Source: Streptomyces flavochromogenes (lineage in GTDB: Bacteria; Actinomycetota; Actinomycetes; Streptomycetales; Streptomycetaceae). Taken from it: 64,000 nucleotides of DNA. Where the stretch lies: contig NZ_JNZO01000011.1 of NCBI RefSeq assembly GCF_000717595.1, forward strand, positions 124,001 to 188,000, given 5' to 3'. This document shows, one piece after another, positions 1-64,000 of the stretch. Every line of letters begins with the position of its first letter. Within the stretch, counting starts at the first letter, position 1. The position numbers and the translations under genes are program-made. The notes beneath the pieces are model-generated. The model did no database searches, was not told where the DNA came from, and saw only the letters and a program-made list of their open reading frames with translations.

Positions 1-606
1 CAGCCCGTCGCCCTCCTGTGCGGCCTCCAGGGAGGTCGCGTGGTACGAGCGTCCGGCCTCGATGCAGGCGAGCACCTCGTCCTCGCCGATCCGCAGCCGC
101 TCGGCGATCTCGGCGGTCGTGGGGGAGCGGCCGTGGGCGGTCGTGAGGTCCTCGGTGGCGCCGTTCACCTGGACCCAGAGCTCGTGCAGGCGGCGGGGCA
201 CGTGCACGGTGCGGACGTTGTCGCGGAAGTACCGCTTGATCTCGCCGACGACGGTCGGCATGGCGAACGTCGGGAACTGGACACCGCGGTCGGGGTCGAA
301 GCGGTCGATGGCGTTGATGAGGCCGATGGTGCCGACCTGGACGACGTCCTCCATCGGCTCGTTGCGGGAGCGGAAGCGGGCCGCCGCGTACCGGACGAGC
401 GGCAGGTTGGCCTCGATGAGGGCCCCACGCACCCGGTGGTGCTCCGGAGTGCCCGGCTCCAGGTTCTTTAGCTGCCCGAAGAGCACCTGGGTGAGGGCGC
501 GGGTGTCGGCGCCGCGGGTGCTCTGGGGGCGGGGGCGGGGGGTCTCCGCGCCGCCTGCCTCGTGCTGGGGCGGGACCTGAGGCGCTGTACTGGCCGGCAC
601 GTTCAC
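1..606 (-). CDS. sigF: RNA polymerase sigma factor, SigF/SigB family (3' end outside window)
   Basis: Alternative sigma factor of the SigB/SigF/SigG type, which directs RNA polymerase to stress or sporulation promoters. The visible 202 codons start at a GTG at 606, preceded by an AAAGGGG ribosome binding site. After a Pro/Gln-rich N-terminus of about 25 residues, region 2 is clear: [18 protein letters not shown], then [19 protein letters not shown] and [19 protein letters not shown]. Region 3 begins at VPRRLHELW and contains [11 protein letters not shown]. The C-terminal region 4 lies beyond the left edge. The symbol is assigned from family and from the neighbourhood (tadA, upp, dnaX and purD nearby, as in Streptomyces chromosomes); a paralogue of the same family cannot be excluded. 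Confidence 0.85.
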
Positions 607-712
607 GCCACCCCTTTGGCTGGTCTTGCTGGTCGACTGGGTCAACTACGGTCAACTCATCCGTCAAAAGCGGTCATAGCATCACAAGACATGTCCACTG
701 TGTGCAAGCACC

Positions 713-742
713 GCATAGTGACGTGTTGAGGGCATAGTGACG
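713..742. repeat. Direct repeat GCATAGTGACG upstream of sigF
   Basis: GCATAGTGACG occurs at 713-723 and again at 732-742, a 19-bp period, about 110-135 bp upstream of the sigF start. Between it and sigF lie two copies of GTCAACT 10 bp apart (641-660). Same-face direct repeats in a divergent intergenic region may be regulator binding sites; no function is shown. Confidence 0.4.
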
Positions 743-823
743 GAAAAAGGGGAGGTCACGCATGGAATCACGCACGGAAAAGCCCCCCACCTCGACGGCG
801 GGGGGCCTGGTGTCGGCCGAGGC

Positions 824-1117
824 CTAGAACGCGTAGTCCGCGATCACCCAGGTGGAGAACTCGCGCCACTGGGCGACACCCGCCTGGTGCGCGGGGTGGT
901 CCAGGTAGCGCTGGAGCGCGTCGGTGTCCTCGACGGCCGAGTTGATGGCGAAGTCGTACGCGATCGGCCGGTCCGTGATGTTCCAGTCGCACTCCCAGAA
1001 GCGCAGTTCCGGGATCTGGTCGCCCAGGGCACGGAACGCCTCGACACCGGCGACGACACGCGGCTCGTCGCGGGCGACACCGTCGTTGAGCTTGAAGAGG
1101 ACCAGATGGCGGATCAC
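824..1117 (-). CDS. Dabb (stress-responsive alpha/beta-barrel) domain protein
   Basis: A 97-residue protein that opens MIRHLVLFKLNDGVARDEP and contains the LRFWECDWNITDRPIAYDFAI segment and an LDHPAH motif, the pattern of Dabb ferredoxin-like dimeric barrels. Members bind small ligands or act in stress responses, but few have an assigned reaction and none can be assigned here. It follows the small membrane peptide gene at 1127-1291 by 9 bp, so the two are probably one transcript. It lies outside the biosynthetic cluster, next to sigF. Confidence 0.85.
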   Translation of the reverse strand: MIRHLVLFKLNDGVARDEPRVVAGVEAFRALGDQIPELRFWECDWNITDRPIAYDFAINSAVEDTDALQRYLDHPAHQAGVAQWREFSTWVIADYAF

Positions 1118-1126
1118 GAAGGGCTC

Positions 1127-1291
1127 CTAGTTGATGAGTTCGGTCATGAACTCGCCGACACCCTGGGCGGCGCTGGAAATGCCCTCGAACCCTACCTGTA
1201 CGAGATCGGCGGCCCGGGCAGGGGACGTGATGATCGTGTACAGCACAAAGACCGAGACCGCGTAGAGCGCGACCTTCTTCGCTTGCGCCAT
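1127..1291 (-). CDS. Small single-pass membrane peptide (54 aa), unknown function
   Basis: A short gene read from the minus strand. ATG at 1291 follows a GGGGAGAG ribosome binding site by 6 bp. The product begins MAQAKKVALYAVSVFVLYTI, giving a lysine-flanked hydrophobic segment of about 17 residues (8-24), then ITSPARAADLVQVGFEGI and a short polar tail ending in ELIN. It could be a one-pass membrane peptide or, given the S-P-A-R-A-A stretch, a secreted peptide with a cleavable signal. It is tightly followed by the Dabb gene. Not recognised as a named family. Confidence 0.65.
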   Translation of the reverse strand: MAQAKKVALYAVSVFVLYTIITSPARAADLVQVGFEGISSAAQGVGEFMTELIN

Positions 1292-1536
1292 TGCCAGCTC
1301 TCCCCTGTTCCCCCGCCGTACGACCGCGCCACTCTAACCGAGGCCTTATGGACCAAGGGCCCGGCGATCGAGGCCTTTCGCCGCCCCCCGGAAGGGTGAC
1401 GGCGGAGCAGGATGGAGGGCGAGCCCGGAGGATCTGGCAGGAATCGGAAGGGCTCCTGGAACCGGCCCGCACTGCGGGGTCCGCGCCGCGAGCTTCCCCC
1501 TGACTGCGGCGCGGGCCGGTAGGACCGGTTCTCATC

Positions 1537-1573
1537 GGGGGGAGCGGCTTGTCCCCCCGATGCCGCTCCCCCC
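1537..1573. terminator. GC hairpin at the left edge of the cluster
   Basis: GGGGGGAGCGGC (1537-1548) pairs with GCCGCTCCCCCC (1562-1573) around a 13-nt loop. An overlapping alternative stem, ATCGGGGGG with CCCCCCGAT, shares the same bases, so two structures compete. It sits 22 bp past the stop of the thioesterase gene and probably ends the minus-strand operon. The rest of 1292-1594 shows no gene. Confidence 0.55.
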
Positions 1574-1594
1574 GTCCTGGGGGTGTCCTGTCGA

Positions 1595-2041
1595 TCAGAC
1601 CGGGCTCGGGGCCAGACTCGCCCGGCCCGGTTCCCCGAGGTACTTCTCGAAGAAGGCGTGCTCGGCCTCGCTGATCCGGCGGGGACGGCCCTTCCCGTAG
1701 TCGAACGCAGCCATGACCGTCGACGCGCTCGCGTAGACCTTCTCGCCGTCCTTGATCAGATAGTCGACGGTGACCGTCGCCGACGTGAGGCCGGAGACCC
1801 ACATCTCGATGTCGACGGGCTCGTGCCGGTGCACCAGCTGGTTCAGATAGCGGATCCGGTGCTCCACGACCACCGAACCGCCGCGGAAGAAGGCGTCGCC
1901 ACGGGTCGGCGCCAGGCGGAAGATGAAGTCGACCCGGGCCTCCTCCAGACAGCGCAGCAGGGAGACGTTGTTCACCACTCCGTAGGCGTCCATGTCCGAC
2001 CAGCGGACCGGGCAGGGGTACGTGTGCCGTGTCATCGTCAC
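1595..2041 (-). CDS. Hotdog-fold acyl thioesterase (4HBT family)
   Basis: A 148-residue 4-hydroxybenzoyl-CoA thioesterase-like protein, last gene of the minus-strand fatty-acid operon. The catalytic signature is clear in VRWSDMDAYGVVNN (Asp16 and Asp18, matching the D-x-D-x-x-G-x-V-N-N loop of YbgC/FcbC enzymes). These enzymes hydrolyse acyl-CoA or acyl-ACP thioesters. Its ATG overlaps the TGA of the oxidase gene by ATGA, so translation is probably coupled. Within the cluster it may release or proofread chains made by the adjacent KAS/ACP set; the true substrate is unknown. Confidence 0.85.
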   Translation of the reverse strand: MTMTRHTYPCPVRWSDMDAYGVVNNVSLLRCLEEARVDFIFRLAPTRGDAFFRGGSVVVEHRIRYLNQLVHRHEPVDIEMWVSGLTSATVTVDYLIKDGEKVYASASTVMAAFDYGKGRPRRISEAEHAFFEKYLGEPGRASLAPSPV

Positions 2042-3942
2042 TTCCCGGGTGTACGCGGAGGGGGCGTCGTCGCGGGGCCGGCCGCGCCGGACCGGCCGGT
2101 GGGGCCGCTCGCGCCGGTCCGGAGCAGGAACGCGGCTTCGGGGTCGTCGTACGCGAGGGGCGCGCGGAGCAGCTCCGGGGTGAGCCGGAACGCCTCGGTC
2201 AGACGTCGCGCGTGCGGCCGGAGCCGCTCGCAGAGCCCGTCCACGGCCGCGGACAGCCCTTCGACCGCTGCCCCGGTCACCAGGCCCCCGGCCAGGTACC
2301 AGCCGGCGTCCCGGCGGATCTCGACGAGTCCGTACAGCGAGGCGAGCAGTCCCAGGGCCGTCCGGTCCCGCTCGTCGGCCAGGGCGGGGACCGCCGCGGC
2401 GAGCTGCTCCAGGGCGAGGCGGACCCCGCGGGTACGGGCCATGTCGAGGGCGGTGTTCACGGCACCGTTCCAGGCGTCGAAGTACGTGCCCTCCGACGCC
2501 GCCATGTCCGCCCGCGCCTTCCGGTGCAGGGAGTCCTCACGCCGGCGCAGCAGCGCCAGCTGGACGCGGGGGTCCTCGACGTCGTCCGCCGCCTTCGCGG
2601 GCCCGGCCGCGAGAGGGCGGTCCTCCCCGGTGAGCAGCTGGCCGGCCGTCGTCGCGAGGAGCACCTGGTTGTCGCCCTCGGCGGTGACGAGCCCGTGCAG
2701 CAGCGAGCCGTACTCGGCGATCCGGTTCACCCGGAACCCGCCCTGTGCTCCGCAGCGCTCGCGGCAGATCCCGGCGACCTCGCTCATCTCCCAGGTGGAG
2801 AGCGCCTTCGTGAGGGAGATCAGATGGTTCAGCTCGTCCGACGCCGGGCCGGGGTGCGCCTCGAACTCCCGCTTCGCGTGGTTCAGGAGCAGATTCATCG
2901 CGTACACCTTCGCCAGCGCGGGGAAGAGGTCCCGCTGGTGGCTCCGGTAGTCCAGTACGGGCACGCTGCCCCGCCCGGGGCCGTTGGTCAGCCGGGTCTC
3001 CGCGTACCGCAGGGCCGTGTAGACGCTCGCCTTCCCGGCCCCGACGGCGGCGCTCGCCACGCACAGCCGGCCCGGCTGGATGCGGCTCATCGTGTGGAGG
3101 AAGCGCCGGCGCAGGTTCCCGCCGCCGGGCAGGAACGATCCGTCGGGGGAGAACCCGCCCTTCTCGCCGTACAGAAGGTTGCGGCGCGGGACGACGACCC
3201 GGTCGAACCGGGTGAGCGCGTGGTCCACTCCCTGGACGGGCTGCTCGGGAGCGGGCGTGATGTGCACCCCTTCGGCCGGCCCGGTGCCGTCGCTGATCCG
3301 CACGAGGAACGCGTGGACCCCGTGGTTCCTGCCGTCGGCCTTGAGGCGGGCCAGGACCACCGCGAGCTTCGGCAGGTCCGTGAAGCCGGTCGCGGACATG
3401 AACTTCTGCGCGCCCGCGTCCGGGGTGTCGAGGACGAACGACTCCGTCTCCGGGTCGTACACCGCCTCCGTACGCAGGGCCGCGACGTTGTTCCCGTACC
3501 CCAGCTCGGTCGCCATGTAGGGACCGAAGGAGTCGAGCCGGTCGAGCTCCTCCACGTGGTCCTCGATGTCGTCCCGGCCCGCGCCGAGGTCGAGGACCGT
3601 GCCGAGGGCGAGGTTGTGGTGCACGAGGAGCACCGAGAAGACCGCGGGGTCCAGGAGGGGCGCCCACTCCGCCAGGGCGAACAGCCGGCGCGGGCGGCGC
3701 AGCATGTCCCGGGGCCGCTCCAGATCCCGGTGCAGCACGCGCGAGCGCGTGTACGTCAGCTTCCCGGCCTCCACCGAGGTCAGACCCTCACGGGGGTCGA
3801 ACGCCGGGTCGAAGAGCACCGCGCGGATGTCGCGGTGCGTCTCCTCGTACTCCCCGTCGAAGAGGAGGCCGGACAGCGTGGTGGCGCCGACGGTCCCACC
3901 CCGGGTGCCGTGCCGGGGCTCGGTCTGCGTCGCGGTCCCCAT
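2038..3942 (-). CDS. Acyl-CoA oxidase/dehydrogenase-like flavoprotein
   Basis: A 634-residue protein matching the long acyl-CoA oxidase branch of the acyl-CoA dehydrogenase superfamily. An N-terminal helical domain is followed by a FAD-contacting segment (QKFMSATGFTDLPKLAVVLA, 179-198) and a C-terminal half with CGAQGGFRVNRIAEYG and AEGDNQVLL, where Glu422 aligns with the catalytic base. Family members dehydrogenate acyl thioesters at C2-C3. Here it may desaturate the acyl chain made by the neighbouring ACP/KAS genes, on CoA or ACP. The last ~200 residues are more variable. It lies 15 bp after the KAS II gene in a five-gene operon. Confidence 0.82.
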   Translation of the reverse strand: MGTATQTEPRHGTRGGTVGATTLSGLLFDGEYEETHRDIRAVLFDPAFDPREGLTSVEAGKLTYTRSRVLHRDLERPRDMLRRPRRLFALAEWAPLLDPAVFSVLLVHHNLALGTVLDLGAGRDDIEDHVEELDRLDSFGPYMATELGYGNNVAALRTEAVYDPETESFVLDTPDAGAQKFMSATGFTDLPKLAVVLARLKADGRNHGVHAFLVRISDGTGPAEGVHITPAPEQPVQGVDHALTRFDRVVVPRRNLLYGEKGGFSPDGSFLPGGGNLRRRFLHTMSRIQPGRLCVASAAVGAGKASVYTALRYAETRLTNGPGRGSVPVLDYRSHQRDLFPALAKVYAMNLLLNHAKREFEAHPGPASDELNHLISLTKALSTWEMSEVAGICRERCGAQGGFRVNRIAEYGSLLHGLVTAEGDNQVLLATTAGQLLTGEDRPLAAGPAKAADDVEDPRVQLALLRRREDSLHRKARADMAASEGTYFDAWNGAVNTALDMARTRGVRLALEQLAAAVPALADERDRTALGLLASLYGLVEIRRDAGWYLAGGLVTGAAVEGLSAAVDGLCERLRPHARRLTEAFRLTPELLRAPLAYDDPEAAFLLRTGASGPTGRSGAAGPATTPPPRTPGK

Positions 3943-3957
3943 GGATTCCTCCTCCGG

Positions 3958-5175
3958 TCAGGCCGTGAAGACGAGCGTGGCGTTCTGGCCGCCGAACCCG
4001 AACGAGTTGCTCAGGGCCGCGCGGACGGGCCCCGTGCGGGCAGTGCCGCGTACGAGATCGACCGCGATCCGGGGGTCCGGATCGACGAGCCCCGCCGTCG
4101 GCGGGATCAGCCCGTCGCGGATCGCGAGCACGCAGTACGCCGCCTCGACGGCGCCGGCCGCACCGAGCGGGTGACCGGTCACCCCCTTGGTGGAGCTCAC
4201 CGCCACCCCGTCGCCCAGCAGACGGCTGACGACCCCGGCCTCGGTCACGTCGTTGAGCGGGGTCGAGGTCCCGTGGGCGTTGACGTAGTCCACGTCGCCG
4301 GGGGTCAGGCCGGCATCGTCGAGCGCCGCCCGCATCGCCAGTTCGGCGCCGCGCCCTTCCGGGTGCGGCGACGTGACGTGGTGCGCGTCCGACGAGGCGC
4401 CGTACCCGGTCAGCCGGGCCAGCGGGCGGGCGCCGCGGGCGGCCGCGTGCTCCTCGGTCTCGAGGACCAGGACCCCGGCGCCCTCGCCCAGGACGAAACC
4501 GTCCCGTCCCGCGTCGAACGGACGGGAGGCCGTCGCCGGATCGTCCGAGCGCCGGGACAGGGCGCGCATCCGGGCGAAGGAGGAGACGTACAGCGGGGTG
4601 ATCGGTGCCTCGGCGCCGCCCGCGACGACGACGTCCACGACACCCTGCCGCAGGAGCTCCCGGCCGATGCCGAGCGCGCTCGCGCCGGCCGCGCAGGCCG
4701 TACACGGGGCGAGGCAGGGGCCGTTGGCCGAGATGTCGATCGCGACCTGGCCTGCCGCCATGTTGACCAGACCCATCGGCAGGGTCAGGGGGGACACCGA
4801 AGAGGGACCCTCCTCCAGGAGGATCCGGTGCTGGGCCTCCAGGGTGGCCGTGCCGCCCGCCCCGGAGCCGATGATCACCGCCACCCGGGAGGAGTCCGCC
4901 CACCCGCCCGGAGTCAGCCCGGCCTGCTCAAGGGCCTCGCGCGCGGCGACGACGGCGAACTGGGTGAAGCGGTCCCACTGCCAGGAGCCGTGCCCCAGCT
5001 CCCGCGGGGAGAAGTCGGGCACCTGACAGGCCATCGTGACGGGAAGGCCGTCGAGCTCCGGCAGGTGGGCGGCCGTCGGCCGGCCCGCCAGCACGGTGTC
5101 CCAGTTCGCCTTCACGCCGACTCCGGCCGGGGTGACGAGCCCCGCTCCCGTGACGAGCGCCGGGAAGCCGCTCAT
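3958..5175 (-). CDS. Beta-ketoacyl-ACP synthase II (FabF-like)
   Basis: A 405-residue decarboxylating condensing enzyme. The Cys-His-His triad is visible: Cys161 in APCTACAAGAS, His301 in VNAHGTSTPLND and His335 in KGVTGHPLGAAGAVE, plus the C-terminal SNSFGFGGQNATLVF loop. It elongates acyl-ACP with malonyl-ACP. The start at 5175 is fixed by an ATGA overlap with the upstream ACP gene. There is no chain-length-factor partner, so it is probably a homodimeric FabF-type elongase for the cluster's fatty chain rather than an aromatic type II KS. A long upstream in-frame extension is not needed and was not used. Confidence 0.92.
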   Translation of the reverse strand: MSGFPALVTGAGLVTPAGVGVKANWDTVLAGRPTAAHLPELDGLPVTMACQVPDFSPRELGHGSWQWDRFTQFAVVAAREALEQAGLTPGGWADSSRVAVIIGSGAGGTATLEAQHRILLEEGPSSVSPLTLPMGLVNMAAGQVAIDISANGPCLAPCTACAAGASALGIGRELLRQGVVDVVVAGGAEAPITPLYVSSFARMRALSRRSDDPATASRPFDAGRDGFVLGEGAGVLVLETEEHAAARGARPLARLTGYGASSDAHHVTSPHPEGRGAELAMRAALDDAGLTPGDVDYVNAHGTSTPLNDVTEAGVVSRLLGDGVAVSSTKGVTGHPLGAAGAVEAAYCVLAIRDGLIPPTAGLVDPDPRIAVDLVRGTARTGPVRAALSNSFGFGGQNATLVFTA

Positions 5176-5417
5176 CGGGCGACGGCGCCCTTGCTCTCCA
5201 GGAGGGCCACGATCTCGCCGACCGTCGAGAGCTCGGCCATCTCGTCGTCGTCGAGCTCGACACCGAGCTGCTTGGTCAGCGCGGTGGCCAGCTCGATCTG
5301 CGAGAGCGAGTCCAGGCCCAGGTCGTCGAACGTCGCGTCGGCGACAACGATGTCCCGGTCCATGCCGAAGCGGTTGGCCATGACCTCGGCCACGGAGTCG
5401 TGCATGCTGCTGCTCAT
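5172..5417 (-). CDS. Acyl carrier protein
   Basis: An 81-residue carrier protein with the phosphopantetheine attachment site LGLDSLSQIEL (Ser37) and the usual acidic helix II-III (VELDDDEMAEL). It lies between the KAS III and KAS II genes in the minus-strand operon and overlaps the latter by four bases. It is probably charged by the PPTase at 6940 and serves the KAS II, the oxidase and the hotdog thioesterase. The 117-bp gap to the preceding gene contains imperfect 12-bp repeats of GACCGGCGTCGT. Confidence 0.93.
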   Translation of the reverse strand: MSSSMHDSVAEVMANRFGMDRDIVVADATFDDLGLDSLSQIELATALTKQLGVELDDDEMAELSTVGEIVALLESKGAVAR

Positions 5418-5534
5418 CTCTTCTCCCTTTGTCTGTACGGTGGTTGTGTGTGCGGTGGGCGGCGGAGTCGGTGTCGTGACCGACGCGATGACCGGCGTCG
5501 TGACCGGCGTCGTGACGGGTGCGGTCGTGTGTGT

Positions 5535-6554
5535 TCAGCGAAGACTTTCGACGGACAGGTCCGGCCACTCCAGGACCGTCGAGCCCCAGGAAAGCCCGGC
5601 GCCGAAGGCCGACACGAGGACGCGCGCGCCGGGCCGCAGGGTGCCGTCGGCCGCGAGGTCGTTGAGCAGGAGAGGGATGGAGGCGGCGAGCGTGTTGCCC
5701 ACGCGGTCGATGTTCACGGCCATCCGCTCCTCGGGCAGCCCGAGTTCCTCGGCGACGGCCCGCAGGATGCGGACGTTGGCCTGATGACCGACGAACCAGT
5801 CCACGTCGCCCACACCCCAGCCGGCCTTTCCGAGGGCGGCCGTCGCCGAGCCGGTCATGCGCTCGACGGCCTGCGTGTAGAGGGGACGGCCCAGCATCCG
5901 CAGGTACCAGTCCTCGGTGGCCACCGTGTCCTGGCCGGGCCCGCCGTCGGCGGACCGCTGCCGCGAGCCGCCCGCCGGGATCGCCAGCAGGTCGGCTCGC
6001 GCCCCGTCGCTGCCGAGGTCGAAGGGGCCGAGGGCGCCCGGTTCCGCCGCATCGCCGCGGCGCAGGACCACGGCTCCCGCTCCGTCGCCGAAGATGGGGG
6101 CGGTGGCCCGGTCGGCCGGGTTCACGAGGGTGGTGAACGCCTCGGCCCCGATGAACAGCACCGTGTCGGCCGCCCCGGTGGCGATCAGGCCCGCGGCGGT
6201 GGCGAGTCCGTAGACGAAGCCGCTGCACGCGGAGGTCAGGTCGAACGCTGCCACCGTGCCGAGCCCCAGCCGGTCGGCGACCTCGGGTGCCACCGCCGGG
6301 CAGAGCCGGTCCGGCGAGGTGGTCGCCACGACGACCGCGCCGACGGCCGGGTGTCCGGCGGACTTCAGCGCCCTGGCCCCCGCCTCGATCGCCAGGTCCC
6401 GGGTCGAGAGCCCGTCGGTGACCCGGTGCCTCTGCCTGATGCCGGTCCTGCTGCTGATCCACTCGTCGGAGGTGTCGAGGGTCGCCGAGAGGTCCTCGTT
6501 GGACACCACATTCGGCGGGAGGTATCCCCCGAGGCCCATGAGCACTGCTGCCAT
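5535..6554 (-). CDS. Beta-ketoacyl-ACP synthase III (FabH-like), minus-strand operon
   Basis: A 339-residue FabH-type synthase. Catalytic residues are Cys110 in DLTSACSGFVYGL, His257 in FVGHQANVRI and Asn287 in VGNTLAASIP. FabH enzymes prime chains by condensing acyl-CoA with malonyl-ACP. A second ATG at 6560 is possible, but GGGAGG sits 8 bp before the ATG at 6554 and only about 2 bp before the other, so 6554 is preferred. First gene of the operon KAS III-ACP-KAS II-oxidase-thioesterase. Confidence 0.92.
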   Translation of the reverse strand: MAAVLMGLGGYLPPNVVSNEDLSATLDTSDEWISSRTGIRQRHRVTDGLSTRDLAIEAGARALKSAGHPAVGAVVVATTSPDRLCPAVAPEVADRLGLGTVAAFDLTSACSGFVYGLATAAGLIATGAADTVLFIGAEAFTTLVNPADRATAPIFGDGAGAVVLRRGDAAEPGALGPFDLGSDGARADLLAIPAGGSRQRSADGGPGQDTVATEDWYLRMLGRPLYTQAVERMTGSATAALGKAGWGVGDVDWFVGHQANVRILRAVAEELGLPEERMAVNIDRVGNTLAASIPLLLNDLAADGTLRPGARVLVSAFGAGLSWGSTVLEWPDLSVESLR

Positions 6555-6578
6555 CGCCATACCCTCCCGGTGAATTCG

Positions 6579-6614
6579 GCATTGTTCACTGCGGCGTTCA
6601 CCGCGGCGTTCACT
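6579..6614. repeat. Three 12-bp direct repeats in the divergent control region
   Basis: GCATTGTTCACT, GCGGCGTTCACC and GCGGCGTTCACT follow each other at 6579, 6591 and 6603, 25-60 bp upstream of the KAS III start. They lie in the 385-bp region between the divergent KAS III (minus) and PPTase (plus) genes, 6555-6939, which otherwise shows no gene and no clear promoter. Tandem same-phase repeats suggest a regulator site or an untranslated leader element. Confidence 0.45.
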
Positions 6615-6939
6615 CCGGCGTGCCCAATTTCCCGCCGGGCCGGTTCCGGTTCTCGTACGCGCCGGCTTCGGCACGCCTCGTGTGAAGGGAACGGATGACC
6701 CGCGGGTGCGCACGTCTTCGGTGAGGCCCGTGCGAGCGAAGCGATTCCCGCGCTTTTTCGCGTGCACACGACAAAAGTGGGTGGTGTCTACCGTTCGGAC
6801 CGCCCCGCGGTTCGCCCTCGGCACACTGCCGAGTAACCGACGCCGATCACTCTGCTTCGACCCTTTGGGCGTGTCAAGCACACTCCGGGCGGCCCCTGTC
6901 GACCTTCCTGAAACCCGGCTTCCGGGAATACTCGGGGAC

Positions 6940-7692
6940 ATGACGGAGTACGACGCGCGGGAATCGGAGCAGGGCCGGAACGACGTGACGAGAGGGGCCG
7001 AGGCACTGTTTCCGGCCTCCGTGATCCTGGTCGAACGGTTCCACGACATCCCCGACGGTCGCCTCCCCGACGGCCTCTTCCCCGAGGAGCGCCGGCTCGT
7101 GGACCGGGCCGTCGACCGCCGCAGGCGGGAGTTCACCACCGCCCGGATCTGCGCGCGCGAGGCCCTGCGCCGCCTCGGCCGTCCCGCGGTGCCGGTTCCG
7201 CGCGGGCCGTCGGGCGCCCCGCTCTGGCCTGCCGGTGTCCTGGGCAGCATCACCCACTGCGAGGGCTACCGGGCGGCTGCCGTGGCAACGGCGGGGCCGG
7301 TCACGGGACTCGGCCTTGACGCTGAGCCCAACCTTCCGCTCGCCGACGCGGCGATGCTTCCGCTGATCTCCCTCCCGGCCGAGCGCCGTCATCTCGCCGA
7401 AATCACGGCGGACCCGGCCACGGCCGCGGACGGAGCGGAAGTGCACTGGGAACGCCTGCTGTTCAGTGCCAAGGAGAGCGTCTACAAGGCGTGGAACCCG
7501 ATGACCGACCGCCGGCTCGGCTTCGCCGACGCCGAGATCACCTTTTCTCCGGGCGACGGAACCTTCCGCGCCCTCCCCACCGTCCGAGGTCACGGCGCGG
7601 AGCGTGGCTTCGACGGGACCTGGCAACTTCGCGCCGGGATTCTCCTGACCGCGGTGACCGTCGTGTCCGGCGCCGGAGGAGAAAGGCCGTAG
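6940..7692 (+). CDS. 4'-phosphopantetheinyl transferase (EntD/Sfp type)
   Basis: A 250-residue PPTase that converts apo carrier proteins to the holo form using CoA. The magnesium-binding motif is GLGLDAEPN (Asp127, Glu129). The second motif is FSAKESVYKAW (Glu179, Lys183), and GSITHCEGY matches the P1-type SxxH segment of EntD-like enzymes. The start at 6940 is the first ATG before homologous sequence. It probably activates the three discrete or internal ACPs and the PCP of the cluster. It begins the plus-strand side, divergent from the KAS III operon. Confidence 0.92.
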   Translation: MTEYDARESEQGRNDVTRGAEALFPASVILVERFHDIPDGRLPDGLFPEERRLVDRAVDRRRREFTTARICAREALRRLGRPAVPVPRGPSGAPLWPAGVLGSITHCEGYRAAAVATAGPVTGLGLDAEPNLPLADAAMLPLISLPAERRHLAEITADPATAADGAEVHWERLLFSAKESVYKAWNPMTDRRLGFADAEITFSPGDGTFRALPTVRGHGAERGFDGTWQLRAGILLTAVTVVSGAGGERP

Positions 7693-7939
7693 AGCATGGC
7701 GCCCCGGGAGAGTCGCACGAATGCGGGCGACTTCCGGGCAACTTCGGTGTGCCTTCAGGGGTGTTCGGAACCGAAACCGGATGATTCTCCGGCGGATTCA
7801 GGACTCCGGACGATTTCCGGCCACGGCGTGAAGGTTCCGGAAGGCTTTGGCCGGACCTGTTTGCTTCCCCTTGACCTTCCTGACACGCCGCAAAGAATGG
7901 TTGAGACCAGAAGTTAGGTACTTGTCAGGGGGAAGCACC

Positions 7940-9094
7940 ATGGACGGAGCCGCGTCGTGTCGCACGGACCTACTCGACAGAGTCGGCAGGACGGCCGAAA
8001 AGGTTCCTATCGCCTCGCTGGACATCGCGCATTCGCCGCGCCGCGCGGGACTGGATGTCGGCCACGTGAGGCTGCTGGCCGAATCGGGTACGGCGCCTCC
8101 GCCGATCATCGTCCAGCGTGACACCCTGCGCGTCATCGACGGCGTCCACCGTGTCAAGGCGGCCCGGCAGCTCGGGCACGACACGATCGAGGCGCGGTTA
8201 TTCGACGGCACGGACGAGGACGCGTTCGTCCTCGCCGTCGAGCTCAACTCCTCGCACGGTCTGCCGCTGTCCCTCGGGGACCGCACAGCGGCGGCCACGC
8301 GCATCCTCATGACCCATCCGGCGTGGTCCGACCGCCGCGTAGCCCGCACCACGGGGCTGTCCCCCTCGACCGTGGGGAACCTCCGCAAGCGGGCGACCGT
8401 CCAGATCGAACACTTGGACAGCCGCACGGGGAGCGACGGGCGGGAACGGCCCGTGAACAGTGCCTCCGGCCGGCTCAAGGCCGGACGGGTCCTCACCGAG
8501 CAGCCGAATCTCTCGCTGCGCGAGGTGGCGAGGCTCGCCGGAGTCGCGCCCTCGACCGTGCGGGATGTACGGGACCGGCTGCTCGCCGGTGAGGAGGTGG
8601 TGCCGCGGCAGCGGAGCGGCATCCGGCCGGGGGAGTCCCCCACGGTCCCCGCGGCCCCCTCGTCCCCGGCGGCGGCCTCAGGAGCCTCCGGGTCCTCGCA
8701 GCCCCCAGGAGCCTCCGGGCCCTCTCAGCCCTCCGGGACCTCCCGGGCCTCGGGGTTTCCCGGCTTCCCCGGGGCTCCCAGGCCCCCCGCCGAGAGCGAC
8801 CGGGCCAGGGGGCGTCCTGTCCCCGCCCGCTTCGTGTCGCGGAGTTTCGACCGGCAGGCGACGCTGGAGAGCCTGCGCAACGACCCGTCGATCAGGTTCA
8901 ACGACGCCGGCCGCGAGCTGCTGCGGCTGCTCAACCTGAGCTCCGTGGAACAGGCCAGCCTGGAACGCATCGTCAATCACGTGCCGCCGCACTGGGCCGG
9001 CACCGTGGCGGAGCTGATCCGGAACAACGCCGAGGCGTGGACGGCGTTCGCCGCCGCCCTGGAACAGCGCCGTGGAGTGCGGGACGCGTCCTGA
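7940..9094 (+). CDS. ParB/StrR-like pathway regulator with a TTA codon
   Basis: A 384-residue ParB/Srx-fold DNA-binding protein of the type used as pathway activators in Streptomyces clusters (StrR-like). The ParB core includes IIVQRDTLRVIDGVHRVKAA. Two helix-turn-helix units follow: RVARTTGLSPSTVGNLRKR and EVARLAGVAPSTVRDVRDR. A Ser/Pro/Gly-rich linker (about residues 235-285) separates these from a C-terminal helical domain. AGGGGGAAG precedes the ATG at 7940. Codon 87 is TTA (8198-8200), so translation should depend on the bldA tRNA. It is the only clear regulator in the cluster and probably activates it. Confidence 0.85.
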   Translation: MDGAASCRTDLLDRVGRTAEKVPIASLDIAHSPRRAGLDVGHVRLLAESGTAPPPIIVQRDTLRVIDGVHRVKAARQLGHDTIEARLFDGTDEDAFVLAVELNSSHGLPLSLGDRTAAATRILMTHPAWSDRRVARTTGLSPSTVGNLRKRATVQIEHLDSRTGSDGRERPVNSASGRLKAGRVLTEQPNLSLREVARLAGVAPSTVRDVRDRLLAGEEVVPRQRSGIRPGESPTVPAAPSSPAAASGASGSSQPPGASGPSQPSGTSRASGFPGFPGAPRPPAESDRARGRPVPARFVSRSFDRQATLESLRNDPSIRFNDAGRELLRLLNLSSVEQASLERIVNHVPPHWAGTVAELIRNNAEAWTAFAAALEQRRGVRDAS

Positions 9095-9131
9095 CGCCAC
9101 CGGCCGGGCCCACCACCGCCCGTATTTCCAC

Positions 9132-9145
9132 CACGGAATTCCGTG
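9132..9145. promoter_or_regulatory. Perfect 14-bp palindrome CACGGAATTCCGTG
   Basis: A perfect inverted repeat ending 15 bp upstream of the -35 hexamer of the promoter at 9161. This is the usual place for an activator site. The neighbouring StrR/ParB-like regulator is a candidate ligand. No second exact copy was noticed in the other control regions of the cluster. Confidence 0.5.
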
Positions 9146-9160
9146 TGCGGCGGTCCCGCG

Positions 9161-9189
9161 TTGACACCGATTACCGGCGGTTCTAAGTT
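9161..9189 (+). promoter_or_regulatory. Canonical promoter for the GNAT-lanA-megasynthase operon
   Basis: TTGACA (9161-9166), 17-bp spacer, TAAGTT (9184-9189). This is the best vegetative-type (HrdB-like) promoter seen in the cluster. It precedes the GNAT gene at 9258 by about 70 bp, and no other strong promoter is evident before 28.5 kb. Confidence 0.65.
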
Positions 9190-9257
9190 TTGGTCATCGC
9201 CGCAGGGAAGCCCCGGAGAAACAGGGGAATCCGGGGGAATCGGGGAATCGGGGGAGA

Positions 9258-9878
9258 ATGGACGGCAGGGCAGGTACGTCGCTTGAATTCATTCCGGTCC
9301 TCACCGAGAATGAAGAGAAATTGCTCGACGGAGTGCTCGCCGCCCCTTTCTCCTATGTCTCCACCGAGGGCCCGGTGTGGCGCACCGCGGCGATGCGCCG
9401 GCGGATCGTCGAGGACGATCACAGGTCGCATCTCCTGGTCCGCCGTGACGAGCGGGTCATCGGTGCGGTCAGCTGGTCCGCCGGTCAGACGCCGGGGTAC
9501 CACCGACTGGTCCTGACCTCCTGCTCCGACGGGGACTGGACGCCGGGGACGGCCGACGAGGCCATCCGGGCGGCCCTGTCCGCGCTGCTGCGGGCCGCCG
9601 AGGTGAAGCGGGTCGAACTCCTCGTCGCCACCTACAACGAAGTGCTTCTCGAATATCTCACCGAGTATTCCGGATTCATTGTCGAAGGTGTGTTGAGGGA
9701 CCGGTTCTTCATTGACGGCGAGTTCTGGCCCGGCATAATCTGCCGGGCAGATGTCACTGAATTCGCACAGCGCGGGGAGCGGCTTCCGGAAAGTCGGGCC
9801 GCACTCCTGACCTCGCTGCGCAAGAAGACGCTTGAAGATCTGAAGGCCGCCCACGACGGCACGTCGTGGAGTGCGTGA
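9258..9878 (+). CDS. GNAT-family N-acyltransferase (candidate peptide-acyl ligase 1)
   Basis: A 206-residue GNAT-like protein. The central part (LLVRRDERVIGAVSW, then AALSALLRAAEVKRVELLVATYNEVLL) follows the GNAT beta-alpha pattern, with a substrate-side C-terminus (DRFFIDGEFWPGIICRADV). The ATG at 9258 follows GGGGGAGA. It lies directly upstream of the lanthipeptide precursor gene, from which it is separated by 85 bp. In the goadvionin pathway a GNAT enzyme condenses an ACP-bound acyl chain with the modified peptide, so this gene is one of two candidates for that step. Its acyl-donor site cannot be judged from sequence alone. Confidence 0.7.
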   Translation: MDGRAGTSLEFIPVLTENEEKLLDGVLAAPFSYVSTEGPVWRTAAMRRRIVEDDHRSHLLVRRDERVIGAVSWSAGQTPGYHRLVLTSCSDGDWTPGTADEAIRAALSALLRAAEVKRVELLVATYNEVLLEYLTEYSGFIVEGVLRDRFFIDGEFWPGIICRADVTEFAQRGERLPESRAALLTSLRKKTLEDLKAAHDGTSWSA

Positions 9879-9963
9879 CCCCGGATCTCGCGTCCATCCG
9901 AGCTCATCGTTCTTCGGGGCGATGTATCCCATGAAATTCGATACCCGGAAAGGAGGAACAGTC

Positions 9964-10056
9964 ATGGATCTCACCAACGTGATCGACCTGCAGGGCACCG
10001 AGATCGTCGCCGACGGCGTCGAGCTCCCCGCCAGCGGCTCCAGCGAGGGCTGCTGA
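9964..10056 (+). CDS. Class III lanthipeptide (lipolanthine) precursor peptide, LanA
   Basis: A 30-residue precursor. The ATG at 9964 follows a near-perfect AAAGGAGG by 7 bp. The leader is MDLTNVIDLQGTEIV..., containing the I/L-x-D/E-L-Q motif (VIDLQ, 6-10) recognised by LanKC enzymes. The C-terminus is ELPASGSSEGC. Ser24-x-x-Ser27-x-x-Cys30 is the labionin/avionin ring motif, and the cysteine is the last residue, as needed for oxidative decarboxylation by LanD. Phosphorylation and elimination of Ser24 and Ser27, then addition of the decarboxylated Cys30 and a second cyclisation, would give avionin. By analogy with eight-residue lipolanthines the core may be the last 8 residues (ASGSSEGC); the cleavage point is inferred. 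Confidence 0.9.
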   Translation: MDLTNVIDLQGTEIVADGVELPASGSSEGC

Positions 10057-10067
10057 TGCCCGGGCGA

Positions 10068-10110
10068 GCGGGTCGGCTGTTGCGCGTGCGACGCGGAGCG
10101 GCCGGCCCGC
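10068..10110 (+). terminator. Hairpin between the precursor gene and the next gene (possible attenuator)
   Basis: GCGGGTCGGC (10068-10077) pairs with GCCGGCCCGC (10101-10110), ten pairs with one G-U, around a 23-nt loop. There is no U-tract, so partial termination or mRNA stabilisation is more likely than full termination. Such structures after lanA genes often keep precursor mRNA in excess of enzyme mRNA. Confidence 0.4.
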
Positions 10111-10154
10111 CGCCCGTCCCTGTTTCCGACCCGTTCCGTACTGAAGGAGGCCGC

Positions 10155-11171
10155 GTGCCCCGATGGCAACTCACCCCGGTCAGTCCGCTCAGCGTCGGCA
10201 TCGCCCTGCCGGAGCGGGTCGTCACCAACGAAGAGCTCTGCGCGACGCTGAAGACCTCGCCCGAGTGGATCGAGCGCAAGACCGGCATCCGGGAGCGGCG
10301 GTTCCTCTCCGACGGAGAGTCCATCACCGACCTGGTCGAGGAGAGCGCGCGCAAGGCCGTCCGGCAGGCCGGACTGACCATGCGTGACATCGATGTCCTG
10401 CTCGTGACCTGCAGCAGCCCCGAGTGGACAATGCCGTCCCTCGGCGTCCTGCTCGCCGAGCGGCTCGGCATCGAGACCCCGCGCATCATCGACATCACCC
10501 AGCACGCCTGCGCCTCCGTCGTCTACGCGGTCTACACCGCGTCCTGCCTGCTGCAGGAGCCGGACGTGCGCAACGCCCTCGTCGTGTGCGCCGAGGGTCC
10601 TTCGCGCGTCACCGACCCGGACGACCGCCTGGTGCGCATCTTCTTCGGCGACGCGGCCGGGGCCATGGTCCTCACCAAGACACCCGGTGACGTCGGCCTC
10701 CTCAGCTACGACCTGGGGAACGCGCCCTCGCCGAAGGTCGCCCTGGCGGCCACCGCCCTGCTCAACGGGCCGAAGACCGAGGGGGATCCGGAGATCGGGC
10801 CCTACCTCACCATGGACGGACCCACGGTGTGGCAGGAGGCCACCACCCGGGTTCCCAAGTCGCTCGCCGCAGCGCTCGACGCGGCCGGGGTCGAGGTCGA
10901 CGACGTCGCCGGCTTCGCCCTGCACCAGGCCAATCTGCGGCTCATCGAGCACATCGCCGGCTCGGCCGGAATCGACATGGCCAAGGTCGCCATCACGGTC
11001 GACACCCTTGGCAACACCGGTGGCGCGTCACCGCTGACCGCTCTGTGGCGCCTCGCCGAGGACGGCCGGGCGAAGGCGGGCGACGTCATCGCGATGGGGG
11101 CCATCGGAGCCGGGTTCCTCTGGGGTTCCCTCTGCTTCCGGCTGCCCCGTGACATTCGAGTGGAGGCATGA
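10155..11171 (+). CDS. Beta-ketoacyl-ACP synthase III (FabH-like), plus-strand operon
   Basis: A 338-residue second KAS III. The triad is Cys119 in DITQHACASVVYAV, His257 in ALHQANLRLIEH and Asn287 in LGNTGGASPLTAL. GTG at 10155 is preceded by GAAGGAGG. An ATG at 10056 that overlaps the lanA stop is in frame, but it would add a low-complexity Arg/Pro-rich extension and lacks a ribosome binding site. Its immediate partner is the small ACP at 11175. KAS III enzymes outside priming can also transfer acyl groups, so it may join the megasynthase product to a chain on the discrete ACP; that is inference. Confidence 0.9.
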   Translation: MPRWQLTPVSPLSVGIALPERVVTNEELCATLKTSPEWIERKTGIRERRFLSDGESITDLVEESARKAVRQAGLTMRDIDVLLVTCSSPEWTMPSLGVLLAERLGIETPRIIDITQHACASVVYAVYTASCLLQEPDVRNALVVCAEGPSRVTDPDDRLVRIFFGDAAGAMVLTKTPGDVGLLSYDLGNAPSPKVALAATALLNGPKTEGDPEIGPYLTMDGPTVWQEATTRVPKSLAAALDAAGVEVDDVAGFALHQANLRLIEHIAGSAGIDMAKVAITVDTLGNTGGASPLTALWRLAEDGRAKAGDVIAMGAIGAGFLWGSLCFRLPRDIRVEA

Positions 11172-11174
11172 CCC

Positions 11175-11408
11175 ATGGACCAACTGCGCGAGATCTTCCT
11201 CGGTCTCTTCGGCGAGCGCACGGGCGGTGAGGCCCCGGGCGACGACGACGTGGTCTTCGGCCGCGACAGCCGCTACGGCCTGGAGTCGATGGACACCCTG
11301 AGGTTCGCCTCCGCGCTGCTGCCGGTCTTCGGCGACGCGGTCTACGACCTCAAGGTCGAGAACGTGAGCTCGCTGCGCAGCATCCACGACCAGCTGCAGC
11401 CCGCCTAG
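11175..11408 (+). CDS. Atypical acyl carrier protein (GLESMD motif)
   Basis: A 77-residue ACP-sized protein three bases after the KAS III stop. The expected D-S-L attachment motif is replaced by YGLESMDTLRFASAL, which keeps the serine (Ser38) but changes the flanking residues. The predicted four-helix pattern is otherwise normal. Conserved Ser38 suggests it is still phosphopantetheinylated, probably for a specialised partner such as KAS III 10155 or GNAT 11417, which it precedes by only eight bases. It could be a carrier that presents the finished acyl chain. Confidence 0.75.
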   Translation: MDQLREIFLGLFGERTGGEAPGDDDVVFGRDSRYGLESMDTLRFASALLPVFGDAVYDLKVENVSSLRSIHDQLQPA

Positions 11409-11416
11409 GCACGACG

Positions 11417-12043
11417 GTGAAGGGCCTTCTCTGCGAACTGGTGCCGCTCACCCCCGACTCCCTTGATTCGGTGGCGAGATGGCTGAGCGGCACCGACTGC
11501 GAAACCCTGCTGCGGGGCACGTCGAGCCGGCTGGTACGCCGCTCCCGGTACGAGACGCTGGAGGGCGACGACCGCAGGGCGGCCCTGATCACCGACCGGC
11601 AGGGCACCCCCGTCGGAGTGGCGCACTACTGGCGTCTCGGCGAGGGCGTCTACGAGGTCGGCGGCGCCACGGGCGACGAGCGGCTGTGGCACACGGGCAT
11701 CGGCATCGAGGCCGCGATGCTCCTCGTCGACTACCTCTTCGAGGTGCTGAACTGCCGCCGCGTCGAGTTCACCACCGGTCTGCACAACAACACGACGCTC
11801 CAGCTGGTGCTGACCGACGGACTGTCCCTGGAGGCGGTCTGCGAGGACTACTTCCAGACACCTAACGGCACGCTTCCGGCGGTGAAGTCCTCCCTGACCC
11901 GCGAGGAGTACCGCCGTCCCTATCCGCACTACCAGCCGCGCGTGGGACGGCGCGTCGACAGGGACCGCGTCCGGACGCTCACCGAGGGCCTGGTGGGGCG
12001 CGCGGCGGCCGATCCCGGATCTTCCGAGGAGAACAAAGCATGA
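11417..12043 (+). CDS. GNAT-family N-acyltransferase (candidate peptide-acyl ligase 2)
   Basis: A 208-residue GNAT of the RimJ/RimL-like type: LCELVPLTPDSLDSVARWL at the start, then GTPVGVAHYWRL, ERLWHTGIGIEAAMLLVDYL in the acyl-CoA-binding region and FEVLNCRRVEFTTGLHNN. The GTG start at 11417 lies 8 bp after the ACP stop and has no strong ribosome binding site, so translation may be coupled. It ends in an ATGA overlap with the ketoreductase gene. Being embedded among acyl-ACP enzymes makes it a good candidate for condensing acyl-ACP with the peptide amine, as the GNAT does in goadvionin biosynthesis. It could instead acylate a chain terminus. Confidence 0.78.
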   Translation: MKGLLCELVPLTPDSLDSVARWLSGTDCETLLRGTSSRLVRRSRYETLEGDDRRAALITDRQGTPVGVAHYWRLGEGVYEVGGATGDERLWHTGIGIEAAMLLVDYLFEVLNCRRVEFTTGLHNNTTLQLVLTDGLSLEAVCEDYFQTPNGTLPAVKSSLTREEYRRPYPHYQPRVGRRVDRDRVRTLTEGLVGRAAADPGSSEENKA

Positions 12044-12798
12044 GTGACGAACGGACGACGGAGTACCGCAACGTCGTGGTCATCGGCGGCACGAGCGGCC
12101 TCGGCCAGGAGGTGGCGCGGCAGTTCGCGCCCTTGGCGCAGAAGGTCTTCCTCACCTATCACGGGCGCCGTGAGGAGGCGGAGAAGGCGGCCGCCGCCGT
12201 CGTGGAGGCCGCCGGGACCGCGGAGATCCGCCAGCTGTCGCTGCCCACGGACGACATCGGCGGCGCGCGCATCCGGGAACTCCTCCTGGAGGCCTCTCCC
12301 TGCGACGTCGTGGTGAACTGCGCCGTCACCAACGAGGCCGCCGTGGCCACCATCTCCAACGCCGAGGCCTTCAAGACGGTCATCGACGCCAACGTCTTCG
12401 GCACGTACCAGATCAACGCCATCAGCGCGCAGACCCTTGCTGCGACGGGCGGCGGCAGCGTCGTCAACGTGTCCTCGATCCTCACCCGGCGCTACATCAC
12501 CGGGGCGATCGGCTACATCACGAGCAAGGCCGCCATCGAGATGATGACGCGCGGCTTCGCCCGCGAGTGGGGCCGCCTCGGGGTGCGCTTCACCACCGTC
12601 TCGCCCGGCCCGATCCGCGACACCAGGCTTCTCGACACCGTGCCGCGCGAGGTCGTGGCCGAGGTCATGGGGCCGGACTTCGAGGAGAAGCTGATGCCTC
12701 CGGAGAAGGTCGCCGCGGTCATCCGCCGGATCACCGGCCCGGACTTCGCCGCCGTGAACGGCGAGGTCGTCGTCGTCGACGAGGGAGCGTCGCTGTGA
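12040..12798 (+). CDS. SDR-family 3-oxoacyl reductase (FabG-like)
   Basis: A 252-residue short-chain dehydrogenase. Rossmann motif GGTSGLGQ (16-23), NC-AV loop at 93-96, catalytic Ser145/146 in NVSSILTRR, Tyr159 and Lys163 in GYITSKAA, then SPGPIRDTR. It resembles FabG and should reduce 3-oxoacyl thioesters with NADPH. It overlaps the preceding GNAT gene (ATGA) and the following acyltransferase gene (GTGA). With the KAS III, ACP and acyltransferases it forms a discrete type II reductive set beside the megasynthase. Confidence 0.88.
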   Translation: MSDERTTEYRNVVVIGGTSGLGQEVARQFAPLAQKVFLTYHGRREEAEKAAAAVVEAAGTAEIRQLSLPTDDIGGARIRELLLEASPCDVVVNCAVTNEAAVATISNAEAFKTVIDANVFGTYQINAISAQTLAATGGGSVVNVSSILTRRYITGAIGYITSKAAIEMMTRGFAREWGRLGVRFTTVSPGPIRDTRLLDTVPREVVAEVMGPDFEEKLMPPEKVAAVIRRITGPDFAAVNGEVVVVDEGASL

Positions 12799-13706
12799 CC
12801 GACTCCGCCATCTACGTCTTCCCGTCGCAGGTCTACCTCGACGCGGACATCCGGCAGCGCTGCCTGGAGTCCCGGCAGATGCAGCTGATGCTCGACCTGG
12901 CCAGCGACACCCTGTCGATCGACTTCCGGGACGTGCTCCGCAACGGCGACGAGGAGCAGCTGAACGACGGGCGCTTCCGCCGCCCGCTCATCAACCTCAT
13001 GGGCGTCGCCGGATACCAGCAGGACCTGCGCCGGCGGGACGTGCAGCCGGTCTGCGTGACCGGCATGAGCCTGGGCTTCATCAGCGCCGCCGCCGCCGTC
13101 GGCTGGGTCTCCCTGGAGGACATGGTGCGGATGTCGCACACCATGGCCGCCATCGAGATCGACGTGTTCGGGGGAACCGACTACGTCAGCGTCTTCTTCT
13201 ACGTCGGCGACCACGAGGCCGTCTTCCGTGAGCTGCGCGCCCACGGCACCGACCACCTCCTGCACCTGTCCGGACACGTCTCCAGCAACCAGTTCCTGGC
13301 GGCGTGCCGCCTCGCGGACCTGGACGCCATGAAGCCGGCCCTCATGAAGGCGGGCGCCCTCTACAAGGCGATCCCGCACAGCTACCCGGGGCACTGCGAC
13401 CTGATGGCCGGGGTCGGCAAGACCTTCGCCGACGAGTGGCGCTTCGCCGACCCGTGCCGGAACCTCGACATCCCGCTGATCAGCCACGACGCCCGCCCCT
13501 ACACGAGCGGCGAGGCGATCGCGAAGCTGGCGGTCGAGCAGTACACCACCATCCTCGACTGGCAGGGGATCCTGCGGTACGTCGAGAGCCTGGAGCTCGA
13601 CACCCACATCGTCCTGGAGCCCTCGGCCTTCGTGGTGAAGTCGATGCAGCTGGACCCGGAGTGCGGCATCGAACCGGTGACGGGCGGTCTCGGCCGTGTC
13701 GAGTGA
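12795..13706 (+). CDS. FabD-like acyltransferase 1, degenerate
   Basis: A 303-residue protein of the malonyl-CoA:ACP transacylase fold. The nucleophile elbow is TGMSLGFIS (Ser92), where the usual GHSxG histidine is methionine. The C-terminal part has KAIPHSYPGHCDLM, matching the catalytic-histidine region (A-F-H-S/T). The N-terminal GQGxQ oxyanion loop is replaced by FPSQVY. It may therefore move an unusual acyl group or hydrolyse acyl-ACP rather than load malonate. GTG at 12795 overlaps the reductase stop. It is followed by a second, equally divergent copy that overlaps it by 11 bp, which suggests the two act together. Confidence 0.75.
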   Translation: MTDSAIYVFPSQVYLDADIRQRCLESRQMQLMLDLASDTLSIDFRDVLRNGDEEQLNDGRFRRPLINLMGVAGYQQDLRRRDVQPVCVTGMSLGFISAAAAVGWVSLEDMVRMSHTMAAIEIDVFGGTDYVSVFFYVGDHEAVFRELRAHGTDHLLHLSGHVSSNQFLAACRLADLDAMKPALMKAGALYKAIPHSYPGHCDLMAGVGKTFADEWRFADPCRNLDIPLISHDARPYTSGEAIAKLAVEQYTTILDWQGILRYVESLELDTHIVLEPSAFVVKSMQLDPECGIEPVTGGLGRVE

Positions 13707-14592
13707 CCGTGCCCTCGTCTTCCCCGGCCTGGTGCCGCTGACGCGGGGCGAGCTGACCGCCGTACTGGAGACCAGGGACACACTGCTCGAACTGGCCGAG
13801 GGGACGAGCGGGTTCGCGGCACGCGACCTCGATGTCACCGACGGGCACGCGCAGTTGTCCTCGACCGTGCACGAATCACTGCTCGCCGTCGCCCTGTTGC
13901 GCCGCGTCGCGGCCGAGGGGCGGCGATGGGCCGCGTACGGCGGCATGAGCGCCGGCTGCATCCCCAGCCTGCTCGCCGCCGGGGTGATCACCGAGGAGAC
14001 CTGTTTCCGGCTGATCCGGGACATCAACGAGACGCAGATCGCGGCGAAGGCGGCACGCCCCAACGGCATCACCCTCGCCCTGCTGCCCTCCTCGGAGGGC
14101 GACGCGGAACGGCTCGTGGAGGTCCTCGCGACCGCGGACGACAAGCCCTGGCTCTCCGTCGACCTCGGAGCCGGCCTGATCGCCCTCGCCTTCCGGGGCG
14201 ACGACGCGGCGGCCCTCACCCGCCGCCTCGGTGCCCTCGGCACCGCCGTGCTCGACCGCATCGACCGGGCCGAGCACTGCCCGTGGGCGCTCCCCGGACC
14301 GGACGTGTTCGCGGAGCTCCTGGCGGGCGCCGACTTCCGCCCTGCGACGGCGGCGGTCGTCTCGCCGCTCACCGGGAAGCGGGTGGACGACACCCCGGAG
14401 GCGTACCGGCGGATGCTCACGGAGCAGTGGTTCGACACGGCGAGCCTGCCCCGGCTCGTCGACGGACTGTGCGCCGTCGACTCCGTGACCGCCGTGGACC
14501 TCGTCGGCCCGGCGAAATCGGTCTACGTCCCCCGCGTCCGGGCAATGACGGCCGGCCGGGCAGACCACCGACTCTTGACGATCGCAGGATGA
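13696..14592 (+). CDS. FabD-like acyltransferase 2, degenerate
   Basis: A 298-residue partner of the previous gene. It starts with RALVFPGLVPLTRGEL, the position of FPGQGSQ in FabD, but without the glutamine. The elbow is AYGGMSAGCIPSL (Ser85). AEHCPWALPGPDVF supplies a histidine at the expected place, and VVSPLTGKRVDDTPEA matches the C-terminal FabD block. Again the GHS histidine is methionine. The GTG start at 13696 lies inside the previous gene. Retained Ser/His with lost oxyanion glutamine suggests an altered transfer or hydrolysis role, or a heterodimer with the first copy. Confidence 0.72.
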   Translation: MSSDRALVFPGLVPLTRGELTAVLETRDTLLELAEGTSGFAARDLDVTDGHAQLSSTVHESLLAVALLRRVAAEGRRWAAYGGMSAGCIPSLLAAGVITEETCFRLIRDINETQIAAKAARPNGITLALLPSSEGDAERLVEVLATADDKPWLSVDLGAGLIALAFRGDDAAALTRRLGALGTAVLDRIDRAEHCPWALPGPDVFAELLAGADFRPATAAVVSPLTGKRVDDTPEAYRRMLTEQWFDTASLPRLVDGLCAVDSVTAVDLVGPAKSVYVPRVRAMTAGRADHRLLTIAG

Positions 14593-14605
14593 CAAGGAAC
14601 ACGCA

Positions 14606-15754
14606 GTGACCGAAGACAGCGTGACGATGCCCGTGGTGAACTCCTGGAACGAGTGGGACACCCTGCGGGAGGTCGTGGTCGGCTCCGCCACGGGAGCCTG
14701 CTTCGAGCCCACCGAACCCGGAAACCGTCCGCAGGTGCGCGGACCCGGCGACCTGCCCTTCCCGACCGGCCCCAAGTCCGACGAGGCCGTCCACCGCGCC
14801 GACGAGCAGCTGGAGGGCCTGGCAGCGGTCCTCGCCGGCCAGGGCGTGACCGTACGGCGTCCGGAGCCGTACGACTTCTCCCGGTCGCTGCGGACCCCCG
14901 GCTTCGAGGTCGAGAACCAGTACTGCGCGGTGTGCCCGCGCGACGTGATGATCACGCTGGGGAACGAGATCCTCGAAGCCACCATGTCCCGCCGGGCGCG
15001 CTACTTCGAGTACGAGCCCTACCGGAAGCTGGTGTACGGCTACTGGGAGGCGGACCAGCGGGTCGGCTGGACCGTGGCGCCCAAGCCCACCATGGCCGAC
15101 TCCATGTACCGGCAGGACTTCTGGGAATGGCCCCTCGAAGAGCGGCACGCCCGGATGCACGACTCCGAGTTCTGCGTCACGCAGGACGAGGTGGTCTTCG
15201 ACGCCGCCGACATGAGCCGCTTCGGCCGCGACATCCTCGTGCAGGAGTCGATGACCACCAACCGGGCCGGCATCCGCTGGCTCAAGCGGACCCTCGAACC
15301 CAAGGGGTTCCGTGTCCACCCGGTGCACTTCCCGCTCGACTACTTCCCCTCGCACATCGACTGCACCTTCGTGCCGCTGCGCCCGGGGCTCATCCTGACC
15401 AACCCCGACCGGCCGATCCGCGACGCCGAGCGGCGCATGTTCACCGAGAACGACTGGAAGCTGGTCGACGCTCCCGAGCCGGTGCTCACCAACGACGACA
15501 TGCCGCCGTACTGCCAGTCCTCCAAGTGGCTCTCCATGAACGTCCTCAGCGTCTCCCCGGACACGGTGATCTGCGAGGAGCAGGAGAAGCCGCTCCAGGA
15601 CCTCATGTACTCGCTCGGCTTCGAGGTGCTCACCGTCCCCTTCCGTGACGTCTTCGAGTACGGCGGATCCCTCCACTGCGCCACCTGGGACATCCGCCGG
15701 GACGGCACGCGCGAGGACTACTTCCCCTCCCTCTCGTCCCGACCGGCGGTCTGA
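14606..15754 (+). CDS. Arginine-dependent amidinotransferase
   Basis: A 382-residue member of the glycine/inosamine amidinotransferase (GATM/StrB1) family, which moves an amidino group from L-arginine to an amine through a Cys-bound intermediate. The catalytic Cys358 lies in EYGGSLHCATWDIRR, His250 in DYFPSHIDCTFVPLRPG, and the Asp in VVFDAADMSRFGRDI (199-207). GTG at 14606 follows AAGGA. It is directly upstream of the megasynthase and overlaps it by one base (TGATG). It probably converts an amino-acyl starter or chain terminus to a guanidine, giving a guanidino fatty acid as in microvionin. Confidence 0.92.
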   Translation: MTEDSVTMPVVNSWNEWDTLREVVVGSATGACFEPTEPGNRPQVRGPGDLPFPTGPKSDEAVHRADEQLEGLAAVLAGQGVTVRRPEPYDFSRSLRTPGFEVENQYCAVCPRDVMITLGNEILEATMSRRARYFEYEPYRKLVYGYWEADQRVGWTVAPKPTMADSMYRQDFWEWPLEERHARMHDSEFCVTQDEVVFDAADMSRFGRDILVQESMTTNRAGIRWLKRTLEPKGFRVHPVHFPLDYFPSHIDCTFVPLRPGLILTNPDRPIRDAERRMFTENDWKLVDAPEPVLTNDDMPPYCQSSKWLSMNVLSVSPDTVICEEQEKPLQDLMYSLGFEVLTVPFRDVFEYGGSLHCATWDIRRDGTREDYFPSLSSRPAV

Positions 15755-18700
15755 TGCCCAGCCACTCCTCCGCACTCCCGCCGGCCACCGTCGACGCGCT
15801 GGTACGCCGCCACGCCGACGGCCCGGCGGCCGCCACCGTCGCGATGGAGCACGGCGACCGGCGGGTGACCTACCGCGAGCTGGACGCCATGACCCTGCGG
15901 GTGGCCGACGCCCTCGGCCGCGCGGGCGTGGGGAGGGGTGACTTCGTCGGCGTCCGCCTGGCCCGCTCGCCCCGGGCGGTGGCGGCCATGCTGGGCGTCC
16001 TGCGCGCCGGGGCGGCGTACGTCCCGATCGACGTCGCCGACCCGGTGGAACGGGTCGGGCACGTGATCCGCACGGCGGGCGTCGCCCTGGTGATCACCGA
16101 CGACGCGGCGGCGGCCGGCGGTCCCTCCGTACCGGCGCTCCGGTTCGACGAGGACTGCCGCCCGCTCGCCGGGGCGGCCCCGCCCGCGCCCGCCACCGCC
16201 CCCGATGCGACGGCGGTCCCCGCGACGGCCGCCGCGCCCGACCTCACCGCCGAGGACATCGCGTACGCCCTCTTCACCTCCGGCTCCACCGGCGCCCCCA
16301 AGGGCGCGCTGATGACACACGGCGCCCTGGTGAACCTGCTGGAGTGGCACGACCGGGCACGGCCGGGAAGCTGCGGCAGCCGCACGGCCCAGGTGTGCTC
16401 GCTCAGCTTCGACTTCTCGTTCCACGAGATCTTCTCCACCCTCGCCTTCGGCGGCACCCTCGTGTTCGCGGACGACGAGGTGCGGCGCAACCCGTTCGCG
16501 CTCCTGGCCCACCTGGGGGAGCGGCGCGTCGAGCGCCTCTTCCTCCCGGTGCCGCTGCTCGACCAGCTGGCCCAGGCCGCCGCCGGGGAGGACGAGGCGC
16601 TCCCGGCGCTGCGCGAGGTCGTCACCACCGGCCAGCAGCTGCGGACGACCCCGCACATCCGCGAGCTGTTCCGCCGCACCGGCGCCCTGCTGCACAACCA
16701 CTACGGCGCGACCGAGTTCCAGGACGCCACCGCGCACACCCTGGACGGCGACCCCGACACCTGGCCCGCCGTCGCTCCGGTCGGACGCCCGATCGACGGC
16801 GTACGGGTCCGGATCCTCGACGAGGGTCTCGCCGAGGTGCCCGCGGGCGAGGAGGGCGAGCTGTGCGTCCTGGGCGCCGGCGTGTCCCCCGGCTACATCG
16901 GCCGGCCCGACCTGACGGCGCGCAGGTTCCTCGACGACCCGGCCGGCGGCGGTCGGCTCTACCGGACCGGCGACCTGGCCCGGATCGGGCAGGACGGCGT
17001 GATCGAACTCCGCGGCAGGATCGACACCCAGATCAAGGTCGCCGGGGTGCGGATCGAGGCGGGGGAGATCGAGGCCCTGCTCCTGGAGCACCCGGGCGTG
17101 CGGGACGCCGCCGTGCTCGCGCACGAGATCGACGGCCACACCCGGCTCGTCGCCCATGTCGTCCCCGCGCCCGCCCTGCCCGGTGACGGGGCGCCTCGGC
17201 TCCTCGACGCCTTCCTCGCGCCGAAGCTGCCGCGGGCGATGATGCCCGAGGCCTACGTGCTGCTGCCCGGGATGCCGCTGACCGCGAGCGGCAAGACCGA
17301 CCGGGCCCGGCTGACCCCGCCCGAGGTCTTCGAGCGGCTCGCGGGGGAGGAGGTCGTCGCACCCCGGAGCACCACCGAACAGGTCCTCGCGGAGGTGTGG
17401 AGGTCCGTGCTGAGGCTGGCCGACATCTCCGTCGACGACCGCTTCTTCGACCTGGGGGGCACCTCCCTGCTCCTCGTCCGGGTACGGGCCGAACTGGCCC
17501 GCCGGCTCGGCCGTGACGTCCCCATGGTGGACCTGCTCCAGTACCCGACGATCCGGGCGCACGCCGCCCGGCTGGACGGGGCCGCGGCGGCCGCCGGGAC
17601 CACCGGGGACGCGCACCTCCCGTCCGTCGAGCAGGAGACCACCGAGGACATCGCCGTCATCGGCATGGCGGGCCGCTTCCCCGGCGCGCCGGACGTGGAG
17701 ACCTTCTGGCACAACCTCCGCCACGGCGTCGAGTCCGCGGGACCGCTGCCCGGCGGCGGCGCGGGCCAGCGGGACCCCGGCATCGCCGGCCATCCGGACT
17801 TCGTCGCGGCCGGCGCGGTCCTGCCGGACATCGACCTGTTCGACGCCGAGTTCTTCCAGCTGAGCCGGAAGGAGGCGGAGCTCCTCGACCCGCAGCAGCG
17901 CCTCTTCCTGGAGTGCGCCTGGGAGGCGATGGAGTCCGCAGGACACCCGCCGGGCGGCGCCTCGGCGGACCGCGTCGGCGTCTTCGCGGGCGCCGGCATG
18001 AGCACGTACCTCCTCAACAACCTCGCTCCGCACTTCGGTTACGGGCAGGGCAAGGCCCTCACCGAATCCGATCTGGAGCAGTTCCAGCTGAAGCTCGGCA
18101 ACGACGGCAACTACCTCGCCACCCGGGTGTCGTACGCCCTGAACCTGCGCGGCCCCAGCGTGGGCGTGCAGTCGGCCTGCTCGACCTCCCTGGTCGCGGT
18201 CCACCTGGCGTGCCAGAGCCTGATCGACGGCGACAGCGACATGGCGCTCGCGGGCGGCGTGCACGTGGTCGTTCCGCAGGACGCCGGGTACGTCCACGAG
18301 GAGGGCATGATCATGTCCGCCGACGGCCACACCCGGACCTTCGACGCCGAGGCCACCGGCACCCTGTTCGGCAACGGCTGTGGAATCGTCGTCCTCAAGC
18401 GCCTCGCCCGTGCCCGTGCCGACGGCGACCGGGTGATCGCCGTCATCAAGGGCTCCGCCGTCAACAACGACGGCAGCGAGAAGATCAGCTTCACCGCCCC
18501 GAGCGTCACCGGTCAGGCCGACGTGGTCCGCACCGCGCTCTCCCGCGCGGGCGTGAAGCCCTCGGAGGTGGGTTACGTCGAGGCCCACGGCACCGGTACG
18601 GCCCTGGGCGACCCCGTCGAACTCGCCTCGCTCACCAGTGTGTTCGGGGCGGGAGCGGGCGACGGTGCCGTCGCCGTCGGCTCGGTCAAGACCAACATCG

Positions 18701-21700
18701 GGCACCTGGACGAGGCCGCCGGGGTGGCCGGGCTCATCAAGGCCGCCCTGTGCGTACGGGACGGCGTCCTCGTCCCGAGCCTGCACTACCGCGCGCCCAA
18801 CTCCGAGATCGACTTCGACCGGTCCCCGTTCCGGGTGAGCACCGGGACCACCGTCTGGGAGACGGACGGCGCCCCGCGCACCGCGGGTGTCACCTCGCTC
18901 GGCGTGGGCGGCACCAACGCCCATGTCGTCGTCCAGCAGGCCCCGGAGAGCATTCCGGCGAGTGAGTCCGTTCCGCTCGGCGGTGATGCCGCGGCCACCG
19001 ACACCGATGCCGCCGAGGCCCGGCTGCTCGTGCTGAGCGCGCGCGGCGAACGGGCGCTCGCGCAGCTGTCCGACCGGTACGCCGCCCACCTGGGCGCGGC
19101 CCCCCGCGACCTCTCCCTCGCGGACGTCGCCTTCACCGCGGCCACGGGCCGCAGGCACTTCCCCTACCGCCGTGCGGTGGTCGCGCGGTCCCCTGCCGAC
19201 GCCGCCGCACGGCTCTGTGCGCGTCCCGGCGGGATCACCGTCCCGCCGGGCCGTCTCGCCCTCCTCTTCCCGGGGCAGGGGCCCCAGTACGCGGGCATGG
19301 GCCGCGAGCTGTACGACCGCGAGCCGGTGTTCCGGGAGGCCCTGGACCGCTGCGACGCGCTGCTCCGCGACCGCCTCGAACATCCGCTGCTGTCCGTCGT
19401 GTTCGCGGCGGACGGCGAGCCCTCCCCGCTCGGGGAGACGCGCTACGCCCAGCCGGCCCTCTTCGCGTTCGAGTACGCGCTCGCGCGGCTCTGGCACTCC
19501 TGGGGAGTACGGCCCGACGTCCTGCTCGGGCACAGCCACGGCGAGTACGCCGCCGCGTGCCTCGCCGGGGTCCTCTCCCTGGAGGACGCCCTGACCCTGG
19601 TCCATGCCCGGGGGCGGCTCATGCAGGCCCTGCCGGAGTCCGGCGCCATGGTCGCCGTCGCGCTCGACGAGGCCTCGGTGGCCGGGCTGCTCGGCCCCCA
19701 CAGTGCCGTCGCCGTGGTCAACGGGCCCCGCTCCACCGTCATGTCGGGCCGGGTCGACGAGATCGACGCCGCCTGCGCCGTACTCGCCGAGCGCGGTGTG
19801 CGGCACAGGAGGCTGGACATCTCCATCGCCTCGCACTCGCCGCTCATGCGGCCGATGCTGGCCGAGTTCGAGGCGGTCGCCCGCTCGGTGCGCTACCGGG
19901 AGCCGCGCGTCGAGATCATCTCCACCGTCACGGGCGCGCCCATCGGCAGGGAGATGGCCGACTGGCGGTACTGGGTCGAGCAGATCACCCGGCCGGTGCG
20001 CTTCCACGACGCGGCGACCGCCCTGCGGTCGGCCGGCGCCCGCGTGCTGCTGGAGATCTCGCCCAAGCCGACGCTGCTCCAGCTCGTCGAGGACCTCTTC
20101 GACGAGGGCGACGCGGCGCTCGTCCCCAGCATGCGGGCCGACGGCGGTCACGAGCATCTCCTCGGCGCCCTTGGCGCGCTGTACGAGGCGGGCGTCGACC
20201 CCGACTGGGACGCGGTCCTCGGCGGCCGCGACCGGCGGCGCGTGGCCCTGCCGACGTACCCCTGGCAGCGTGAGCGGCACTGGATCGACGCCTCGGAGCG
20301 GACGGGCGAGCCAGGGCGGACGGGCGAGCCGGTCGGGGCCGGCGCGGACTTCCTCGGCGCGCGGCTCGGCCTCGCGGGCGGCGGCGGTGTGCGGTTCACC
20401 TCGACGGTCGGGGTGGGCACCGTGTCCTGGCTGCGGGACCACCGGGTGTTCGGCTCCGTGGTCATGCCCGGCGTCGCCTTCCAGGAACTCGCCTGCGCGG
20501 CGGCCCGCGAGGCCTTCGGACCGGTCCCCGCCCGGGTGCGGGACTTCCACATCCACCGGGCCCTGGTGTTCCCCGACGAGACCACGCTGCGGCGGATGCA
20601 GGTCGTCCTGGCGCCCGAGGGGGACGGCACGTACACCTTCGAGGTCCACTCGACCCTCCTGCCGGCCGACTCCGGCAGCGGTCCGGAGCAGCCCGAGGAG
20701 TGGACGCTGCACGCCTCGGGGCAACTGGAGTCCGGCGCCGCCGAGGCGTCCTTCGTGCCGCTGCCGGCGGCCGGTGCCCTCGACGCGCTGCGGACGCGGT
20801 TCGCGGACCATCCGCTGCCTCCCGAGGAGATCTACCAGCGGGAGCGGGAGCGGGACATCGACCTCGGTCCGCTCTTCCGGGTGACCGACCGGCTGTGGCA
20901 CCGGGGCTCCGAGGCGCTGTCCCACATCGCGCTCGGGCCCGCCCTGCGGCCGGAGACGGACCGCCACCGGGTGCACCCCGTGCTCCTGGAGGCGTGTTTC
21001 CTCGCGCTGACCGTCACGTACCCGGAGAAGCTGGGCCGGCGGACGTACGTCCCGCTCGGCGTGGACCGCATCCGGATCGAGGGGCATGCCGCGGGCGACG
21101 AGGCCTGGTGCCACGCCCGGATCCGGCCCACGGATCAGGACGACCCGGAGACCCTGCGGGCCGACATCGACCTGTGGGCCGCGGACGGCACGCTCCTCCT
21201 CGCCCTGGACGGGGTCCTGCTCAAGCGCGCGGCGCGCGAGACGATGATCCCCGCGGCCCGTGAGCCCTGGCGGGACTGGTTGTACGAGACCCGCTGGACT
21301 CCGACCCGGCTGCCCGCGCCGGCCCCGTCGGCGGGGCGCTGGCTCGTCGTGTCGGACGACCCGCTGGGCGCCGCTCTCGGCGACTTCGCCCGCCTCCACG
21401 GGGTCGCGTGCGAGGTGCTGACCGGTGAGGCGGCGGGGAGCACCGCGCCCGAGGAGTACGACCTGGTGGTTCTGTGCGGGCCGTCCGGACCGCACACCGG
21501 GCGGGGGTCCGGGACCGGTCGCGTGTCCGGTCCCGATCGCGCCGCCGGTCCCGACGCCGGTCCCGATCGCGCCGCCGGTCCCGACGCCGGTCCCGATCGC
21601 GCCGCCCGTGCCGACGCCGGTCCCGATCGCGCCGCCGGCCCCGGGGCCCGGGACGCCGCGGCGGACGCCGAGGCGGAGAGCGCCCTGATGCTCCGGCTCG

Positions 21701-23154
21701 TCCAGCGCCTCGCCGCCCGTACCGAGGGCACCCCGCGCTGGTGCCTGGCGACCCAGGGCGCCCGGCCCGTGGGCGGCCGGTCCGTGACCGCGCCCGCCGG
21801 GGCGGCGGCATGGGGCCTCGGCAGGTCGGCGGCGGCCGAACACCCCGACGTACGCCACCTCCTGGTCGACCTCGACCCGGCGACGCCCGTCGAGGCGAGG
21901 GCCGCGCTGCTGTACGCCGAACTCGCCCAGGTCTGTGCCGCGCGGGACCAGCCCGAGCACCACCGGGTCGGCTACGAGGGCCACCGCCGGCACGTCGAGG
22001 CCCTCGCACGCGGCGCCGCCCCCGCGCGGCCGGAGCCGGATCCGCAGCCGGGTTCCGTGCTGCGCCCCGACGCCACGTACCTGGTCACCGGCGGCCTCGG
22101 CGGTCTCGGTCTGGCGGCAGCCCGGACGCTGAGCGCCTCGGGTGCCCGGCACCTCGTCCTGCTGGGCCGTACGCCGCCGGGCGACGCGGCCCTGCGGGAC
22201 ATCGAGGCCCTGCGTACCGAGGGCTGTGACGTCCGCGTGGTCACGGCGGACGTCGCCGACGCGGAGCAGCTCGCCCGGGCCCTGGCGCCGCCGCCCGACG
22301 GTCCGGAGCAGCCGCGGCTCGCGGGCGTGCTGCACCTGGCCGGAGTGCTCGACGACGGGGTGCTGCTGCTCCAGTCGCCGGAGCGGCTCGGGCGGGTCAT
22401 GGCCCCCAAGGCGCGGGGCGCGTGGAACCTGCACGAGCTCACCCGCGAGCTGCCGCTGGACTTCTTCGTCCTGTTCTCCTCGGTGTCGGGACTCCTCGGC
22501 ACCCCGGGGCAGACGACGTACGCGGCGGCCAACGCCTTCCTCGACGGCCTCGCCTCGCACCGGCGCGGACTCGGTCTGCCTGCCCTGTCCGTGCAGTGGG
22601 GCTCGTGGTCGGAGACGGGCATGAGCGCGCGGGCCGGTGTCAACGCGAAGCTGGTGTCCCGGGGCGAGGGGGTCATCCCGCTCGCGGACGGACTCGCCGC
22701 GCTGCTCGGTCTGTTGACCGCGCGGCCCGACGACGGCGCCCTCGCGGTGCTGCCCGTGGACTGGACGCGGTTCGCCGACCGCGACGCACCGGCGCTGCGC
22801 GGTCTCCTGGCGGCGATGCCGGGTGCCGGGCGGGGTCCCTCGGAGAGCGGCGGGTTCCGGGCGGCGTTCGACGCGGCGTCCTCCGGGGTGCGCGGGGAAC
22901 TGCTGCTGGCCCGGGTCAGGGAGCAGGTGGCCCGGGTGCTCGGTGAGACGGACCCCGACGCGGGGGAGACGGACGACCTGGACGTCTTCGCCCGCGGCCT
23001 GGACTCGCTGACGGCGATCGAGCTCAGACGGAACCTGCAGCGCGCCCTGGGGTGCCGTCTGGGGCAGTCGGCCGTGTACGACCACCCGACGGTCGCGGCG
23101 CTCGCCGGGCATCTGGGGGAACTCATCGAGGACGACGGGAGCGGTACGCGATGA
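15754..23154 (+). CDS. Hybrid NRPS-PKS megasynthase, A-PCP-KS-AT-DH-KR-ACP
   Basis: A 2,466-residue one-module hybrid. Order: adenylation domain (about 25-525; FTSGSTGAPKGALMTH, NHYGATEFQD, YRTGDL), PCP (Ser571 in DLGGTSLLL), KS (Cys809 in VQSACSTSL; EAHGTGT; GHLDEAAG), AT (Ser1261 in GHSHGEYAAA), dehydratase (His1563 in DHRVFGSVVMPG; second motif HPVLLEACF with Glu for the usual Asp), KR (TGGLGGLG; Tyr2256 in GQTTYAAANAF; an LDD motif of the B type) and ACP (Ser2418 in GLDSLTAIEL). There is no ER and no thioesterase domain. A tentative GrsA-style alignment gives substrate residues D-F-H-F-V-T-H-D; Asp235 suggests an amino acid starter. The enzyme probably works iteratively; release may be by the GNAT or the discrete thioesterase. 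Confidence 0.93.
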   Translation: MPSHSSALPPATVDALVRRHADGPAAATVAMEHGDRRVTYRELDAMTLRVADALGRAGVGRGDFVGVRLARSPRAVAAMLGVLRAGAAYVPIDVADPVERVGHVIRTAGVALVITDDAAAAGGPSVPALRFDEDCRPLAGAAPPAPATAPDATAVPATAAAPDLTAEDIAYALFTSGSTGAPKGALMTHGALVNLLEWHDRARPGSCGSRTAQVCSLSFDFSFHEIFSTLAFGGTLVFADDEVRRNPFALLAHLGERRVERLFLPVPLLDQLAQAAAGEDEALPALREVVTTGQQLRTTPHIRELFRRTGALLHNHYGATEFQDATAHTLDGDPDTWPAVAPVGRPIDGVRVRILDEGLAEVPAGEEGELCVLGAGVSPGYIGRPDLTARRFLDDPAGGGRLYRTGDLARIGQDGVIELRGRIDTQIKVAGVRIEAGEIEALLLEHPGVRDAAVLAHEIDGHTRLVAHVVPAPALPGDGAPRLLDAFLAPKLPRAMMPEAYVLLPGMPLTASGKTDRARLTPPEVFERLAGEEVVAPRSTTEQVLAEVWRSVLRLADISVDDRFFDLGGTSLLLVRVRAELARRLGRDVPMVDLLQYPTIRAHAARLDGAAAAAGTTGDAHLPSVEQETTEDIAVIGMAGRFPGAPDVETFWHNLRHGVESAGPLPGGGAGQRDPGIAGHPDFVAAGAVLPDIDLFDAEFFQLSRKEAELLDPQQRLFLECAWEAMESAGHPPGGASADRVGVFAGAGMSTYLLNNLAPHFGYGQGKALTESDLEQFQLKLGNDGNYLATRVSYALNLRGPSVGVQSACSTSLVAVHLACQSLIDGDSDMALAGGVHVVVPQDAGYVHEEGMIMSADGHTRTFDAEATGTLFGNGCGIVVLKRLARARADGDRVIAVIKGSAVNNDGSEKISFTAPSVTGQADVVRTALSRAGVKPSEVGYVEAHGTGTALGDPVELASLTSVFGAGAGDGAVAVGSVKTNIGHLDEAAGVAGLIKAALCVRDGVLVPSLHYRAPNSEIDFDRSPFRVSTGTTVWETDGAPRTAGVTSLGVGGTNAHVVVQQAPESIPASESVPLGGDAAATDTDAAEARLLVLSARGERALAQLSDRYAAHLGAAPRDLSLADVAFTAATGRRHFPYRRAVVARSPADAAARLCARPGGITVPPGRLALLFPGQGPQYAGMGRELYDREPVFREALDRCDALLRDRLEHPLLSVVFAADGEPSPLGETRYAQPALFAFEYALARLWHSWGVRPDVLLGHSHGEYAAACLAGVLSLEDALTLVHARGRLMQALPESGAMVAVALDEASVAGLLGPHSAVAVVNGPRSTVMSGRVDEIDAACAVLAERGVRHRRLDISIASHSPLMRPMLAEFEAVARSVRYREPRVEIISTVTGAPIGREMADWRYWVEQITRPVRFHDAATALRSAGARVLLEISPKPTLLQLVEDLFDEGDAALVPSMRADGGHEHLLGALGALYEAGVDPDWDAVLGGRDRRRVALPTYPWQRERHWIDASERTGEPGRTGEPVGAGADFLGARLGLAGGGGVRFTSTVGVGTVSWLRDHRVFGSVVMPGVAFQELACAAAREAFGPVPARVRDFHIHRALVFPDETTLRRMQVVLAPEGDGTYTFEVHSTLLPADSGSGPEQPEEWTLHASGQLESGAAEASFVPLPAAGALDALRTRFADHPLPPEEIYQRERERDIDLGPLFRVTDRLWHRGSEALSHIALGPALRPETDRHRVHPVLLEACFLALTVTYPEKLGRRTYVPLGVDRIRIEGHAAGDEAWCHARIRPTDQDDPETLRADIDLWAADGTLLLALDGVLLKRAARETMIPAAREPWRDWLYETRWTPTRLPAPAPSAGRWLVVSDDPLGAALGDFARLHGVACEVLTGEAAGSTAPEEYDLVVLCGPSGPHTGRGSGTGRVSGPDRAAGPDAGPDRAAGPDAGPDRAARADAGPDRAAGPGARDAAADAEAESALMLRLVQRLAARTEGTPRWCLATQGARPVGGRSVTAPAGAAAWGLGRSAAAEHPDVRHLLVDLDPATPVEARAALLYAELAQVCAARDQPEHHRVGYEGHRRHVEALARGAAPARPEPDPQPGSVLRPDATYLVTGGLGGLGLAAARTLSASGARHLVLLGRTPPGDAALRDIEALRTEGCDVRVVTADVADAEQLARALAPPPDGPEQPRLAGVLHLAGVLDDGVLLLQSPERLGRVMAPKARGAWNLHELTRELPLDFFVLFSSVSGLLGTPGQTTYAAANAFLDGLASHRRGLGLPALSVQWGSWSETGMSARAGVNAKLVSRGEGVIPLADGLAALLGLLTARPDDGALAVLPVDWTRFADRDAPALRGLLAAMPGAGRGPSESGGFRAAFDAASSGVRGELLLARVREQVARVLGETDPDAGETDDLDVFARGLDSLTAIELRRNLQRALGCRLGQSAVYDHPTVAALAGHLGELIEDDGSGTR
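21531..21645 (+). repeat. In-frame 30-bp tandem repeat in the megasynthase
   Basis: A 30-bp unit encoding PDRAAGPDAG recurs about 3.5 times between the dehydratase and ketoreductase domains. Two copies (21541-21570, 21571-21600) are identical and the third (21601-21630) differs at two bases. Copies are a multiple of three, so changes in copy number keep the frame. The product is a flexible acidic linker. Confidence 0.85.
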
Positions 23155-23918
23155 CGAAGCTGGTGTGTCTGCACCACGCGGGGGGCAGCCCCTCGGTCTT
23201 CCGCCCGTGGGAGTTGTACGCGCCGCCGGGGATCGAGGTCGTCGCGATCGCCCTTCCGGAGGTGCCGGCGGCGGCCGCGTCGACGGGCCCGGCGGTGGCT
23301 CCGCGCCGGCAGATCGGAGCGCTGGTCCCGGTCCTCGCGGATCTGGTCCGCGAAGAGGTCGGCGACGAGGATTTCGTGCTCTTCGGGAAGAGCATGGGCG
23401 GACTTCTCGCCTATCTCGTCACCCGGTATTTCGGGGAATGCGGCGGGCCGCTGCCGAAGGCACTTGCCGTGGCCAGTTTCGGGGCGCCGCACCGTCCTTG
23501 GCAGAATTTCACCGAAGGATATGAGGACGACCGGAGGCTCGTGCGATATCTGCACGAGATCGGGAGCATCCCGGAGTGGGCCGTCGAGCATCCCGAATGG
23601 GTGGCGCCCTACCTCGGGCGGCTCCGCGAGGACGCCCGTATGTGCGCCGAGTTCCGTTTCGAGCCGCAGGGCGCCCCGTTGTCCGTGCCGGTCCGGGTCT
23701 TCGGCGGAGACCGGGATCCGCTGGTCCCGGTCGAGGCCGTACGCCGGTGGTCGGAGCTCGGCGACGACGTCGAGGTGACGATCCTGCCCGGCGGTCATTT
23801 CCTGGTCTCCGAGGACATCGGCCTGCTCAGGCAGTCGGTTTTCGGCCTGGTCTCCGCAATTCGGCCATCGGCTTGTGGTGTCGAGCCCGCCATATGGCGT
23901 ACCGTGGAGGCGAGTTGA
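23151..23918 (+). CDS. Type II thioesterase
   Basis: A 255-residue alpha/beta hydrolase of the external (type II) thioesterase family found with PKS and NRPS genes. It opens LVCLHHAGGSPSVFRPW, has the nucleophile Ser81 in LFGKSMGGLLAY (lysine replaces the usual histidine of GHSMG), an acid in FGGDRDPLVPV and a histidine in LPGGHFLVSED. It should clear wrongly loaded or stalled acyl groups from carrier domains, or might release the product since the megasynthase lacks its own thioesterase. The ATG at 23151 overlaps the megasynthase stop (ATGA). GC content falls in its second half. Confidence 0.88.
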   Translation: MTKLVCLHHAGGSPSVFRPWELYAPPGIEVVAIALPEVPAAAASTGPAVAPRRQIGALVPVLADLVREEVGDEDFVLFGKSMGGLLAYLVTRYFGECGGPLPKALAVASFGAPHRPWQNFTEGYEDDRRLVRYLHEIGSIPEWAVEHPEWVAPYLGRLREDARMCAEFRFEPQGAPLSVPVRVFGGDRDPLVPVEAVRRWSELGDDVEVTILPGGHFLVSEDIGLLRQSVFGLVSAIRPSACGVEPAIWRTVEAS

Positions 23919-23963
23919 CAGTTTCTTTACCGAGCGCAGACATACCCCAGGAGGCTCACAGGT

Positions 23964-24311
23964 ATGAAGCGAATTTTCGGCCTCGCGGCAATCGTCGCAG
24001 GCGGAGTGCTCGCCCTCTTCTTCCCGGATCTCGAATTCGGCTGGTTCAAGGGCCGCCCGCTGGGAATCGCCCTTGTCGTCATCGGCGGAATCGAACTCCT
24101 GGAGAGCACGCGACGCCGCAAGCCGAAGGGTTTCGTCGAGGAGCTGCGCGACGACCTCGGCCTCGGTTCGCGGAACCGCGACAGGGACGAGGACCGGCGC
24201 GGGAGCCGCGGCAGGGACCGTGAGCGCGACCAGGACCGGGAGATGGTGCGGGAGTTCGACCAGGAGGTGGAGCGTGAGGCGCGGAAGTACCGCGACTACC
24301 CGGACCTCTAG
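23964..24311 (+). CDS. Small two-helix membrane protein with highly charged tail
   Basis: A 115-residue protein of unknown function inside the cluster operon. The ATG at 23964 follows AGGAGG. Two hydrophobic segments (IFGLAAIVAGGVLALFF, 4-20, and PLGIALVVIGGIELL, 32-46) form a hairpin, followed by a 65-residue tail very rich in Arg, Asp and Glu (for example RNRDRDEDRRGSRGRDRERD). It could be an accessory subunit for export or self-protection, or a membrane anchor for the biosynthetic enzymes. No named family was recognised. Confidence 0.75.
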   Translation: MKRIFGLAAIVAGGVLALFFPDLEFGWFKGRPLGIALVVIGGIELLESTRRRKPKGFVEELRDDLGLGSRNRDRDEDRRGSRGRDRERDQDREMVREFDQEVEREARKYRDYPDL

Positions 24312-24352
24312 CTCCCGCGGGGACAGTGACACGAACGGGGAGTGACCAAGCG

Positions 24353-25081
24353 ATGCCGGAGTTCGGCACCATCGGATTCGACAAGAGCGAAGAGGCCCGG
24401 TCGAAGCGGGCGAAACTGTTCCTCGTGGCCACGGGCACGCTGTCCACGGCGCACCTGCCCTTCTGGCTCAACTGGCTTTCGTCCAACCGTCCCCACTACG
24501 AGGTGACGATTGGGCTGACCGACTCGGCCAGGAAGTTCGTGAGCGCCCCGGCGCTCGCCGCGATCACCGGTTCCCCGGTGGTCGGCAACACCTGGGACAC
24601 GGCGGACGGCCTGCGACCGGTCCACACGCGCATCGCCGCCGACTACGACGGCCTCCTGGTGTTCCCGGCCTCCGTCGCCTTCACCTCGGCCCTGGCCGCT
24701 GCCTCCGGCACCTCGCCGTTCCACCTGGCCGCGCTCGGCACGGCGGCGCCGGTCGTGCTCGCCCCCACGTTTCCGCCCGGGGTGGCCGACAATCCGCTGG
24801 TCGCCGACGTGTTCCGCAGACTGGGCTCCGTACCGAACTACCACGTCGTCGAGCCCCGTAAGGGGACGAGCCGTTCGACCGGCGCCGAGACGGACGTGAC
24901 CGCGCCCCTGTGGGACGTGATCGCGGCGTTCGAGGCGGCACGCCGGGCGCCCGCGCCGGGCGGGGCCCCCGCGCCGGCATCGGACCCGGCCTCCGCGCCG
25001 GGCGAGGCCCAGGCACCGGACGACGCCCCCGCGCCGGCGGCGGACACCACCGTGACCGCACCGGTACCCGTATCCGCCTGA
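24353..25081 (+). CDS. LanD-type flavoprotein cysteine decarboxylase (HFCD family)
   Basis: A 242-residue homo-oligomeric flavin-containing Cys decarboxylase-like protein. It has the N-terminal flavin-binding pattern KLFLVATGTLSTAHLPFWL, the catalytic histidine (His91, in RPVHTRIAADYD) and the block LLVFPASVAF, which differs from the PASANT motif of EpiD. The APTFPPGVADNPLV segment replaces the usual substrate clamp. It should oxidatively decarboxylate the C-terminal Cys30 of the precursor to an enethiol, the step that makes avionin. The last ~50 residues are Ala/Pro-rich and probably disordered. ATG 24353 has GGGGAG upstream; a GTG at 24326 is an alternative start. It lies just before LanKC. 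Confidence 0.85.
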   Translation: MPEFGTIGFDKSEEARSKRAKLFLVATGTLSTAHLPFWLNWLSSNRPHYEVTIGLTDSARKFVSAPALAAITGSPVVGNTWDTADGLRPVHTRIAADYDGLLVFPASVAFTSALAAASGTSPFHLAALGTAAPVVLAPTFPPGVADNPLVADVFRRLGSVPNYHVVEPRKGTSRSTGAETDVTAPLWDVIAAFEAARRAPAPGGAPAPASDPASAPGEAQAPDDAPAPAADTTVTAPVPVSA

Positions 25082-25148
25082 CACCCCGCCCGAGACCCCC
25101 CGGTGGCCGGGCCGTTCAGACAGCGACGCTCAACAAGAGGCCGAGCAC

Positions 25149-27815
25149 ATGGACTACTTCTATTACACGTTCGCCGACCCCGACGCGTACGACGACATCG
25201 GCCGCTGGAAGGCCGACCCGCGGGACCCGCGGTTCGACCGGATACGCAGCGGCCTGACCGCCGTCCCCCACACCGAGGGCTGGCACTACGCCCAGCACGG
25301 GATCTGGACGGTCTGCCGCCCCGGCCCCGATCCCGTGCGCGGCCAGGGCTGGAAGATCCATGTGGCGGTGACGCCGGAGACCTTCGCCCCCCTCGTCGAC
25401 GTCGTCTCCGCCTTCTGTTACGAGCGCGGTGTCCCCTTCAAGTTCCTCGCGCGCCACGAGTACGCGTGGCTGATCAACGCCAAGTACGCGCCGCGCCCGG
25501 TCAGCGGGAAGGGCGTCGTCCTCTACCCGGCCGACGAGGAGCAGTCCGTCGCCCTGGCCGCCGAGCTGACGGACCTTCTGGAGCCCTGGCAGGGCCCGCG
25601 GGTCCTGTCCGACCTGCGCCTCGACGAGGGCGTGGTCCACGTCCGGTACGGGGCCTACACCCGCCGCTACTGCCGCAACGCCGACGGCAAGGTCACCTTC
25701 GCGCTCGAAGACCCGGAAGGCCGCCTCGTCCCGGACCGCAGGGCCGTGCCCTTCCGCGCCCCGTCGTTCGTGAGCGTGCCCGAGGCCTTCACCGCCCCGG
25801 CGTCCGCGCCGGACGGCCCCGTGCCCCCGTACCGGATCGACAAGACGCTGCACTTCTCCAACAGCGGTGGCGTGTACCTCGCGACGCACAAGGAGACCGG
25901 CGGCCAGGTCGTCCTGAAGGAAGCGCGCCCGATGGCGGGCTACGACCTGATCGGCGGCGACGCCGTCGAGCGGGCCCGCCAGGAGTACGCCGCCCTGCGC
26001 AGGTTCGCCGACCTGCCGGCCGTGCCCGCCGCCCACGAGCAGTTCACCTGGCAGGGTCACCTGTTCACGGTGATGGAGTACGTCCGCGGCACCACGCTCC
26101 TGGAGTGGTGCGCCGCCAAGCAGCCCTATCTGCTGCGCCCCGACCCGATGACGCCGCCCACCGCGGCGGACATCCAGGAGTACCGCGAGCAGCTCGACAG
26201 CATCCTTCCCCAGGTCCGCGCCTTCCTGTCGGCGCTGTGGGAGCGGGGCCACGTCTTCGGGGACGTGCATCCGGGCAACGTCATCGTGACCCCGGACCTG
26301 GAGGTCAGGTTCATCGACCTGGAGGCGTGCATCGAGGAGGACGCCCCGCGTCCCTTCCCCGGCGCACCCGGGTTCAACGACTACACCCGCACCGGGCGGG
26401 CGGCGGACGAGTACGCCCTCGGCATGCTGGAGCTGTCCTGCTACCTGCCGCTCACCCATCTCGTACGGATGGACGCGGCGAAGCTCCCCCTCCTGGTGGC
26501 CACCAGCGTCGAGCGCTACGGCCTGCCGGCGGAGTGGGCCGAGCGGATCCTGCGCCTCTGCGCCCCCGTCGCCACCGCGGCCGCACCCGTCCCCGCCGCG
26601 GTCTCGCCCGCACCCGTGACCACCGCGGCCCCGTCCGCCCCCGCCGAGGCCCGGACCGCCCTCCGTGCGGCGTCCAGCCATCTCGACGACGCGCTCGGCT
26701 TCGAGGAGTGGGCCGCGCAGATCGTCGCCGGTCTCGCGGACACCATGACCCCGGACCGCACGGACCGGCTCTTCCGCAACGACTTCTCGGGCTTCACCCT
26801 CTCCCCGGTGTGCCTCGCCACGGGCGCCTCCGGCGTGCTGTGGTCGCTCCTCGGGACCCGGGGCGTCGACGCGCCGGAGCTGGTGGAGCGGATCGTCGAC
26901 TGGATCGCCGTCCGCGGCCGGGAGTCGTCCGCCGTCCGGCTCGAATCCGGCCTGTACGACAGTGAACTCGGCGCCGGATACGCCCTCTGGCGGCACGGCC
27001 GCCCCGAGCACGCCCGTGGCCTCGTGGACGCCGCCCTGGCGAAGGACCACCACAGTGCCGGGCTCAGCCTGTTCAGCGGCCTCGGAGGCGTCTTCCTGGC
27101 CACCGCCGAGATGGCGGCCGCGTCCGATCCGTTCGTCGCGGCGGCCACGGCCGAGAAGCTCGGCGGGGAACTCGCCGACCGCGCCCGGCGCTTCCTCGCC
27201 CGGCTCAAGGCGAGCGAGACGCCCGACGTCGCCCACTTCGGGCTCCTGCACGGTGTCGCGGGCATCGGGCTCGCCGTCCACCGCTACGGACTGCTCGTGG
27301 ACGACGCCGCGGCGGTGGACCTGGCACGCGAACTGCTGGAGTTCGAGCTGACCGGCTACGTGCGCTGCGCGGACGGCTCCCTCCAGTTCAACGAGGCCGA
27401 ACGCCGGAGCCTCGGCTACGTCGAGGTCGGCTCGCTCGGCACGGCGCTGGTCCTCTCGGAGTTCGCCCGGCACGAGGGCTGGGCCCCCGCCGACGCGGGC
27501 ATCCCCGACCTGGTGCGGGCCAACGGCCCCGAGTTGATGGTCCAGAGCGGGCTCTTCCGCGGCCGGTCCGGGTTCATCGCGGGCCTGGCCTCGCTCGCCC
27601 GCGACGGACACGAGCAGCCGGCCCGGTCGTTCGTCGAGCGCCACATGAACCAGCTCGGCCTGCACGAGATCCGCCCGGCGGAAGGCCGGCTGCACTATCC
27701 CGGCACGCGCAACTACAAGCTCTCCGGCGATCTGCGGACCGGCAGCGCCGGGGTGCTCACGAGCATCGCCTTCGCGGAGGGGCGCCGCGACGCGTGGCTC
27801 CCCGGAGTCCGGTAG
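25149..27815 (+). CDS. Class III lanthipeptide synthetase LanKC
   Basis: An 888-residue three-domain enzyme. The N-terminal lyase region is about 1-220. The Ser/Thr kinase domain (about 225-470) has Lys257 in VVLKEARP, the catalytic loop HVFGDVHPGN (Asp372, Asn377) and the metal-binding IDLEAC (Asp390). After an Ala/Pro linker (474-503) comes a LanC-like cyclase domain (about 510-888) with GASGVLWSLLG and FGLLHGVAGIGLA, but without the Cys-Cys-His zinc ligands of LanC, which defines class III. It phosphorylates and eliminates Ser residues of the precursor and forms the labionin-type ring. It should recognise the VIDLQ leader motif. Confidence 0.93.
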   Translation: MDYFYYTFADPDAYDDIGRWKADPRDPRFDRIRSGLTAVPHTEGWHYAQHGIWTVCRPGPDPVRGQGWKIHVAVTPETFAPLVDVVSAFCYERGVPFKFLARHEYAWLINAKYAPRPVSGKGVVLYPADEEQSVALAAELTDLLEPWQGPRVLSDLRLDEGVVHVRYGAYTRRYCRNADGKVTFALEDPEGRLVPDRRAVPFRAPSFVSVPEAFTAPASAPDGPVPPYRIDKTLHFSNSGGVYLATHKETGGQVVLKEARPMAGYDLIGGDAVERARQEYAALRRFADLPAVPAAHEQFTWQGHLFTVMEYVRGTTLLEWCAAKQPYLLRPDPMTPPTAADIQEYREQLDSILPQVRAFLSALWERGHVFGDVHPGNVIVTPDLEVRFIDLEACIEEDAPRPFPGAPGFNDYTRTGRAADEYALGMLELSCYLPLTHLVRMDAAKLPLLVATSVERYGLPAEWAERILRLCAPVATAAAPVPAAVSPAPVTTAAPSAPAEARTALRAASSHLDDALGFEEWAAQIVAGLADTMTPDRTDRLFRNDFSGFTLSPVCLATGASGVLWSLLGTRGVDAPELVERIVDWIAVRGRESSAVRLESGLYDSELGAGYALWRHGRPEHARGLVDAALAKDHHSAGLSLFSGLGGVFLATAEMAAASDPFVAAATAEKLGGELADRARRFLARLKASETPDVAHFGLLHGVAGIGLAVHRYGLLVDDAAAVDLARELLEFELTGYVRCADGSLQFNEAERRSLGYVEVGSLGTALVLSEFARHEGWAPADAGIPDLVRANGPELMVQSGLFRGRSGFIAGLASLARDGHEQPARSFVERHMNQLGLHEIRPAEGRLHYPGTRNYKLSGDLRTGSAGVLTSIAFAEGRRDAWLPGVR

Positions 27816-28528
27816 TGGGCGACGTCCTGGGCCAGGTCCTGCCCCTGGCCCTGCTCGACACCCTCGGCGTGTCCACGATCGCCATCCCCGTCTGGTTCCT
27901 GCTCATGCCGTCGGGGCTGCGGATCGGCCGCGTCTTCGGCTACCTCGCCCTCGTCTCACTGGGCTACCTCGTGCTCGGCCTGGTGCTCCTGAGCACCCTC
28001 GCGGCGGTACGCGAGGACCTGAAGAGCGCGCTGGAATCGCCGGCCGGCGACACGGCGATGGGCGTGGCGGGCGGCGCCCTGCTCCTCCTCGCCGCCTGGT
28101 ACGGACTGCTGCGCCGGGAGAGGCCCGGCTCCGGCCGGCTCGTCCGCTGGCGGGAACAGGCGGTGGGCCGGTCCTCGACGGCGAAGGGCCTGATCACCGT
28201 CTCCACCCTGGCCGTCGTCCTCGAAGCGGCCACGATGTTCCCCTACTTGGCGGCCATCGGAATCCTGGGCGATTCGGCGCTGCCCTGGCCGTCCCAGGCG
28301 GCCGTCCTGGCGGTCTACTGCCTGGTGATGGTCGCCCCGGCCGTGCTCGTGGCCCTGGCCCGGCTGGTCTCGAAGAGCGCGGTCCACCGGCCGCTGCGCA
28401 GGATCGACATCTGGCTCAGGGACAACGCCCGGGAGAACACGGCCTGGCTCATCGCCCTCGCGGGATTCATCCTGCTGTCGAACAGCACCGCCTACGACCG
28501 GATCATGGCCCTGCTCTCCTCCGACTGA
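27815..28528 (+). CDS. GAP/SfLAP-family integral membrane protein (possible exporter)
   Basis: A 237-residue protein with about six predicted membrane segments (for example IAIPVWFLLMPSG, FGYLALVSLGYLVLGLVLL, AMGVAGGALLLLAAWYGLL, ITVSTLAVVLEAATMFPYL, AVLAVYCLVMVAPAVLVAL). It resembles the Gap family, whose mycobacterial members take part in glycopeptidolipid export. GTG at 27815 overlaps the LanKC stop by one base (TAGTG). As the last gene of the operon and the only transporter-like protein in the cluster, it may export the lipopeptide or give immunity. Confidence 0.72.
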   Translation: MGDVLGQVLPLALLDTLGVSTIAIPVWFLLMPSGLRIGRVFGYLALVSLGYLVLGLVLLSTLAAVREDLKSALESPAGDTAMGVAGGALLLLAAWYGLLRRERPGSGRLVRWREQAVGRSSTAKGLITVSTLAVVLEAATMFPYLAAIGILGDSALPWPSQAAVLAVYCLVMVAPAVLVALARLVSKSAVHRPLRRIDIWLRDNARENTAWLIALAGFILLSNSTAYDRIMALLSSD

Positions 28529-28582
28529 CTCCGGCCCACCCGGGCGCCCCCGGCTGACGGAGGGCCAGGGCCCCGAAAAGAA

Positions 28583-28620
28583 GAACCCCTCCGATCCGTT
28601 TCCACGGATCGGAGGGGTTC
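28583..28620. terminator. 17-bp perfect hairpin between cluster and tRNA-Ser
   Basis: GAACCCCTCCGATCCGT (28583-28599) and its exact complement (28604-28620) enclose a TTCC loop. On the minus strand it is followed by TTCTTTT, so it is a strong intrinsic terminator for the tRNA-Ser gene. It also faces the end of the cluster operon. Confidence 0.85.
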
Positions 28621-28624
28621 CTGC

Positions 28625-28712
28625 TGGCGGTAGCGGAGGGATTTGAACCCTCGGTGACTTGCGCCACACTCGCTTTCGAGGCGAGCTCCTTCGGCCGCTC
28701 GGACACGCTACC
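28625..28712 (-). tRNA. tRNA-Ser (anticodon CGA)
   Basis: Read on the minus strand it begins GGTAGCGTGTCCGAGC and ends CGCTACCGCCA. The acceptor stem GGTAGCG/CGCTACC is perfect and the CCA end is encoded. The anticodon stem-loop is CTCGC-CTCGAAA-GCGAG with anticodon CGA (UCG codons), and a long variable arm is present. GGTTCAAATCC is the T-loop. Confidence 0.96.
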
Positions 28713-28767
28713 GAGAGAGAGCTTAGCCGAAACTCGCGCTGCGATGAAATCCGTATCCCGTGGCAGG

Positions 28768-29259
28768 TCAGCGGGTGCGGAAGAAGGCCGTGAGCTGCTC
28801 CGCGCACTCCTCGCCGAGCACGCCCTGGATCACCTCGGGCCGGTGGTTGAGCCGACGGTCCCGTACGAGGTCCCAGAGCGAACCCGCCGCGCCAGCCTTC
28901 TCGTCCGGCGCGCCGAACACCACCCGATCGACCCGCGACTGGACGAGTGCCCCCGCGCACATCACGCACGGCTCCAGGGTCACGACCAGCGTGCAGCCCG
29001 TGAGCCGCCATTCCCCGGTCGCCGCGGCCGCCCGGCGCAGGGCGATCACCTCGGCGTGCGCGGTGGGGTCCCCGGTCGCCTCCCGCTCGTTGTGCCCGCG
29101 GGCGAGCACGGCGCCGCCGGGACCGAGCACGACCGCGCCGACCGGTACGTCACCGGCCGGCACGGCCGCGTCGGCCTCGGCGAGGGCGACGCGCATGGCG
29201 TCCCGCCAAGGGTCCCGAACGGGGTCGTGCACAGGTACGGCAGGTACAGCGCGTGCCAC
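28768..29259 (-). CDS. tadA: tRNA-specific adenosine deaminase TadA
   Basis: A 163-residue zinc deaminase that converts A34 to inosine in tRNA. The zinc and proton-shuttle motif is PTAHAEVIAL (His-Ala-Glu) and the second zinc motif LEPCVMCAGALVQ (Pro-Cys-x-x-Cys). GTG at 29259 shares its G with the TAG of the upstream gene. Downstream comes the tRNA-Ser gene. Length and motifs are normal for the family. Confidence 0.94.
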   Translation of the reverse strand: MARAVPAVPVHDPVRDPWRDAMRVALAEADAAVPAGDVPVGAVVLGPGGAVLARGHNEREATGDPTAHAEVIALRRAAAATGEWRLTGCTLVVTLEPCVMCAGALVQSRVDRVVFGAPDEKAGAAGSLWDLVRDRRLNHRPEVIQGVLGEECAEQLTAFFRTR

Positions 29260-29792
29260 TAGCGGACGGCCTCCAGGACCTCGGCGGCACCCAGCGCGTC
29301 CGCGATCTCCGCGAGCGCGTCGCTTTCGAGCGCCAGCAGATCCGCCGGGGACATGCCGAGGTCGGCCAGGATCAGCCGGTCGCCGACCGGAGCGGCCGGC
29401 ACGGCCTCGGCCGCGACGCTCGTCTCCTCGTCGTCGTCCGCGTCGCCGTCGAGCGGCTCCCCGTCCTCCGTACCGTCCAGGTCCAGCGATTCGAGCTCGT
29501 CGACGATGTCGTCCAGGTCGTCGCCGAGGATCTCCCGGGTGAGGATCTCCCCGTACGAGGAACGGGCGGCGGCGGCGCCGTCCGAGACGTAGATGCGAGG
29601 GTCTTCCTCACCCTCGATCCGTACGATCCCGAACCACGCGTCCTCCTGCTCGATGAAGACGATCACCGTGTCGTCGTCCGAGGCCTCGCGGGCGAGCTCG
29701 GTCAGATCCGACAGGGTCTCCACGTCGTCGAGCTCCGTGTCGCTCGCTTCCCACCCGTCTTCGGTGCGCGCGAGCAGTGCGGCGAAGTACAC
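29259..29792 (-). CDS. TadA-associated acidic protein
   Basis: A protein of about 177 residues, conserved next to tadA in actinobacteria and named for that linkage. It starts VYFAALLARTEDGWEASD, has the core DDTVIVFIEQEDAWFGIVR and a very acidic middle (GTEDGEPLDGDADDDEE). A GTG at 29807 is possible, but GGGAGAGAG lies just before the GTG at 29792. Its stop overlaps the tadA start by one base, so they are co-translated. No biochemical role is established. Confidence 0.85.
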   Translation of the reverse strand: MYFAALLARTEDGWEASDTELDDVETLSDLTELAREASDDDTVIVFIEQEDAWFGIVRIEGEEDPRIYVSDGAAAARSSYGEILTREILGDDLDDIVDELESLDLDGTEDGEPLDGDADDDEETSVAAEAVPAAPVGDRLILADLGMSPADLLALESDALAEIADALGAAEVLEAVR

Positions 29793-30087
29793 CTGACTCT
29801 CTCCCACTGATCAGAGGTGTGACGATCCGGCGGCGCGCTCCTGATGCCCCGCCCAATCGGCATCGTGACAGATACGGCGCCCACAGGAGAGGTCTTCGGC
29901 TCTTGCGTCGTGCATCAGTCTGAACGACCCCGCGATCGGGCGGGCGTGCGACCCCGGCGCACACAGGGGGCGCACAGGGGGGCGGGACGGGGCGCGGCCG
30001 GGGACGGAGCGGTCGGTGGCCCGGGCGGGGGCCGGGCAGGCGTCGCGTGCCCCTGGGCGGGCTTCCGGCGGACTCCCGGCGGGCTCC

Positions 30088-30315
30088 TCACCAGCGGAAG
30101 GTGCGCATGCGCATGGCCTGGCGCATCCGGGCCGCCCGCGCGCGTCGCGGCTGGACGCGTTCGCGCAGCGCTTTCGCCTCGCCGAGTTCACGGAGGAACT
30201 GGGCGCGGCGCCTGCGGCGCTCCGCGTCCGTCTCCGGTGCCGGTGTCCGGGCCGCCCCCTCGGCGGCGCCGTCGGCCGGTTCTTCCAGGTGCGGCATCGG
30301 CCACTCCAACCCCAT
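30088..30315 (-). CDS. Small Arg-rich protein, unknown function
   Basis: A 75-residue protein starting MGLEWPMPHLEEPADGA, with an acidic N-terminal third and a basic helical C-terminus (ERRRRRAQFLRELGEAKALR, then RQAMRMRTFRW). Codon usage fits a real gene, and it is divergent from upp. The 295 bp between it and the TadA-associated gene is GC-rich with GGGGCGCACA-like repeats and shows no gene. Not recognised as a named family. Confidence 0.6.
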   Translation of the reverse strand: MGLEWPMPHLEEPADGAAEGAARTPAPETDAERRRRRAQFLRELGEAKALRERVQPRRARAARMRQAMRMRTFRW

Positions 30316-30391
30316 CGCTGGGTCCCCGTGCCACCCACCTTCCCCCAGTGGCGTGGGTCGACGCCAGTGCGCGGCGGGCTACTGTTGAGTC

Positions 30392-31027
30392 ATGCGTCTC
30401 CACGTCGTCGATCACCCGCTGGTCGCCCACAAGCTCACCACGCTGCGCGACAAGCGCACGGATTCCGCGACCTTCCGTCGGCTCGCCGACGAGCTGGTCA
30501 CCCTGCTCGCCTACGAGGCCACCAGGGACGTCCGGACCGAGCAGGTCGACATCGAGACCCCCGTCACGCCCACGACCGGCGTGAAGCTGTCGTACCCGCG
30601 TCCGCTGGTGGTCCCGATCCTGCGCGCCGGTCTCGGCATGCTCGACGGCATGGTCCGGCTGCTCCCGACCGCCGAGGTCGGCTTCCTCGGCATGATCCGC
30701 AACGAGGAGACGCTGGAGGCGTCGACCTACGCCACGCGGATGCCGGAGGACCTCTCGGGCCGCCAGGTGTACGTCCTGGACCCGATGCTGGCGACCGGCG
30801 GCACGCTCGTCGCGGCCATCCAGGAGCTCATCAAGCGCGGCGCCGACGACGTGACCGCCGTCGTGCTCCTCGCCGCCCCGGAGGGCGTCGAGGTCATGGA
30901 GCGCGAGCTGGCGGGCACCCCCGTCACCGTCGTGACGGCCTCGGTCGACGAACGTCTCAACGAGAACGGCTACATCGTTCCGGGCCTGGGCGACGCGGGC
31001 GACCGCATGTACGGCTCCGCCGAATAG
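30392..31027 (+). CDS. upp: Uracil phosphoribosyltransferase
   Basis: A 211-residue pyrimidine-salvage enzyme that makes UMP from uracil and PRPP. The PRPP-binding loop is [18 protein letters not shown], the PILRAGLGM segment precedes it, and the uracil-binding C-terminus is [19 protein letters not shown]. Length is normal and the start is the only suitable ATG. Confidence 0.97.
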
Positions 31028-31069
31028 CGAGCAGGGGCTTCCGCCCCGGTGAGCAGCAGGCTGTCGGCT

Positions 31070-31098
31070 CCGCCGAGCAGCCTCCGGCTCCTCGGCGG
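31070..31098. terminator. Hairpin between upp and the convergent LytR_C gene
   Basis: CCGCCGAG (31070-31077) pairs with CTCGGCGG (31091-31098). It sits between two convergent genes, so it can serve both strands. Confidence 0.5.
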
Positions 31099-31102
31099 TG
31101 CG

Positions 31103-31732
31103 TCAGCACTTTCCGGTCGGTACGGGCGCGGGCTTGGTCAGGGCGACCAGGGCCGCGTCCGCCGTCTTTTTCGGGGCCAGGTTCTTGAAGGCTGTCCCGA
31201 TGATCAGGTCCACGTCCGCCGTGCCCCGGGTGTCCGTCTTCGTCGTGGCGCCCGCGAGCTGGGTGCCGAGGACGGGGAAGACGCCCTTGGCGGCGGTCGT
31301 GGCGCCGAGGAGCAGGCCGGAGCCGGGGACCTTCTTGTCGTAGGCGGCGGGCGCGTTGCCCACCTTGCCGATCTTGAAGCCGCGCTTCTTGAGCTCGTCC
31401 GCGGTCGTCTTGGCGAGCCCGCTGCGCGGGGTCGCGTTGTAGACGTTGACCGTGATCTGGGCGGGCTTGGGGAGGGCGGCCGCGGGTGCGGTCGTCGCCC
31501 CGGGGGCGGGCTTGCAGTCCGCCTGTTTTCCGGCCGTCGCCCTGGTGCCCTCGTCGCCGGAGAAGACGTCGACGAGCTGGAGCGTGCCCCAGCCGGCCGC
31601 GCCGAGCACGACGACGGCGGCGGCGGACGCGAGGATGATCCTGCGCCGGCGGTGGGGGCGGCGCATGCGCGGGTAGACGTCCCCCGTGATGCGGTACTTT
31701 CCGCCCATTCCGGGGGGAGTGAGCATGCTCAT
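31103..31732 (-). CDS. LytR C-terminal domain membrane-anchored protein
   Basis: A 209-residue protein with a cytoplasmic basic start (MRRPHRRRR), one membrane segment (IILASAAAVVVLGAAGWGTL, about 32-51) and an extracytoplasmic LytR_C domain (QITVNVYNATPRSGLAKTTA ... KRGFKIGKVGNA ... DVDLIIGTAF). The domain is found attached to cell-wall polymer ligases and alone; alone its job is unknown, probably in the envelope. Stand-alone, not in an obvious operon. Confidence 0.85.
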   Translation of the reverse strand: MSMLTPPGMGGKYRITGDVYPRMRRPHRRRRIILASAAAVVVLGAAGWGTLQLVDVFSGDEGTRATAGKQADCKPAPGATTAPAAALPKPAQITVNVYNATPRSGLAKTTADELKKRGFKIGKVGNAPAAYDKKVPGSGLLLGATTAAKGVFPVLGTQLAGATTKTDTRGTADVDLIIGTAFKNLAPKKTADAALVALTKPAPVPTGKC

Positions 31733-31848
31733 GAACGCAGCGTAATGCCGCCCGTCGGCGATGCCTACTTGATGATCATGTGATCGCGTCCGGATGGGGG
31801 CGAACTGACCCCGAAAGGGTCAGCGAGTACGGGCCGGTCGGCGCCGTC

Positions 31849-32145
31849 TCAGTCCATTTCCAGGACGCGGGCGTGCAGCACCTGGCGCTGCTGGAGCGCC
31901 GCGCGGACGGCGCGGTGCAGTCCGTCCTCGAGGTAGAGATCGCCCTGCCACTTCACGACGTGCGCGAAGAGGTCGCCGTAGAACGTGGAGTCCTCGGCGA
32001 GCAGCGTCTCCAGGTCCAGCTGGCCCTTGGTGGTGACCAGCTGATCGAGACGGACCGGGCGCGGGGCGACGTCCGCCCACTGCCGGGTGCTTTCCCGGCC
32101 GTGGTCGGGATACGGCTTTCCGTTTCCGATGCGCTTGAAGATCAC
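31849..32145 (-). CDS. Conserved small protein, VapB-like/ParB-like, function uncertain
   Basis: A 98-residue protein starting MIFKRIGNGKPYPDHGRES, with VRLDQLVTTKGQLDLETLL, FAHVVKWQGDLYLEDGLHRA and a C-terminal helix. Close relatives in Streptomyces are, as I recall, often annotated as VapB-family antitoxins. The 'YLEDGLHRA' block instead resembles the nucleotide-binding 'DGHHR' segment of ParB/Srx proteins. No toxin partner lies beside it. It is divergent from the HerA-like gene. Confidence 0.7.
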   Translation of the reverse strand: MIFKRIGNGKPYPDHGRESTRQWADVAPRPVRLDQLVTTKGQLDLETLLAEDSTFYGDLFAHVVKWQGDLYLEDGLHRAVRAALQQRQVLHARVLEMD

Positions 32146-32241
32146 ACGGAAAGCCTACCGGGCGAGCGGCTCCCGGCGCAGCCATGCACGGGCAGTGGGA
32201 TGCTGGTGCGAACCGTGACAAACCGGAATCGGGGTGCCGTG

Positions 32242-33834
32242 ATGAGCGCGAGCGAGCAGCCACCGGCCGCGCTGGGCGGCCCTGCCGCCGAGATCGCCGC
32301 CGGGTACGCCTTCGAGGGCGCGGCACTCGATCTGGGGGCACTGCTCTGGGACGGCGCATGTCACCCGGACGCGCCGATCCGCATCCCGCTGCCCGTGCTC
32401 AACCGGCACGGACTGGTCGCCGGCGCGACCGGCACCGGCAAGACGAAGACGCTCCAGCTGATCGCCGAGCAGCTCTCGGCGAACGGCGTGCCGGTCTTCC
32501 TCGCCGACATCAAGGGCGACGTCTCCGGCGTCTCCGCCCCCGGCGAGGACGGCGAGAAGGTCCGGGAGCGGGCCGCCCAGGTCGGCCAGGAGTGGCGGGC
32601 GACGGGCTTCCCCTGCGAGTTCTACGGGCTCGGCGGGACCGGTCCCGGCATCCCCGTGCGCGCCACGGTGACAGGTTTCGGCCCCGTACTGCTGTCGAAG
32701 GTGCTCCAGCTCAACCAGACGCAGGAGCAGTCGCTGGGCCTGATCTTCCACTACGCCGACGCCAAGGGCCTGGAGCTGGTGGACCTCAAGGATCTCCGGG
32801 CGGTGGTGGCGTTCCTGGTCTCGGACACCGGGAAGGCCGAGCTCAAGGGGATCGGCGGGCTGTCCACGGTGACGGCCGGGGTGATCCTGCGGTCGATCAC
32901 GGCCTTCGAGCAGCAGGGCGCGGGCGGCTTCTTCGGGGAGCCGGAGTTCGACACGGCTGCGTTCCTGCGGACGGCTGCGGACGGGCGCGGGATCGTCTCG
33001 GTCCTGGAGCTGCCTGCCGTGCAGGACAAGCCGCAGCTCTTCTCGACCTTCCTGATGTGGATGCTGGCGGATCTCTTCAACGACCTGCCGGAGGTCGGCG
33101 ATCCGGAGAAGCCGAAGCTGGTCTTCTTCTTCGACGAGGCGCATCTGCTGTTCAGCGGTGCGTCGAAGGCGTTCCTGGCGTCGATCACCCAGACCGTGCG
33201 GCTGATCCGCTCGAAGGGGATCGGCGTGTTCTTCGTGACGCAGACGCCGAAGGACGTGCCCTCGGACGTGCTCGCGCAGCTCGGCAACCGGGTGCAGCAC
33301 GCGCTGCGCGCCTTCACCCCGGACGACGCGAAGGCCCTGAAGGCGACGGTACGGACGTTCCCCAAGTCGCCGTACGACCTGGAGGAGGTCCTCACGGGCC
33401 TCGGCACGGGCGAGGCGGTGATCACCGTACTGAGCGAGAAGGGCGCCCCGACCCCGGTCGCGGCGACCAGGCTGCGGGCGCCGGAGTCGCTGATGGGCCC
33501 GGTCGACGCGGCGGCCCTGGACGCGGCGGTGAAGGGCTCGCCGCTCTACGGGCGGTACGCGGAGGCGGTGGACCGCGAGTCGGCGTACGAGCGTCTGACG
33601 GCCGAGCAGCAGGCGGCGGAGGCCGCGGCACTCGACGCGGCGGCCGCCAAGGAGGCGGAGAAGGAGGGCAAGGCGGGGAGGCAGGGCGGAGGGAGGGCTC
33701 CGAAGCCGGAGCCCTCCCTCGCCGAACAGGTGGTGGGCAGTGGGGTGTTCAAGTCCCTGGCGCGCTCGATCGGCACCCAGCTGGGCCGGGAGATCAGCCG
33801 CTCGATCTTCGGCACCGCCCGCCGCAAGAGGTAG
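32242..33834 (+). CDS. HerA-like DNA translocase/ATPase (DUF853)
   Basis: A 530-residue P-loop ATPase of the helicase HerA-like family. Walker A is VAGATGTGKTKTLQL, Walker B KPKLVFFFDEAHLLF, and sensor/arginine-finger segments are TQTVRLIRSKGIGVFFVTQT and NRVQHALRAFTP. The C-terminal 60 residues include a Lys/Glu-rich stretch and a basic tail. No NurA nuclease gene is adjacent. ATG 32242 was chosen; an in-frame GTG precedes it by 3 bp. The cellular role of these stand-alone proteins is unclear, perhaps DNA repair. Confidence 0.88.
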   Translation: MSASEQPPAALGGPAAEIAAGYAFEGAALDLGALLWDGACHPDAPIRIPLPVLNRHGLVAGATGTGKTKTLQLIAEQLSANGVPVFLADIKGDVSGVSAPGEDGEKVRERAAQVGQEWRATGFPCEFYGLGGTGPGIPVRATVTGFGPVLLSKVLQLNQTQEQSLGLIFHYADAKGLELVDLKDLRAVVAFLVSDTGKAELKGIGGLSTVTAGVILRSITAFEQQGAGGFFGEPEFDTAAFLRTAADGRGIVSVLELPAVQDKPQLFSTFLMWMLADLFNDLPEVGDPEKPKLVFFFDEAHLLFSGASKAFLASITQTVRLIRSKGIGVFFVTQTPKDVPSDVLAQLGNRVQHALRAFTPDDAKALKATVRTFPKSPYDLEEVLTGLGTGEAVITVLSEKGAPTPVAATRLRAPESLMGPVDAAALDAAVKGSPLYGRYAEAVDRESAYERLTAEQQAAEAAALDAAAAKEAEKEGKAGRQGGGRAPKPEPSLAEQVVGSGVFKSLARSIGTQLGREISRSIFGTARRKR

Positions 33835-33848
33835 CGGGACCTACCGGA

Positions 33849-35402
33849 CTACTCGGTGACCTCGTGGTGGTCGCTGTGCAGGCCGCCGCCGCTGCTCTCG
33901 CCGCCCGTGGTCGGGGTGGAGACGACCGGCTTGCGCAGCGAGGAGATGTCGTGGGCGTAGGTGCCCACGGCGTTGGCGATGACCTTGATGTTGGCGTCGA
34001 AGGCCTTCATGTTGACGTTCTTCAGGTCGTCGCCCTTGGCGTGGTAGTTCACGTCGTACGCGACACCCGCCGTGCCGCCGAACTTGGCGGCCTGGGCGGC
34101 GGTCTTGATGCCCTCGGCGCCGGTGAAGGTGCCGCCGGAGGGGATGCCGACCTTGATGAACGGGCCGTAGTCGGAGCGGCCGGAGAAGTCGGTGCCCTCG
34201 TGCGGAAGGCCGCGCGAGCCCATGAAGTCGGTGATGTCGCGCTCGAGCTGGGCGGAGCCCGCGGGGCCGGCGCCCTCGCCCACGTTGTCCGAGTTGTCGC
34301 CGTCGTAGACGAACAGGCCGTAGTTCGGCGAGGCGATCATGTCGAAGTTGAGGTAGAGCTTGATCTCGCTCTTGTCGAGCGCGGTCAGGTTCTTGACGTA
34401 GTGGTCGGAGCCGAGGAGGCCGTTCTCCTCCGCGGACCACCAGGCGAAGCGGACCTTGTTGCGGACCTTGTCCTTCGACTTGGCGAGCTCCAGGGCGGTC
34501 TGGAGGAGACCGGCGGAGCCGGAGCCGTTGTCGTTGATGCCGGGGCCCGCGGTGACGGAGTCGAGGTGCGAGCCGAGCATCACGGTGTTGGCGGCGTTGC
34601 CGCCCTTGGTCTCCGCGATGACGTTGTTGGTGACGCGCTTCTCCTGGAGCTGGCGGATCTCGAAGGAGAGCTTGACGGCGCCCTTGGCGAGGTCGCCGGC
34701 GAGCTTCTCGCCCTCGGCGAGGCTGATGCCACCGGTCGGGATCTTGCCCGCGGCCGGCTCGCCGAGGGTGCCGGAGAGGATGCCCTCGATGTTGTTGTAG
34801 ATGATCGCGCCGGCGGCGCCGGCCGCCGCGGCCTGCTCCTGCTTGATCGCGAAGGAGCAACCGCCGCGCTTGATGAGCGCGACCTTGCCGGTGAAGGCGC
34901 CGGCGGCGTAGTCGCCCGGCTGGCAGCCGGTGGTGCCGTCGGCGTCGACGGGCACGGCGGCCAGGTCGGCCTTGATGCCGCCGACCGGGGTGGACTTGGT
35001 GTACGTCATGGCGTGGATCTCCAGGGCGCGCGGCGCGGGCGCCTCCACGGAGACCTTCTCGGCGAGCGTCTGGGTGTAGATGAAGTCGAACTGCTCGTAC
35101 GAGACGTCGTAGCCGGCCTTCTTGAGCTGCTGGTACACGTACGCGGCCGAGGCGTCGTGCCCGAGCGTGCCGGCCGCGCGGTGACCGCCGGCCGAGTCGG
35201 CTATCGCCTGGAACTTCTGCAGGTGCTTGTAGGCGTCCTGGCCAGTGGTTTCGCGGACCAGCTTCTTCGCCAGCCTGGCGGCATCGCGGGCGGGTGCGGC
35301 CGCGGGGTCCTTCACCGCGGTGGCGGGGGAGGCGAGGACCAGCGGGGTGGCGAGGGCGGCGGCGGCCAGAACGGCCGCGGCCCGGCGCTGGGTAGCGTTC
35401 AC
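33849..35402 (-). CDS. Secreted M28 zinc aminopeptidase with PA domain
   Basis: A 517-residue exported peptidase of the Streptomyces aminopeptidase type. The signal peptide is VNATQRRAAAVLAAAALATP followed by a SPATA cleavage site. A PA insert (GKVALIKRGGCSFAIKQEQA) precedes the M28 core, whose zinc ligands and catalytic residues appear in GSHLDSV, NDNGSGSAG, SAEENGLLGS, NFDM and YHAKGDD. GTG 35402 with an AAGGA site gives this signal peptide; a longer reading to 35480 would put an implausible extension before it. It releases N-terminal amino acids outside the cell. Confidence 0.92.
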   Translation of the reverse strand: MNATQRRAAAVLAAAALATPLVLASPATAVKDPAAAPARDAARLAKKLVRETTGQDAYKHLQKFQAIADSAGGHRAAGTLGHDASAAYVYQQLKKAGYDVSYEQFDFIYTQTLAEKVSVEAPAPRALEIHAMTYTKSTPVGGIKADLAAVPVDADGTTGCQPGDYAAGAFTGKVALIKRGGCSFAIKQEQAAAAGAAGAIIYNNIEGILSGTLGEPAAGKIPTGGISLAEGEKLAGDLAKGAVKLSFEIRQLQEKRVTNNVIAETKGGNAANTVMLGSHLDSVTAGPGINDNGSGSAGLLQTALELAKSKDKVRNKVRFAWWSAEENGLLGSDHYVKNLTALDKSEIKLYLNFDMIASPNYGLFVYDGDNSDNVGEGAGPAGSAQLERDITDFMGSRGLPHEGTDFSGRSDYGPFIKVGIPSGGTFTGAEGIKTAAQAAKFGGTAGVAYDVNYHAKGDDLKNVNMKAFDANIKVIANAVGTYAHDISSLRKPVVSTPTTGGESSGGGLHSDHHEVTE

Positions 35403-35517
35403 AGAAGTCCTTCCCGTTACGGACGAGGTTGAGGGGAAGTTAGCGATCTGCAGGGCGTCCTGTGAACACCTTCTCCACAATTCCTGTCACATAGAGCAGG
35501 ATTGAAATCTGGAATTT

Positions 35518-36171
35518 TCAATTCCCATCGGATTTGGACTCCTTGGCGGCTTTCGCCGCTTTCGCCGCCGCCTTCATCTCCTGCTTGTGCGCCCGTACCT
35601 TCACCAGCGAATCCGGGCCCGTGATGTCGGCGGCCGAGCGGTACGAGCCCTGCTCGCCGTACGGCCCCGCCGCCTCCCGCCAGCCCGTCGGCCGCACCCC
35701 GTACTGCTTGCCGAGCAGCGCCAGGAAGATCTGCGCCTTCTGCTTGCCGAAGCCGGGCAGCGCCTGGAGACGCCCGAGCAGCTCCCTACCGGTCGCGGCG
35801 TCCGCCCAGACGGCCTCGGCATCGCCCCCGTACTCCTCGACGAGGAACGCGCACAGTTGCTGTACGCGCTGGGCCATCGACCCGGGGTAGCGGTGCACGG
35901 CGGGCTTCTCGGACAGCAGCGCGGCGAACTCCTCCGGGTCCCGGGCGGCGATCTCGTGCGCGTCGAGATCGTCCGCGCCGAGCCGCTGGGCGATGGTGTA
36001 CGGCCCGGAGAAGGCCCACTCCATGGGCACCTGCTGGTCGAGCAGCATGCCGACGAGCGCGGCCAGCGGCGACCGGCCGAGCAGCGCGTCGGCCTCCGCC
36101 TGCTGGGCCAGATGGATCTCCGGGTTCTTCGGGTGCGTGGGGACGGCAGGGCTCTTGGACACGGGACTCAT
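35518..36171 (-). CDS. HhH-GPD base-excision-repair family protein
   Basis: A 217-residue protein of the HhH-GPD superfamily (DNA glycosylases). It has LLDQQVPMEWAFSGPYTIAQ (the family's first helical block) and the helix-hairpin-helix LQALPGFGKQKAQIFLALLG. No iron-sulfur cluster cysteines are present. The C-terminus is Lys/Ala-rich (EMKAAAKAAKAAKESKSDGN), probably for DNA contact. Base specificity cannot be told. Confidence 0.85.
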   Translation of the reverse strand: MSPVSKSPAVPTHPKNPEIHLAQQAEADALLGRSPLAALVGMLLDQQVPMEWAFSGPYTIAQRLGADDLDAHEIAARDPEEFAALLSEKPAVHRYPGSMAQRVQQLCAFLVEEYGGDAEAVWADAATGRELLGRLQALPGFGKQKAQIFLALLGKQYGVRPTGWREAAGPYGEQGSYRSAADITGPDSLVKVRAHKQEMKAAAKAAKAAKESKSDGN

Positions 36172-36229
36172 GTTCCGATCATCCCGCCCGGCCGTGGTGA
36201 TCGCCCGGTGGACTCACCCTCCCCCGGGC

Positions 36230-37189
36230 TCAGGGCCTCCCCCGGGCGGGGGCCCCCGTCGCGAAGCGGTCGAGCGCGGCGAGGATCAGCTCCCCGGTCT
36301 CCTTCCCGCCCAGGTGGCCGGCGGTCTCGACGACGTGCAGCTCGGCGTCCGGCCAGGCCCGGGAGAGCTCCCAGGCGGTGCCGAGCGGCCCGCCCATGTC
36401 GAGCCGGCCGTGGATCAGGACGCCGGGGATGCCCGCGAGCCGGTGGGCGTCACGGATCAGGGCGCCCTCCTCCAGCCAGGCGCCGTGCGCGAAGTAGTGC
36501 GAGCAGATCCGGACGAAGCCGAGCCGGGTGTCGTCCACCCGGTCGGTGTACGGGGTGCCCTGGCCCTCCATCGACAGGACCGCGTCCTCCCAGGCGCACC
36601 AGTCGGCGGCGGCCCTCTCCCGTACGGCCCGGTCGGGGTGGTCCATGAGGGCGGCATAGGCGCCGACGAGGTCCGCGGCCCCCTCGGCCCCCGCCCGGAA
36701 GCGCTCGTGGGCCTCCGGGAAGAACCGCCCCACCCCCTCGTACAGCCAGGCCGTCTCGGAACGGCGGGTGGTCGTCACGGCCGCGATCACGATCTCCGTC
36801 ACCCGCTCCGGGTACGCCTCCGCGTACGCCAGGATCAGCGTGGAACCCCAGGAGCCGCCGTACAGCAGCCAGCGGTCGATCCCCAGATGCTCACGCAGCC
36901 GCTCCATGTCGGCGACCAGATGCGCGGTGGTGTTCACGGCCATGTCGGCGGCCGGGTCGCTCGCGTGCGGGGTGGACCGGCCGCAGCCGCGCTGGTCGAA
37001 GAGGACCAGGCGGTACGCCGCCGGGTCGAAGAAGCGGCGGTTGTGCGGCGAGGACCCGGAACCGGGCCCGCCGTGGACGACGAGCGCCGGGCGGCCCTCC
37101 GGGTTCCCGGAGACCTCCCAGTGGACGTGGTTGCCGTCCCCCACGTCGAGCAGGCCCTGGTCGTACGGTGCGGTGCTGTCGGAGTACAT
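36230..37189 (-). CDS. pip: Prolyl aminopeptidase (proline iminopeptidase)
   Basis: A 319-residue alpha/beta hydrolase (family S33) that removes N-terminal proline. The oxyanion motif is VVHGGPGSGSS, then FDQRGCGRS, the nucleophile elbow YGGSWGSTLI, the acid in IHGRLDMGGP and the histidine in TAGHLGG. Length and all family blocks are normal. It lies 10 bp after the small hydrolase gene in the other direction of reading order, so the two minus-strand genes are separate but adjacent. Confidence 0.92.
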   Translation of the reverse strand: MYSDSTAPYDQGLLDVGDGNHVHWEVSGNPEGRPALVVHGGPGSGSSPHNRRFFDPAAYRLVLFDQRGCGRSTPHASDPAADMAVNTTAHLVADMERLREHLGIDRWLLYGGSWGSTLILAYAEAYPERVTEIVIAAVTTTRRSETAWLYEGVGRFFPEAHERFRAGAEGAADLVGAYAALMDHPDRAVRERAAADWCAWEDAVLSMEGQGTPYTDRVDDTRLGFVRICSHYFAHGAWLEEGALIRDAHRLAGIPGVLIHGRLDMGGPLGTAWELSRAWPDAELHVVETAGHLGGKETGELILAALDRFATGAPARGRP

Positions 37190-37199
37190 CCGACCGAGC

Positions 37200-37772
37200 C
37201 TAGTGACCCCTGAGCCGCACCGCCGGATCCTCGCACCACTCCAGGAGCGACGGCCAATCCCCGTACCCGGAGTCGGGATTGAGGTGCTCGCCGCCCGGCA
37301 CGTGGTCCATGTCGAGGCCGAGCGGAAGGCCGTAGTGCAGGTCGGCGCCCTCGGGGCAGTAGGGGTCGCCGTCGCCGTACACGAGACGCGCGTCGAGCCC
37401 CGCCTCCGTCAGGTCGAGCCCGTCGGCGAACGCGGCGATCTCGGGGATCGAGGCGGTGACGGGCGGCGAGGGCGGGGCGACGAGCAGTACCCGGTCGGCG
37501 ACCGGCCGGCGGCCGCCCGCCCGCAGCCACAGCAGCACGGACAGGCTGTGCGCGAGGACGACGAACTCGCCCTGCGCGGGCCGCGCACCGTGCTCGTCCA
37601 GCGCGGCGAGCCAGTCGCCGAGCACGGGGGCCTCGGGGTCGGGCAACTGCGGATAGCGCACGCCGTGCCCGCGCGCCCGCAACTGCTCGGCGAGCCGGTG
37701 CTGCCAGTGCTCGGGGGGCCGCCGGTTCTGGAAACCGTGCAGGATGAGGAAGGTCTTGGATGGCCTGGTCAT
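37200..37772 (-). CDS. Small alpha/beta hydrolase (RBBP9/YdeN family)
   Basis: A 190-residue serine hydrolase-fold protein: FLILHGFQNRRPPEHWQHRL at the start, nucleophile elbow VLAHSLSVLLWLR, the acid in VYGDGDPYCP and the histidine in PGGEHLNPDSGYG. The HWQ block after LHGF is typical of RBBP9/YdeN proteins. Substrate unknown. ATG 37772 gives this N-terminus directly. It lies just upstream of pip on the same strand. Confidence 0.85.
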   Translation of the reverse strand: MTRPSKTFLILHGFQNRRPPEHWQHRLAEQLRARGHGVRYPQLPDPEAPVLGDWLAALDEHGARPAQGEFVVLAHSLSVLLWLRAGGRRPVADRVLLVAPPSPPVTASIPEIAAFADGLDLTEAGLDARLVYGDGDPYCPEGADLHYGLPLGLDMDHVPGGEHLNPDSGYGDWPSLLEWCEDPAVRLRGH

Positions 37773-38184
37773 GGCGGAATGCTGCGCGCCGCCGCGCCCC
37801 GGGGTCCACCGGATTCCACAACGCGGACGCCCCCACCCCCCCCACCGCCCTGCCGCGGGCCGCGCCCTGCCACCCGCGTCGTGGGCATCTGTTCCGCTGG
37901 GGCTGGGCCCCTGGACGGAGTCTGGCGGTGGGTGGGAGGCGGACGCAGCCGTGCGGGTGGGCACCGCCCCCACACGGCGGGTGGGGCCCATGCGGGTGGG
38001 CGCCGCCCCGTGGGGCGATGGCCCGCACGGCTGTGGGTGGTGGGCACCGTCCCCACGAAGGCACCGAGGGTGGCGGGCGCAGCCCGCATGGGCCGGGGTG
38101 GCGCGTGCGCGGCGGCGGCAGCCCGCGCGGACGACACACCGCCCATACGGCAGGTGGCGGCGGGCGTAGCCCGGGTGGGTGGGG
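37773..38184. repeat. Gene-free region of imperfect GC-rich repeats
   Basis: No convincing gene in 412 bp. It holds degenerate copies of GTGCGGGTGGGCACCGCCCC (about 37950), ATGCGGGTGGGCGCCGCCCC (about 37990) and GGGTGGTGGGCACCGTCCCC (about 38033). Shorter palindromic units follow: GCGGGCGCAGCCCGC at about 38070 and GCGGGCGTAGCCCGGGTGGG at about 38160. The pattern is REP-like. Confidence 0.55.
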
Positions 38185-40455
38185 TCAGCCGCCTACGTAC
38201 TCCCGGAGGTGTCGCGCCGTCAGCGTGTCGCCCTTCTCCACCAGTTCCGCCGGCGTCCCCTCGAAGACGATCCGCCCCCCGTCGTGCCCCGCCCCCGGCC
38301 CCAGGTCGATCAGCCAGTCGGCGTGGGCCATCACCGCCTGGTGGTGTTCGATGACGACGACCGTGTTGCCGGCCTCGACGAGCCGGTCGAGAAGAGCGAG
38401 CAGTTTGTCGACGTCGGCCAGGTGGAGCCCGGTGGTGGGCTCGTCGAGGACGTAGACCGCGCCCTTCTCCGCCATGTGGATCGCCAGCTTCAGACGCTGC
38501 CGCTCACCGCCCGAGAGCGTGTTGAGCGGCTGCCCGAGCCGCAGGTACCCGAGGCCGACGTCCTTGAGGCGGCCGAGGATCGTGCGGGCCTGGCTCTTGG
38601 CGGTGAAGAAGTCGTACGCCTCCTCGATCGAGAGCGACAGGACCTCGTGGATGTTCTTCCCGTCCAGCCGGTACGTGAGGACCTCGGGCGTGAACCTCTT
38701 CCCCTCGCACTCCTCGCAGACCGATGCGACGCCCGCCGCGATGGCGAGGTCGGTGTAGACGAGTCCGAGGCCGTTGCAGCGCGGGCAGGCGCCCTCGGAG
38801 TTGGCGCTGAAGAGGGCCGGCTTGACGCCGTTGGCCTTGGCGAAGGCCGTACGGATCGGGCCGAGGAGCCCGGTGTAGGTCGCCGGGTTCGAGCGGCGTG
38901 AGCCCCGGATGGGGGACTGGTCGGCGACGACGACGCCCTCGCGGCCCGGCAGGTTGCCGTGGATGAGGGAGGACTTGCCGGAGCCCGCGACGCCCGTGAC
39001 GACGGTCAGGACCCCGGCGGGGATCTCGACGCTCACGTCCTTGAGGTTGTGCTGCGTGGCGCCGGTGATGCTCAGCGCGCCGGAGGGGACCCGTACCTCC
39101 GCACGGAGCTTCGCCCGGTGCGCGAGGTGGTTCCCGGTGAGGGTGCCGGAGGTGCGCAGTCCGGGAACGTTCCCGCTGTAGCAGATCTCGCCGCCCGCGG
39201 TGCCGGCCCGCGGGCCGAGGTCGACGACGTGGTCGGCGATCTCGATGACCTCGGGCTTGTGCTCGACGACGAGGACGGTGTTGCCCTTGTCGCGGAGCCG
39301 CAGGAGCAGGTCGTTCATGCGGCGTACGTCGTGCGGGTGCAGTCCGGTGGTCGGCTCGTCGAAGACGTACGTGACGTCGGTGAGCGGGGAGCCGAGGTGG
39401 CGGACCATCTTCACGCGCTGCGCCTCGCCGCCGGAGAGCGTGCCGGAGGAGCGGTCGAGGGAGAGGTAGCCGAGGCCGATCTCGACGAGCGAGTCGAGGA
39501 GCTCGCGCAGGCCGGCGAGGAGCGGGGCGACGGACGGGTCCTCGATGCGGCGGACGAACGCGGCGAGGTCGCTGATCTGCATCGCCGAGCACTCGGCGAT
39601 GTTGACCCCGTCGATACGGGAGGACAGCGCGGCCCGGGTGAGCCGGGCGCCCTCGCACTCGGGGCAGGTCCGGAAGCCGACGGCCCGGTCGACGAAGGCG
39701 CGGATGTGGGCCTGCATGGCCTCCCGGTCCTTGGAGAGGACGGTCCGCTGGAGCTTCACCACGAGGCCCTCGTAGGTGAAGTTGTTGGTGCCGACCTTCA
39801 CCTTGCAGGACGGCTTGTGGAGGAAGTCCTCCCACTCCTGCTCGGTGAAGTCGGCGAGCTTCTTGTCGGGGTCGTAGAAACCGGAGTGGGCCATGATCTG
39901 CCACATCCAGGAGTCGACGGCGTAGCCGGGCACGGTGATGGCGCCCTCGTTGAGGGACTTGGTGCGGTCGACGAGCTCGTCGACGTCGATGTCGGAGATC
40001 TGTCCGGTGCCCTCGCAGCGCGGGCACATACCCTCGGGCAGGTTGAAGCTGAAGGCGCCGGAGGTGCCGACGTGCGGGGTGCCGAGGCGGCTGAAGACGA
40101 TCCGCAGCATCGTGTACGCGTCGGTGGCGGTGCCCACGGTGGAGCGGGAGTTGGCGCCCATCCGCTCCTGGTCGACGACGATCGCGGCGCTCAGGTTGTG
40201 CAGTCCGTCGACGTCGGGGCGGGCGAGCGACGGCATGAAGGACTGCAGGAAGGCGCTGTAGGTCTCGTTGATCAGGCGCTGCGACTCGGCGGCGATGGTG
40301 CCGAAGACGAGCGAGGACTTCCCGGAGCCGGAGACTCCGGTGAAGACGGTGAGGCGGCGCTTGGGGAGGTCGACGTCGACGTTCCTGAGGTTGTTCTCCC
40401 TGGCCCCGCGGACCTGGATGACGTGGTGGCTGTCCGCTGCGACGGGGTGGTTCAT
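38185..40455 (-). CDS. UvrA-like ABC ATPase (short UvrA2 type)
   Basis: A 756-residue UvrA paralogue with two ABC cassettes: Walker A motifs GVSGSGKSS and GVAGSGKSS, two signature blocks (LSGGEAQRVKM and LSGGERQRLKL) and zinc-finger CxxC pairs (CPRCEGTG, CPECEGARL, CPRCNGLG, CEECEGKRF). It is about 200 residues shorter than UvrA and lacks the UvrB-binding insertion, as in UvrA2/DrrC proteins linked to drug tolerance. It is divergent from a TetR repressor with a shared palindromic operator, so it is probably induced by a ligand of that repressor. Confidence 0.9.
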   Translation of the reverse strand: MNHPVAADSHHVIQVRGARENNLRNVDVDLPKRRLTVFTGVSGSGKSSLVFGTIAAESQRLINETYSAFLQSFMPSLARPDVDGLHNLSAAIVVDQERMGANSRSTVGTATDAYTMLRIVFSRLGTPHVGTSGAFSFNLPEGMCPRCEGTGQISDIDVDELVDRTKSLNEGAITVPGYAVDSWMWQIMAHSGFYDPDKKLADFTEQEWEDFLHKPSCKVKVGTNNFTYEGLVVKLQRTVLSKDREAMQAHIRAFVDRAVGFRTCPECEGARLTRAALSSRIDGVNIAECSAMQISDLAAFVRRIEDPSVAPLLAGLRELLDSLVEIGLGYLSLDRSSGTLSGGEAQRVKMVRHLGSPLTDVTYVFDEPTTGLHPHDVRRMNDLLLRLRDKGNTVLVVEHKPEVIEIADHVVDLGPRAGTAGGEICYSGNVPGLRTSGTLTGNHLAHRAKLRAEVRVPSGALSITGATQHNLKDVSVEIPAGVLTVVTGVAGSGKSSLIHGNLPGREGVVVADQSPIRGSRRSNPATYTGLLGPIRTAFAKANGVKPALFSANSEGACPRCNGLGLVYTDLAIAAGVASVCEECEGKRFTPEVLTYRLDGKNIHEVLSLSIEEAYDFFTAKSQARTILGRLKDVGLGYLRLGQPLNTLSGGERQRLKLAIHMAEKGAVYVLDEPTTGLHLADVDKLLALLDRLVEAGNTVVVIEHHQAVMAHADWLIDLGPGAGHDGGRIVFEGTPAELVEKGDTLTARHLREYVGG

Positions 40456-40496
40456 GCGTGCGCCCTCCGGTGGTCGTCCTGTGTGCTGGGGAAGCG

Positions 40497-40519
40497 TACT
40501 CTATACAACGTACAAAGTA
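40497..40519. promoter_or_regulatory. TetR-type operator between uvrA-like and tetR genes
   Basis: A 23-bp palindrome of the form TACTnTnTACnnnGTAnAnAGTA (40497-40519). It lies between the divergent UvrA-like and TetR genes and overlaps promoter-like TATACA. It most likely controls both. Confidence 0.65.
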
Positions 40520-40577
40520 AGCGAAAATGACTCTGACCTGCGACAATGCGCAGAAGACAAGGAAGGGCGGAAGCGGT

Positions 40578-41357
40578 ATGTCGGGAGCGAAGGGGAAGAG
40601 CAGCAGCGGTGCGGGCGACCCGGCGCGCACCCTGGAGCTCCTGTGGCGCGACGGCTCGGCCGCCCCGGCGGGGCGCCGCGGCCCCAGGCAGGGCCTCACC
40701 GTCGACGCGGTCGTCGACGCGGCCCTCGCCCTCGCGGACGCCGGCGGGCTCGACGCGCTGACCATGCGGGCGGTGGCCCAGCACCTCGGTGTGACCCCGA
40801 TGACGCTCTACACGTACGTCCCCGGCAAGGCCGAGCTCCTCGACCTCATGCTGGACGCCGTCTTCCTGCGCATGCACCGGCCGCCGTTCCGCCCGGAGGA
40901 GTCCTGGCGGTCCCGTGTCACGGCGGTCGCGGACGCGAACCGGGCGCTGCACCTGGGTCATCCGTGGCTGGTCGAACTCCGGATCGTGCGCGCTCCGTTG
41001 GGGCCCGGTGTGATGACCAAGTACGAGTACGAGCTCGGCGCCTTCGAGGGCCTGGGTCTCGACGACGTGGCCCGGGACTCGGCGCTGACCTACGTTCTCG
41101 GCTTCGTCCAGTCCGGCGCCCGGGCGGAGCTGGACGCGCGGGCCGTGGCGCGGGAGAGCGCGATGTCGGACGGGGAGTGGTGGGACGCCCACGAGCCTTT
41201 GCTGGCGCGGGCGCTGGACGAGTCGCGGTTCCCGTTGGCGAGCCGGGTGGGGGAGGCGTCGGCGATCGCCTACGACGGCCTGTACGACGCGGAACACGCG
41301 TACCGCTTCGGGCTGGAGAGGGTGCTGGACGGGCTCGCGGCACTGGGCGGGAGCTGA
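40578..41357 (+). CDS. TetR/AcrR-family regulator (TetR_C-type)
   Basis: A 259-residue repressor. The helix-turn-helix is AGGLDALTMRAVAQHLGVTP-MTLYTYVPGKAELLD, preceded by a basic segment with RRGPRQGLT. The ligand-binding part (ELRIVRAPLGPGVMTKYEYE ... LTYVLGFVQSGARAE) resembles TetR_C domains. ATG 40578 is preferred over upstream candidates because homologous sequence starts soon after. It is divergent from the UvrA-like gene and probably represses it. Confidence 0.85.
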   Translation: MSGAKGKSSSGAGDPARTLELLWRDGSAAPAGRRGPRQGLTVDAVVDAALALADAGGLDALTMRAVAQHLGVTPMTLYTYVPGKAELLDLMLDAVFLRMHRPPFRPEESWRSRVTAVADANRALHLGHPWLVELRIVRAPLGPGVMTKYEYELGAFEGLGLDDVARDSALTYVLGFVQSGARAELDARAVARESAMSDGEWWDAHEPLLARALDESRFPLASRVGEASAIAYDGLYDAEHAYRFGLERVLDGLAALGGS

Positions 41358-41366
41358 CCGATCCGG

Positions 41367-41394
41367 CCGGCCGCTGCCACGGGGCGGCGGCCGG
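41367..41394. terminator. Bidirectional hairpin between two convergent tetR genes
   Basis: CCGGCCGCTGCC (41367-41378) and GGCGGCGGCCGG (41383-41394) form a 12-bp stem with one G-U around ACGG. It sits between convergent genes. Confidence 0.65.
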
Positions 41395-41412
41395 GGCCCG
41401 CTGATCCGGAGC

Positions 41413-42048
41413 TCAGGCCCGGAGCCGGAGCAGCTCCCGTACACCCGCCTTGAGGCGGTCCGCCGACAGTTCCTGTTCGACCGTCAGATGGTGCACGACG
41501 TCCGGCGAGAACGGCGCGAGCAGCAGGTGTGCGAGGAGCGTGCTGTCGGAGCCCGGCCTCAGCCGTCCGATGAGCAGGGCCACATGCGTGTGCATCACGC
41601 GGTACGCGCCGCTGTGATAGCGGGCGCGGGGCGCGGCGGAGTGCGCGGCGAGCAGGATCTCGCGCTGCTCGCCGACCCGGTCGACGAGCGCGTCGAGGAA
41701 GGCGTCGAGCCGTGCGTCGGCCGGGGCGCCGGGCCCGAGCGGCGGCGGGCCGCTCATGTACGCCTCCTGGAACTGGCGCTCCCGGTCGTCGAGGAGCGCC
41801 CACAGGAGCTGGGAGACGTCGCCGAAGCGGCGGTAGACCGTGCCGACGCCTATGCCGCTGGCGTGGGCGACCTGGTTCATGGTGACGGCCTCGGGGCCGT
41901 CCTCGCTGACGATCCGGGCGGCGGCGTCGAGGATCTTGCGCCGGTTGCGGGCGGCGTCGGCGCGCTCGGGCGCGGGGGTCCCGACGGTGGGGAGGAGGCC
42001 GAGCAGGGGTGCCGCCGCGCCTCCGGCCTGCGGAATCTCGGTGCTCAT
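41413..42048 (-). CDS. TetR/AcrR-family regulator of the wrbA-like gene
   Basis: A 211-residue repressor. The helix-turn-helix region is RRKILDAAARIVSEDGPEAV followed by TMNQVAHASGIGVGTVYRRF and GDVSQLLWALL. The C-terminal domain is helical (LLLAPFSPDVVHHLTVEQEL). It is divergent from the WrbA-like quinone oxidoreductase, and two palindromic operator copies lie between them. It probably represses both genes until a quinone-like or electrophilic ligand binds. Confidence 0.87.
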   Translation of the reverse strand: MSTEIPQAGGAAAPLLGLLPTVGTPAPERADAARNRRKILDAAARIVSEDGPEAVTMNQVAHASGIGVGTVYRRFGDVSQLLWALLDDRERQFQEAYMSGPPPLGPGAPADARLDAFLDALVDRVGEQREILLAAHSAAPRARYHSGAYRVMHTHVALLIGRLRPGSDSTLLAHLLLAPFSPDVVHHLTVEQELSADRLKAGVRELLRLRA

Positions 42049-42176
42049 CTGCCGACTCCTGTTCTGGTGCGCCGCCCGTGCGCCCTGTTGCGCGCTGTGT
42101 CGCGCTGTTTCGATCTTTCGCGCCCCGTCTCCCCGCTCCGGTAGCCCTCGCTGTGAGCATACCTGTTCCCCTTGCA

Positions 42177-42231
42177 AAACGGATAGCAATCCGTTTAGGC
42201 TCCCGGCATTGAAACGGAAACTGATCCGCTT
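42177..42231. promoter_or_regulatory. Two copies of a TetR-type operator
   Basis: AAACGGATAGCAATCCGTTT (42177-42196) is a palindrome with perfect 8-bp arms. A diverged copy, AAACGGAAACTGATCCGCTT, lies at 42212-42231, 35 bp further and 12 bp before the wrbA-like start. The spacing of three to four helical turns suggests two repressor dimers. Confidence 0.75.
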
Positions 42232-42243
42232 GAGGAGATCGCC

Positions 42244-42852
42244 ATGTCCGTGAAGGTCGCCGTCATCTACTACTCGGCCACGGGTGCCGTGCACCAGCTC
42301 GCCCAGGCCGTTGCCGAGGGCGCCGAGAAGGCGGGCGCCGAGGTGCGGCTGCGCCGGGTGCCCGAGCTCGCCCCGGCCGCCGCCATCGACTCGAACCCGG
42401 CCTGGCGCGCCCACGTGGACGCCACCGGTGACGTGGAGGTCGCCACCCTCGACGACCTGGAGTGGGCGGACGCGTACGCGCTCGGTTCTCCGACCCGGTT
42501 CGGCAACGTGGCCGCGCAGCTGAAGCAGTACATCGACACCTCGGGCGGCCTCTGGCAGCAGGGCGTCATGGCGGACAAGCCCGCGACCGCCTTCACGAGC
42601 GCGCACAACCTGCACGGCGGCAACGAGTCGACGCTGCTCGCGCTCTACAACACCTTCCACCACTGGGGCTCGGTCATCGTCTCGCCCGGATTCACGGACC
42701 CGGCGGTGTACGCGGCCGGCGGCAACCCGTACGGCACCGCCCACCCGGGGGCGAACGGCGCCCCGGAGGAGCCGGTCCTCGCGGCCGCCCGCTACCAGGG
42801 CCGGCGTCTGACGACGATCGCGAAGCGTCTGAAGGGCCTCGCGACCGTCTGA
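42244..42852 (+). CDS. WrbA-type NAD(P)H:quinone oxidoreductase
   Basis: A 202-residue flavodoxin-fold protein. The FMN-phosphate loop is VIYYSATGAVHQLAQA, followed by ALGSPTRFGNVAAQLKQYID (a WrbA hallmark) and TSAHNLHGGNESTLL. These enzymes reduce quinones by two electrons, avoiding semiquinones. GAGGAGATC precedes the ATG at 42244. It is controlled by the divergent TetR gene and two operators. Confidence 0.9.
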   Translation: MSVKVAVIYYSATGAVHQLAQAVAEGAEKAGAEVRLRRVPELAPAAAIDSNPAWRAHVDATGDVEVATLDDLEWADAYALGSPTRFGNVAAQLKQYIDTSGGLWQQGVMADKPATAFTSAHNLHGGNESTLLALYNTFHHWGSVIVSPGFTDPAVYAAGGNPYGTAHPGANGAPEEPVLAAARYQGRRLTTIAKRLKGLATV

Positions 42853-42881
42853 TCGCGCCGACCGGCCGCCGCGCAGGCGGC

Positions 42882-42942
42882 ACAAAGGACGTACCCCCGG
42901 GGGATCCCCCCGGGGGATCCCCCCCGGGGGTACGTCCTTTGT
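42882..42942. terminator. Long palindromic terminator, 22-bp outer stem
   Basis: ACAAAGGACGTACCCCC... at 42882-42903 is exactly complementary to 42921-42942. The inner part (CCGGGGGATCCCCCCGGGGG) is itself self-complementary. It separates the convergent wrbA-like and csoR-like genes and has a TTTGT end on both strands. Confidence 0.85.
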
Positions 42943-42993
42943 CCTTCGTGCCGAAGGGCGGAGGTCACACCCTCCGCGCGTCGAAGGGCGTGG

Positions 42994-44949
<1,956 letters not shown>

Positions 44950-45082
44950 TCACTCATCGCTTTCGGCTTCCTGGGCGTACTGCCTCTCGCAGGACAGTCG
45001 GAGCGGGGGACCGGTTCTCGACACCGCGCGGGCACCGGCCGGAAAAACCGGAGAAATCACCCGCCCGCACCATGATTCCGGT

Positions 45083-45712
45083 GTGAACGCCTTCAGCTAC
45101 TCCGCCGCCTTCATCACCTTCTTCTCCGTCGTCGGCCCCCCGAAGGTCCTCCTCGCCTTCGCCGGCCTCGCCCAGGTCCACCCCGTGAGCCAGATGCGGA
45201 CCATCGCCCTCCTCTCCTCCGGCGCGGCCGTCCTCGTCGGCCTGGTCATGGGCATCACCGCCCCCTGGCTGCTGAACGTCTTCCACATCAGCACCGCGGC
45301 CCTCCAGCTCGCGGGCGGCGTCATCTTCTTCATCTACGCCGTCGGGCTCGTCCTCGGTCTCCACCTCGGCTCCAACACCGCCCACCAGGACGCCCCCGAC
45401 CTGGTCAGCGGCGTGCGCGAGCTGCTCATGCCGTACGTGGTGAGCCCGCTCGCCATGACCGCCGTGCTCATCGAGGCGGCCGCCCGCGACTCCTTCAGCT
45501 GGCGCTCGACCGTCGTCGGCGCGTACGTGTCGGTCATCGCGCTCGACCTGATCTGCGTCCTGCTGCTCGCCCGCGTCCTGCGCCGCACCCACCACGCCAC
45601 GATCGAGCTCCTCGGCCGCCTGCTCGGCCTGCTGCTCGCGGCCGTCGGCGTGGACCTGGTCCTGGACGGTCTCTCGGAACTGGGCGTCCCGGGTCTGTAC
45701 CTGCGCAAGTGA
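45083..45712 (+). CDS. MarC-family integral membrane protein
   Basis: A 209-residue protein with six predicted membrane segments, starting VNAFSYSAAFITFFSVVGPP and including LLSSGAAVLVGLVMGIT, LQLAGGVIFFIYAVGLVLGL, MPYVVSPLAMTAVLIEAA, STVVGAYVSVIALDLICVLL and LLGRLLGLLLAAVGVDLVL. The N-terminal ASFITFF-x-x-GPP pattern and the internal repeat identify the MarC/SnatA family, some members of which move amino acids. Substrate unknown. Confidence 0.85.
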   Translation: MNAFSYSAAFITFFSVVGPPKVLLAFAGLAQVHPVSQMRTIALLSSGAAVLVGLVMGITAPWLLNVFHISTAALQLAGGVIFFIYAVGLVLGLHLGSNTAHQDAPDLVSGVRELLMPYVVSPLAMTAVLIEAAARDSFSWRSTVVGAYVSVIALDLICVLLLARVLRRTHHATIELLGRLLGLLLAAVGVDLVLDGLSELGVPGLYLRK

Positions 45713-45740
45713 GTGAGGGCGAGGGCGGCGAGGGCGGAGG

Positions 45741-46946
45741 TCAGGCGCCCAACTCCCGCTCCAGCGGCGTACGGAACCGGGGAGTCACCCGTACGTCTCC
45801 GACCCACCCCGCGAGCCTCTCCGCCTCCGCGCCGATCGCGTGCCCGGCCGCCGCGCCCACGTCCGTGAGCAGCCGGTGGACGATCTCGCCGTCCGGGCGC
45901 TGGGCCCACCCGCCGACGATCCGGCCGTCCCACCACACCGTCGGCCCGATGTTCCCGCTGCGGTCGTACAGCGCCGCCCGGTGTTCCGGGTCCAGGTACC
46001 AGTCCCGGGCCTGCCAGCCCATCGCCGTGGGATCGAGCGCGGGCAGCAGTGCCGCCCACGGCCCGGTCTCCGTCGCCCGCTCCGTCACGGGGTCGAGGTC
46101 GTCCGGCAGGACGAAACCGGTCCCCTCGTCGAGGGTCACCGGCAGCGCGCCGACCGCGGCGAGCGCCCCGCGCACATCCGTCACCTTCCACCCCGTCCAC
46201 CACTTCAGATCCGCCTCGGTGGCGGGCCCGCAGGCCCGGAGCCACCGCAGCATCAGCTCGGCGCGCGCCGCGGCCGGATCGAGCGGGGAAGGCGGCCCGG
46301 CACCGGGCCCGGCGGGCCGCGCCCAACGGAACCGGCTGGACGTCCATGTGCCCTGGGGCCGGCCCCGTACGATCCGTCCCTCCATGCCGAGCAACCGCAG
46401 CACCCGGCTCGCGACGGACTGGACGCCCTCCTGCCGAGTGCCCTTCCCGTACAGATACGTCGATCTCAACGCCGGTACGGCTCCGCCCAGTTCGGCGCCC
46501 GTCGCCTCGCCCCGCACGGCCAGTTCGGCGAGGACGAGCCGCTCGGTCTCCGCCAGCCACGCGGCGTCGAAGTCGCTGCCGGCCGCCAAGTGCCTGATCA
46601 GCGTGGCGCGTTCGCGGGCGGCGGCCGGATCGGTCGTCGAGGCCTGGACGGCGGGGGCGAGCGCGGCGGGGAGGACGAAGACCGTGTGCCGCATGCTGTG
46701 CATCCGGACCAGCGACCGGTCCTCGTACAACGCCCGCTCGACATCCGCCACGGGCCCGTCGTTCCCCGCCAGCCGCGCCCCCACGGCGAGGAACACACTC
46801 GCCGGGTCGGTCCCGTGCAGGGCGACGAGCGCCCCCGCGACCTCCTCCGCCGACCCGGCTCGCGCGCTCCCGGCAAGCCGGTGCCGCACCCCGAGCCGCG
46901 CCCTGCGCTCGGCGGCGTCGATCGTCCTCGTCCTCGTGTCACCCAT
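45741..46946 (-). CDS. Winged-helix DNA-binding domain protein (AlkZ-like)
   Basis: A protein of about 401 residues of the HTH_42/AlkZ-like family. It starts MGDTRTRTIDAAERRARLGV, has LVALHGTDPASVFLAVGARL, SLVRMHSMRHTVFVL, RWLRACGPATEADLKWWTGW and VWWDGRIVGGWAQR. Related AlkZ enzymes are DNA glycosylases for crosslinks; whether this one is active is unknown. An in-frame ATG at 46970 overlaps the end of the preceding gene; 46946 fits the family's N-terminus better. Confidence 0.82.
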   Translation of the reverse strand: MGDTRTRTIDAAERRARLGVRHRLAGSARAGSAEEVAGALVALHGTDPASVFLAVGARLAGNDGPVADVERALYEDRSLVRMHSMRHTVFVLPAALAPAVQASTTDPAAARERATLIRHLAAGSDFDAAWLAETERLVLAELAVRGEATGAELGGAVPALRSTYLYGKGTRQEGVQSVASRVLRLLGMEGRIVRGRPQGTWTSSRFRWARPAGPGAGPPSPLDPAAARAELMLRWLRACGPATEADLKWWTGWKVTDVRGALAAVGALPVTLDEGTGFVLPDDLDPVTERATETGPWAALLPALDPTAMGWQARDWYLDPEHRAALYDRSGNIGPTVWWDGRIVGGWAQRPDGEIVHRLLTDVGAAAGHAIGAEAERLAGWVGDVRVTPRFRTPLERELGA

Positions 46947-46962
46947 GCGGCCAAGCATGGCC

Positions 46963-47690
46963 TCAGGCATGGACCGGAACGAGGAAATCCGTCACGGTCT
47001 CCACGAACTCGTCCTCCTTCTCGAAGAAGACGACATGACCGGCGTCGATCTCCGCGTACGCGCTGCCGCCGATCGCCGCGTGCAGCTCCAGGCTGTTCTC
47101 CACCGGGACGGTGGCGTCCTGCGCGCACCCCACGACCAGCGTCGGCGCCGTGATCCGCGGCAGCAGCGCCCGGATGTCGACCTCCAGGTCGAGCGCCACG
47201 TGCCGCAGGGTGCCCGGGGTGGGCGGCATGTTCGGGATGAGCGCCTCGACGCCCTCGCGGCCGACGGAGTTGAGGAACCCGCGGCTGAACCCGGTCATCG
47301 TCACGCTCCGCCCGAAGCCGGCCGGGTCGACATCCCCGAGCCGCTGCCACAGCGTGAACAGGTTCCGCAGGTACTCGTCCCCCGCGGTGTACGCCCATCC
47401 CGCGACCAGGACGAGCCGGTGCACCAGGTCGGGGCGGAGGGCGGCGACGGCCGCCGCGACCGGGGAGCCCATGGAGAACCCGAGCAGGTCGACGGGCCCG
47501 GTGCCCGCGTCCTCGATCACGGCGATCACCTGCGCGGCGAGCGACTCGACGGTCAGCGGACCACCGTCGTCGACGGTCCGGTCCGCACCGGACAGGTCCA
47601 GGGTGACGACCGTACGGCCGGTGGCGAAACGGGGCGCGGTCTGACCCCAGTTGACGACGGCTCCACCGGAGCCGGTGCCGTGGACGAGGA
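46963..47690 (-). pseudogene. Alpha/beta hydrolase cut at its N-terminus
   Basis: The reading frame encodes LLVHGTGSGGAVVNWGQTAP, DGGPLTVESLAAQ, the nucleophile elbow LLGFSMGSPVAAAVA, APTLVVGCAQDATVPVENS and IDAGHVVFFEK, a complete hydrolase core except for its first ~20 residues. In frame, TGA immediately precedes LLVHGTG, so no normal start exists. The first usable start, GTG 47529, would omit the oxyanion strand. The loss coincides with the truncated regulator on the other strand (next entry), which indicates a deletion or recombination junction near 47,690. Confidence 0.7.
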
Positions 47691-47691
47691 G

Positions 47692-47893
47692 TCACGAGGT
47701 GGCGGTCCGCCGGCACAACCGGATGCGGGTCACGCACCCGGTGATCGGCCCGGTGGACCTGGACTGCCAGGTGCTGCTCGCCCCGGAGGGCGAGCAGCGG
47801 CTCGTCCTGTTCACCCCGCCGCCGGGCACGGACGCGGGGGAGCGGCTCGCGCTGCTCCGGGTGGTGGGCACGGAGCAGTTCACGAAGGGGTGA
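47692..47893 (+). pseudogene. C-terminal remnant of an XRE/MmyB-type regulator
   Basis: About 66 residues remain: SHEVAVRRHNRMRVTHPVIG, then PVDLDCQVLLAPEGEQRLVL and FTPPPGTDAGERLALLRVVG. This is the end of the MmyB-like ligand-binding domain found after an XRE helix-turn-helix. The helix-turn-helix and most of the domain are gone; the sequence to the left belongs to a hydrolase on the opposite strand. No ribosome binding site or convincing start is present. Confidence 0.7.
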
Positions 47894-47983
47894 CGGGTCC
47901 CGCCGAACCGGCGGCCACAGCGAGGAGCGGCAGGCCCGCGGGATCAGCCGTCACGACGGGATCAGCCGTCATGCAGGGGCAGT

Positions 47984-48049
47984 CGTCACCACGGGGCATC
48001 CGTCACCACGGGGCATCCCTCACCGCGGGGCATCCGTCGCCACGGGATC
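47984..48049. repeat. 17-bp tandem repeat, four copies
   Basis: CGTCACCACGGGGCATC occurs at 47984 and 48001, with variants CCTCACCGCGGGGCATC at 48018 and CGTCGCCACGGGATC at 48035. Just before it GGGATCAGCCGTCA is repeated twice (47940-47970). No spacers, so not a CRISPR. Confidence 0.85.
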
Positions 48050-48056
48050 AGGCGCC

Positions 48057-49115
48057 CTACCCGGCCGCCCGCTCCTCCAGCGGCCGCCGCCGCAGCGCGG
48101 GCTGCGTGAGGAAGGGCGGCTGCCAGGCACCGTCCGCGCGGTAGAGGTTCGTGCCCGGCGGCACGATCGCGTCGATCCGGTCCAGGACCTCGTCCGTGAG
48201 GAGGACGGGCGCGCCCTTCAGCAGCCCCTCCAGCTGGTCCATGGTCCGCGGCCCGATGATGACGGACGTCACGGCCGGGTGCGCGGCGGCGAAGGCGAGG
48301 GCGAGCTCGGGCAGGGAGCAGCCGATCTCGTCGGCGAGGAGGATGAACTCCTCGACGGCGTCGAGCTTGGCGGCGTTGGCGGGGAGCGCCGGGTCGAAGC
48401 GGTGCGGGGTGAGCGCGGCGCGCCCGCGGGTGAGGTCGACCGGCCGGCCCTTGCGGTACGCGCCGGTGAGGAAGCCGGAGGCGAGCGGAGCCCAGGTCAG
48501 GACGCCCATCCCGTACCGCTGGGCGACGGGCAGGACGGAGGCCTCGACGCCCCGCGCGAGCAGCGAGTAGGGCGGCTGCTCGGAGCGGAAGCGGCGCAGA
48601 CCGCGCCGTTCGGCGACGGCGTGGGCCTCGACGATCTCCTCGGCGGGGAAGGTGGAGCAGCCGAACGCCCGGATCTTGCCCTGGCCGACGAGGTCGCCGA
48701 GGACGTCGAGGGTCTCCTCGATGTCCGTGCGGTGGTCGGGCCGGTGGACCTGGTAGAGGTCGATCCAGTCGGTGCCGAGCCGCTTGAGGCTGTTCTCGAC
48801 GGCCCGGGTGATCCAACGACGGGAGAGACCGCCCCGGTTGGGGCCCTCGCCGCCGACGGGGAAGTACACCTTGGTGGCGAGGACGGTCGCGTCACGCCGG
48901 CTGGAGTTGCGCAGCGCCTTGCCGACGATCTCCTCGGACTCGCCGGAGGAGTACATGTCCGCGGTGTCCACGAAGTTGATGCCCCGGTCGAGGGCGGCAT
49001 GGATGACGCGTACGGAATCCGCGTGGTCAGGATTGCCGACGGCCCCGAACATCATCGTGCCGAGGCAGTACGTACTTACTTCGAACCCGGTCCCGCCGAG
49101 TACCCGATAGCGCAT
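48057..49115 (-). CDS. Aldo/keto reductase
   Basis: A 352-residue NADPH-dependent (beta/alpha)8 oxidoreductase. The catalytic tetrad is seen in NFVDTADMYSSG (Asp, Tyr), VLATKVYFP (Lys) and DLYQVHRPDHRT (His). The C-terminal cofactor-binding block is VIIGPRTMDQLEGLLKGA. Overall closest to the AKR11/12-like bacterial subfamily. Substrate unknown. Confidence 0.9.
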   Translation of the reverse strand: MRYRVLGGTGFEVSTYCLGTMMFGAVGNPDHADSVRVIHAALDRGINFVDTADMYSSGESEEIVGKALRNSSRRDATVLATKVYFPVGGEGPNRGGLSRRWITRAVENSLKRLGTDWIDLYQVHRPDHRTDIEETLDVLGDLVGQGKIRAFGCSTFPAEEIVEAHAVAERRGLRRFRSEQPPYSLLARGVEASVLPVAQRYGMGVLTWAPLASGFLTGAYRKGRPVDLTRGRAALTPHRFDPALPANAAKLDAVEEFILLADEIGCSLPELALAFAAAHPAVTSVIIGPRTMDQLEGLLKGAPVLLTDEVLDRIDAIVPPGTNLYRADGAWQPPFLTQPALRRRPLEERAAG

Positions 49116-49290
49116 GCGCGCACTCTAGGAATTCGAGTGCACTCCAAGGCAAGGGCCTGCGCGCGGCGCTCCGGGGCCGCCCCTGTCCGACCCGGGCTGT
49201 CCGGGCCGGACCTGAACGGTCCTGCCCGGCCTGGGTCGTCCTGCCCGAGCCTCACCGTTCCGCCGCCGGGGCCGTACTGGGCACTGCTTT

Positions 49291-49330
49291 GGGCCGCCGT
49301 GGGCCGCCGTGGGCCGCCCTGGGCCCGCCC
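49291..49330. repeat. 10-bp GGGCCGCCGT tandem repeats
   Basis: GGGCCGCCGT at 49291 and 49301, GGGCCGCCCT at 49311 and GGGCCCGCCC at 49321, next to the stop of the hydrolase gene. The rest of 49116-49330 is GC-rich and gene-free. Confidence 0.7.
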
Positions 49331-50208
49331 TAGGCCGTCCCGGGCCCGGCCGCCGGGGAGGACGCGGAGTCGCCGTCCGCGAGGAAGTCGACGATCAGCC
49401 GGTGGAGGACCCCGGGCCGCTCCAGATGCACGTCGTGGCCTGTGCCGGGGATGCTGGTGCCGTGCAGCGCGGGCCGGCGGAGGGCCATGCCGGCGTACTC
49501 CTCGCCGCCGATGATCCCGCCGTGTTCGCCCTGACCGAGGACCACGAGGGTGGGGCAGGTGACGGCGGCCCACTCGTCCCAGAAGGCGCGGGTGGCGCTC
49601 TCGTCGAGGGACCGGACCATGACCTCGGGGTCGAAGCGCGGCCACAGCCCGTCGGCCCGCTCCTCGAGCCCGCTCGCCCAGCCCTCACCCACGGCGTCCG
49701 TGCCACCGCCGAGGTACGAGACGGCCGCCGCCCGGGAGGGGAACGGCACCGGCCAGGCCCGCAGCCAGCCGCCGATCTGTTCCTGCACGCCGGGGTTCGC
49801 CCCGCCGGGCCCGGCCTCGACGAGGACGAGGGCGCGCGGCAGGCCGGGGTGGGCGGCGGCGGTGAGAAGAGCGGTGCTCCCGCCCAACGACTGTCCGATC
49901 AACACGGGCCGATCGAGGCCGAGTCGATCGATGACGGCGACGGCGTCGGCGACGTACGCGGCCCGCGAGACGTCCCCGTCCGAAGGGTTCCGATCGCTGC
50001 CGCCGTGCCCGCGCTGGTCGAGGGCGACGACGCGATGGCCGGAGTCCCGGAGCAGCCGGGCCGTGTCGTCCCACTCGCCGGCGTGCCCGGCGAGCCCGTG
50101 GAGGAGGAGGACATCGGCCCCGGAGCCGCCCCAGTCACGACAGGAGAGCCGCACGCCGTCGCGGATCACGAACCGCTCTGACCAGGAGGGACTGGAGGAA
50201 GATGTCAT
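49330..50208 (-). CDS. Alpha/beta hydrolase
   Basis: A 292-residue hydrolase. VLLLHGLAGHAGEWDDTARL at the oxyanion strand, VVALDQRGHGGSDR, nucleophile elbow VLIGQSLGGSTALLTAA, the acid region VVLGQGEHGG and the histidine in IPGTGHDVHLERP. Similar to haloperoxidase/esterase-type hydrolases; substrate unknown. The C-terminal 15 residues are low complexity. ATG 50208 was chosen. The gene follows the ArsR regulator at 14-bp distance, so they may be co-transcribed. Confidence 0.87.
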   Translation of the reverse strand: MTSSSSPSWSERFVIRDGVRLSCRDWGGSGADVLLLHGLAGHAGEWDDTARLLRDSGHRVVALDQRGHGGSDRNPSDGDVSRAAYVADAVAVIDRLGLDRPVLIGQSLGGSTALLTAAAHPGLPRALVLVEAGPGGANPGVQEQIGGWLRAWPVPFPSRAAAVSYLGGGTDAVGEGWASGLEERADGLWPRFDPEVMVRSLDESATRAFWDEWAAVTCPTLVVLGQGEHGGIIGGEEYAGMALRRPALHGTSIPGTGHDVHLERPGVLHRLIVDFLADGDSASSPAAGPGTA

Positions 50209-50222
50209 CCGTCCATGATCCC

Positions 50223-51206
50223 CTACGGGTTGAGGAGCTGATCGGCGACGGCGGTACGTGCGTAGAGGACGGAGCGTCCGCTGCGGTGGGCGGTGACGAG
50301 GCCGGCGTTGCGCAGGGCGATCAGGTGCTGGGAGACGCCGGCGGCGGACAGGCCGCAGTGGGCGGCGAGCTGGGTGGTCGACGCGGGGGTGTCGAGCTCG
50401 GTGAGGAGCAGGGTGCGGGAGCGCCCGAGGACGGCGGCGACGGCCTCGGTGGAATCGGCGGTACGCGGCTCCCATACGGCGCCGAAGCCCCGAGCCGGGT
50501 AGGCCAGTTGAGGCGGATCGGGCGGAACGGACCGGGTGAGGACCCGGGGCCAGGCGAACACGGAGGGGACGAGCAGCAGCCCGGACCCGGCCTGGTCGCG
50601 GCTGAGCGCGCAGTGCCGCCGTACGAGCCGCAGGGTGCCGTCGTCCCACCGCACCGTCTCGTGGAGCTCGCTCAGCACCCGCGCCGAACCGTGCTCGGCG
50701 ACCTGACGGGCCCGATGGAAGACATCGGCCTCCAGGACGTGCTGGATCCGGGCCCAGTAGGGGGCGAGGGCGAGCTCCCAGTAGGCCTCGATCTCGTCGA
50801 CGACCTTGCGGAGAACAGCGGGAGGATCGTCGTGCAGCAGCCGCAGCCGGTCGAGGTGCTCGCCTCCCGTCAGCGTACGAAGATCGTCCCGAACCTGCCC
50901 GCCGGGCGTGCGGAGAACGGCGTCGAGCTCGGTGCCGAGCGTGGGGAAGGGGCCGGCGGGGGTCGGGTTGAGGAAGTCGGCGAGGTAGCCCTGGGCGGGG
51001 ACGAGCGCGGCGAGCCACCCGCGGTCGAGCCCGGCCCGCACGATCCGGGGCCGGACCTGGGCGACCCAGCGCCGGTGGGGACCGGAGTCCGGCCGGCCGA
51101 CGAGGACGCGGTAGCTGGTGACGACCTCCCACATGGGGGAGACGGCGAAACGGGTCTGGGCGAGGTCGGCGGCGGAGAAACTGAGCCCGGATTCCAAGGG
51201 ATCCAC
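50223..51206 (-). CDS. ArsR-family regulator with long N-terminal domain
   Basis: A 327-residue regulator. The N-terminal ~240 residues form a ligand-type domain (SPMWEVVTSYRVLVGRPDSG at 23-42), and the winged helix is at the C-terminus: TTQLAAHCGLSAAGVSQHLI followed by ALRNAGLVTAHRSGRSVLYA. No metal-binding ArsR cysteine motif is seen. It is divergent from an MFS transporter gene with 96 bp between them and probably represses it. GTG 51206 is the likely start. Confidence 0.87.
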   Translation of the reverse strand: MDPLESGLSFSAADLAQTRFAVSPMWEVVTSYRVLVGRPDSGPHRRWVAQVRPRIVRAGLDRGWLAALVPAQGYLADFLNPTPAGPFPTLGTELDAVLRTPGGQVRDDLRTLTGGEHLDRLRLLHDDPPAVLRKVVDEIEAYWELALAPYWARIQHVLEADVFHRARQVAEHGSARVLSELHETVRWDDGTLRLVRRHCALSRDQAGSGLLLVPSVFAWPRVLTRSVPPDPPQLAYPARGFGAVWEPRTADSTEAVAAVLGRSRTLLLTELDTPASTTQLAAHCGLSAAGVSQHLIALRNAGLVTAHRSGRSVLYARTAVADQLLNP

Positions 51207-51302
51207 GTCCTAGGGTCCACAAGCGCGGCTGGGAAGAGCTGGATGGATTCGGGCAGAGCTTAATCAATGGAGGCGGAGGCACCACGGGGGCAGTCTCGAC
51301 GC

Positions 51303-52529
51303 ATGCCTACTCCCACTGCGTCGTCCCTCGTCCCGTCCTCCTTCCGAGGACTGCCACCCGTCGTATGGACGATCTTCGCCGGAACGATCGTCAACAGGCT
51401 CGGCTACCTCGTGACGCCCTTCCTGGTCTTCTTCCTGGCCGCGCGCGGAGTGACGGGCACGGAGACCTCGTACGTCCTGGGAGCCCTGGGCGCGGGCAAC
51501 CTCCTGGGCCCGGCCGTGGGCGGCATCCTGGCCGACCGGATCGGCCGCCGCCCGACGATGCTGATCGGCCTGATCGGAGCGTCGGCGGCGCAGGGCGCAC
51601 TGTTCCTGGCCCCCGGCGTGTGGACGATGGCGGCGGCGGCGCTGCTGATCAGCGCGGCGGGCAGCACGGTCTCACCGGCGGCCTACGCGCTCCTCGCGGA
51701 CGCCGTGGACAGCGAGCGACGCCGACGCGCGTACGCCCTGTTCGGCTGGGGAGTGAACATCGGCACGGCGGTGGCGGGAGTCCTCGGCGGCTACCTGGCG
51801 GCACGGGGCTACTGGCTGCTGTTCGTGGTGGACGCGGGATCGATGCTGGCGTACGCGCTGGTGGTGGCGGTCCGCCTGAAGGACCCGAAGGGGGAGAAGC
51901 CCCGGGAGACGTCCCAGGAGAGGAAGGACGGCATCGGCTACGGAGTCGTGCTCAGAGACCGCCTGGCCCTGCTCCTGCTCCCCCTCTTCGGAGTGCAGCT
52001 CTTCGTGTACTCGCTGACCGAGGTGGCCCTGCCGCTCGCGGTCCACGACAGCGGCCTGTCGCCGGCGGTGTACGGGGCGATGGCGGCGGTCAACGCGATC
52101 CTGGTGGTGGCGCTGCAGCCGTTCGTGACGGCGAGGCTGGCCAGGTTCCCGCAGCTGGTGGTGCAGGGCGCGGGCAGCACGCTGATCGCGGGAGGAGTGG
52201 CGCTGACCGGACTCGCGGACGGGGTCGCGGGCTACACGGTGTCGGTCGTCGTCTGGTCCCTGGGCGAGGTGGTGGTGGCGGGCATCGCCGCGGGCGTGGT
52301 CGCCAACCTGGCCCCGGCCCACGCACGCGGCCGCTACCAGGGCGCCTTCAGCTGGACGTGGGGGCTGGCGCGCTTCGCGGCACTCACGCTGGGGGTGGCC
52401 GCGTACACGACGCTGGGCCCGGCGGTGCTGTGGTGGACGGCCCTGGCGGCGGGCACCGCCGCGGCGGTGGCGACGGCGGCGCTGACGGCGAGGGTGAACG
52501 CCCGCACGGCCCACGAACTGGCGGCGTGA
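51303..52529 (+). CDS. MFS transporter (12 TM)
   Basis: A 408-residue major facilitator. Segments include VVWTIFAGTIVNRLGYLVTP, the loop 2-3 motif GGILADRIGRRPTMLIGLIG and a central cytoplasmic loop (DPKGEKPRETSQERKDG) between two six-helix halves. It belongs to the drug-exporter-like group; substrate unknown. An ATG at 51267 lacks a ribosome binding site; ATG 51303 follows GGGGG. It is divergent from an ArsR-type regulator. Confidence 0.87.
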   Translation: MPTPTASSLVPSSFRGLPPVVWTIFAGTIVNRLGYLVTPFLVFFLAARGVTGTETSYVLGALGAGNLLGPAVGGILADRIGRRPTMLIGLIGASAAQGALFLAPGVWTMAAAALLISAAGSTVSPAAYALLADAVDSERRRRAYALFGWGVNIGTAVAGVLGGYLAARGYWLLFVVDAGSMLAYALVVAVRLKDPKGEKPRETSQERKDGIGYGVVLRDRLALLLLPLFGVQLFVYSLTEVALPLAVHDSGLSPAVYGAMAAVNAILVVALQPFVTARLARFPQLVVQGAGSTLIAGGVALTGLADGVAGYTVSVVVWSLGEVVVAGIAAGVVANLAPAHARGRYQGAFSWTWGLARFAALTLGVAAYTTLGPAVLWWTALAAGTAAAVATAALTARVNARTAHELAA

Positions 52530-52536
52530 CGCCGGG

Positions 52537-52746
52537 CTACTTCCCCTCGGCAAGGGTGTGGGCCACGAGCGCGTTGGCGTGCCCGTGGCCCAGCCCGTGC
52601 TCGGCCTTCAGCCAGGAGACGAGCTCCATGTGCTTGGTGAGCGGCGAGGAACGGATGAGGTCCTGCCACTCGGAGACGGGCCGGCCGTACTTCTTCTCGA
52701 TGGAGGGGAAGTAACTGGCGGGCCCTTTGACGACGTTCTCGGCCAC
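52537..52746 (-). CDS. DUF4287-domain small protein
   Basis: A 69-residue protein starting VAENVVKGPASYFPSIEKKY, then GRPVSEWQDLIRSSPLTKHM and WLKAEHGLGHGHANALVAHT. This matches the DUF4287 family, short proteins usually found alone or fused to DUF5655. Function unknown. It lies 7 bp past the end of the MFS gene on the other strand. GTG 52746. Confidence 0.8.
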   Translation of the reverse strand: MAENVVKGPASYFPSIEKKYGRPVSEWQDLIRSSPLTKHMELVSWLKAEHGLGHGHANALVAHTLAEGK

Positions 52747-52822
52747 GGGAGTCTCCAGGGTCGGTGGGTGATGACATCCACTAGGACCCCCACTCCACCG
52801 AAAACTCATCGGAGCCGCAAGA

Positions 52823-55075
52823 TCAATCCCGCCGAATGTGCTCGGGGTCGATGTGCCGCCGCACCATGGGCACGGAGGCGAGCGCGGCGACGAGCAGCAC
52901 GCCCAGCGCACACGCGAACAGCAGGGGCAACCCCTCCCAGTCCCAGTGCACGGCGCCACCCCCGGTGATCAGATAACTGGACTCGGCAAGCCACCCGGCA
53001 ACGATGGCACCCCCCAGCCCCACGACAAGCGGCAACGACACCTGCAGGACCTGCACCCCCCGCAACGTCCCGGCCCGAGCCCCCAAAAGCGCCAAGGCGG
53101 TCACCTGCGCCCGCCGCTCCATGGCCCGATCGGCCACGGACACCACGAACGCGGCCACCCCGATGACAAGCCCGAGCACCATCCCGACGGCAAGCAGACT
53201 CCGAATGACGGCGAGCTGAGCGAGCGAGTCGATGACGATCCCGACGGGCTCGACGGGGGAGGTGGGCGCGACGGCCCCGATGCCGTCGAGAACGGACCGG
53301 ATGGTGGCGGGGTCGGAGTCACTGACGAGGGTGAGGGTGCCGGCGGAGTCGGCGAGGTTGGAGGGGAGTAGGGAAGGGGGGACGAGGAGGGTGCCTGAGT
53401 CGAAGACGGACAGGTCCCAGGGACGCACGTCAACCTGCTCGCGAGGCACTGTGAGCACGCCTTTCTGGCCGTTCTTGAGTACGAAGGGGTACCGCTCTCC
53501 GGCCTTCGGGTCGTGTCTGAGCGGCGCGCGTTGGTCCCGTAGCGCCATGACCTTGTTGTCCACACATCCCGTGGCCCGCTCCGTGGACACGGCGAGCTGT
53601 GCGCAGGTGGAGATTACGAGGTCGGCACGCGGCACGTCGGTGCCGTCCAACGGATCCCAGGAGCTGTACGAGACCACCTGCGTCCGCACACCCGGCACGC
53701 TGGCCAGCGCCTTTCGTTGCGCCGGATCGAGTTGGTCCAAACGGATGCTGTACTCCTGAAGAGGAGCAGTCGGGCGACTCACCTGGTTCAGTTCAATGAG
53801 CACGCCCTGGGTCAGAGAGGCACCGAACACCAGAAGCACCAGCCCGGTGGCGACTCTCAGCGTGGACCCAGGGTCGACCTCGGTCCGCCGCATTGCCAAG
53901 GCCACTGGGAGCGACTTCGTCGCCCCAGCTAGTCGCCGCGCCAGCCACGCTGTGATTGGTGCCAGCCCGAAGACGAGCCCGGCACCAGTCAACAAAACGG
54001 CGCCAGGCACCAGCAGAGAACTGGCCGATCCCCCGGATGGGTCCCGCCCCATGATGCTGAGCACGCAGTACCCACCGATGATGCCCAGCCCTGGAACCAG
54101 AAGCAGCGTCCCGAACTTCCTGGGAGGCTTGCGGTCCCCGGTGCGGCGCACGCTGATGGGCGACATGGCAGCCCGCCGTGCACTGAACTGTCCTACGAAC
54201 CATGCGAGCGCCGGGCATCCCAGCAGACACATGGCAAGGGTCGGCCCGGAGGGTCGGCCATCCGCGGGATACCAGTGCAAGCCTGGCAGTCCTACTCGAG
54301 CCATCAGCTCGTTGACTCCGAGATACCCCACAACTCCGATCACGGTCCCGACCGATGCGGCGGCGACGCTCTCCCCGGCGTTGACCCGCAGGGTGTCCTT
54401 CATGCTGAGGCCGACGAGCCGGAGGGCGGCGAGCCGCCGGGCACGCGATTCTCCAGAGAGCCGGGCGCAGACGGAGAGGAAGATGACGAGCGGGAGCAGC
54501 ACGATGCACCCGAGGGTGAAGCGCAGAATGTTGAGGGTTGATGGTTCGACGATCTGCCGCCAGGACCGTCCGATTCCGAAGCCACCCAACTCTTCCGCTT
54601 CGGTCAGCTCGGCTGGGGTGGTTCCAACATAGGCGTAGAGATCGTTGTTATCGCCCAACCCACTTGGCGTGATGGTGCCCGTCACCCGGCCTGGAACAAG
54701 GCCTGCAGCTTGTGGATTGGCGGCCAGGATCTCACCCAGCTTCGGCGAAACAATCGCCTCACCTGCACCGGGAAGTTTGCCGATTCCCGGGGGTACGGGG
54801 GTCGGCCCAGGTCTTGTTCGTGCGACAAAGACTCTATGGAGTGGCTGTGACCCGTACGGCTCGCGAAGTTCCTGATAGAGGACGTTACTTGTGCCTGGTC
54901 GTGGCTCGCGGGCAGCCGTGCGCGCGTCATGAGCGGCGAGGATCGATGGAATGGTGAGGACTGCGGCAAGGCACGCCACTCCAAGCGCCGAGCCCAGCGC
55001 CATCAGGAGGAAGCGAACCTTTCCCCGACGTCCGCTTCCCCATAACAGGCGCAATCCGAGGACGAACGCGTTCAC
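52823..55075 (-). CDS. FtsX-like ABC transporter permease
   Basis: A 750-residue permease with two FtsX modules. A first TM (VRFLLMALGSALGVACLAAV) leads to an extracytoplasmic domain, then TM pairs and a second unit ending in AVIRSLLAVGMVLGLVIGV, GLGGAIVAGWLAES and LLFACALGVLLVAALASVPM. The large periplasmic-type domains suggest a MacB-like mechanotransmission exporter of a peptide, lipid or drug. It overlaps the ATPase gene by GTGA at 55072-55075. GC content is visibly lower in 53.4-55.1 kb than in the flanks. Confidence 0.88.
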   Translation of the reverse strand: MNAFVLGLRLLWGSGRRGKVRFLLMALGSALGVACLAAVLTIPSILAAHDARTAAREPRPGTSNVLYQELREPYGSQPLHRVFVARTRPGPTPVPPGIGKLPGAGEAIVSPKLGEILAANPQAAGLVPGRVTGTITPSGLGDNNDLYAYVGTTPAELTEAEELGGFGIGRSWRQIVEPSTLNILRFTLGCIVLLPLVIFLSVCARLSGESRARRLAALRLVGLSMKDTLRVNAGESVAAASVGTVIGVVGYLGVNELMARVGLPGLHWYPADGRPSGPTLAMCLLGCPALAWFVGQFSARRAAMSPISVRRTGDRKPPRKFGTLLLVPGLGIIGGYCVLSIMGRDPSGGSASSLLVPGAVLLTGAGLVFGLAPITAWLARRLAGATKSLPVALAMRRTEVDPGSTLRVATGLVLLVFGASLTQGVLIELNQVSRPTAPLQEYSIRLDQLDPAQRKALASVPGVRTQVVSYSSWDPLDGTDVPRADLVISTCAQLAVSTERATGCVDNKVMALRDQRAPLRHDPKAGERYPFVLKNGQKGVLTVPREQVDVRPWDLSVFDSGTLLVPPSLLPSNLADSAGTLTLVSDSDPATIRSVLDGIGAVAPTSPVEPVGIVIDSLAQLAVIRSLLAVGMVLGLVIGVAAFVVSVADRAMERRAQVTALALLGARAGTLRGVQVLQVSLPLVVGLGGAIVAGWLAESSYLITGGGAVHWDWEGLPLLFACALGVLLVAALASVPMVRRHIDPEHIRRD

Positions 55076-55746
55076 ACCGCCACCCGCTGGGCCAGAACAC
55101 CATCCGACATCGTGTACTGCGTATCGGCCCGCGCGGCGACGTCGGCATCGTGCGTGACAATCACCACGGCCGTCTTCTGCCTGCGTGCCAGCTGAAGGAA
55201 CTCTGCCAACACAGCTGATGCGTTGGCACTGTCGAGCGCGCCGGTCGGCTCGTCAGCGAACACCACGTCAGGCCGGTGGACCAGAGCGCGTGCGACCGCA
55301 ACGCGCTGACTCTGGCCCCCGGACAACTTCGAGGTTCTGCGCCTCAGCAGATCACCCATCCCGAGCCGCCCGAGCACCTGCGCGGCGACGGCGTGGGCAT
55401 GAACCTTGCTGATGCCGGCAAGCCGAAGGGGAAGGGCTGCGTTCTCCTCGACGGTCAGTTCGGGCAACAGCTCCCCGTACTGAAAGACGAACCCGAGACG
55501 GGTGCGACGCAGGGCGCTCAGCTCACCATCAGGCAGGCTCGAGAGCGGGATCCCGTCGAAGGTCACGGTGCCGTTGGTCGGTGGCAGAACTCCCGCGAGG
55601 CAATACAGCAGCGACGATTTCCCCGACCCGCTGCTGCCCATGATGGCGGCCACCTCGCCGCGCTTGAGCACGAAATCTGCGCTATTGACGGCCTGCTCAG
55701 TGCCGTAGAAGAGATCCACGCCCTCGGCGCGGAGGATGGTTTCCAT
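55072..55746 (-). CDS. ABC transporter ATP-binding protein (LolD/MacB type)
   Basis: A 224-residue ATPase. Walker A is AAIMGSSGSGKSSLLYCLAG, the Q-loop VFQYGELLPELTVEEN, signature KLSGGQSQRVAVARALVHRP, Walker B DVVFADEPTGALD and the H-loop VIVTHDADVAARAD. It pairs with the following FtsX permease. ATG 55746 has GGAG nine bases upstream; an ATG at 55761 is possible. Confidence 0.92.
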   Translation of the reverse strand: METILRAEGVDLFYGTEQAVNSADFVLKRGEVAAIMGSSGSGKSSLLYCLAGVLPPTNGTVTFDGIPLSSLPDGELSALRRTRLGFVFQYGELLPELTVEENAALPLRLAGISKVHAHAVAAQVLGRLGMGDLLRRRTSKLSGGQSQRVAVARALVHRPDVVFADEPTGALDSANASAVLAEFLQLARRQKTAVVIVTHDADVAARADTQYTMSDGVLAQRVAV

Positions 55747-55805
55747 CGTGGTGCGCTCCATGAGGATGAGGGGGCCGCGTGGTCCGCGGCCCCCGGAACC
55801 GTTGA

Positions 55806-56213
55806 CTACCTCCGCGAGAACAGCCGTTCCCGAGAGCAGTAGTCAGGGCGCAAGGAGCCCCGGTCGAGGCAAACTTGCATGCGCACTTCTTTGGTCTTCA
55901 GAACGGCGCCGTCGGTGAAGACCTTGTCGACCTTCATGTCAGCCCGCTGGACACCCTTCAGGTCACCCCACGGGTATTCCTCGACCTTGACGCGGAGGTA
56001 GACGTTGTGGCCATCGCCGTCGTTCTCGTCGCGCAGCTCGCCCTTCACGTGAAGGCCGCTCGGCACCTTGGTTGTTGGCTGCCAGGCGTACGTGCCGACG
56101 AACGCAACGCCTGGCGTCCGCATGACCAACTTGTGAGGCGAACTCGCCACCGCCACCCCCATCCCCCCAAAGAACAGCCCCGCAGCCACCACCGCCGTAG
56201 CCAACTTCCTCAT
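55806..56213 (-). CDS. Secreted protein of unknown function
   Basis: A 135-residue protein with a signal peptide (MRKLATAVVAAGLFFGGMGV, cleavage near AVASS), followed by a beta-rich mature part: VGTYAWQPTTKVPSGLHVKG, NVYLRVKVEEYPWGDLKGVQ and a C-terminus with two cysteines (MQVCLDRGSLRPDYCSRERL). It lies 60 bp upstream of the ABC ATPase gene on the same strand and may be in the same operon, perhaps as a substrate or accessory protein. Confidence 0.78.
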   Translation of the reverse strand: MRKLATAVVAAGLFFGGMGVAVASSPHKLVMRTPGVAFVGTYAWQPTTKVPSGLHVKGELRDENDGDGHNVYLRVKVEEYPWGDLKGVQRADMKVDKVFTDGAVLKTKEVRMQVCLDRGSLRPDYCSRERLFSRR

Positions 56214-56436
56214 CGATAACCCCTGTTTGGTCGAGCCGACTGGTCATCACAGAAAGTATCGGCATCACTACACACCGGTGGTCGCAGTAACGTCCCTCCC
56301 TCCCATCACCCCCCGATCCAGTGAATGAAGCCGCCCCGGGGGACGCAGGACCCCTCCCGGCCCACCTGCACCCCGTAGGAGTGATCACCGGTGCGCCTCC
56401 GTGAAGGCGCGCGCCGGCAGCCCCAAAGATGCGCGC

Positions 56437-57006
56437 ATGCGCCTTTCCTCCTCCCCTTCCTTCACGCTCCGCCGCGCCCTCCTCCCCGTCGTCGCCGCCG
56501 TCGCCCTCCTCGGGACCGCCGGTTCCGTCGGTGCCGGGGCCGTCGAGGCGTGTGGGTCGGTCATCACCGCCCCGCTCGCCCGGCCCGTGGCCGCCGACGA
56601 TCCCTGTCCCAGCAGCGACCCCGTCGTGTGCCGGATCCGCGTGCTGCCGATGGATCAGAAGGTCGAGGCCCAGCGGACCCGGATGCAGTACCACGGGCTT
56701 CTCGAGGACATGCACCGCACGGAGGCCGCCATGCGTGAGGCGGGTGCCACGGACGAGGAGATCGCCCGTGAGCTGGTCGACATGCGGAACCAGGCCAAGG
56801 AGATCACCCGCGCCGGCATGACCCCGGAGGAGGTGCGGATCCTCGAACAGCGGAACATCGCCAAGTACGGCAACCCGCTCGGTCCGACCGCGGACCAGCT
56901 GTACGTCAAGTACGGCTCCTGGCAGCAGGTGATCGACGCGTCGATGCGTACCAGCTACGCCGTCGACCGCGAACTCAGCCTCGAATACCGCCCCTGCCCC
57001 GTGTAG
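56437..57006 (+). CDS. Secreted alpha-helical protein of unknown function
   Basis: A 189-residue protein with a signal segment (FTLRRALLPVVAAVALLGTA, cleavage near GAGAVEA), a cysteine-containing linker, then a charged helical region (LLEDMHRTEAAMREAGATDE, EIARELVDMRNQAKEITRAG) and KYGNPLGPTADQLYVKYGSW. It ends SLEYRPCPV. ATG 56437 sits just before the signal segment; a GTG at 56401 would add 12 residues. It is followed by a strong terminator, so it is a single-gene unit. Confidence 0.75.
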   Translation: MRLSSSPSFTLRRALLPVVAAVALLGTAGSVGAGAVEACGSVITAPLARPVAADDPCPSSDPVVCRIRVLPMDQKVEAQRTRMQYHGLLEDMHRTEAAMREAGATDEEIARELVDMRNQAKEITRAGMTPEEVRILEQRNIAKYGNPLGPTADQLYVKYGSWQQVIDASMRTSYAVDRELSLEYRPCPV

Positions 57007-57024
57007 GGACGCGAAGGCACGCAC

Positions 57025-57072
57025 GAATGCCGGTGGGCCGGGACGCCGACGCGTCCCGGCCCACCGGCATTC
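57025..57072 (+). terminator. 21-bp perfect hairpin
   Basis: GAATGCCGGTGGGCCGGGAC... (57025-57045) is exactly complementary to 57052-57072, with loop CCGACG. It is the terminator of the secreted-protein gene ending at 57006. The following 57073-57314 is GC-rich and shows no gene. Confidence 0.9.
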
Positions 57073-57314
57073 ACGGAGGAGGCGCGCCTCACGCGCCCCA
57101 GGTACCCGCCCGCCCGCATCGTGCCATGCGCCTCCGCCGCCTCGGGCGCGTGGGCCCGGCCCGCCGGTCCGGCGGCAGGGTCACGGTCGGGCCGGCCGCG
57201 CCCTCCTCGGTGCGGCCGCGCAGACGGCCATCTCCACCGCCCAGGCGCCGAGTTCGGCGCCGCCCCGGCTCGGCGCGGCGAGGCCGGTCATCGGGGGTCG
57301 GCGGAGGGCGTGAC

Positions 57315-57683
57315 TCACTCGACCAGCTGGATCACGATGCCGTTGGGGTCGGTCAGCTGGAACAGCCGCTCACCCCAGGGCTCTTCGCGCAGCGGCATGG
57401 TGATGGGCGCGCCCTCGGCCCGCAGTCGGGCCTCTTCCGCCGCGAGGTCGCCGACGGTGAACGCCAGGATCAGGCCCGCCGCCTGCTGGTCCCGCTGCTC
57501 GGGCGGCAGGACCTCGGTGCCCCGGCGCAGCAGCACGATGTCGACGGCGGTGTCCTCGCGGGTCAGCGAGGCGAAGCCGTCGGCGGCCATGGCCACCTGG
57601 TAGCCGAGGTGGGTGGTGAGGAAGTCCCGGGAGGCGTCCACGTCGGCGACGGTGAGGGAGAGGGTGGAGGTGGAGACGTTCAC
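57315..57683 (-). CDS. VOC-family (glyoxalase/dioxygenase-fold) protein
   Basis: A 122-residue protein with paired beta-alpha-beta-beta-beta modules: STLSLTVADVDASRDFLTTH, LGYQVAMAADGFASLTREDT, AGLILAFTVGDLAAEEARLR and WGERLFQLTDPNGIVIQLVE. The C-terminal DPNGxxIQL block is typical of VOC proteins. Substrate unknown; it could be a resistance or small-molecule-modifying enzyme. GTG 57683. Confidence 0.87.
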   Translation of the reverse strand: MNVSTSTLSLTVADVDASRDFLTTHLGYQVAMAADGFASLTREDTAVDIVLLRRGTEVLPPEQRDQQAAGLILAFTVGDLAAEEARLRAEGAPITMPLREEPWGERLFQLTDPNGIVIQLVE

Positions 57684-57779
57684 GGTGGCTCCTCGGGAAG
57701 CGGGTCGGGTGGGCAGGTGAGCGGGTCGGCAGGTGTGCCGGCGTGCAGACGCGCGGGGGTGCAGCCGGGCCGTCCGGCG

Positions 57780-58004
57780 TCAGTACGTGCGGCGCGGTGC
57801 CTGGAACCGGTGACGGGTCCCGTTGCGGTCCGTGCGCGGCAGCTCGCGGAGCGGGGGGCGCCGGGTGGCGGGCGCCGGCCCGGTGTCCTGGGCGGCGCCG
57901 CGCTCGGCGGCTCCGATGGACGCGGTGCTGAACGCGGGGCTGACCGCGGTGTTGAACGCGGTGCTGGACGCAGTGCTGAACGGGGCGGGGTCCTGCTTCG
58001 GCAT
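57780..58004 (-). CDS. Small Ser/Thr/Ala-rich protein, unknown
   Basis: A 74-residue candidate gene starting MPKQDPAPFSTASSTAFNTA, with an internal short repeat (F-S/N-T-A), then VSPAFSTASIGAAERGAAQD and a basic end (RTDRNGTRHRFQAPRRTY). AAGAGG lies six bases before the ATG. It is divergent from the tetR gene at 58125. The repeats and low complexity mean it may not be translated. Confidence 0.45.
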   Translation of the reverse strand: MPKQDPAPFSTASSTAFNTAVSPAFSTASIGAAERGAAQDTGPAPATRRPPLRELPRTDRNGTRHRFQAPRRTY

Positions 58005-58059
58005 ACGCGGCCTCTTCCCTTGGGCTCTTCGGTTCTACCGGGCGATTTTTGCGACGGAC

Positions 58060-58115
58060 GTAACTTTACGCACGGCTGCGCGAGTACGTCAAGGATATTT
58101 TTACGTCGCATGTAA
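58060..58115. promoter_or_regulatory. GTAA/TTAC inverted repeats in the tetR control region
   Basis: TTACGTCGCATGTAA (58101-58115) is an inverted repeat 10 bp before the tetR ATG. GTAACTTTAC (58060-58069) lies further upstream. The AT-rich stretch AAGGATATTTTTACG between them may hold the promoter. Likely an autoregulatory operator. Confidence 0.5.
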
Positions 58116-58124
58116 GATTCGCTC

Positions 58125-58757
58125 ATGGGTACCGAGAGCATGGGACTCCGCGAGTCCAAGAAGCAGGAGACCAGGCAGCTGATCTCCGACCACGCCACCC
58201 GCCTCTTCATGGAGCAGGGCTTCGAGCAGACGACCATCACAGAGATCGCCACGGCGGCCCGCGTCGCCAAGAAGACGGTCACCAACTACTTCCCGCGGAA
58301 GGAGGACCTGGCCCTCGACCACCACGAGGCGTTCACCGCGACCCTGGCCCGCGCGGTCGCCGACCGGGCCGAGGGCGAGTCGCCGCTCGCCGCGCTGCGC
58401 CGCGAGTTCATCGCCGCGGTCGAGACGTGCGACCCCGTCGCCGGCTTCGCCGGCCCGGAGTTCGCCCGCATGATCGCCGAGAGTCCCACCCTGAGCGCCC
58501 GCCTGCGCGAACTTCACGACCTGCGCGAGGAGGCCCTCGCGCAGGCTCTGGCGGCTGTCGCCCCCGCCCAGGACCCGGCCGTCGCCCCCCGGGCCGCAGC
58601 GGCGCTCCTGGGCGCCGCCCACCGGCTGCTGTTCCAGCGCATCCAGGAGCTCACCCTCGCCGGGGAGCCCAACGCCCGGATCGCGGCTGTCGTGGCCCCG
58701 GAGGCGACGTACGTCTTCGATCTCCTCGGAGCCGGCCTCTCCGCCGGGGAGAGCTGA
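58125..58757 (+). CDS. TetR/AcrR-family regulator
   Basis: A 210-residue regulator. The helix-turn-helix is GFEQTTITEIATAARVAKKT-VTNYFPRKEDL, preceded by RESKKQETRQLISDHATRLF. The C-terminal ligand domain is helical (AALRREFIAAVETCDPVAGF, ELHDLREEALAQALAAVAPA). It is divergent from a small unknown gene; the VOC protein further left is a possible target. Start 58125. Confidence 0.88.
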   Translation: MGTESMGLRESKKQETRQLISDHATRLFMEQGFEQTTITEIATAARVAKKTVTNYFPRKEDLALDHHEAFTATLARAVADRAEGESPLAALRREFIAAVETCDPVAGFAGPEFARMIAESPTLSARLRELHDLREEALAQALAAVAPAQDPAVAPRAAAALLGAAHRLLFQRIQELTLAGEPNARIAAVVAPEATYVFDLLGAGLSAGES

Positions 58758-58771
58758 CCGCCCCGGACAAC

Positions 58772-58807
58772 GTCGAAGGCCCCGCTGCAAGCAGCGGGGC
58801 CTTCGAC
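58772..58807. terminator. 17-bp perfect hairpin between tetR and tRNA-Ser(GGA)
   Basis: GTCGAAGGCCCCGCTGC (58772-58788) and its exact complement (58791-58807) around AA. It separates the convergent tetR and tRNA genes. Confidence 0.85.
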
Positions 58808-58826
58808 ATCGTGCCCGGTGAGGCAC

Positions 58827-58914
58827 TGGCGGAGGATACGAGATTCGAACTCGTGAGGGGTTGCCCCCAACACGCTTTCCAAGCGTGCGCCCTAGGCCTC
58901 TAGGCGAATCCTCC
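58827..58914 (-). tRNA. tRNA-Ser (anticodon GGA)
   Basis: Minus strand: begins GGAGGATTCGCCTAGAGG and ends ATCCTCCGCCA. The acceptor stem GGAGGAT/ATCCTCC is perfect, with an encoded CCA. The anticodon stem-loop is CACGC-TTGGAAA-GCGTG, anticodon GGA (UCC/UCU). A long variable arm (GGGGGCAACCCC region) marks a class II tRNA. Confidence 0.96.
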
Positions 58915-58989
58915 GCCGCGAACATTACATGACCGAAGAGGGTGCTCGCGAACTCGATCCTGGTGGGGGGTGGTGAGGGGGCCGGCGAC

Positions 58990-59155
58990 GCGTCCGGGGC
59001 ATGTCCGCCGATGTCTCGGGCGACGTCTCGGGCGATGTCTCCGCCGATGTTTTCGGCGGGGAGACCGGTGGGGTGCCCGGTGAGGTGTCCGGTGGTGTCC
59101 GGTGAGGTGCCCGGTGGGTGTCCGGTGAGGTGCCCGGTGCGTGTCCCCTGAGGTG
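58990..59155. repeat. Two adjacent short tandem-repeat tracts upstream of ffs
   Basis: First tract: 15-bp units like GATGTCTCGGGCGAC (about 58998-59050). Second tract: units of CCGGTGAGGTG with variants GTCCGGTG (about 59070-59150). No convincing gene in 58915-59218. Confidence 0.6.
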
Positions 59156-59218
59156 TCCCGCCGGGGAGCGAGGGGGCGCGGGGCTTCGGGGGGTTCGCCA
59201 TCGGGTACTCTGGGCGAA

Positions 59219-59304
59219 GCCCCTCACGCGGTGCTATCTGACTGAACTCCCCCAGGGCCGGAAGGCAGCAAGGGTAGGTCGGCTCTGGCAGGTGCGTGGG
59301 GGGC
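59219..59304 (+). ncRNA. ffs: Signal recognition particle RNA (4.5S-like)
   Basis: The conserved SRP RNA domain IV is present: CCCAGGGCCGGAAGGCAGCA, AGGGTAGGTC and CTCTGGCAGG. Outer ends GCCCCTCACGC (59219-59229) and GCGTGGGGGGC (59294-59304) pair fully with one G-U. It sits upstream of dnaX, its usual place in Streptomyces. The mature ends may extend by a few bases. The 268 bp to dnaX are GC-rich degenerate repeats without a gene. Confidence 0.93.
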
Positions 59305-59572
59305 GCTTGCGTTCCCGTGCAGAACGAAAGCCGCGGCGGCGAAGGCCGGGCTGCGGACGCCGGGGCAGTGGACGCGGCAATCACCGAGGCGGCGAAGACC
59401 TGCGCAACGGCCAGGGCGGTGGATGCCGGGGCCTGAGCGCGGCGAAGACCGGCGCAGCGGCCGCGGCCGTACCCGGGCGGCCGCCGAGGCGGTGACCGGT
59501 GGTGGCGCCCGAGGCGGTGGCCGGTGGCGGGTTTTTCCCGGGTTGTCGGTGGGCGCCTATAACCTCGTACAT

Positions 59573-61711
59573 GTGTCGTCTCTCGCGCTCTACCGCCGCT
59601 ATCGCCCCGAGTCCTTCGCCGAGGTCATCGGGCAGGAGCATGTCACCGACCCGTTGCAGCAGGCCCTGCGGAACAACCGGGTCAATCACGCGTACCTGTT
59701 CAGCGGGCCCCGCGGCTGTGGCAAGACGACCAGTGCGCGCATTCTCGCGCGGTGTCTGAACTGCGAGCAGGGGCCGACGCCCACGCCCTGCGGCGAGTGC
59801 CAGTCCTGCCGTGACCTCGCGCGGAACGGGCCGGGGTCGATCGACGTCATCGAGATCGACGCCGCCTCGCACGGTGGTGTGGACGATGCCCGTGACCTGC
59901 GCGAGAAGGCCTTCTTCGGGCCCGCGTCGAGCCGGTACAAGATCTACATCATCGACGAGGCCCACATGGTCACCCCGGCGGGCTTCAACGCCCTGCTGAA
60001 GGTGGTCGAGGAGCCGCCGGAGCACCTCAAGTTCATCTTCGCCACGACCGAGCCCGAGAAGGTGATCGGGACGATCCGGTCCCGGACCCACCACTACCCC
60101 TTCCGGCTCGTCCCGCCCGGCACCCTGCGGGAGTACCTGCGCGACGTCTGCGGGCGCGAGGGCATCCCCGTCGAGGACGGCGTGCTGCCGCTCGTCGTGC
60201 GCGCGGGCGCCGGTTCCGTGCGTGACTCGATGTCCGTCATGGACCAGCTCCTCGCCGGAGCCGCCGACGACGGTGTGACGTACACCATGGCCACCTCCCT
60301 CCTCGGCTACACGGACGGCTCGCTGCTCGACGCGGTCGTGGAGGCCTTCGCCGCCGGTGACGGCGCCGCCGCGTTCGAGGTCGTCGACACGGTCATCGAG
60401 GGCGGCAACGACCCGCGCCGCTTCGTCGCCGACCTCCTGGAGCGGCTGCGCGACCTGGTGATCCTGGCCGCCGTGCCCGACGCCGCCGACAAGGGGCTCA
60501 TCGACGCCCCGGCCGATGTGATCGAGCGCATGCAGGCGCAGGCGTCCGTGTTCGGTGCCGCCGAGCTCAGCCGGGCCGCCGACCTGGTCAACACCGGTCT
60601 GACCGAGATGCGGGGCGCCACCTCGCCCCGGCTCCAGCTGGAGCTGATCTGCGCGCGTGTGCTGCTGCCCGCCGCCTTCGACGACGAGCGCTCCGTGCAG
60701 GCGCGCCTCGACCGGCTGGAGCGTGGTGCGGCCACCGGGCCCGCGCCCGTCTTCACGCCCGGGGCGGCCGCGCCCGCCATGGGGTACGTCCCCGGGCCCG
60801 ACGCGCACACGCCGATGGCCCCGCCCCCACCGGCCCCCGCCCCGGCGCCCATGCCCGTACAGGCTCCGCCGCAGGCCGCACCGGCACCGGTGGCCGCACC
60901 CGAGCCGGTGCAGGCACAGCCCTCCGCACCCCGCCCCGGTGCGTGGCCCGGGGCCGCCACCCCAGGCGGCGGCGCCCCCGGCGCCTGGCCCGGTGCTTCC
61001 GTGCCCGCCTCGCCGGCGCCGGCCGCTCCCGCTCCCGTCCACGCACAGCCCGCGCCGCAGGCCTCCGAGCCGGCTCCCGCCGCCTCGGGCGGCGGCGGTG
61101 ACACCGCCCAGGTGCGCAACCTCTGGCCGCAGATCCTCGACGCCGTGAAGAACCGGCGCCGCTTCACCTGGATCCTGCTCAGCCAGAACGCGCAGATCGC
61201 GGGCTTCGACGGCACGACCCTCCAGCTCGGCTTCCTCAACGCCGGAGCCCGCGACAACTTCGCGAGCAGCGGCAGCGAGGACGTCCTGAAGCAGGCTCTC
61301 GCCGAGCAGTTCAACGTGAACTGGAAGATCGAGGCGATCATCGACCCCTCGGGCGGCGCCTCGCCGCCGCCCGCCGCGACCGGCTTCGGCGGATCGGGCG
61401 GAACGGGAGGCTTCAGCCGCCCGCAGGCACCCGCCCCCGCGCCGTCCTTCCAGCAGGGGCCGGCGCCAGCCCCCGTACAGCCGCAGACGCACTCCGCACC
61501 CGCGTCCGCTCCCGCGCCCTCCTCCTTCCAGCAGGCCGCGCCGCCCGCCCCCGCGCCCGCGTACACGCCGCCCGCGCCGCAGCCCGTGGCGCCCGAGGAC
61601 GACGTGCCGGAGGAGGACGATCCGGACCTCGTCGACTCCGCGCTCTCCGGGCACGACCTGATCGTGCGCGAGCTCGGAGCCACGGTTGTGGAGGAATACA
61701 CGAACGAGTAG
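59573..61711 (+). CDS. dnaX: DNA polymerase III subunit gamma/tau
   Basis: A 712-residue clamp-loader ATPase. It starts [20 protein letters not shown] (GTG 59573). Walker A is [20 protein letters not shown], the zinc module [19 protein letters not shown], Walker [21 protein letters not shown] and sensor region [20 protein letters not shown]. Domain III ends near residue 400, followed by a long Pro/Ala-rich linker, a tau-type region ([20 protein letters not shown]) and an acidic tail ending TVVEEYTNE. No slippery frameshift site was noticed, so gamma may not be made. Upstream is ffs, downstream purD. Confidence 0.96.
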
Positions 61712-61772
61712 GGGCGTCTCGTTCAGTGGCCCGCACAAGGGGCATCCCGGTCGTCGGGCTACTCTGAGCGGC

Positions 61773-63023
61773 GTGAAGGTCCTCGTCATCGGCGGCGGCG
61801 CCCGCGAACACGCCCTGTGCCGCTCTCTCTCCCTCGATCCCGACGTCACCGCTCTGCACTGCGCGCCCGGCAACGCCGGAATCGCTGAGGTCGCCGAGCT
61901 GCACCCCGTCGACCAGCTGGACGGCGACGCCGTCGCGCGCCTCGCCACCGAGCTCGGCGCCGGCCTGGTCGTCGTCGGCCCGGAGGCTCCGCTCGTCGCC
62001 GGTGTCGCCGACGCCGTCCGCGCGGCCGGCATCCCCGTCTTCGGCCCGTCGCGAGAAGCGGCGGAGCTGGAGGGCTCCAAGGCGTTCGCCAAGGACGTCA
62101 TGGCAGGCGCCGGGGTGCCCACCGCCCGCAGCTACGTCTGCACGACTCCCGAGGAGGTCGACGAGGCGCTCGACGCCTTCGGCGCTCCGTACGTCGTGAA
62201 GGACGACGGCCTCGCCGCAGGCAAGGGCGTCGTCGTCACCGACGACCTCGCGCAGGCACGGGCCCACGCGCTCGCGTGCGACCGGGTGGTCATCGAGGAG
62301 TTCCTCGACGGCCCCGAGGTCTCCCTCTTCGCCATCACCGACGGCACCACCGTCCTCCCGCTCCAGCCCGCGCAGGACTTCAAGCGCGCGCTCGACGACG
62401 ACGAGGGCCCGAACACCGGCGGCATGGGCGCATACTCGCCGCTGCCCTGGGCGGACCCGAAGCTGGTCGAGGAGGTCCTCGCGACCGTCCTTCAGCCGAC
62501 GGTCGACGAGCTGCGCCGCCGCGGCACGCCGTTCTCCGGCCTGCTGTACGCGGGTCTGGCGATCACCGGCCGCGGCGTCCGGGTCATCGAGTTCAACGCC
62601 CGTTTCGGCGACCCCGAGACCCAGGTCGTCCTGGCCCGGCTCCGCACCCCGCTGGCCGGCGTCCTGCTGAACGCCGCCAACGGCACCCTGGAGGACCAGG
62701 CGCCGCTGAGCTGGAGCGACGACGCCGCGGTCACCGTGGTCGTCGCCTCGCACAACTACCCGGAGACCCCGCGTACGGGCGACCCGATCGAGGGCCTCGA
62801 CGAGGTCGCCGAGCAGGACGCCCCGCTCGCGTACGTCCTGCACGCCGGGACGAAGCGGGACGGCGACGCGATCGTCAGCGCGGGCGGCCGCGTCCTTTCG
62901 GTCACCGCGACCGGAACGGACCTGGCTCAGGCCCGCGAGCGTGCCTACGCGGCGGTCGGCCGCATCCGCCTTGACGGCTCGCAGTACCGCACGGACATCG
63001 CGCGGAAGGCCGCCGAGGCCTGA
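61773..63023 (+). CDS. purD: Phosphoribosylamine-glycine ligase
   Basis: A 416-residue ATP-grasp enzyme, second step of purine synthesis (phosphoribosylamine + glycine + ATP). N-terminal [20 protein letters not shown], then [35 protein letters not shown], the ATP-grasp block [31 protein letters not shown] and [21 protein letters not shown] 61773 fixes the N-terminus; a longer reading from 61686 is not homologous. Confidence 0.96.
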
Positions 63024-63033
63024 CAGGGCCGCC

Positions 63034-63079
63034 GATTTCTCGCGCGGCCGTGCGGTGGATCGTACGGTCGCGCGAAATC
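63034..63079 (+). terminator. Hairpin after purD
   Basis: GATTTCTCGCGCG (63034-63046) pairs with CGCGCGAAATC (63069-63079) with a small bulge, 10 bp past the purD stop. The remaining sequence to 63274 shows no gene. Confidence 0.6.
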
Positions 63080-63274
63080 CATCACCTTTGCCCAAAGCCA
63101 TACCTTCGAGTGACGGCTGGGCCATCCGGATGACGTCTGCCGAAGCCCCAACTAGGGTGCGGCGAAGGCGTTCCGGCACTTGGCCCACCGGCATTGCGAT
63201 GTCGGTGGCGGGTGCCACAGTGGGGGAGTGAGCAACACCGCCACAGGCAGTCCCGACGTGGGCAGGAGGGGGTG

Positions 63275-64000
63275 ATGTACGGCGTGTCCGGTACCGGTTC
63301 CGTTGTCGGCGAGGAGTGGGGAGCGCGCGCCGCGCGCTCCCGGGCCCTCGCCGTCCTCCGGGTCCGCGGCAGGGCGCTGGGCCTCGCGGTCCTGCCCGCC
63401 GCCGTGGCCGTCGTCCTCTACGCGGGCGGGGTCACCGGCCACTTCACCGGCTCCGGCTGGGACGCGGCCCGCTGGGCGGTGACCGTCCTGGCGGTCCTCG
63501 TCCTCCTCGCCTCCACCGCCGTCGCCCTCGTCGTCGCCCGGGCACGTCCGGCCGCCACACCGACGGTGGAGCTCGCCGAGACCGCCGCCCCCGACCTCTA
63601 CCGGCTCGTCCGGGACCTGGCCGACCGGCTCGACGTCCCGGCGCCCGCCGCGATAGCCCTGACCCCGGACTGCGACAGCTGGCTGGAGGACCGCACCCAC
63701 CGGGCCCACCGCGCGCTGCGCACCTCGGGCGGCGAGGGGGAGGGCGACGGCGCCCCCGTCCTCGTCATAGGTTCGCCCTTCCTGTGGTGGATGCGCGTCG
63801 GCGAGCTGCGGGCGGTCCTCGCCCCGGTCGTCGCCGGTACGGGCCCCGCCTCACAGCCCGACATAGCCGCGGCCCGCCGCTTCGTCCGGGGCCTGGACGC
63901 CGCCGTGGCCGTGCCCGGGACCCCCGGTCTCGACCCGGTCCGCCGACTCGGCGCGGGCGCCGTCGGGCAGGTTGCCCGCGTCCTCCTCCGCGCCTGCCGC
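63275..64000 (+). CDS. Membrane protein with degenerate M48-like domain (3' end outside window)
   Basis: The open frame continues past the right edge (242 codons visible). It starts MYGVSGTGSVVGEEWGARAA; AGGAGGGGG lies just upstream. Two membrane segments (GLAVLPAAVAVVLYAGGV and WAVTVLAVLVLLASTAVALV) are followed by APDLYRLVRDLADRLDVPAP and VGELRAVLAPVVAGTG. The latter block aligns with the M48 peptidase pattern ELRAVLAHELAH, but the His-Glu and second His are replaced (APVVAG), so zinc catalysis is unlikely in the visible part. Probably a catalytically inactive M48-like membrane protein. Confidence 0.7.
   Translation, partial: MYGVSGTGSVVGEEWGARAARSRALAVLRVRGRALGLAVLPAAVAVVLYAGGVTGHFTGSGWDAARWAVTVLAVLVLLASTAVALVVARARPAATPTVELAETAAPDLYRLVRDLADRLDVPAPAAIALTPDCDSWLEDRTHRAHRALRTSGGEGEGDGAPVLVIGSPFLWWMRVGELRAVLAPVVAGTGPASQPDIAAARRFVRGLDAAVAVPGTPGLDPVRRLGAGAVGQVARVLLRACR

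What the first reader, a model, noticed from the sequence alone, without database searches (positions are those of the whole stretch)
1595..28528. A Streptomyces lipolanthine cluster: class III lanthipeptide plus guanidino-polyketide
One continuous region encodes a LanA precursor with an avionin ring motif, LanKC, LanD, an amidinotransferase, an A-PCP-KS-AT-DH-KR-ACP megasynthase, discrete fatty-acid enzymes, two GNATs and a PPTase. Established knowledge: microvionin and goadvionin are avionin peptides carrying a PKS/FAS-derived acyl group, joined in goadvionin by a GNAT. Inference: this cluster makes a related guanidino-acylated avionin peptide with its own core sequence. Whether this exact cluster has been described cannot be judged here.
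Basis: partly seen in the sequence, partly recalled or inferred. Interest (0 to 1): 0.95.

Follow-up and report, generated by a model that had tools for sequence, protein, structure and literature searches.

The report
Streptomyces guanidino-acyl lanthipeptide gene cluster
A stretch of a Streptomyces genome holds the genes to make a small ring-shaped ribosomal peptide and, by all signs, to cap it with a guanidine-bearing polyketide chain; it looks like a rare, little-studied branch of the lipolanthine peptides.

Summary
Window 6940-28528 is a co-oriented block of 17 genes: PPTase, regulator, GNAT1, LanA, KASIII, ACP, GNAT2, SDR, two discrete acyltransferases, amidinotransferase, A-PCP-KS-AT-DH-KR-ACP megasynthase, thioesterase, small protein, LanD, LanKC, SfLAP. 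A divergent accessory fatty-acid operon lies at 1595-6560. LanA is 9964-10056, predicted core ASGSSEGC, in the register of nocaviogua. In nine LanAs (window included) only S2, S5 and C8 of the core never change, exactly the avionin positions. The gene order recurs in seven relatives, one with a PKS deletion; LanKC forms its own clade.

Best reading: a new variant of the lipolanthines. An AGAT-like amidinotransferase makes a guanidino acid, the A domain loads it, the PKS extends it, and a GNAT pair puts it on Ala1. Details: both discrete ATs lack the FabD malonyl arginine, and AT2's model matches VinK, an inter-ACP shuttle, slightly best; GNAT1 is a GNAT fold with a degenerate P-loop; the DH has Glu for its usual Asp in eight of eight; no methyltransferase was found; one relative has a different LanKC/LanD. 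Chain length, guanidine and acyl-peptide bond are inferred. The mic/noc/gdv clusters could not be fetched for comparison.

The parts
1595..2041 (-). 4HBT thioesterase, accessory operon
   Evidence: Pfam PF13279 66.7 bits; found in the Streptomyces aureus locus, not in RH52
2038..3942 (-). acyl-CoA oxidase/dehydrogenase-like, accessory operon
   Evidence: PF22924 73.1 bits; S. aureus 95%, RH52 75%
3958..5175 (-). KASII (FabF type), accessory operon
   Evidence: NF005589 479 bits over cut-off 387; start
5172..5417 (-). acyl carrier protein (GLDSLS), accessory operon
   Evidence: NF002148 E 3.3e-15, below its cut-off
5535..6560 (-). KASIII, accessory operon
   Evidence: PF08541 116.2 bits (longer ORF); start
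6940..7692 (+). 4'-phosphopantetheinyl transferase
   Evidence: PF17837 97.1 bits (longer ORF), Npt-like below cut-off; in 3 of 9 loci
7940..9094 (+). DNA-binding regulator, ParB-like/HTH by eye
   Evidence: weak HTH and ParB matches only; matched in 7 of 9 loci, two only in part
9258..9878 (+). GNAT1, GNAT fold with degenerate P-loop
   Evidence: no NCBIfam match, not scanned with Pfam here, no precomputed Pfam in its homologs; AF2 model pLDDT 83 matches SpeG-type GNATs; P-loop glycine not conserved in 30 aligned sequences
9964..10056 (+). LanA, MDLTNVIDLQGTEIVADGVELP | ASGSSEGC (cleavage site inferred)
10056..11171 (+). KASIII-type ketosynthase, Cys-His-Asn kept; true start may be about 10155
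   Evidence: NF006829 267.4 bits over cut-off 249; alignment
11175..11408 (+). discrete acyl carrier protein, serine in YGLES
   Evidence: no family match; ACP by size, place and GLES in 8 of 8 orthologs printed
11417..12043 (+). GNAT2, with GxG P-loop
   Evidence: PF13302 32.3 bits over cut-off 25.4; alignment
12040..12798 (+). FabG-like SDR ketoreductase
   Evidence: PF13561 105.5 bits
12795..13706 (+). AT1, MCAT-like discrete acyltransferase without the malonyl Arg
13696..14592 (+). AT2, VinK/MCAT-like discrete acyltransferase without the malonyl Arg
   Evidence: model and Foldseek
14606..15754 (+). AGAT-type amidinotransferase
   Evidence: 1jdx 8e-83, HC and FDAAD regions aligned
15754..23154 (+). 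A-PCP-KS-AT-DH-KR-ACP hybrid megasynthase, 2466 aa; DH has Glu1746 where Asp is usual
   Evidence: motifs
23151..23918 (+). type II thioesterase
   Evidence: PF00975 82.7 bits (longer ORF)
23964..24311 (+). small protein with one predicted hydrophobic segment, unknown
   Evidence: no family; segment; matched in 7 of 9 loci
24353..25081 (+). LanD flavin-dependent cysteine decarboxylase
25149..27815 (+). LanKC class III lanthipeptide synthetase
   Evidence: NF038151 691.1 bits; own clade 100/100
27815..28528 (+). SfLAP (Sap/GAP family) membrane protein, likely export
   Evidence: PF11139 89.4 bits (from ORF start 27794); no NCBIfam match
28625..28712 (-). tRNA-Ser(cga), right border

Best explanation
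The block makes an N-acylated avionin peptide of the lipolanthine kind. (1) LanKC dehydrates Ser2 and Ser5 of the core ASGSSEGC, LanD oxidatively decarboxylates Cys8, and the enethiol closes an avionin over S2-S5-C8 (inferred from family and core invariance). (2) The leader is cut after ELP, freeing Ala1; no protease gene was recognised among the genes scanned. (3) The AGAT-type amidinotransferase moves the amidino group of arginine to an amino acid; the A domain loads that guanidino acid on the PCP; the KS-AT-DH-KR-ACP module extends and reduces it (inferred; same logic and nearly the same domain set as CyrA/CyrB of cylindrospermopsin, PMC2885083). Whether dehydration follows is open, since the DH has Glu for the usual Asp. 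(4) The arginine-less, VinK-like AT1/AT2 carry the chain between the megasynthase and the discrete ACP, where KASIII and SDR add and reduce a further unit (inferred). (5) GNAT2, probably with the P-loop-poor GNAT1 as partner, joins acyl to Ala1; SfLAP helps export. In this strain the divergent KASIII-ACP-KASII-ACOX operon may add or feed a fatty segment.
For: Seven further loci keep the order regulator-GNAT1-LanA-KASIII-ACP-GNAT2-SDR-AT1-AT2-AmT-PKS-TE-sm-LanD-LanKC-SfLAP, with contig-end cuts in two and one PKS deletion. Nine LanAs, window included: core invariants are only S24, S27, C30, and third codon positions vary most. The mass rule for this register gives nocaviogua A 918.4502 against a reported 918.4507. 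LanKC 691 bits; LanD. Protein-database lists for GNAT1, AT1 and GNAT2 hold 30, 29 and 24 proteins, and nine named strains stand in all three. AmT; A-pocket residues kept in the 9 aligned sequences apart from V/I at one position, ISL-10 included. AT2 model: top five Foldseek hits are VinK. Microvionin and goadvionin are named among GNAT-lipidated or N-terminally lipidated lanthipeptides in PMC13060382.
Against: No product is known. A-domain specificity was not predicted by any tool. LanD scores 63.5 bits against the CypD model's cut-off of 215. GNAT1 has no family match. AT1 and AT2 similarity to MCATs is weak, and malonyl transferase structures follow VinK closely. The DH carries Glu instead of the usual catalytic Asp in 8 of 8 (motif recalled), and the PKS AT has IASH rather than the malonyl-type HAFH (recalled), so reduction and extender are unsure. 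Nothing fixes the number of elongations; an SfLAP-type protein and the accessory operon hint at a longer lipid chain than one PKS module gives. Two GNATs for one bond are unexplained.
Confidence: 0.8

Rival explanations
1. Two neighbouring pathways: a class III lanthipeptide and an independent guanidino-polyketide that share a locus but not a product.
Against: LanA lies between GNAT1 and KASIII, inside the acyl block, in 8 of the 9 loci that have this block (window included) and next to GNAT1 in the ninth, G279; GNATs are named as lipidating enzymes for this class (PMC13060382); acyl genes and GNATs co-occur.
Confidence: 0.07
2. The acyl group is a short guanidino-ketide rather than a lipid: one PKS extension plus at most one KASIII/SDR extension.
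For: One PKS module without ER; ISL-10 has only A plus one carrier (626 aa) and so can hardly build a long chain with its cluster alone; no DH or ER family outside the PKS among the genes scanned.
Against: PKS iteration cannot be excluded; SfLAP family is known from mycobacterial lipid export (recalled); accessory FAS-type genes in this strain and other KASIII-ACP pairs in two relatives.
Confidence: 0.35
3. The acyl chain is a long guanidino fatty acid as in microvionin/nocaviogua, made by iteration of the PKS and by the FAS-type enzymes.
For: Nocaviogua carries a C13 acyl chain (PMC10435860); the accessory operon resembles the FabH4/FabF3/HxcO set (PMC9136287).
Against: The accessory operon is found beside the cluster only in the two nearest relatives; no ER and no methyltransferase among the genes scanned.
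Confidence: 0.4
4. The amidinotransferase-like protein does not supply a guanidino starter; the chain starts from another acid.
For: Solved relatives of AGAT have other names and substrates (SxtG, HsvA, inosamine-phosphate amidinotransferase); A substrate unproven.
Against: 81-97% identity across 8 loci, each time just before the A-domain gene; catalytic motif regions aligned with AGAT.
Confidence: 0.15

Closest known systems
Lipolanthines: nocaviogua A/B, nocavionin, microvionin
   Same: Eight-residue S2-S5-C8 avionin register in nocaviogua, class III synthetase and decarboxylase in the group, N-terminal guanidino acyl (PMC10435860, three of four parts of the text read; PMC10373908, passages).
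   Different: Nocaviogua itself had no antibacterial effect up to 128 ug/mL, so activity cannot be assumed.
Goadvionin / GdvG
   Same: PKS-peptide hybrid joined by an acyltransferase (title seen in reference lists; N-terminal lipidation named in PMC13060382, passages).
   Different: Goadvionin has a trimethylammonio acyl (recalled); this cluster has an amidinotransferase. The S. bicolor locus with another LanKC, SET protein and desaturase looks nearer to that type, by inference.
CyrA/CyrB of cylindrospermopsin
   Same: Amidinotransferase followed by an A-loaded KS-AT module with DH and KR for guanidinoacetate (PMC2885083, passages).
   Different: CyrB has an MT domain; the product is an alkaloid, not a peptide conjugate; no sequence comparison was made.
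VinK of vicenistatin
   Same: AT2 model's best structural matches; VinK moves an acyl between a standalone ACP and a PKS ACP (PMC6164871, PMC11284099, passages).
   Different: 16-18% identity only; substrate unknown; here A and PCP are fused to the PKS.
CDA/cystargamide fab set (FabH4, FabF3, HxcO)
   Same: KASIII, KASII and acyl-CoA-oxidase-type enzyme together (PMC9136287, passage).
   Different: Extra 4HBT thioesterase, beside a RiPP cluster rather than an NRPS; sequences not compared.

Membership tests
lipolanthine | class III LanKC | tested here: met
   NF038151 691.1 bits over cut-off 575
lipolanthine | LanD flavin cysteine decarboxylase | tested here: met
   PF02441 over cut-off, CypD structure 5e-16; CypD-specific model below cut-off
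lipolanthine | precursor with class III leader and C-terminal SxxSxxC | tested here: met
   leader motif by eye (DLQ/ELQ; LxLQ per PMC7268733 passages)
lipolanthine | PKS/FAS genes and a GNAT in the cluster | tested here: met
lipolanthine | avionin formed and N-terminus acylated in the product | not testable with these tools
   no product data
lipolanthine | sequence kinship to MicKC, NocKC or GdvKC | not tested
   those records were not reached; tree only against LanKCs of fetched genomes
microvionin/nocavionin type (bis-methylated guanidino acyl) | methyltransferase for the guanidine in the cluster | tested here: not met
   no methyltransferase family among the called genes scanned; one encoded elsewhere is not excluded
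guanidino-primed PKS (CyrA/CyrB logic) | AGAT-type amidinotransferase next to an A-PCP-KS module | tested here: met
guanidino-primed PKS (CyrA/CyrB logic) | A domain activates a guanidino acid | not testable with these tools
   pocket residues are conserved but no substrate call was made
malonyl-CoA:ACP transacylase (for AT1, AT2) | arginine that binds the malonyl carboxylate (E. coli FabD Arg117, recalled) | tested here: not met
   the aligned residue is Met in AT1 and an invariant Asn in AT2; weak alignments

The most novel reading that the evidence does not exclude
A distinct branch of acylated avionin peptides in which a type I guanidino-PKS hands its chain, through a pair of VinK-like discrete acyltransferases, to a type II ACP/KASIII/SDR set and a GNAT pair (one active, one pseudo-enzyme). 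The cap is a short cationic guanidino-ketide instead of a lipid. The system recombines by modules in nature: ISL-10 has deleted KS-AT-DH-KR, G279 carries the same acyl block and LanA with a different LanKC/LanD, and accessory FAS genes differ by lineage.
Probability: 0.3. Interest if true: 0.7.

Novelty: new variant of a known kind. Interest (0 to 1): 0.55.

Why it matters
A 2023 paper counted 12 lipolanthines in three groups before its own two, some active against resistant Gram-positive bacteria and its own two inactive (PMC10435860). Short homologue lists in a 5.8-billion-protein search (30, 29 and 24 proteins; word-based, so limited in reach) mark a small, coherent branch with seven distinct cores among nine LanAs, a natural PKS deletion and a natural LanKC swap. 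It would give direct tests of how a PKS chain is passed to a ribosomal peptide and how much of the acyl chain the GNATs accept.

Tried and rejected
Rejected or set aside: (a) the long ORFs opposite the PKS (2464 aa on the minus strand) are mechanical; they failed the codon-position GC filter. (b) LanD as a bait at class level mostly finds CoaBC-like background: 383 of 394 genomes matched at E 1e-8. Of the 18 further LanD-like places fetched (besides the G707 C32 locus), none shows this acyl block in the stretch fetched and only G682 a weak LanKC match (28%), with no matching precursor. (c) LanA could not be used as a protein-search query (too short). (d) Plasmid collection: no GNAT1 match. (e) NCBI's name 'ACP S-malonyltransferase' for AT1 homologs was doubted on the missing arginine. 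(f) My first idea that GNAT1 wholly lacks the P-loop was softened: the window copy keeps a G-x-A, but the family does not. (g) The idea that the accessory operon is core was dropped. (i) The microvionin and goadvionin papers did not come up among the papers listed; PMC11321927 and PMC7540663 are not held.
Full report
Place. The window is G000:C11:124001-188000 of an 8.88 Mb genome. Its nearest named relative among the loci fetched is Streptomyces aureus NRRL B-2808 (a Streptomyces, not the staphylococcus), whose proteins from regulator to LanKC are 87-100% identical. The right border is tRNA-Ser(cga) 28625-28712, followed by ordinary genes (deaminase, HerA-like helicase).

Observation. Gene calling by codon-position GC and profile scans give the parts listed. 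LanA was found by a six-frame search for a C-terminal [ST]xxSx2-5C pattern; of 16 hits it was, by eye, the only one with a plausible leader. It has AAAGGAGG seven bases before its ATG. Start codons of KASIII, the PPTase and LanD are uncertain and are set by orthologs or by domain starts.

Related loci. A search with GNAT1 found 30 proteins. Used as an alignment on one genome for each of 84,980 species, 52 stretches matched a pattern and 8 encoded a relative: seven at 56-95% identity and one, in S. bicolor, at 29%. Nine loci (the eight plus G279) were compared with 26 query proteins. Seven (S. aureus, the MAG RH52, Nonomuraea candida, S. albidochromogenes, S. jumonjinensis, S. natalensis, ISL-10) keep the 16-gene order regulator to SfLAP. 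Losses: S. aureus ends inside LanKC at its contig end; S. albidochromogenes begins inside the regulator; ISL-10 lacks KS-AT-DH-KR.

Precursors. Nine LanAs (window and eight loci; S. bicolor left out because its precursors are of another type) give seven distinct cores: ASGSSEGC (two), ASGASEGC, ASASSETC, VSTNSDGC (two), ASTSSDGC, ASTASDGC, ASTGSSTC. In the core only S2, S5 and C8 never change; pairwise differences are 0.118, 0.087 and 0.227 at codon positions 1, 2, 3. Nocaviogua's residues Ala-Avi-Val-Ser-Avi-Asp/Asn-Gly-Avi (PMC10435860, parts 1-3 of 4 read) lie in the same register. My mass rule for this register reproduces nocaviogua A, 918.4502 against the reported 918.4507. PMC10880069 (passages) notes no report of dehydrobutyrine in avionin, which fits invariant Ser.

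Peptide enzymes. LanKC is class III by profile. In a tree of 18 LanKCs (the truncated S. aureus copy dropped) eight rows, the window, six relatives and G707, form a clade at 100/100 on a branch of 1.08. Outside it lie the S. bicolor and G279 copies, five LanKCs of the kind that scores highest with the class III model, and three divergent rows, for which the tool warned of long branches. No named Mic/Noc/Gdv reference was available, so this shows a distinct branch, not its distance from them. LanD keeps one His (H91 of the window copy; the role of such a His is recalled) in all 8 aligned sequences; 6 of the 8 have PAS where the canonical motif reads PASANT (recalled).

Acyl enzymes. The amidinotransferase aligns over query residues 11-373 with human AGAT, including the HC and FDAAD regions. 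The megasynthase keeps KS, AT, KR and carrier motifs in eight of nine sequences; the ninth, ISL-10, is 626 aa, A joined to one carrier whose GLDSL resembles the last ACP. Against a simple reading, the DH keeps its His but has Glu1746 where Asp is usual in 8 of 8, and the AT motif reads IASH or VACH rather than HAFH (motifs recalled), so dehydration and extender are unsure. The A-pocket positions (register recalled) read D-F-H-F-V-T-H-D-A-K and are unchanged in the nine except V to I at one position in Nonomuraea and G279. CyrA/CyrB is described as an amidinotransferase plus an A-loaded module with KS, AT, MT, KR and DH for guanidinoacetate (PMC2885083 and PMC3252866, passages), the closest logic I found for the start of this chain.

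Discrete acyltransferases. AT1 and AT2 match malonyl transferases only weakly. Alignment puts Met in AT1 (the same in 9 of 9) and Asn in AT2 (invariant in 8) where FabD has its malonyl-binding Arg (role recalled), while the PKS AT keeps an Arg in RGRLM in 8 of 8. The AT2 model (pLDDT 78.4, eight sequences) has five VinK chains as best Foldseek hits, E 5.2e-15 to 2.9e-14, with malonyl transferases close behind from 4.7e-14, so the preference is slight. VinK passes an acyl between a standalone ACP and a PKS ACP (PMC6164871, PMC11284099, passages). I infer that AT1/AT2 link the megasynthase to the discrete ACP.

GNATs. GNAT1 has no NCBIfam match, yet its model (pLDDT 83.1) is a GNAT fold, best matches SpeG-type. 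Its P-loop glycine is not conserved in the alignment of 30; GNAT2 keeps GxG in 9 of 9. GNAT1 and GNAT2 are not alike by BLASTP (E 2.9), but each resembles the S. bicolor GNAT (28% and 34%). A split into an active and a helper GNAT is inferred; PMC13060382 (passages) describes a tandem GNAT with one degenerate domain in another lipidated lanthipeptide.

Accessory genes. The minus-strand operon KASIII-ACP-KASII-ACOX-4HBT is present 5 of 5 in S. aureus and 4 of 5 in RH52 (4HBT not found), at 75-99% identity. In the other seven loci the best matches are to other genes: the cluster's own KASIII (37-38%), PKS ketosynthases (27-30%), and the S. bicolor ketosynthase (44%). S. albidochromogenes and S. 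jumonjinensis have another KASIII (54% to the window's accessory one) and an ACP after SfLAP, then what look by eye like two ABC-transporter genes, and in S. jumonjinensis an AMP-ligase-like ORF (not profile-scanned). The set FabH4/FabF3/HxcO of CDA and cystargamide (PMC9136287, passage) is the nearest known company of such genes.

Modularity. G279 has the acyl block (50-81%, PKS pieces and TE lowest) and LanA, but LanD and LanKC at 38% and 35%, plus a degraded-looking second LanA frame. G707 has the reverse: LanD, LanKC, SfLAP, TE and sm at 44-63%, with a weak trace of the PKS end (165 residues, E 0.001), an ordinary SDR match (26%), and no LanA or other acyl gene found in 32 kb.

Novelty. 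Searches of the paper library for lipolanthine (42 papers, 20 listed), goadvionin (13), microvionin (17, 16 listed), lipoavitide (3) and combined terms showed no description of this cluster in the titles, abstracts or passages I saw. Subscription papers and supplements, where such clusters may be listed, were not seen, so 'undescribed' is not proven.

Noticed in passing
L043/L044 (S. bicolor), L043 15718-16191 and neighbours: A different lipolanthine-like locus: three LanAs ending ASASSWNC, ASVTSWEC, ASASSWNC, LanKC 37% to ours, two AMP-binding proteins, KS, GNAT, PKS, a SET-domain protein and a fatty acid desaturase.
   Followed up: partly
G279:C5 (L045, L046): Same acyl block and LanA as the window but with another type of LanKC/LanD: a natural module swap; also a degraded-looking second LanA frame before KASIII.
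   Followed up: partly
G707:C32 (L067, L068): LanD-LanKC-SfLAP-TE-sm of this family without LanA or acyl block in 32 kb; only a short weak match to the PKS end.
   Followed up: partly
L007/L041 (Streptomyces sp. ISL-10): Megasynthase reduced to A plus one carrier (626 aa), a natural deletion of KS-AT-DH-KR.
   Followed up: yes
window 15754-23154, residue 1746: DH domain with Glu in place of the usual catalytic Asp, the same in 8 of 8 sequences that keep the domain.
   Followed up: partly
L076 about 3359 (+) and G682 (L087-L089, joined and reversed, about 28379): Short peptides ending in Cys in loci with LanD-like genes (...FTVKTYKDGC...ASVITIEIDC), possibly other aminovinyl-cysteine RiPPs.
   Followed up: no
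window 54001-56000: GC is 0.650 there, against 0.683-0.770 in the other 2-kb steps of the window.
   Followed up: no
window 58827-58914 and 59215-59313: tRNA-Ser(gga) and the small SRP RNA beside dnaX-like and purD-like genes: ordinary housekeeping.
   Followed up: no
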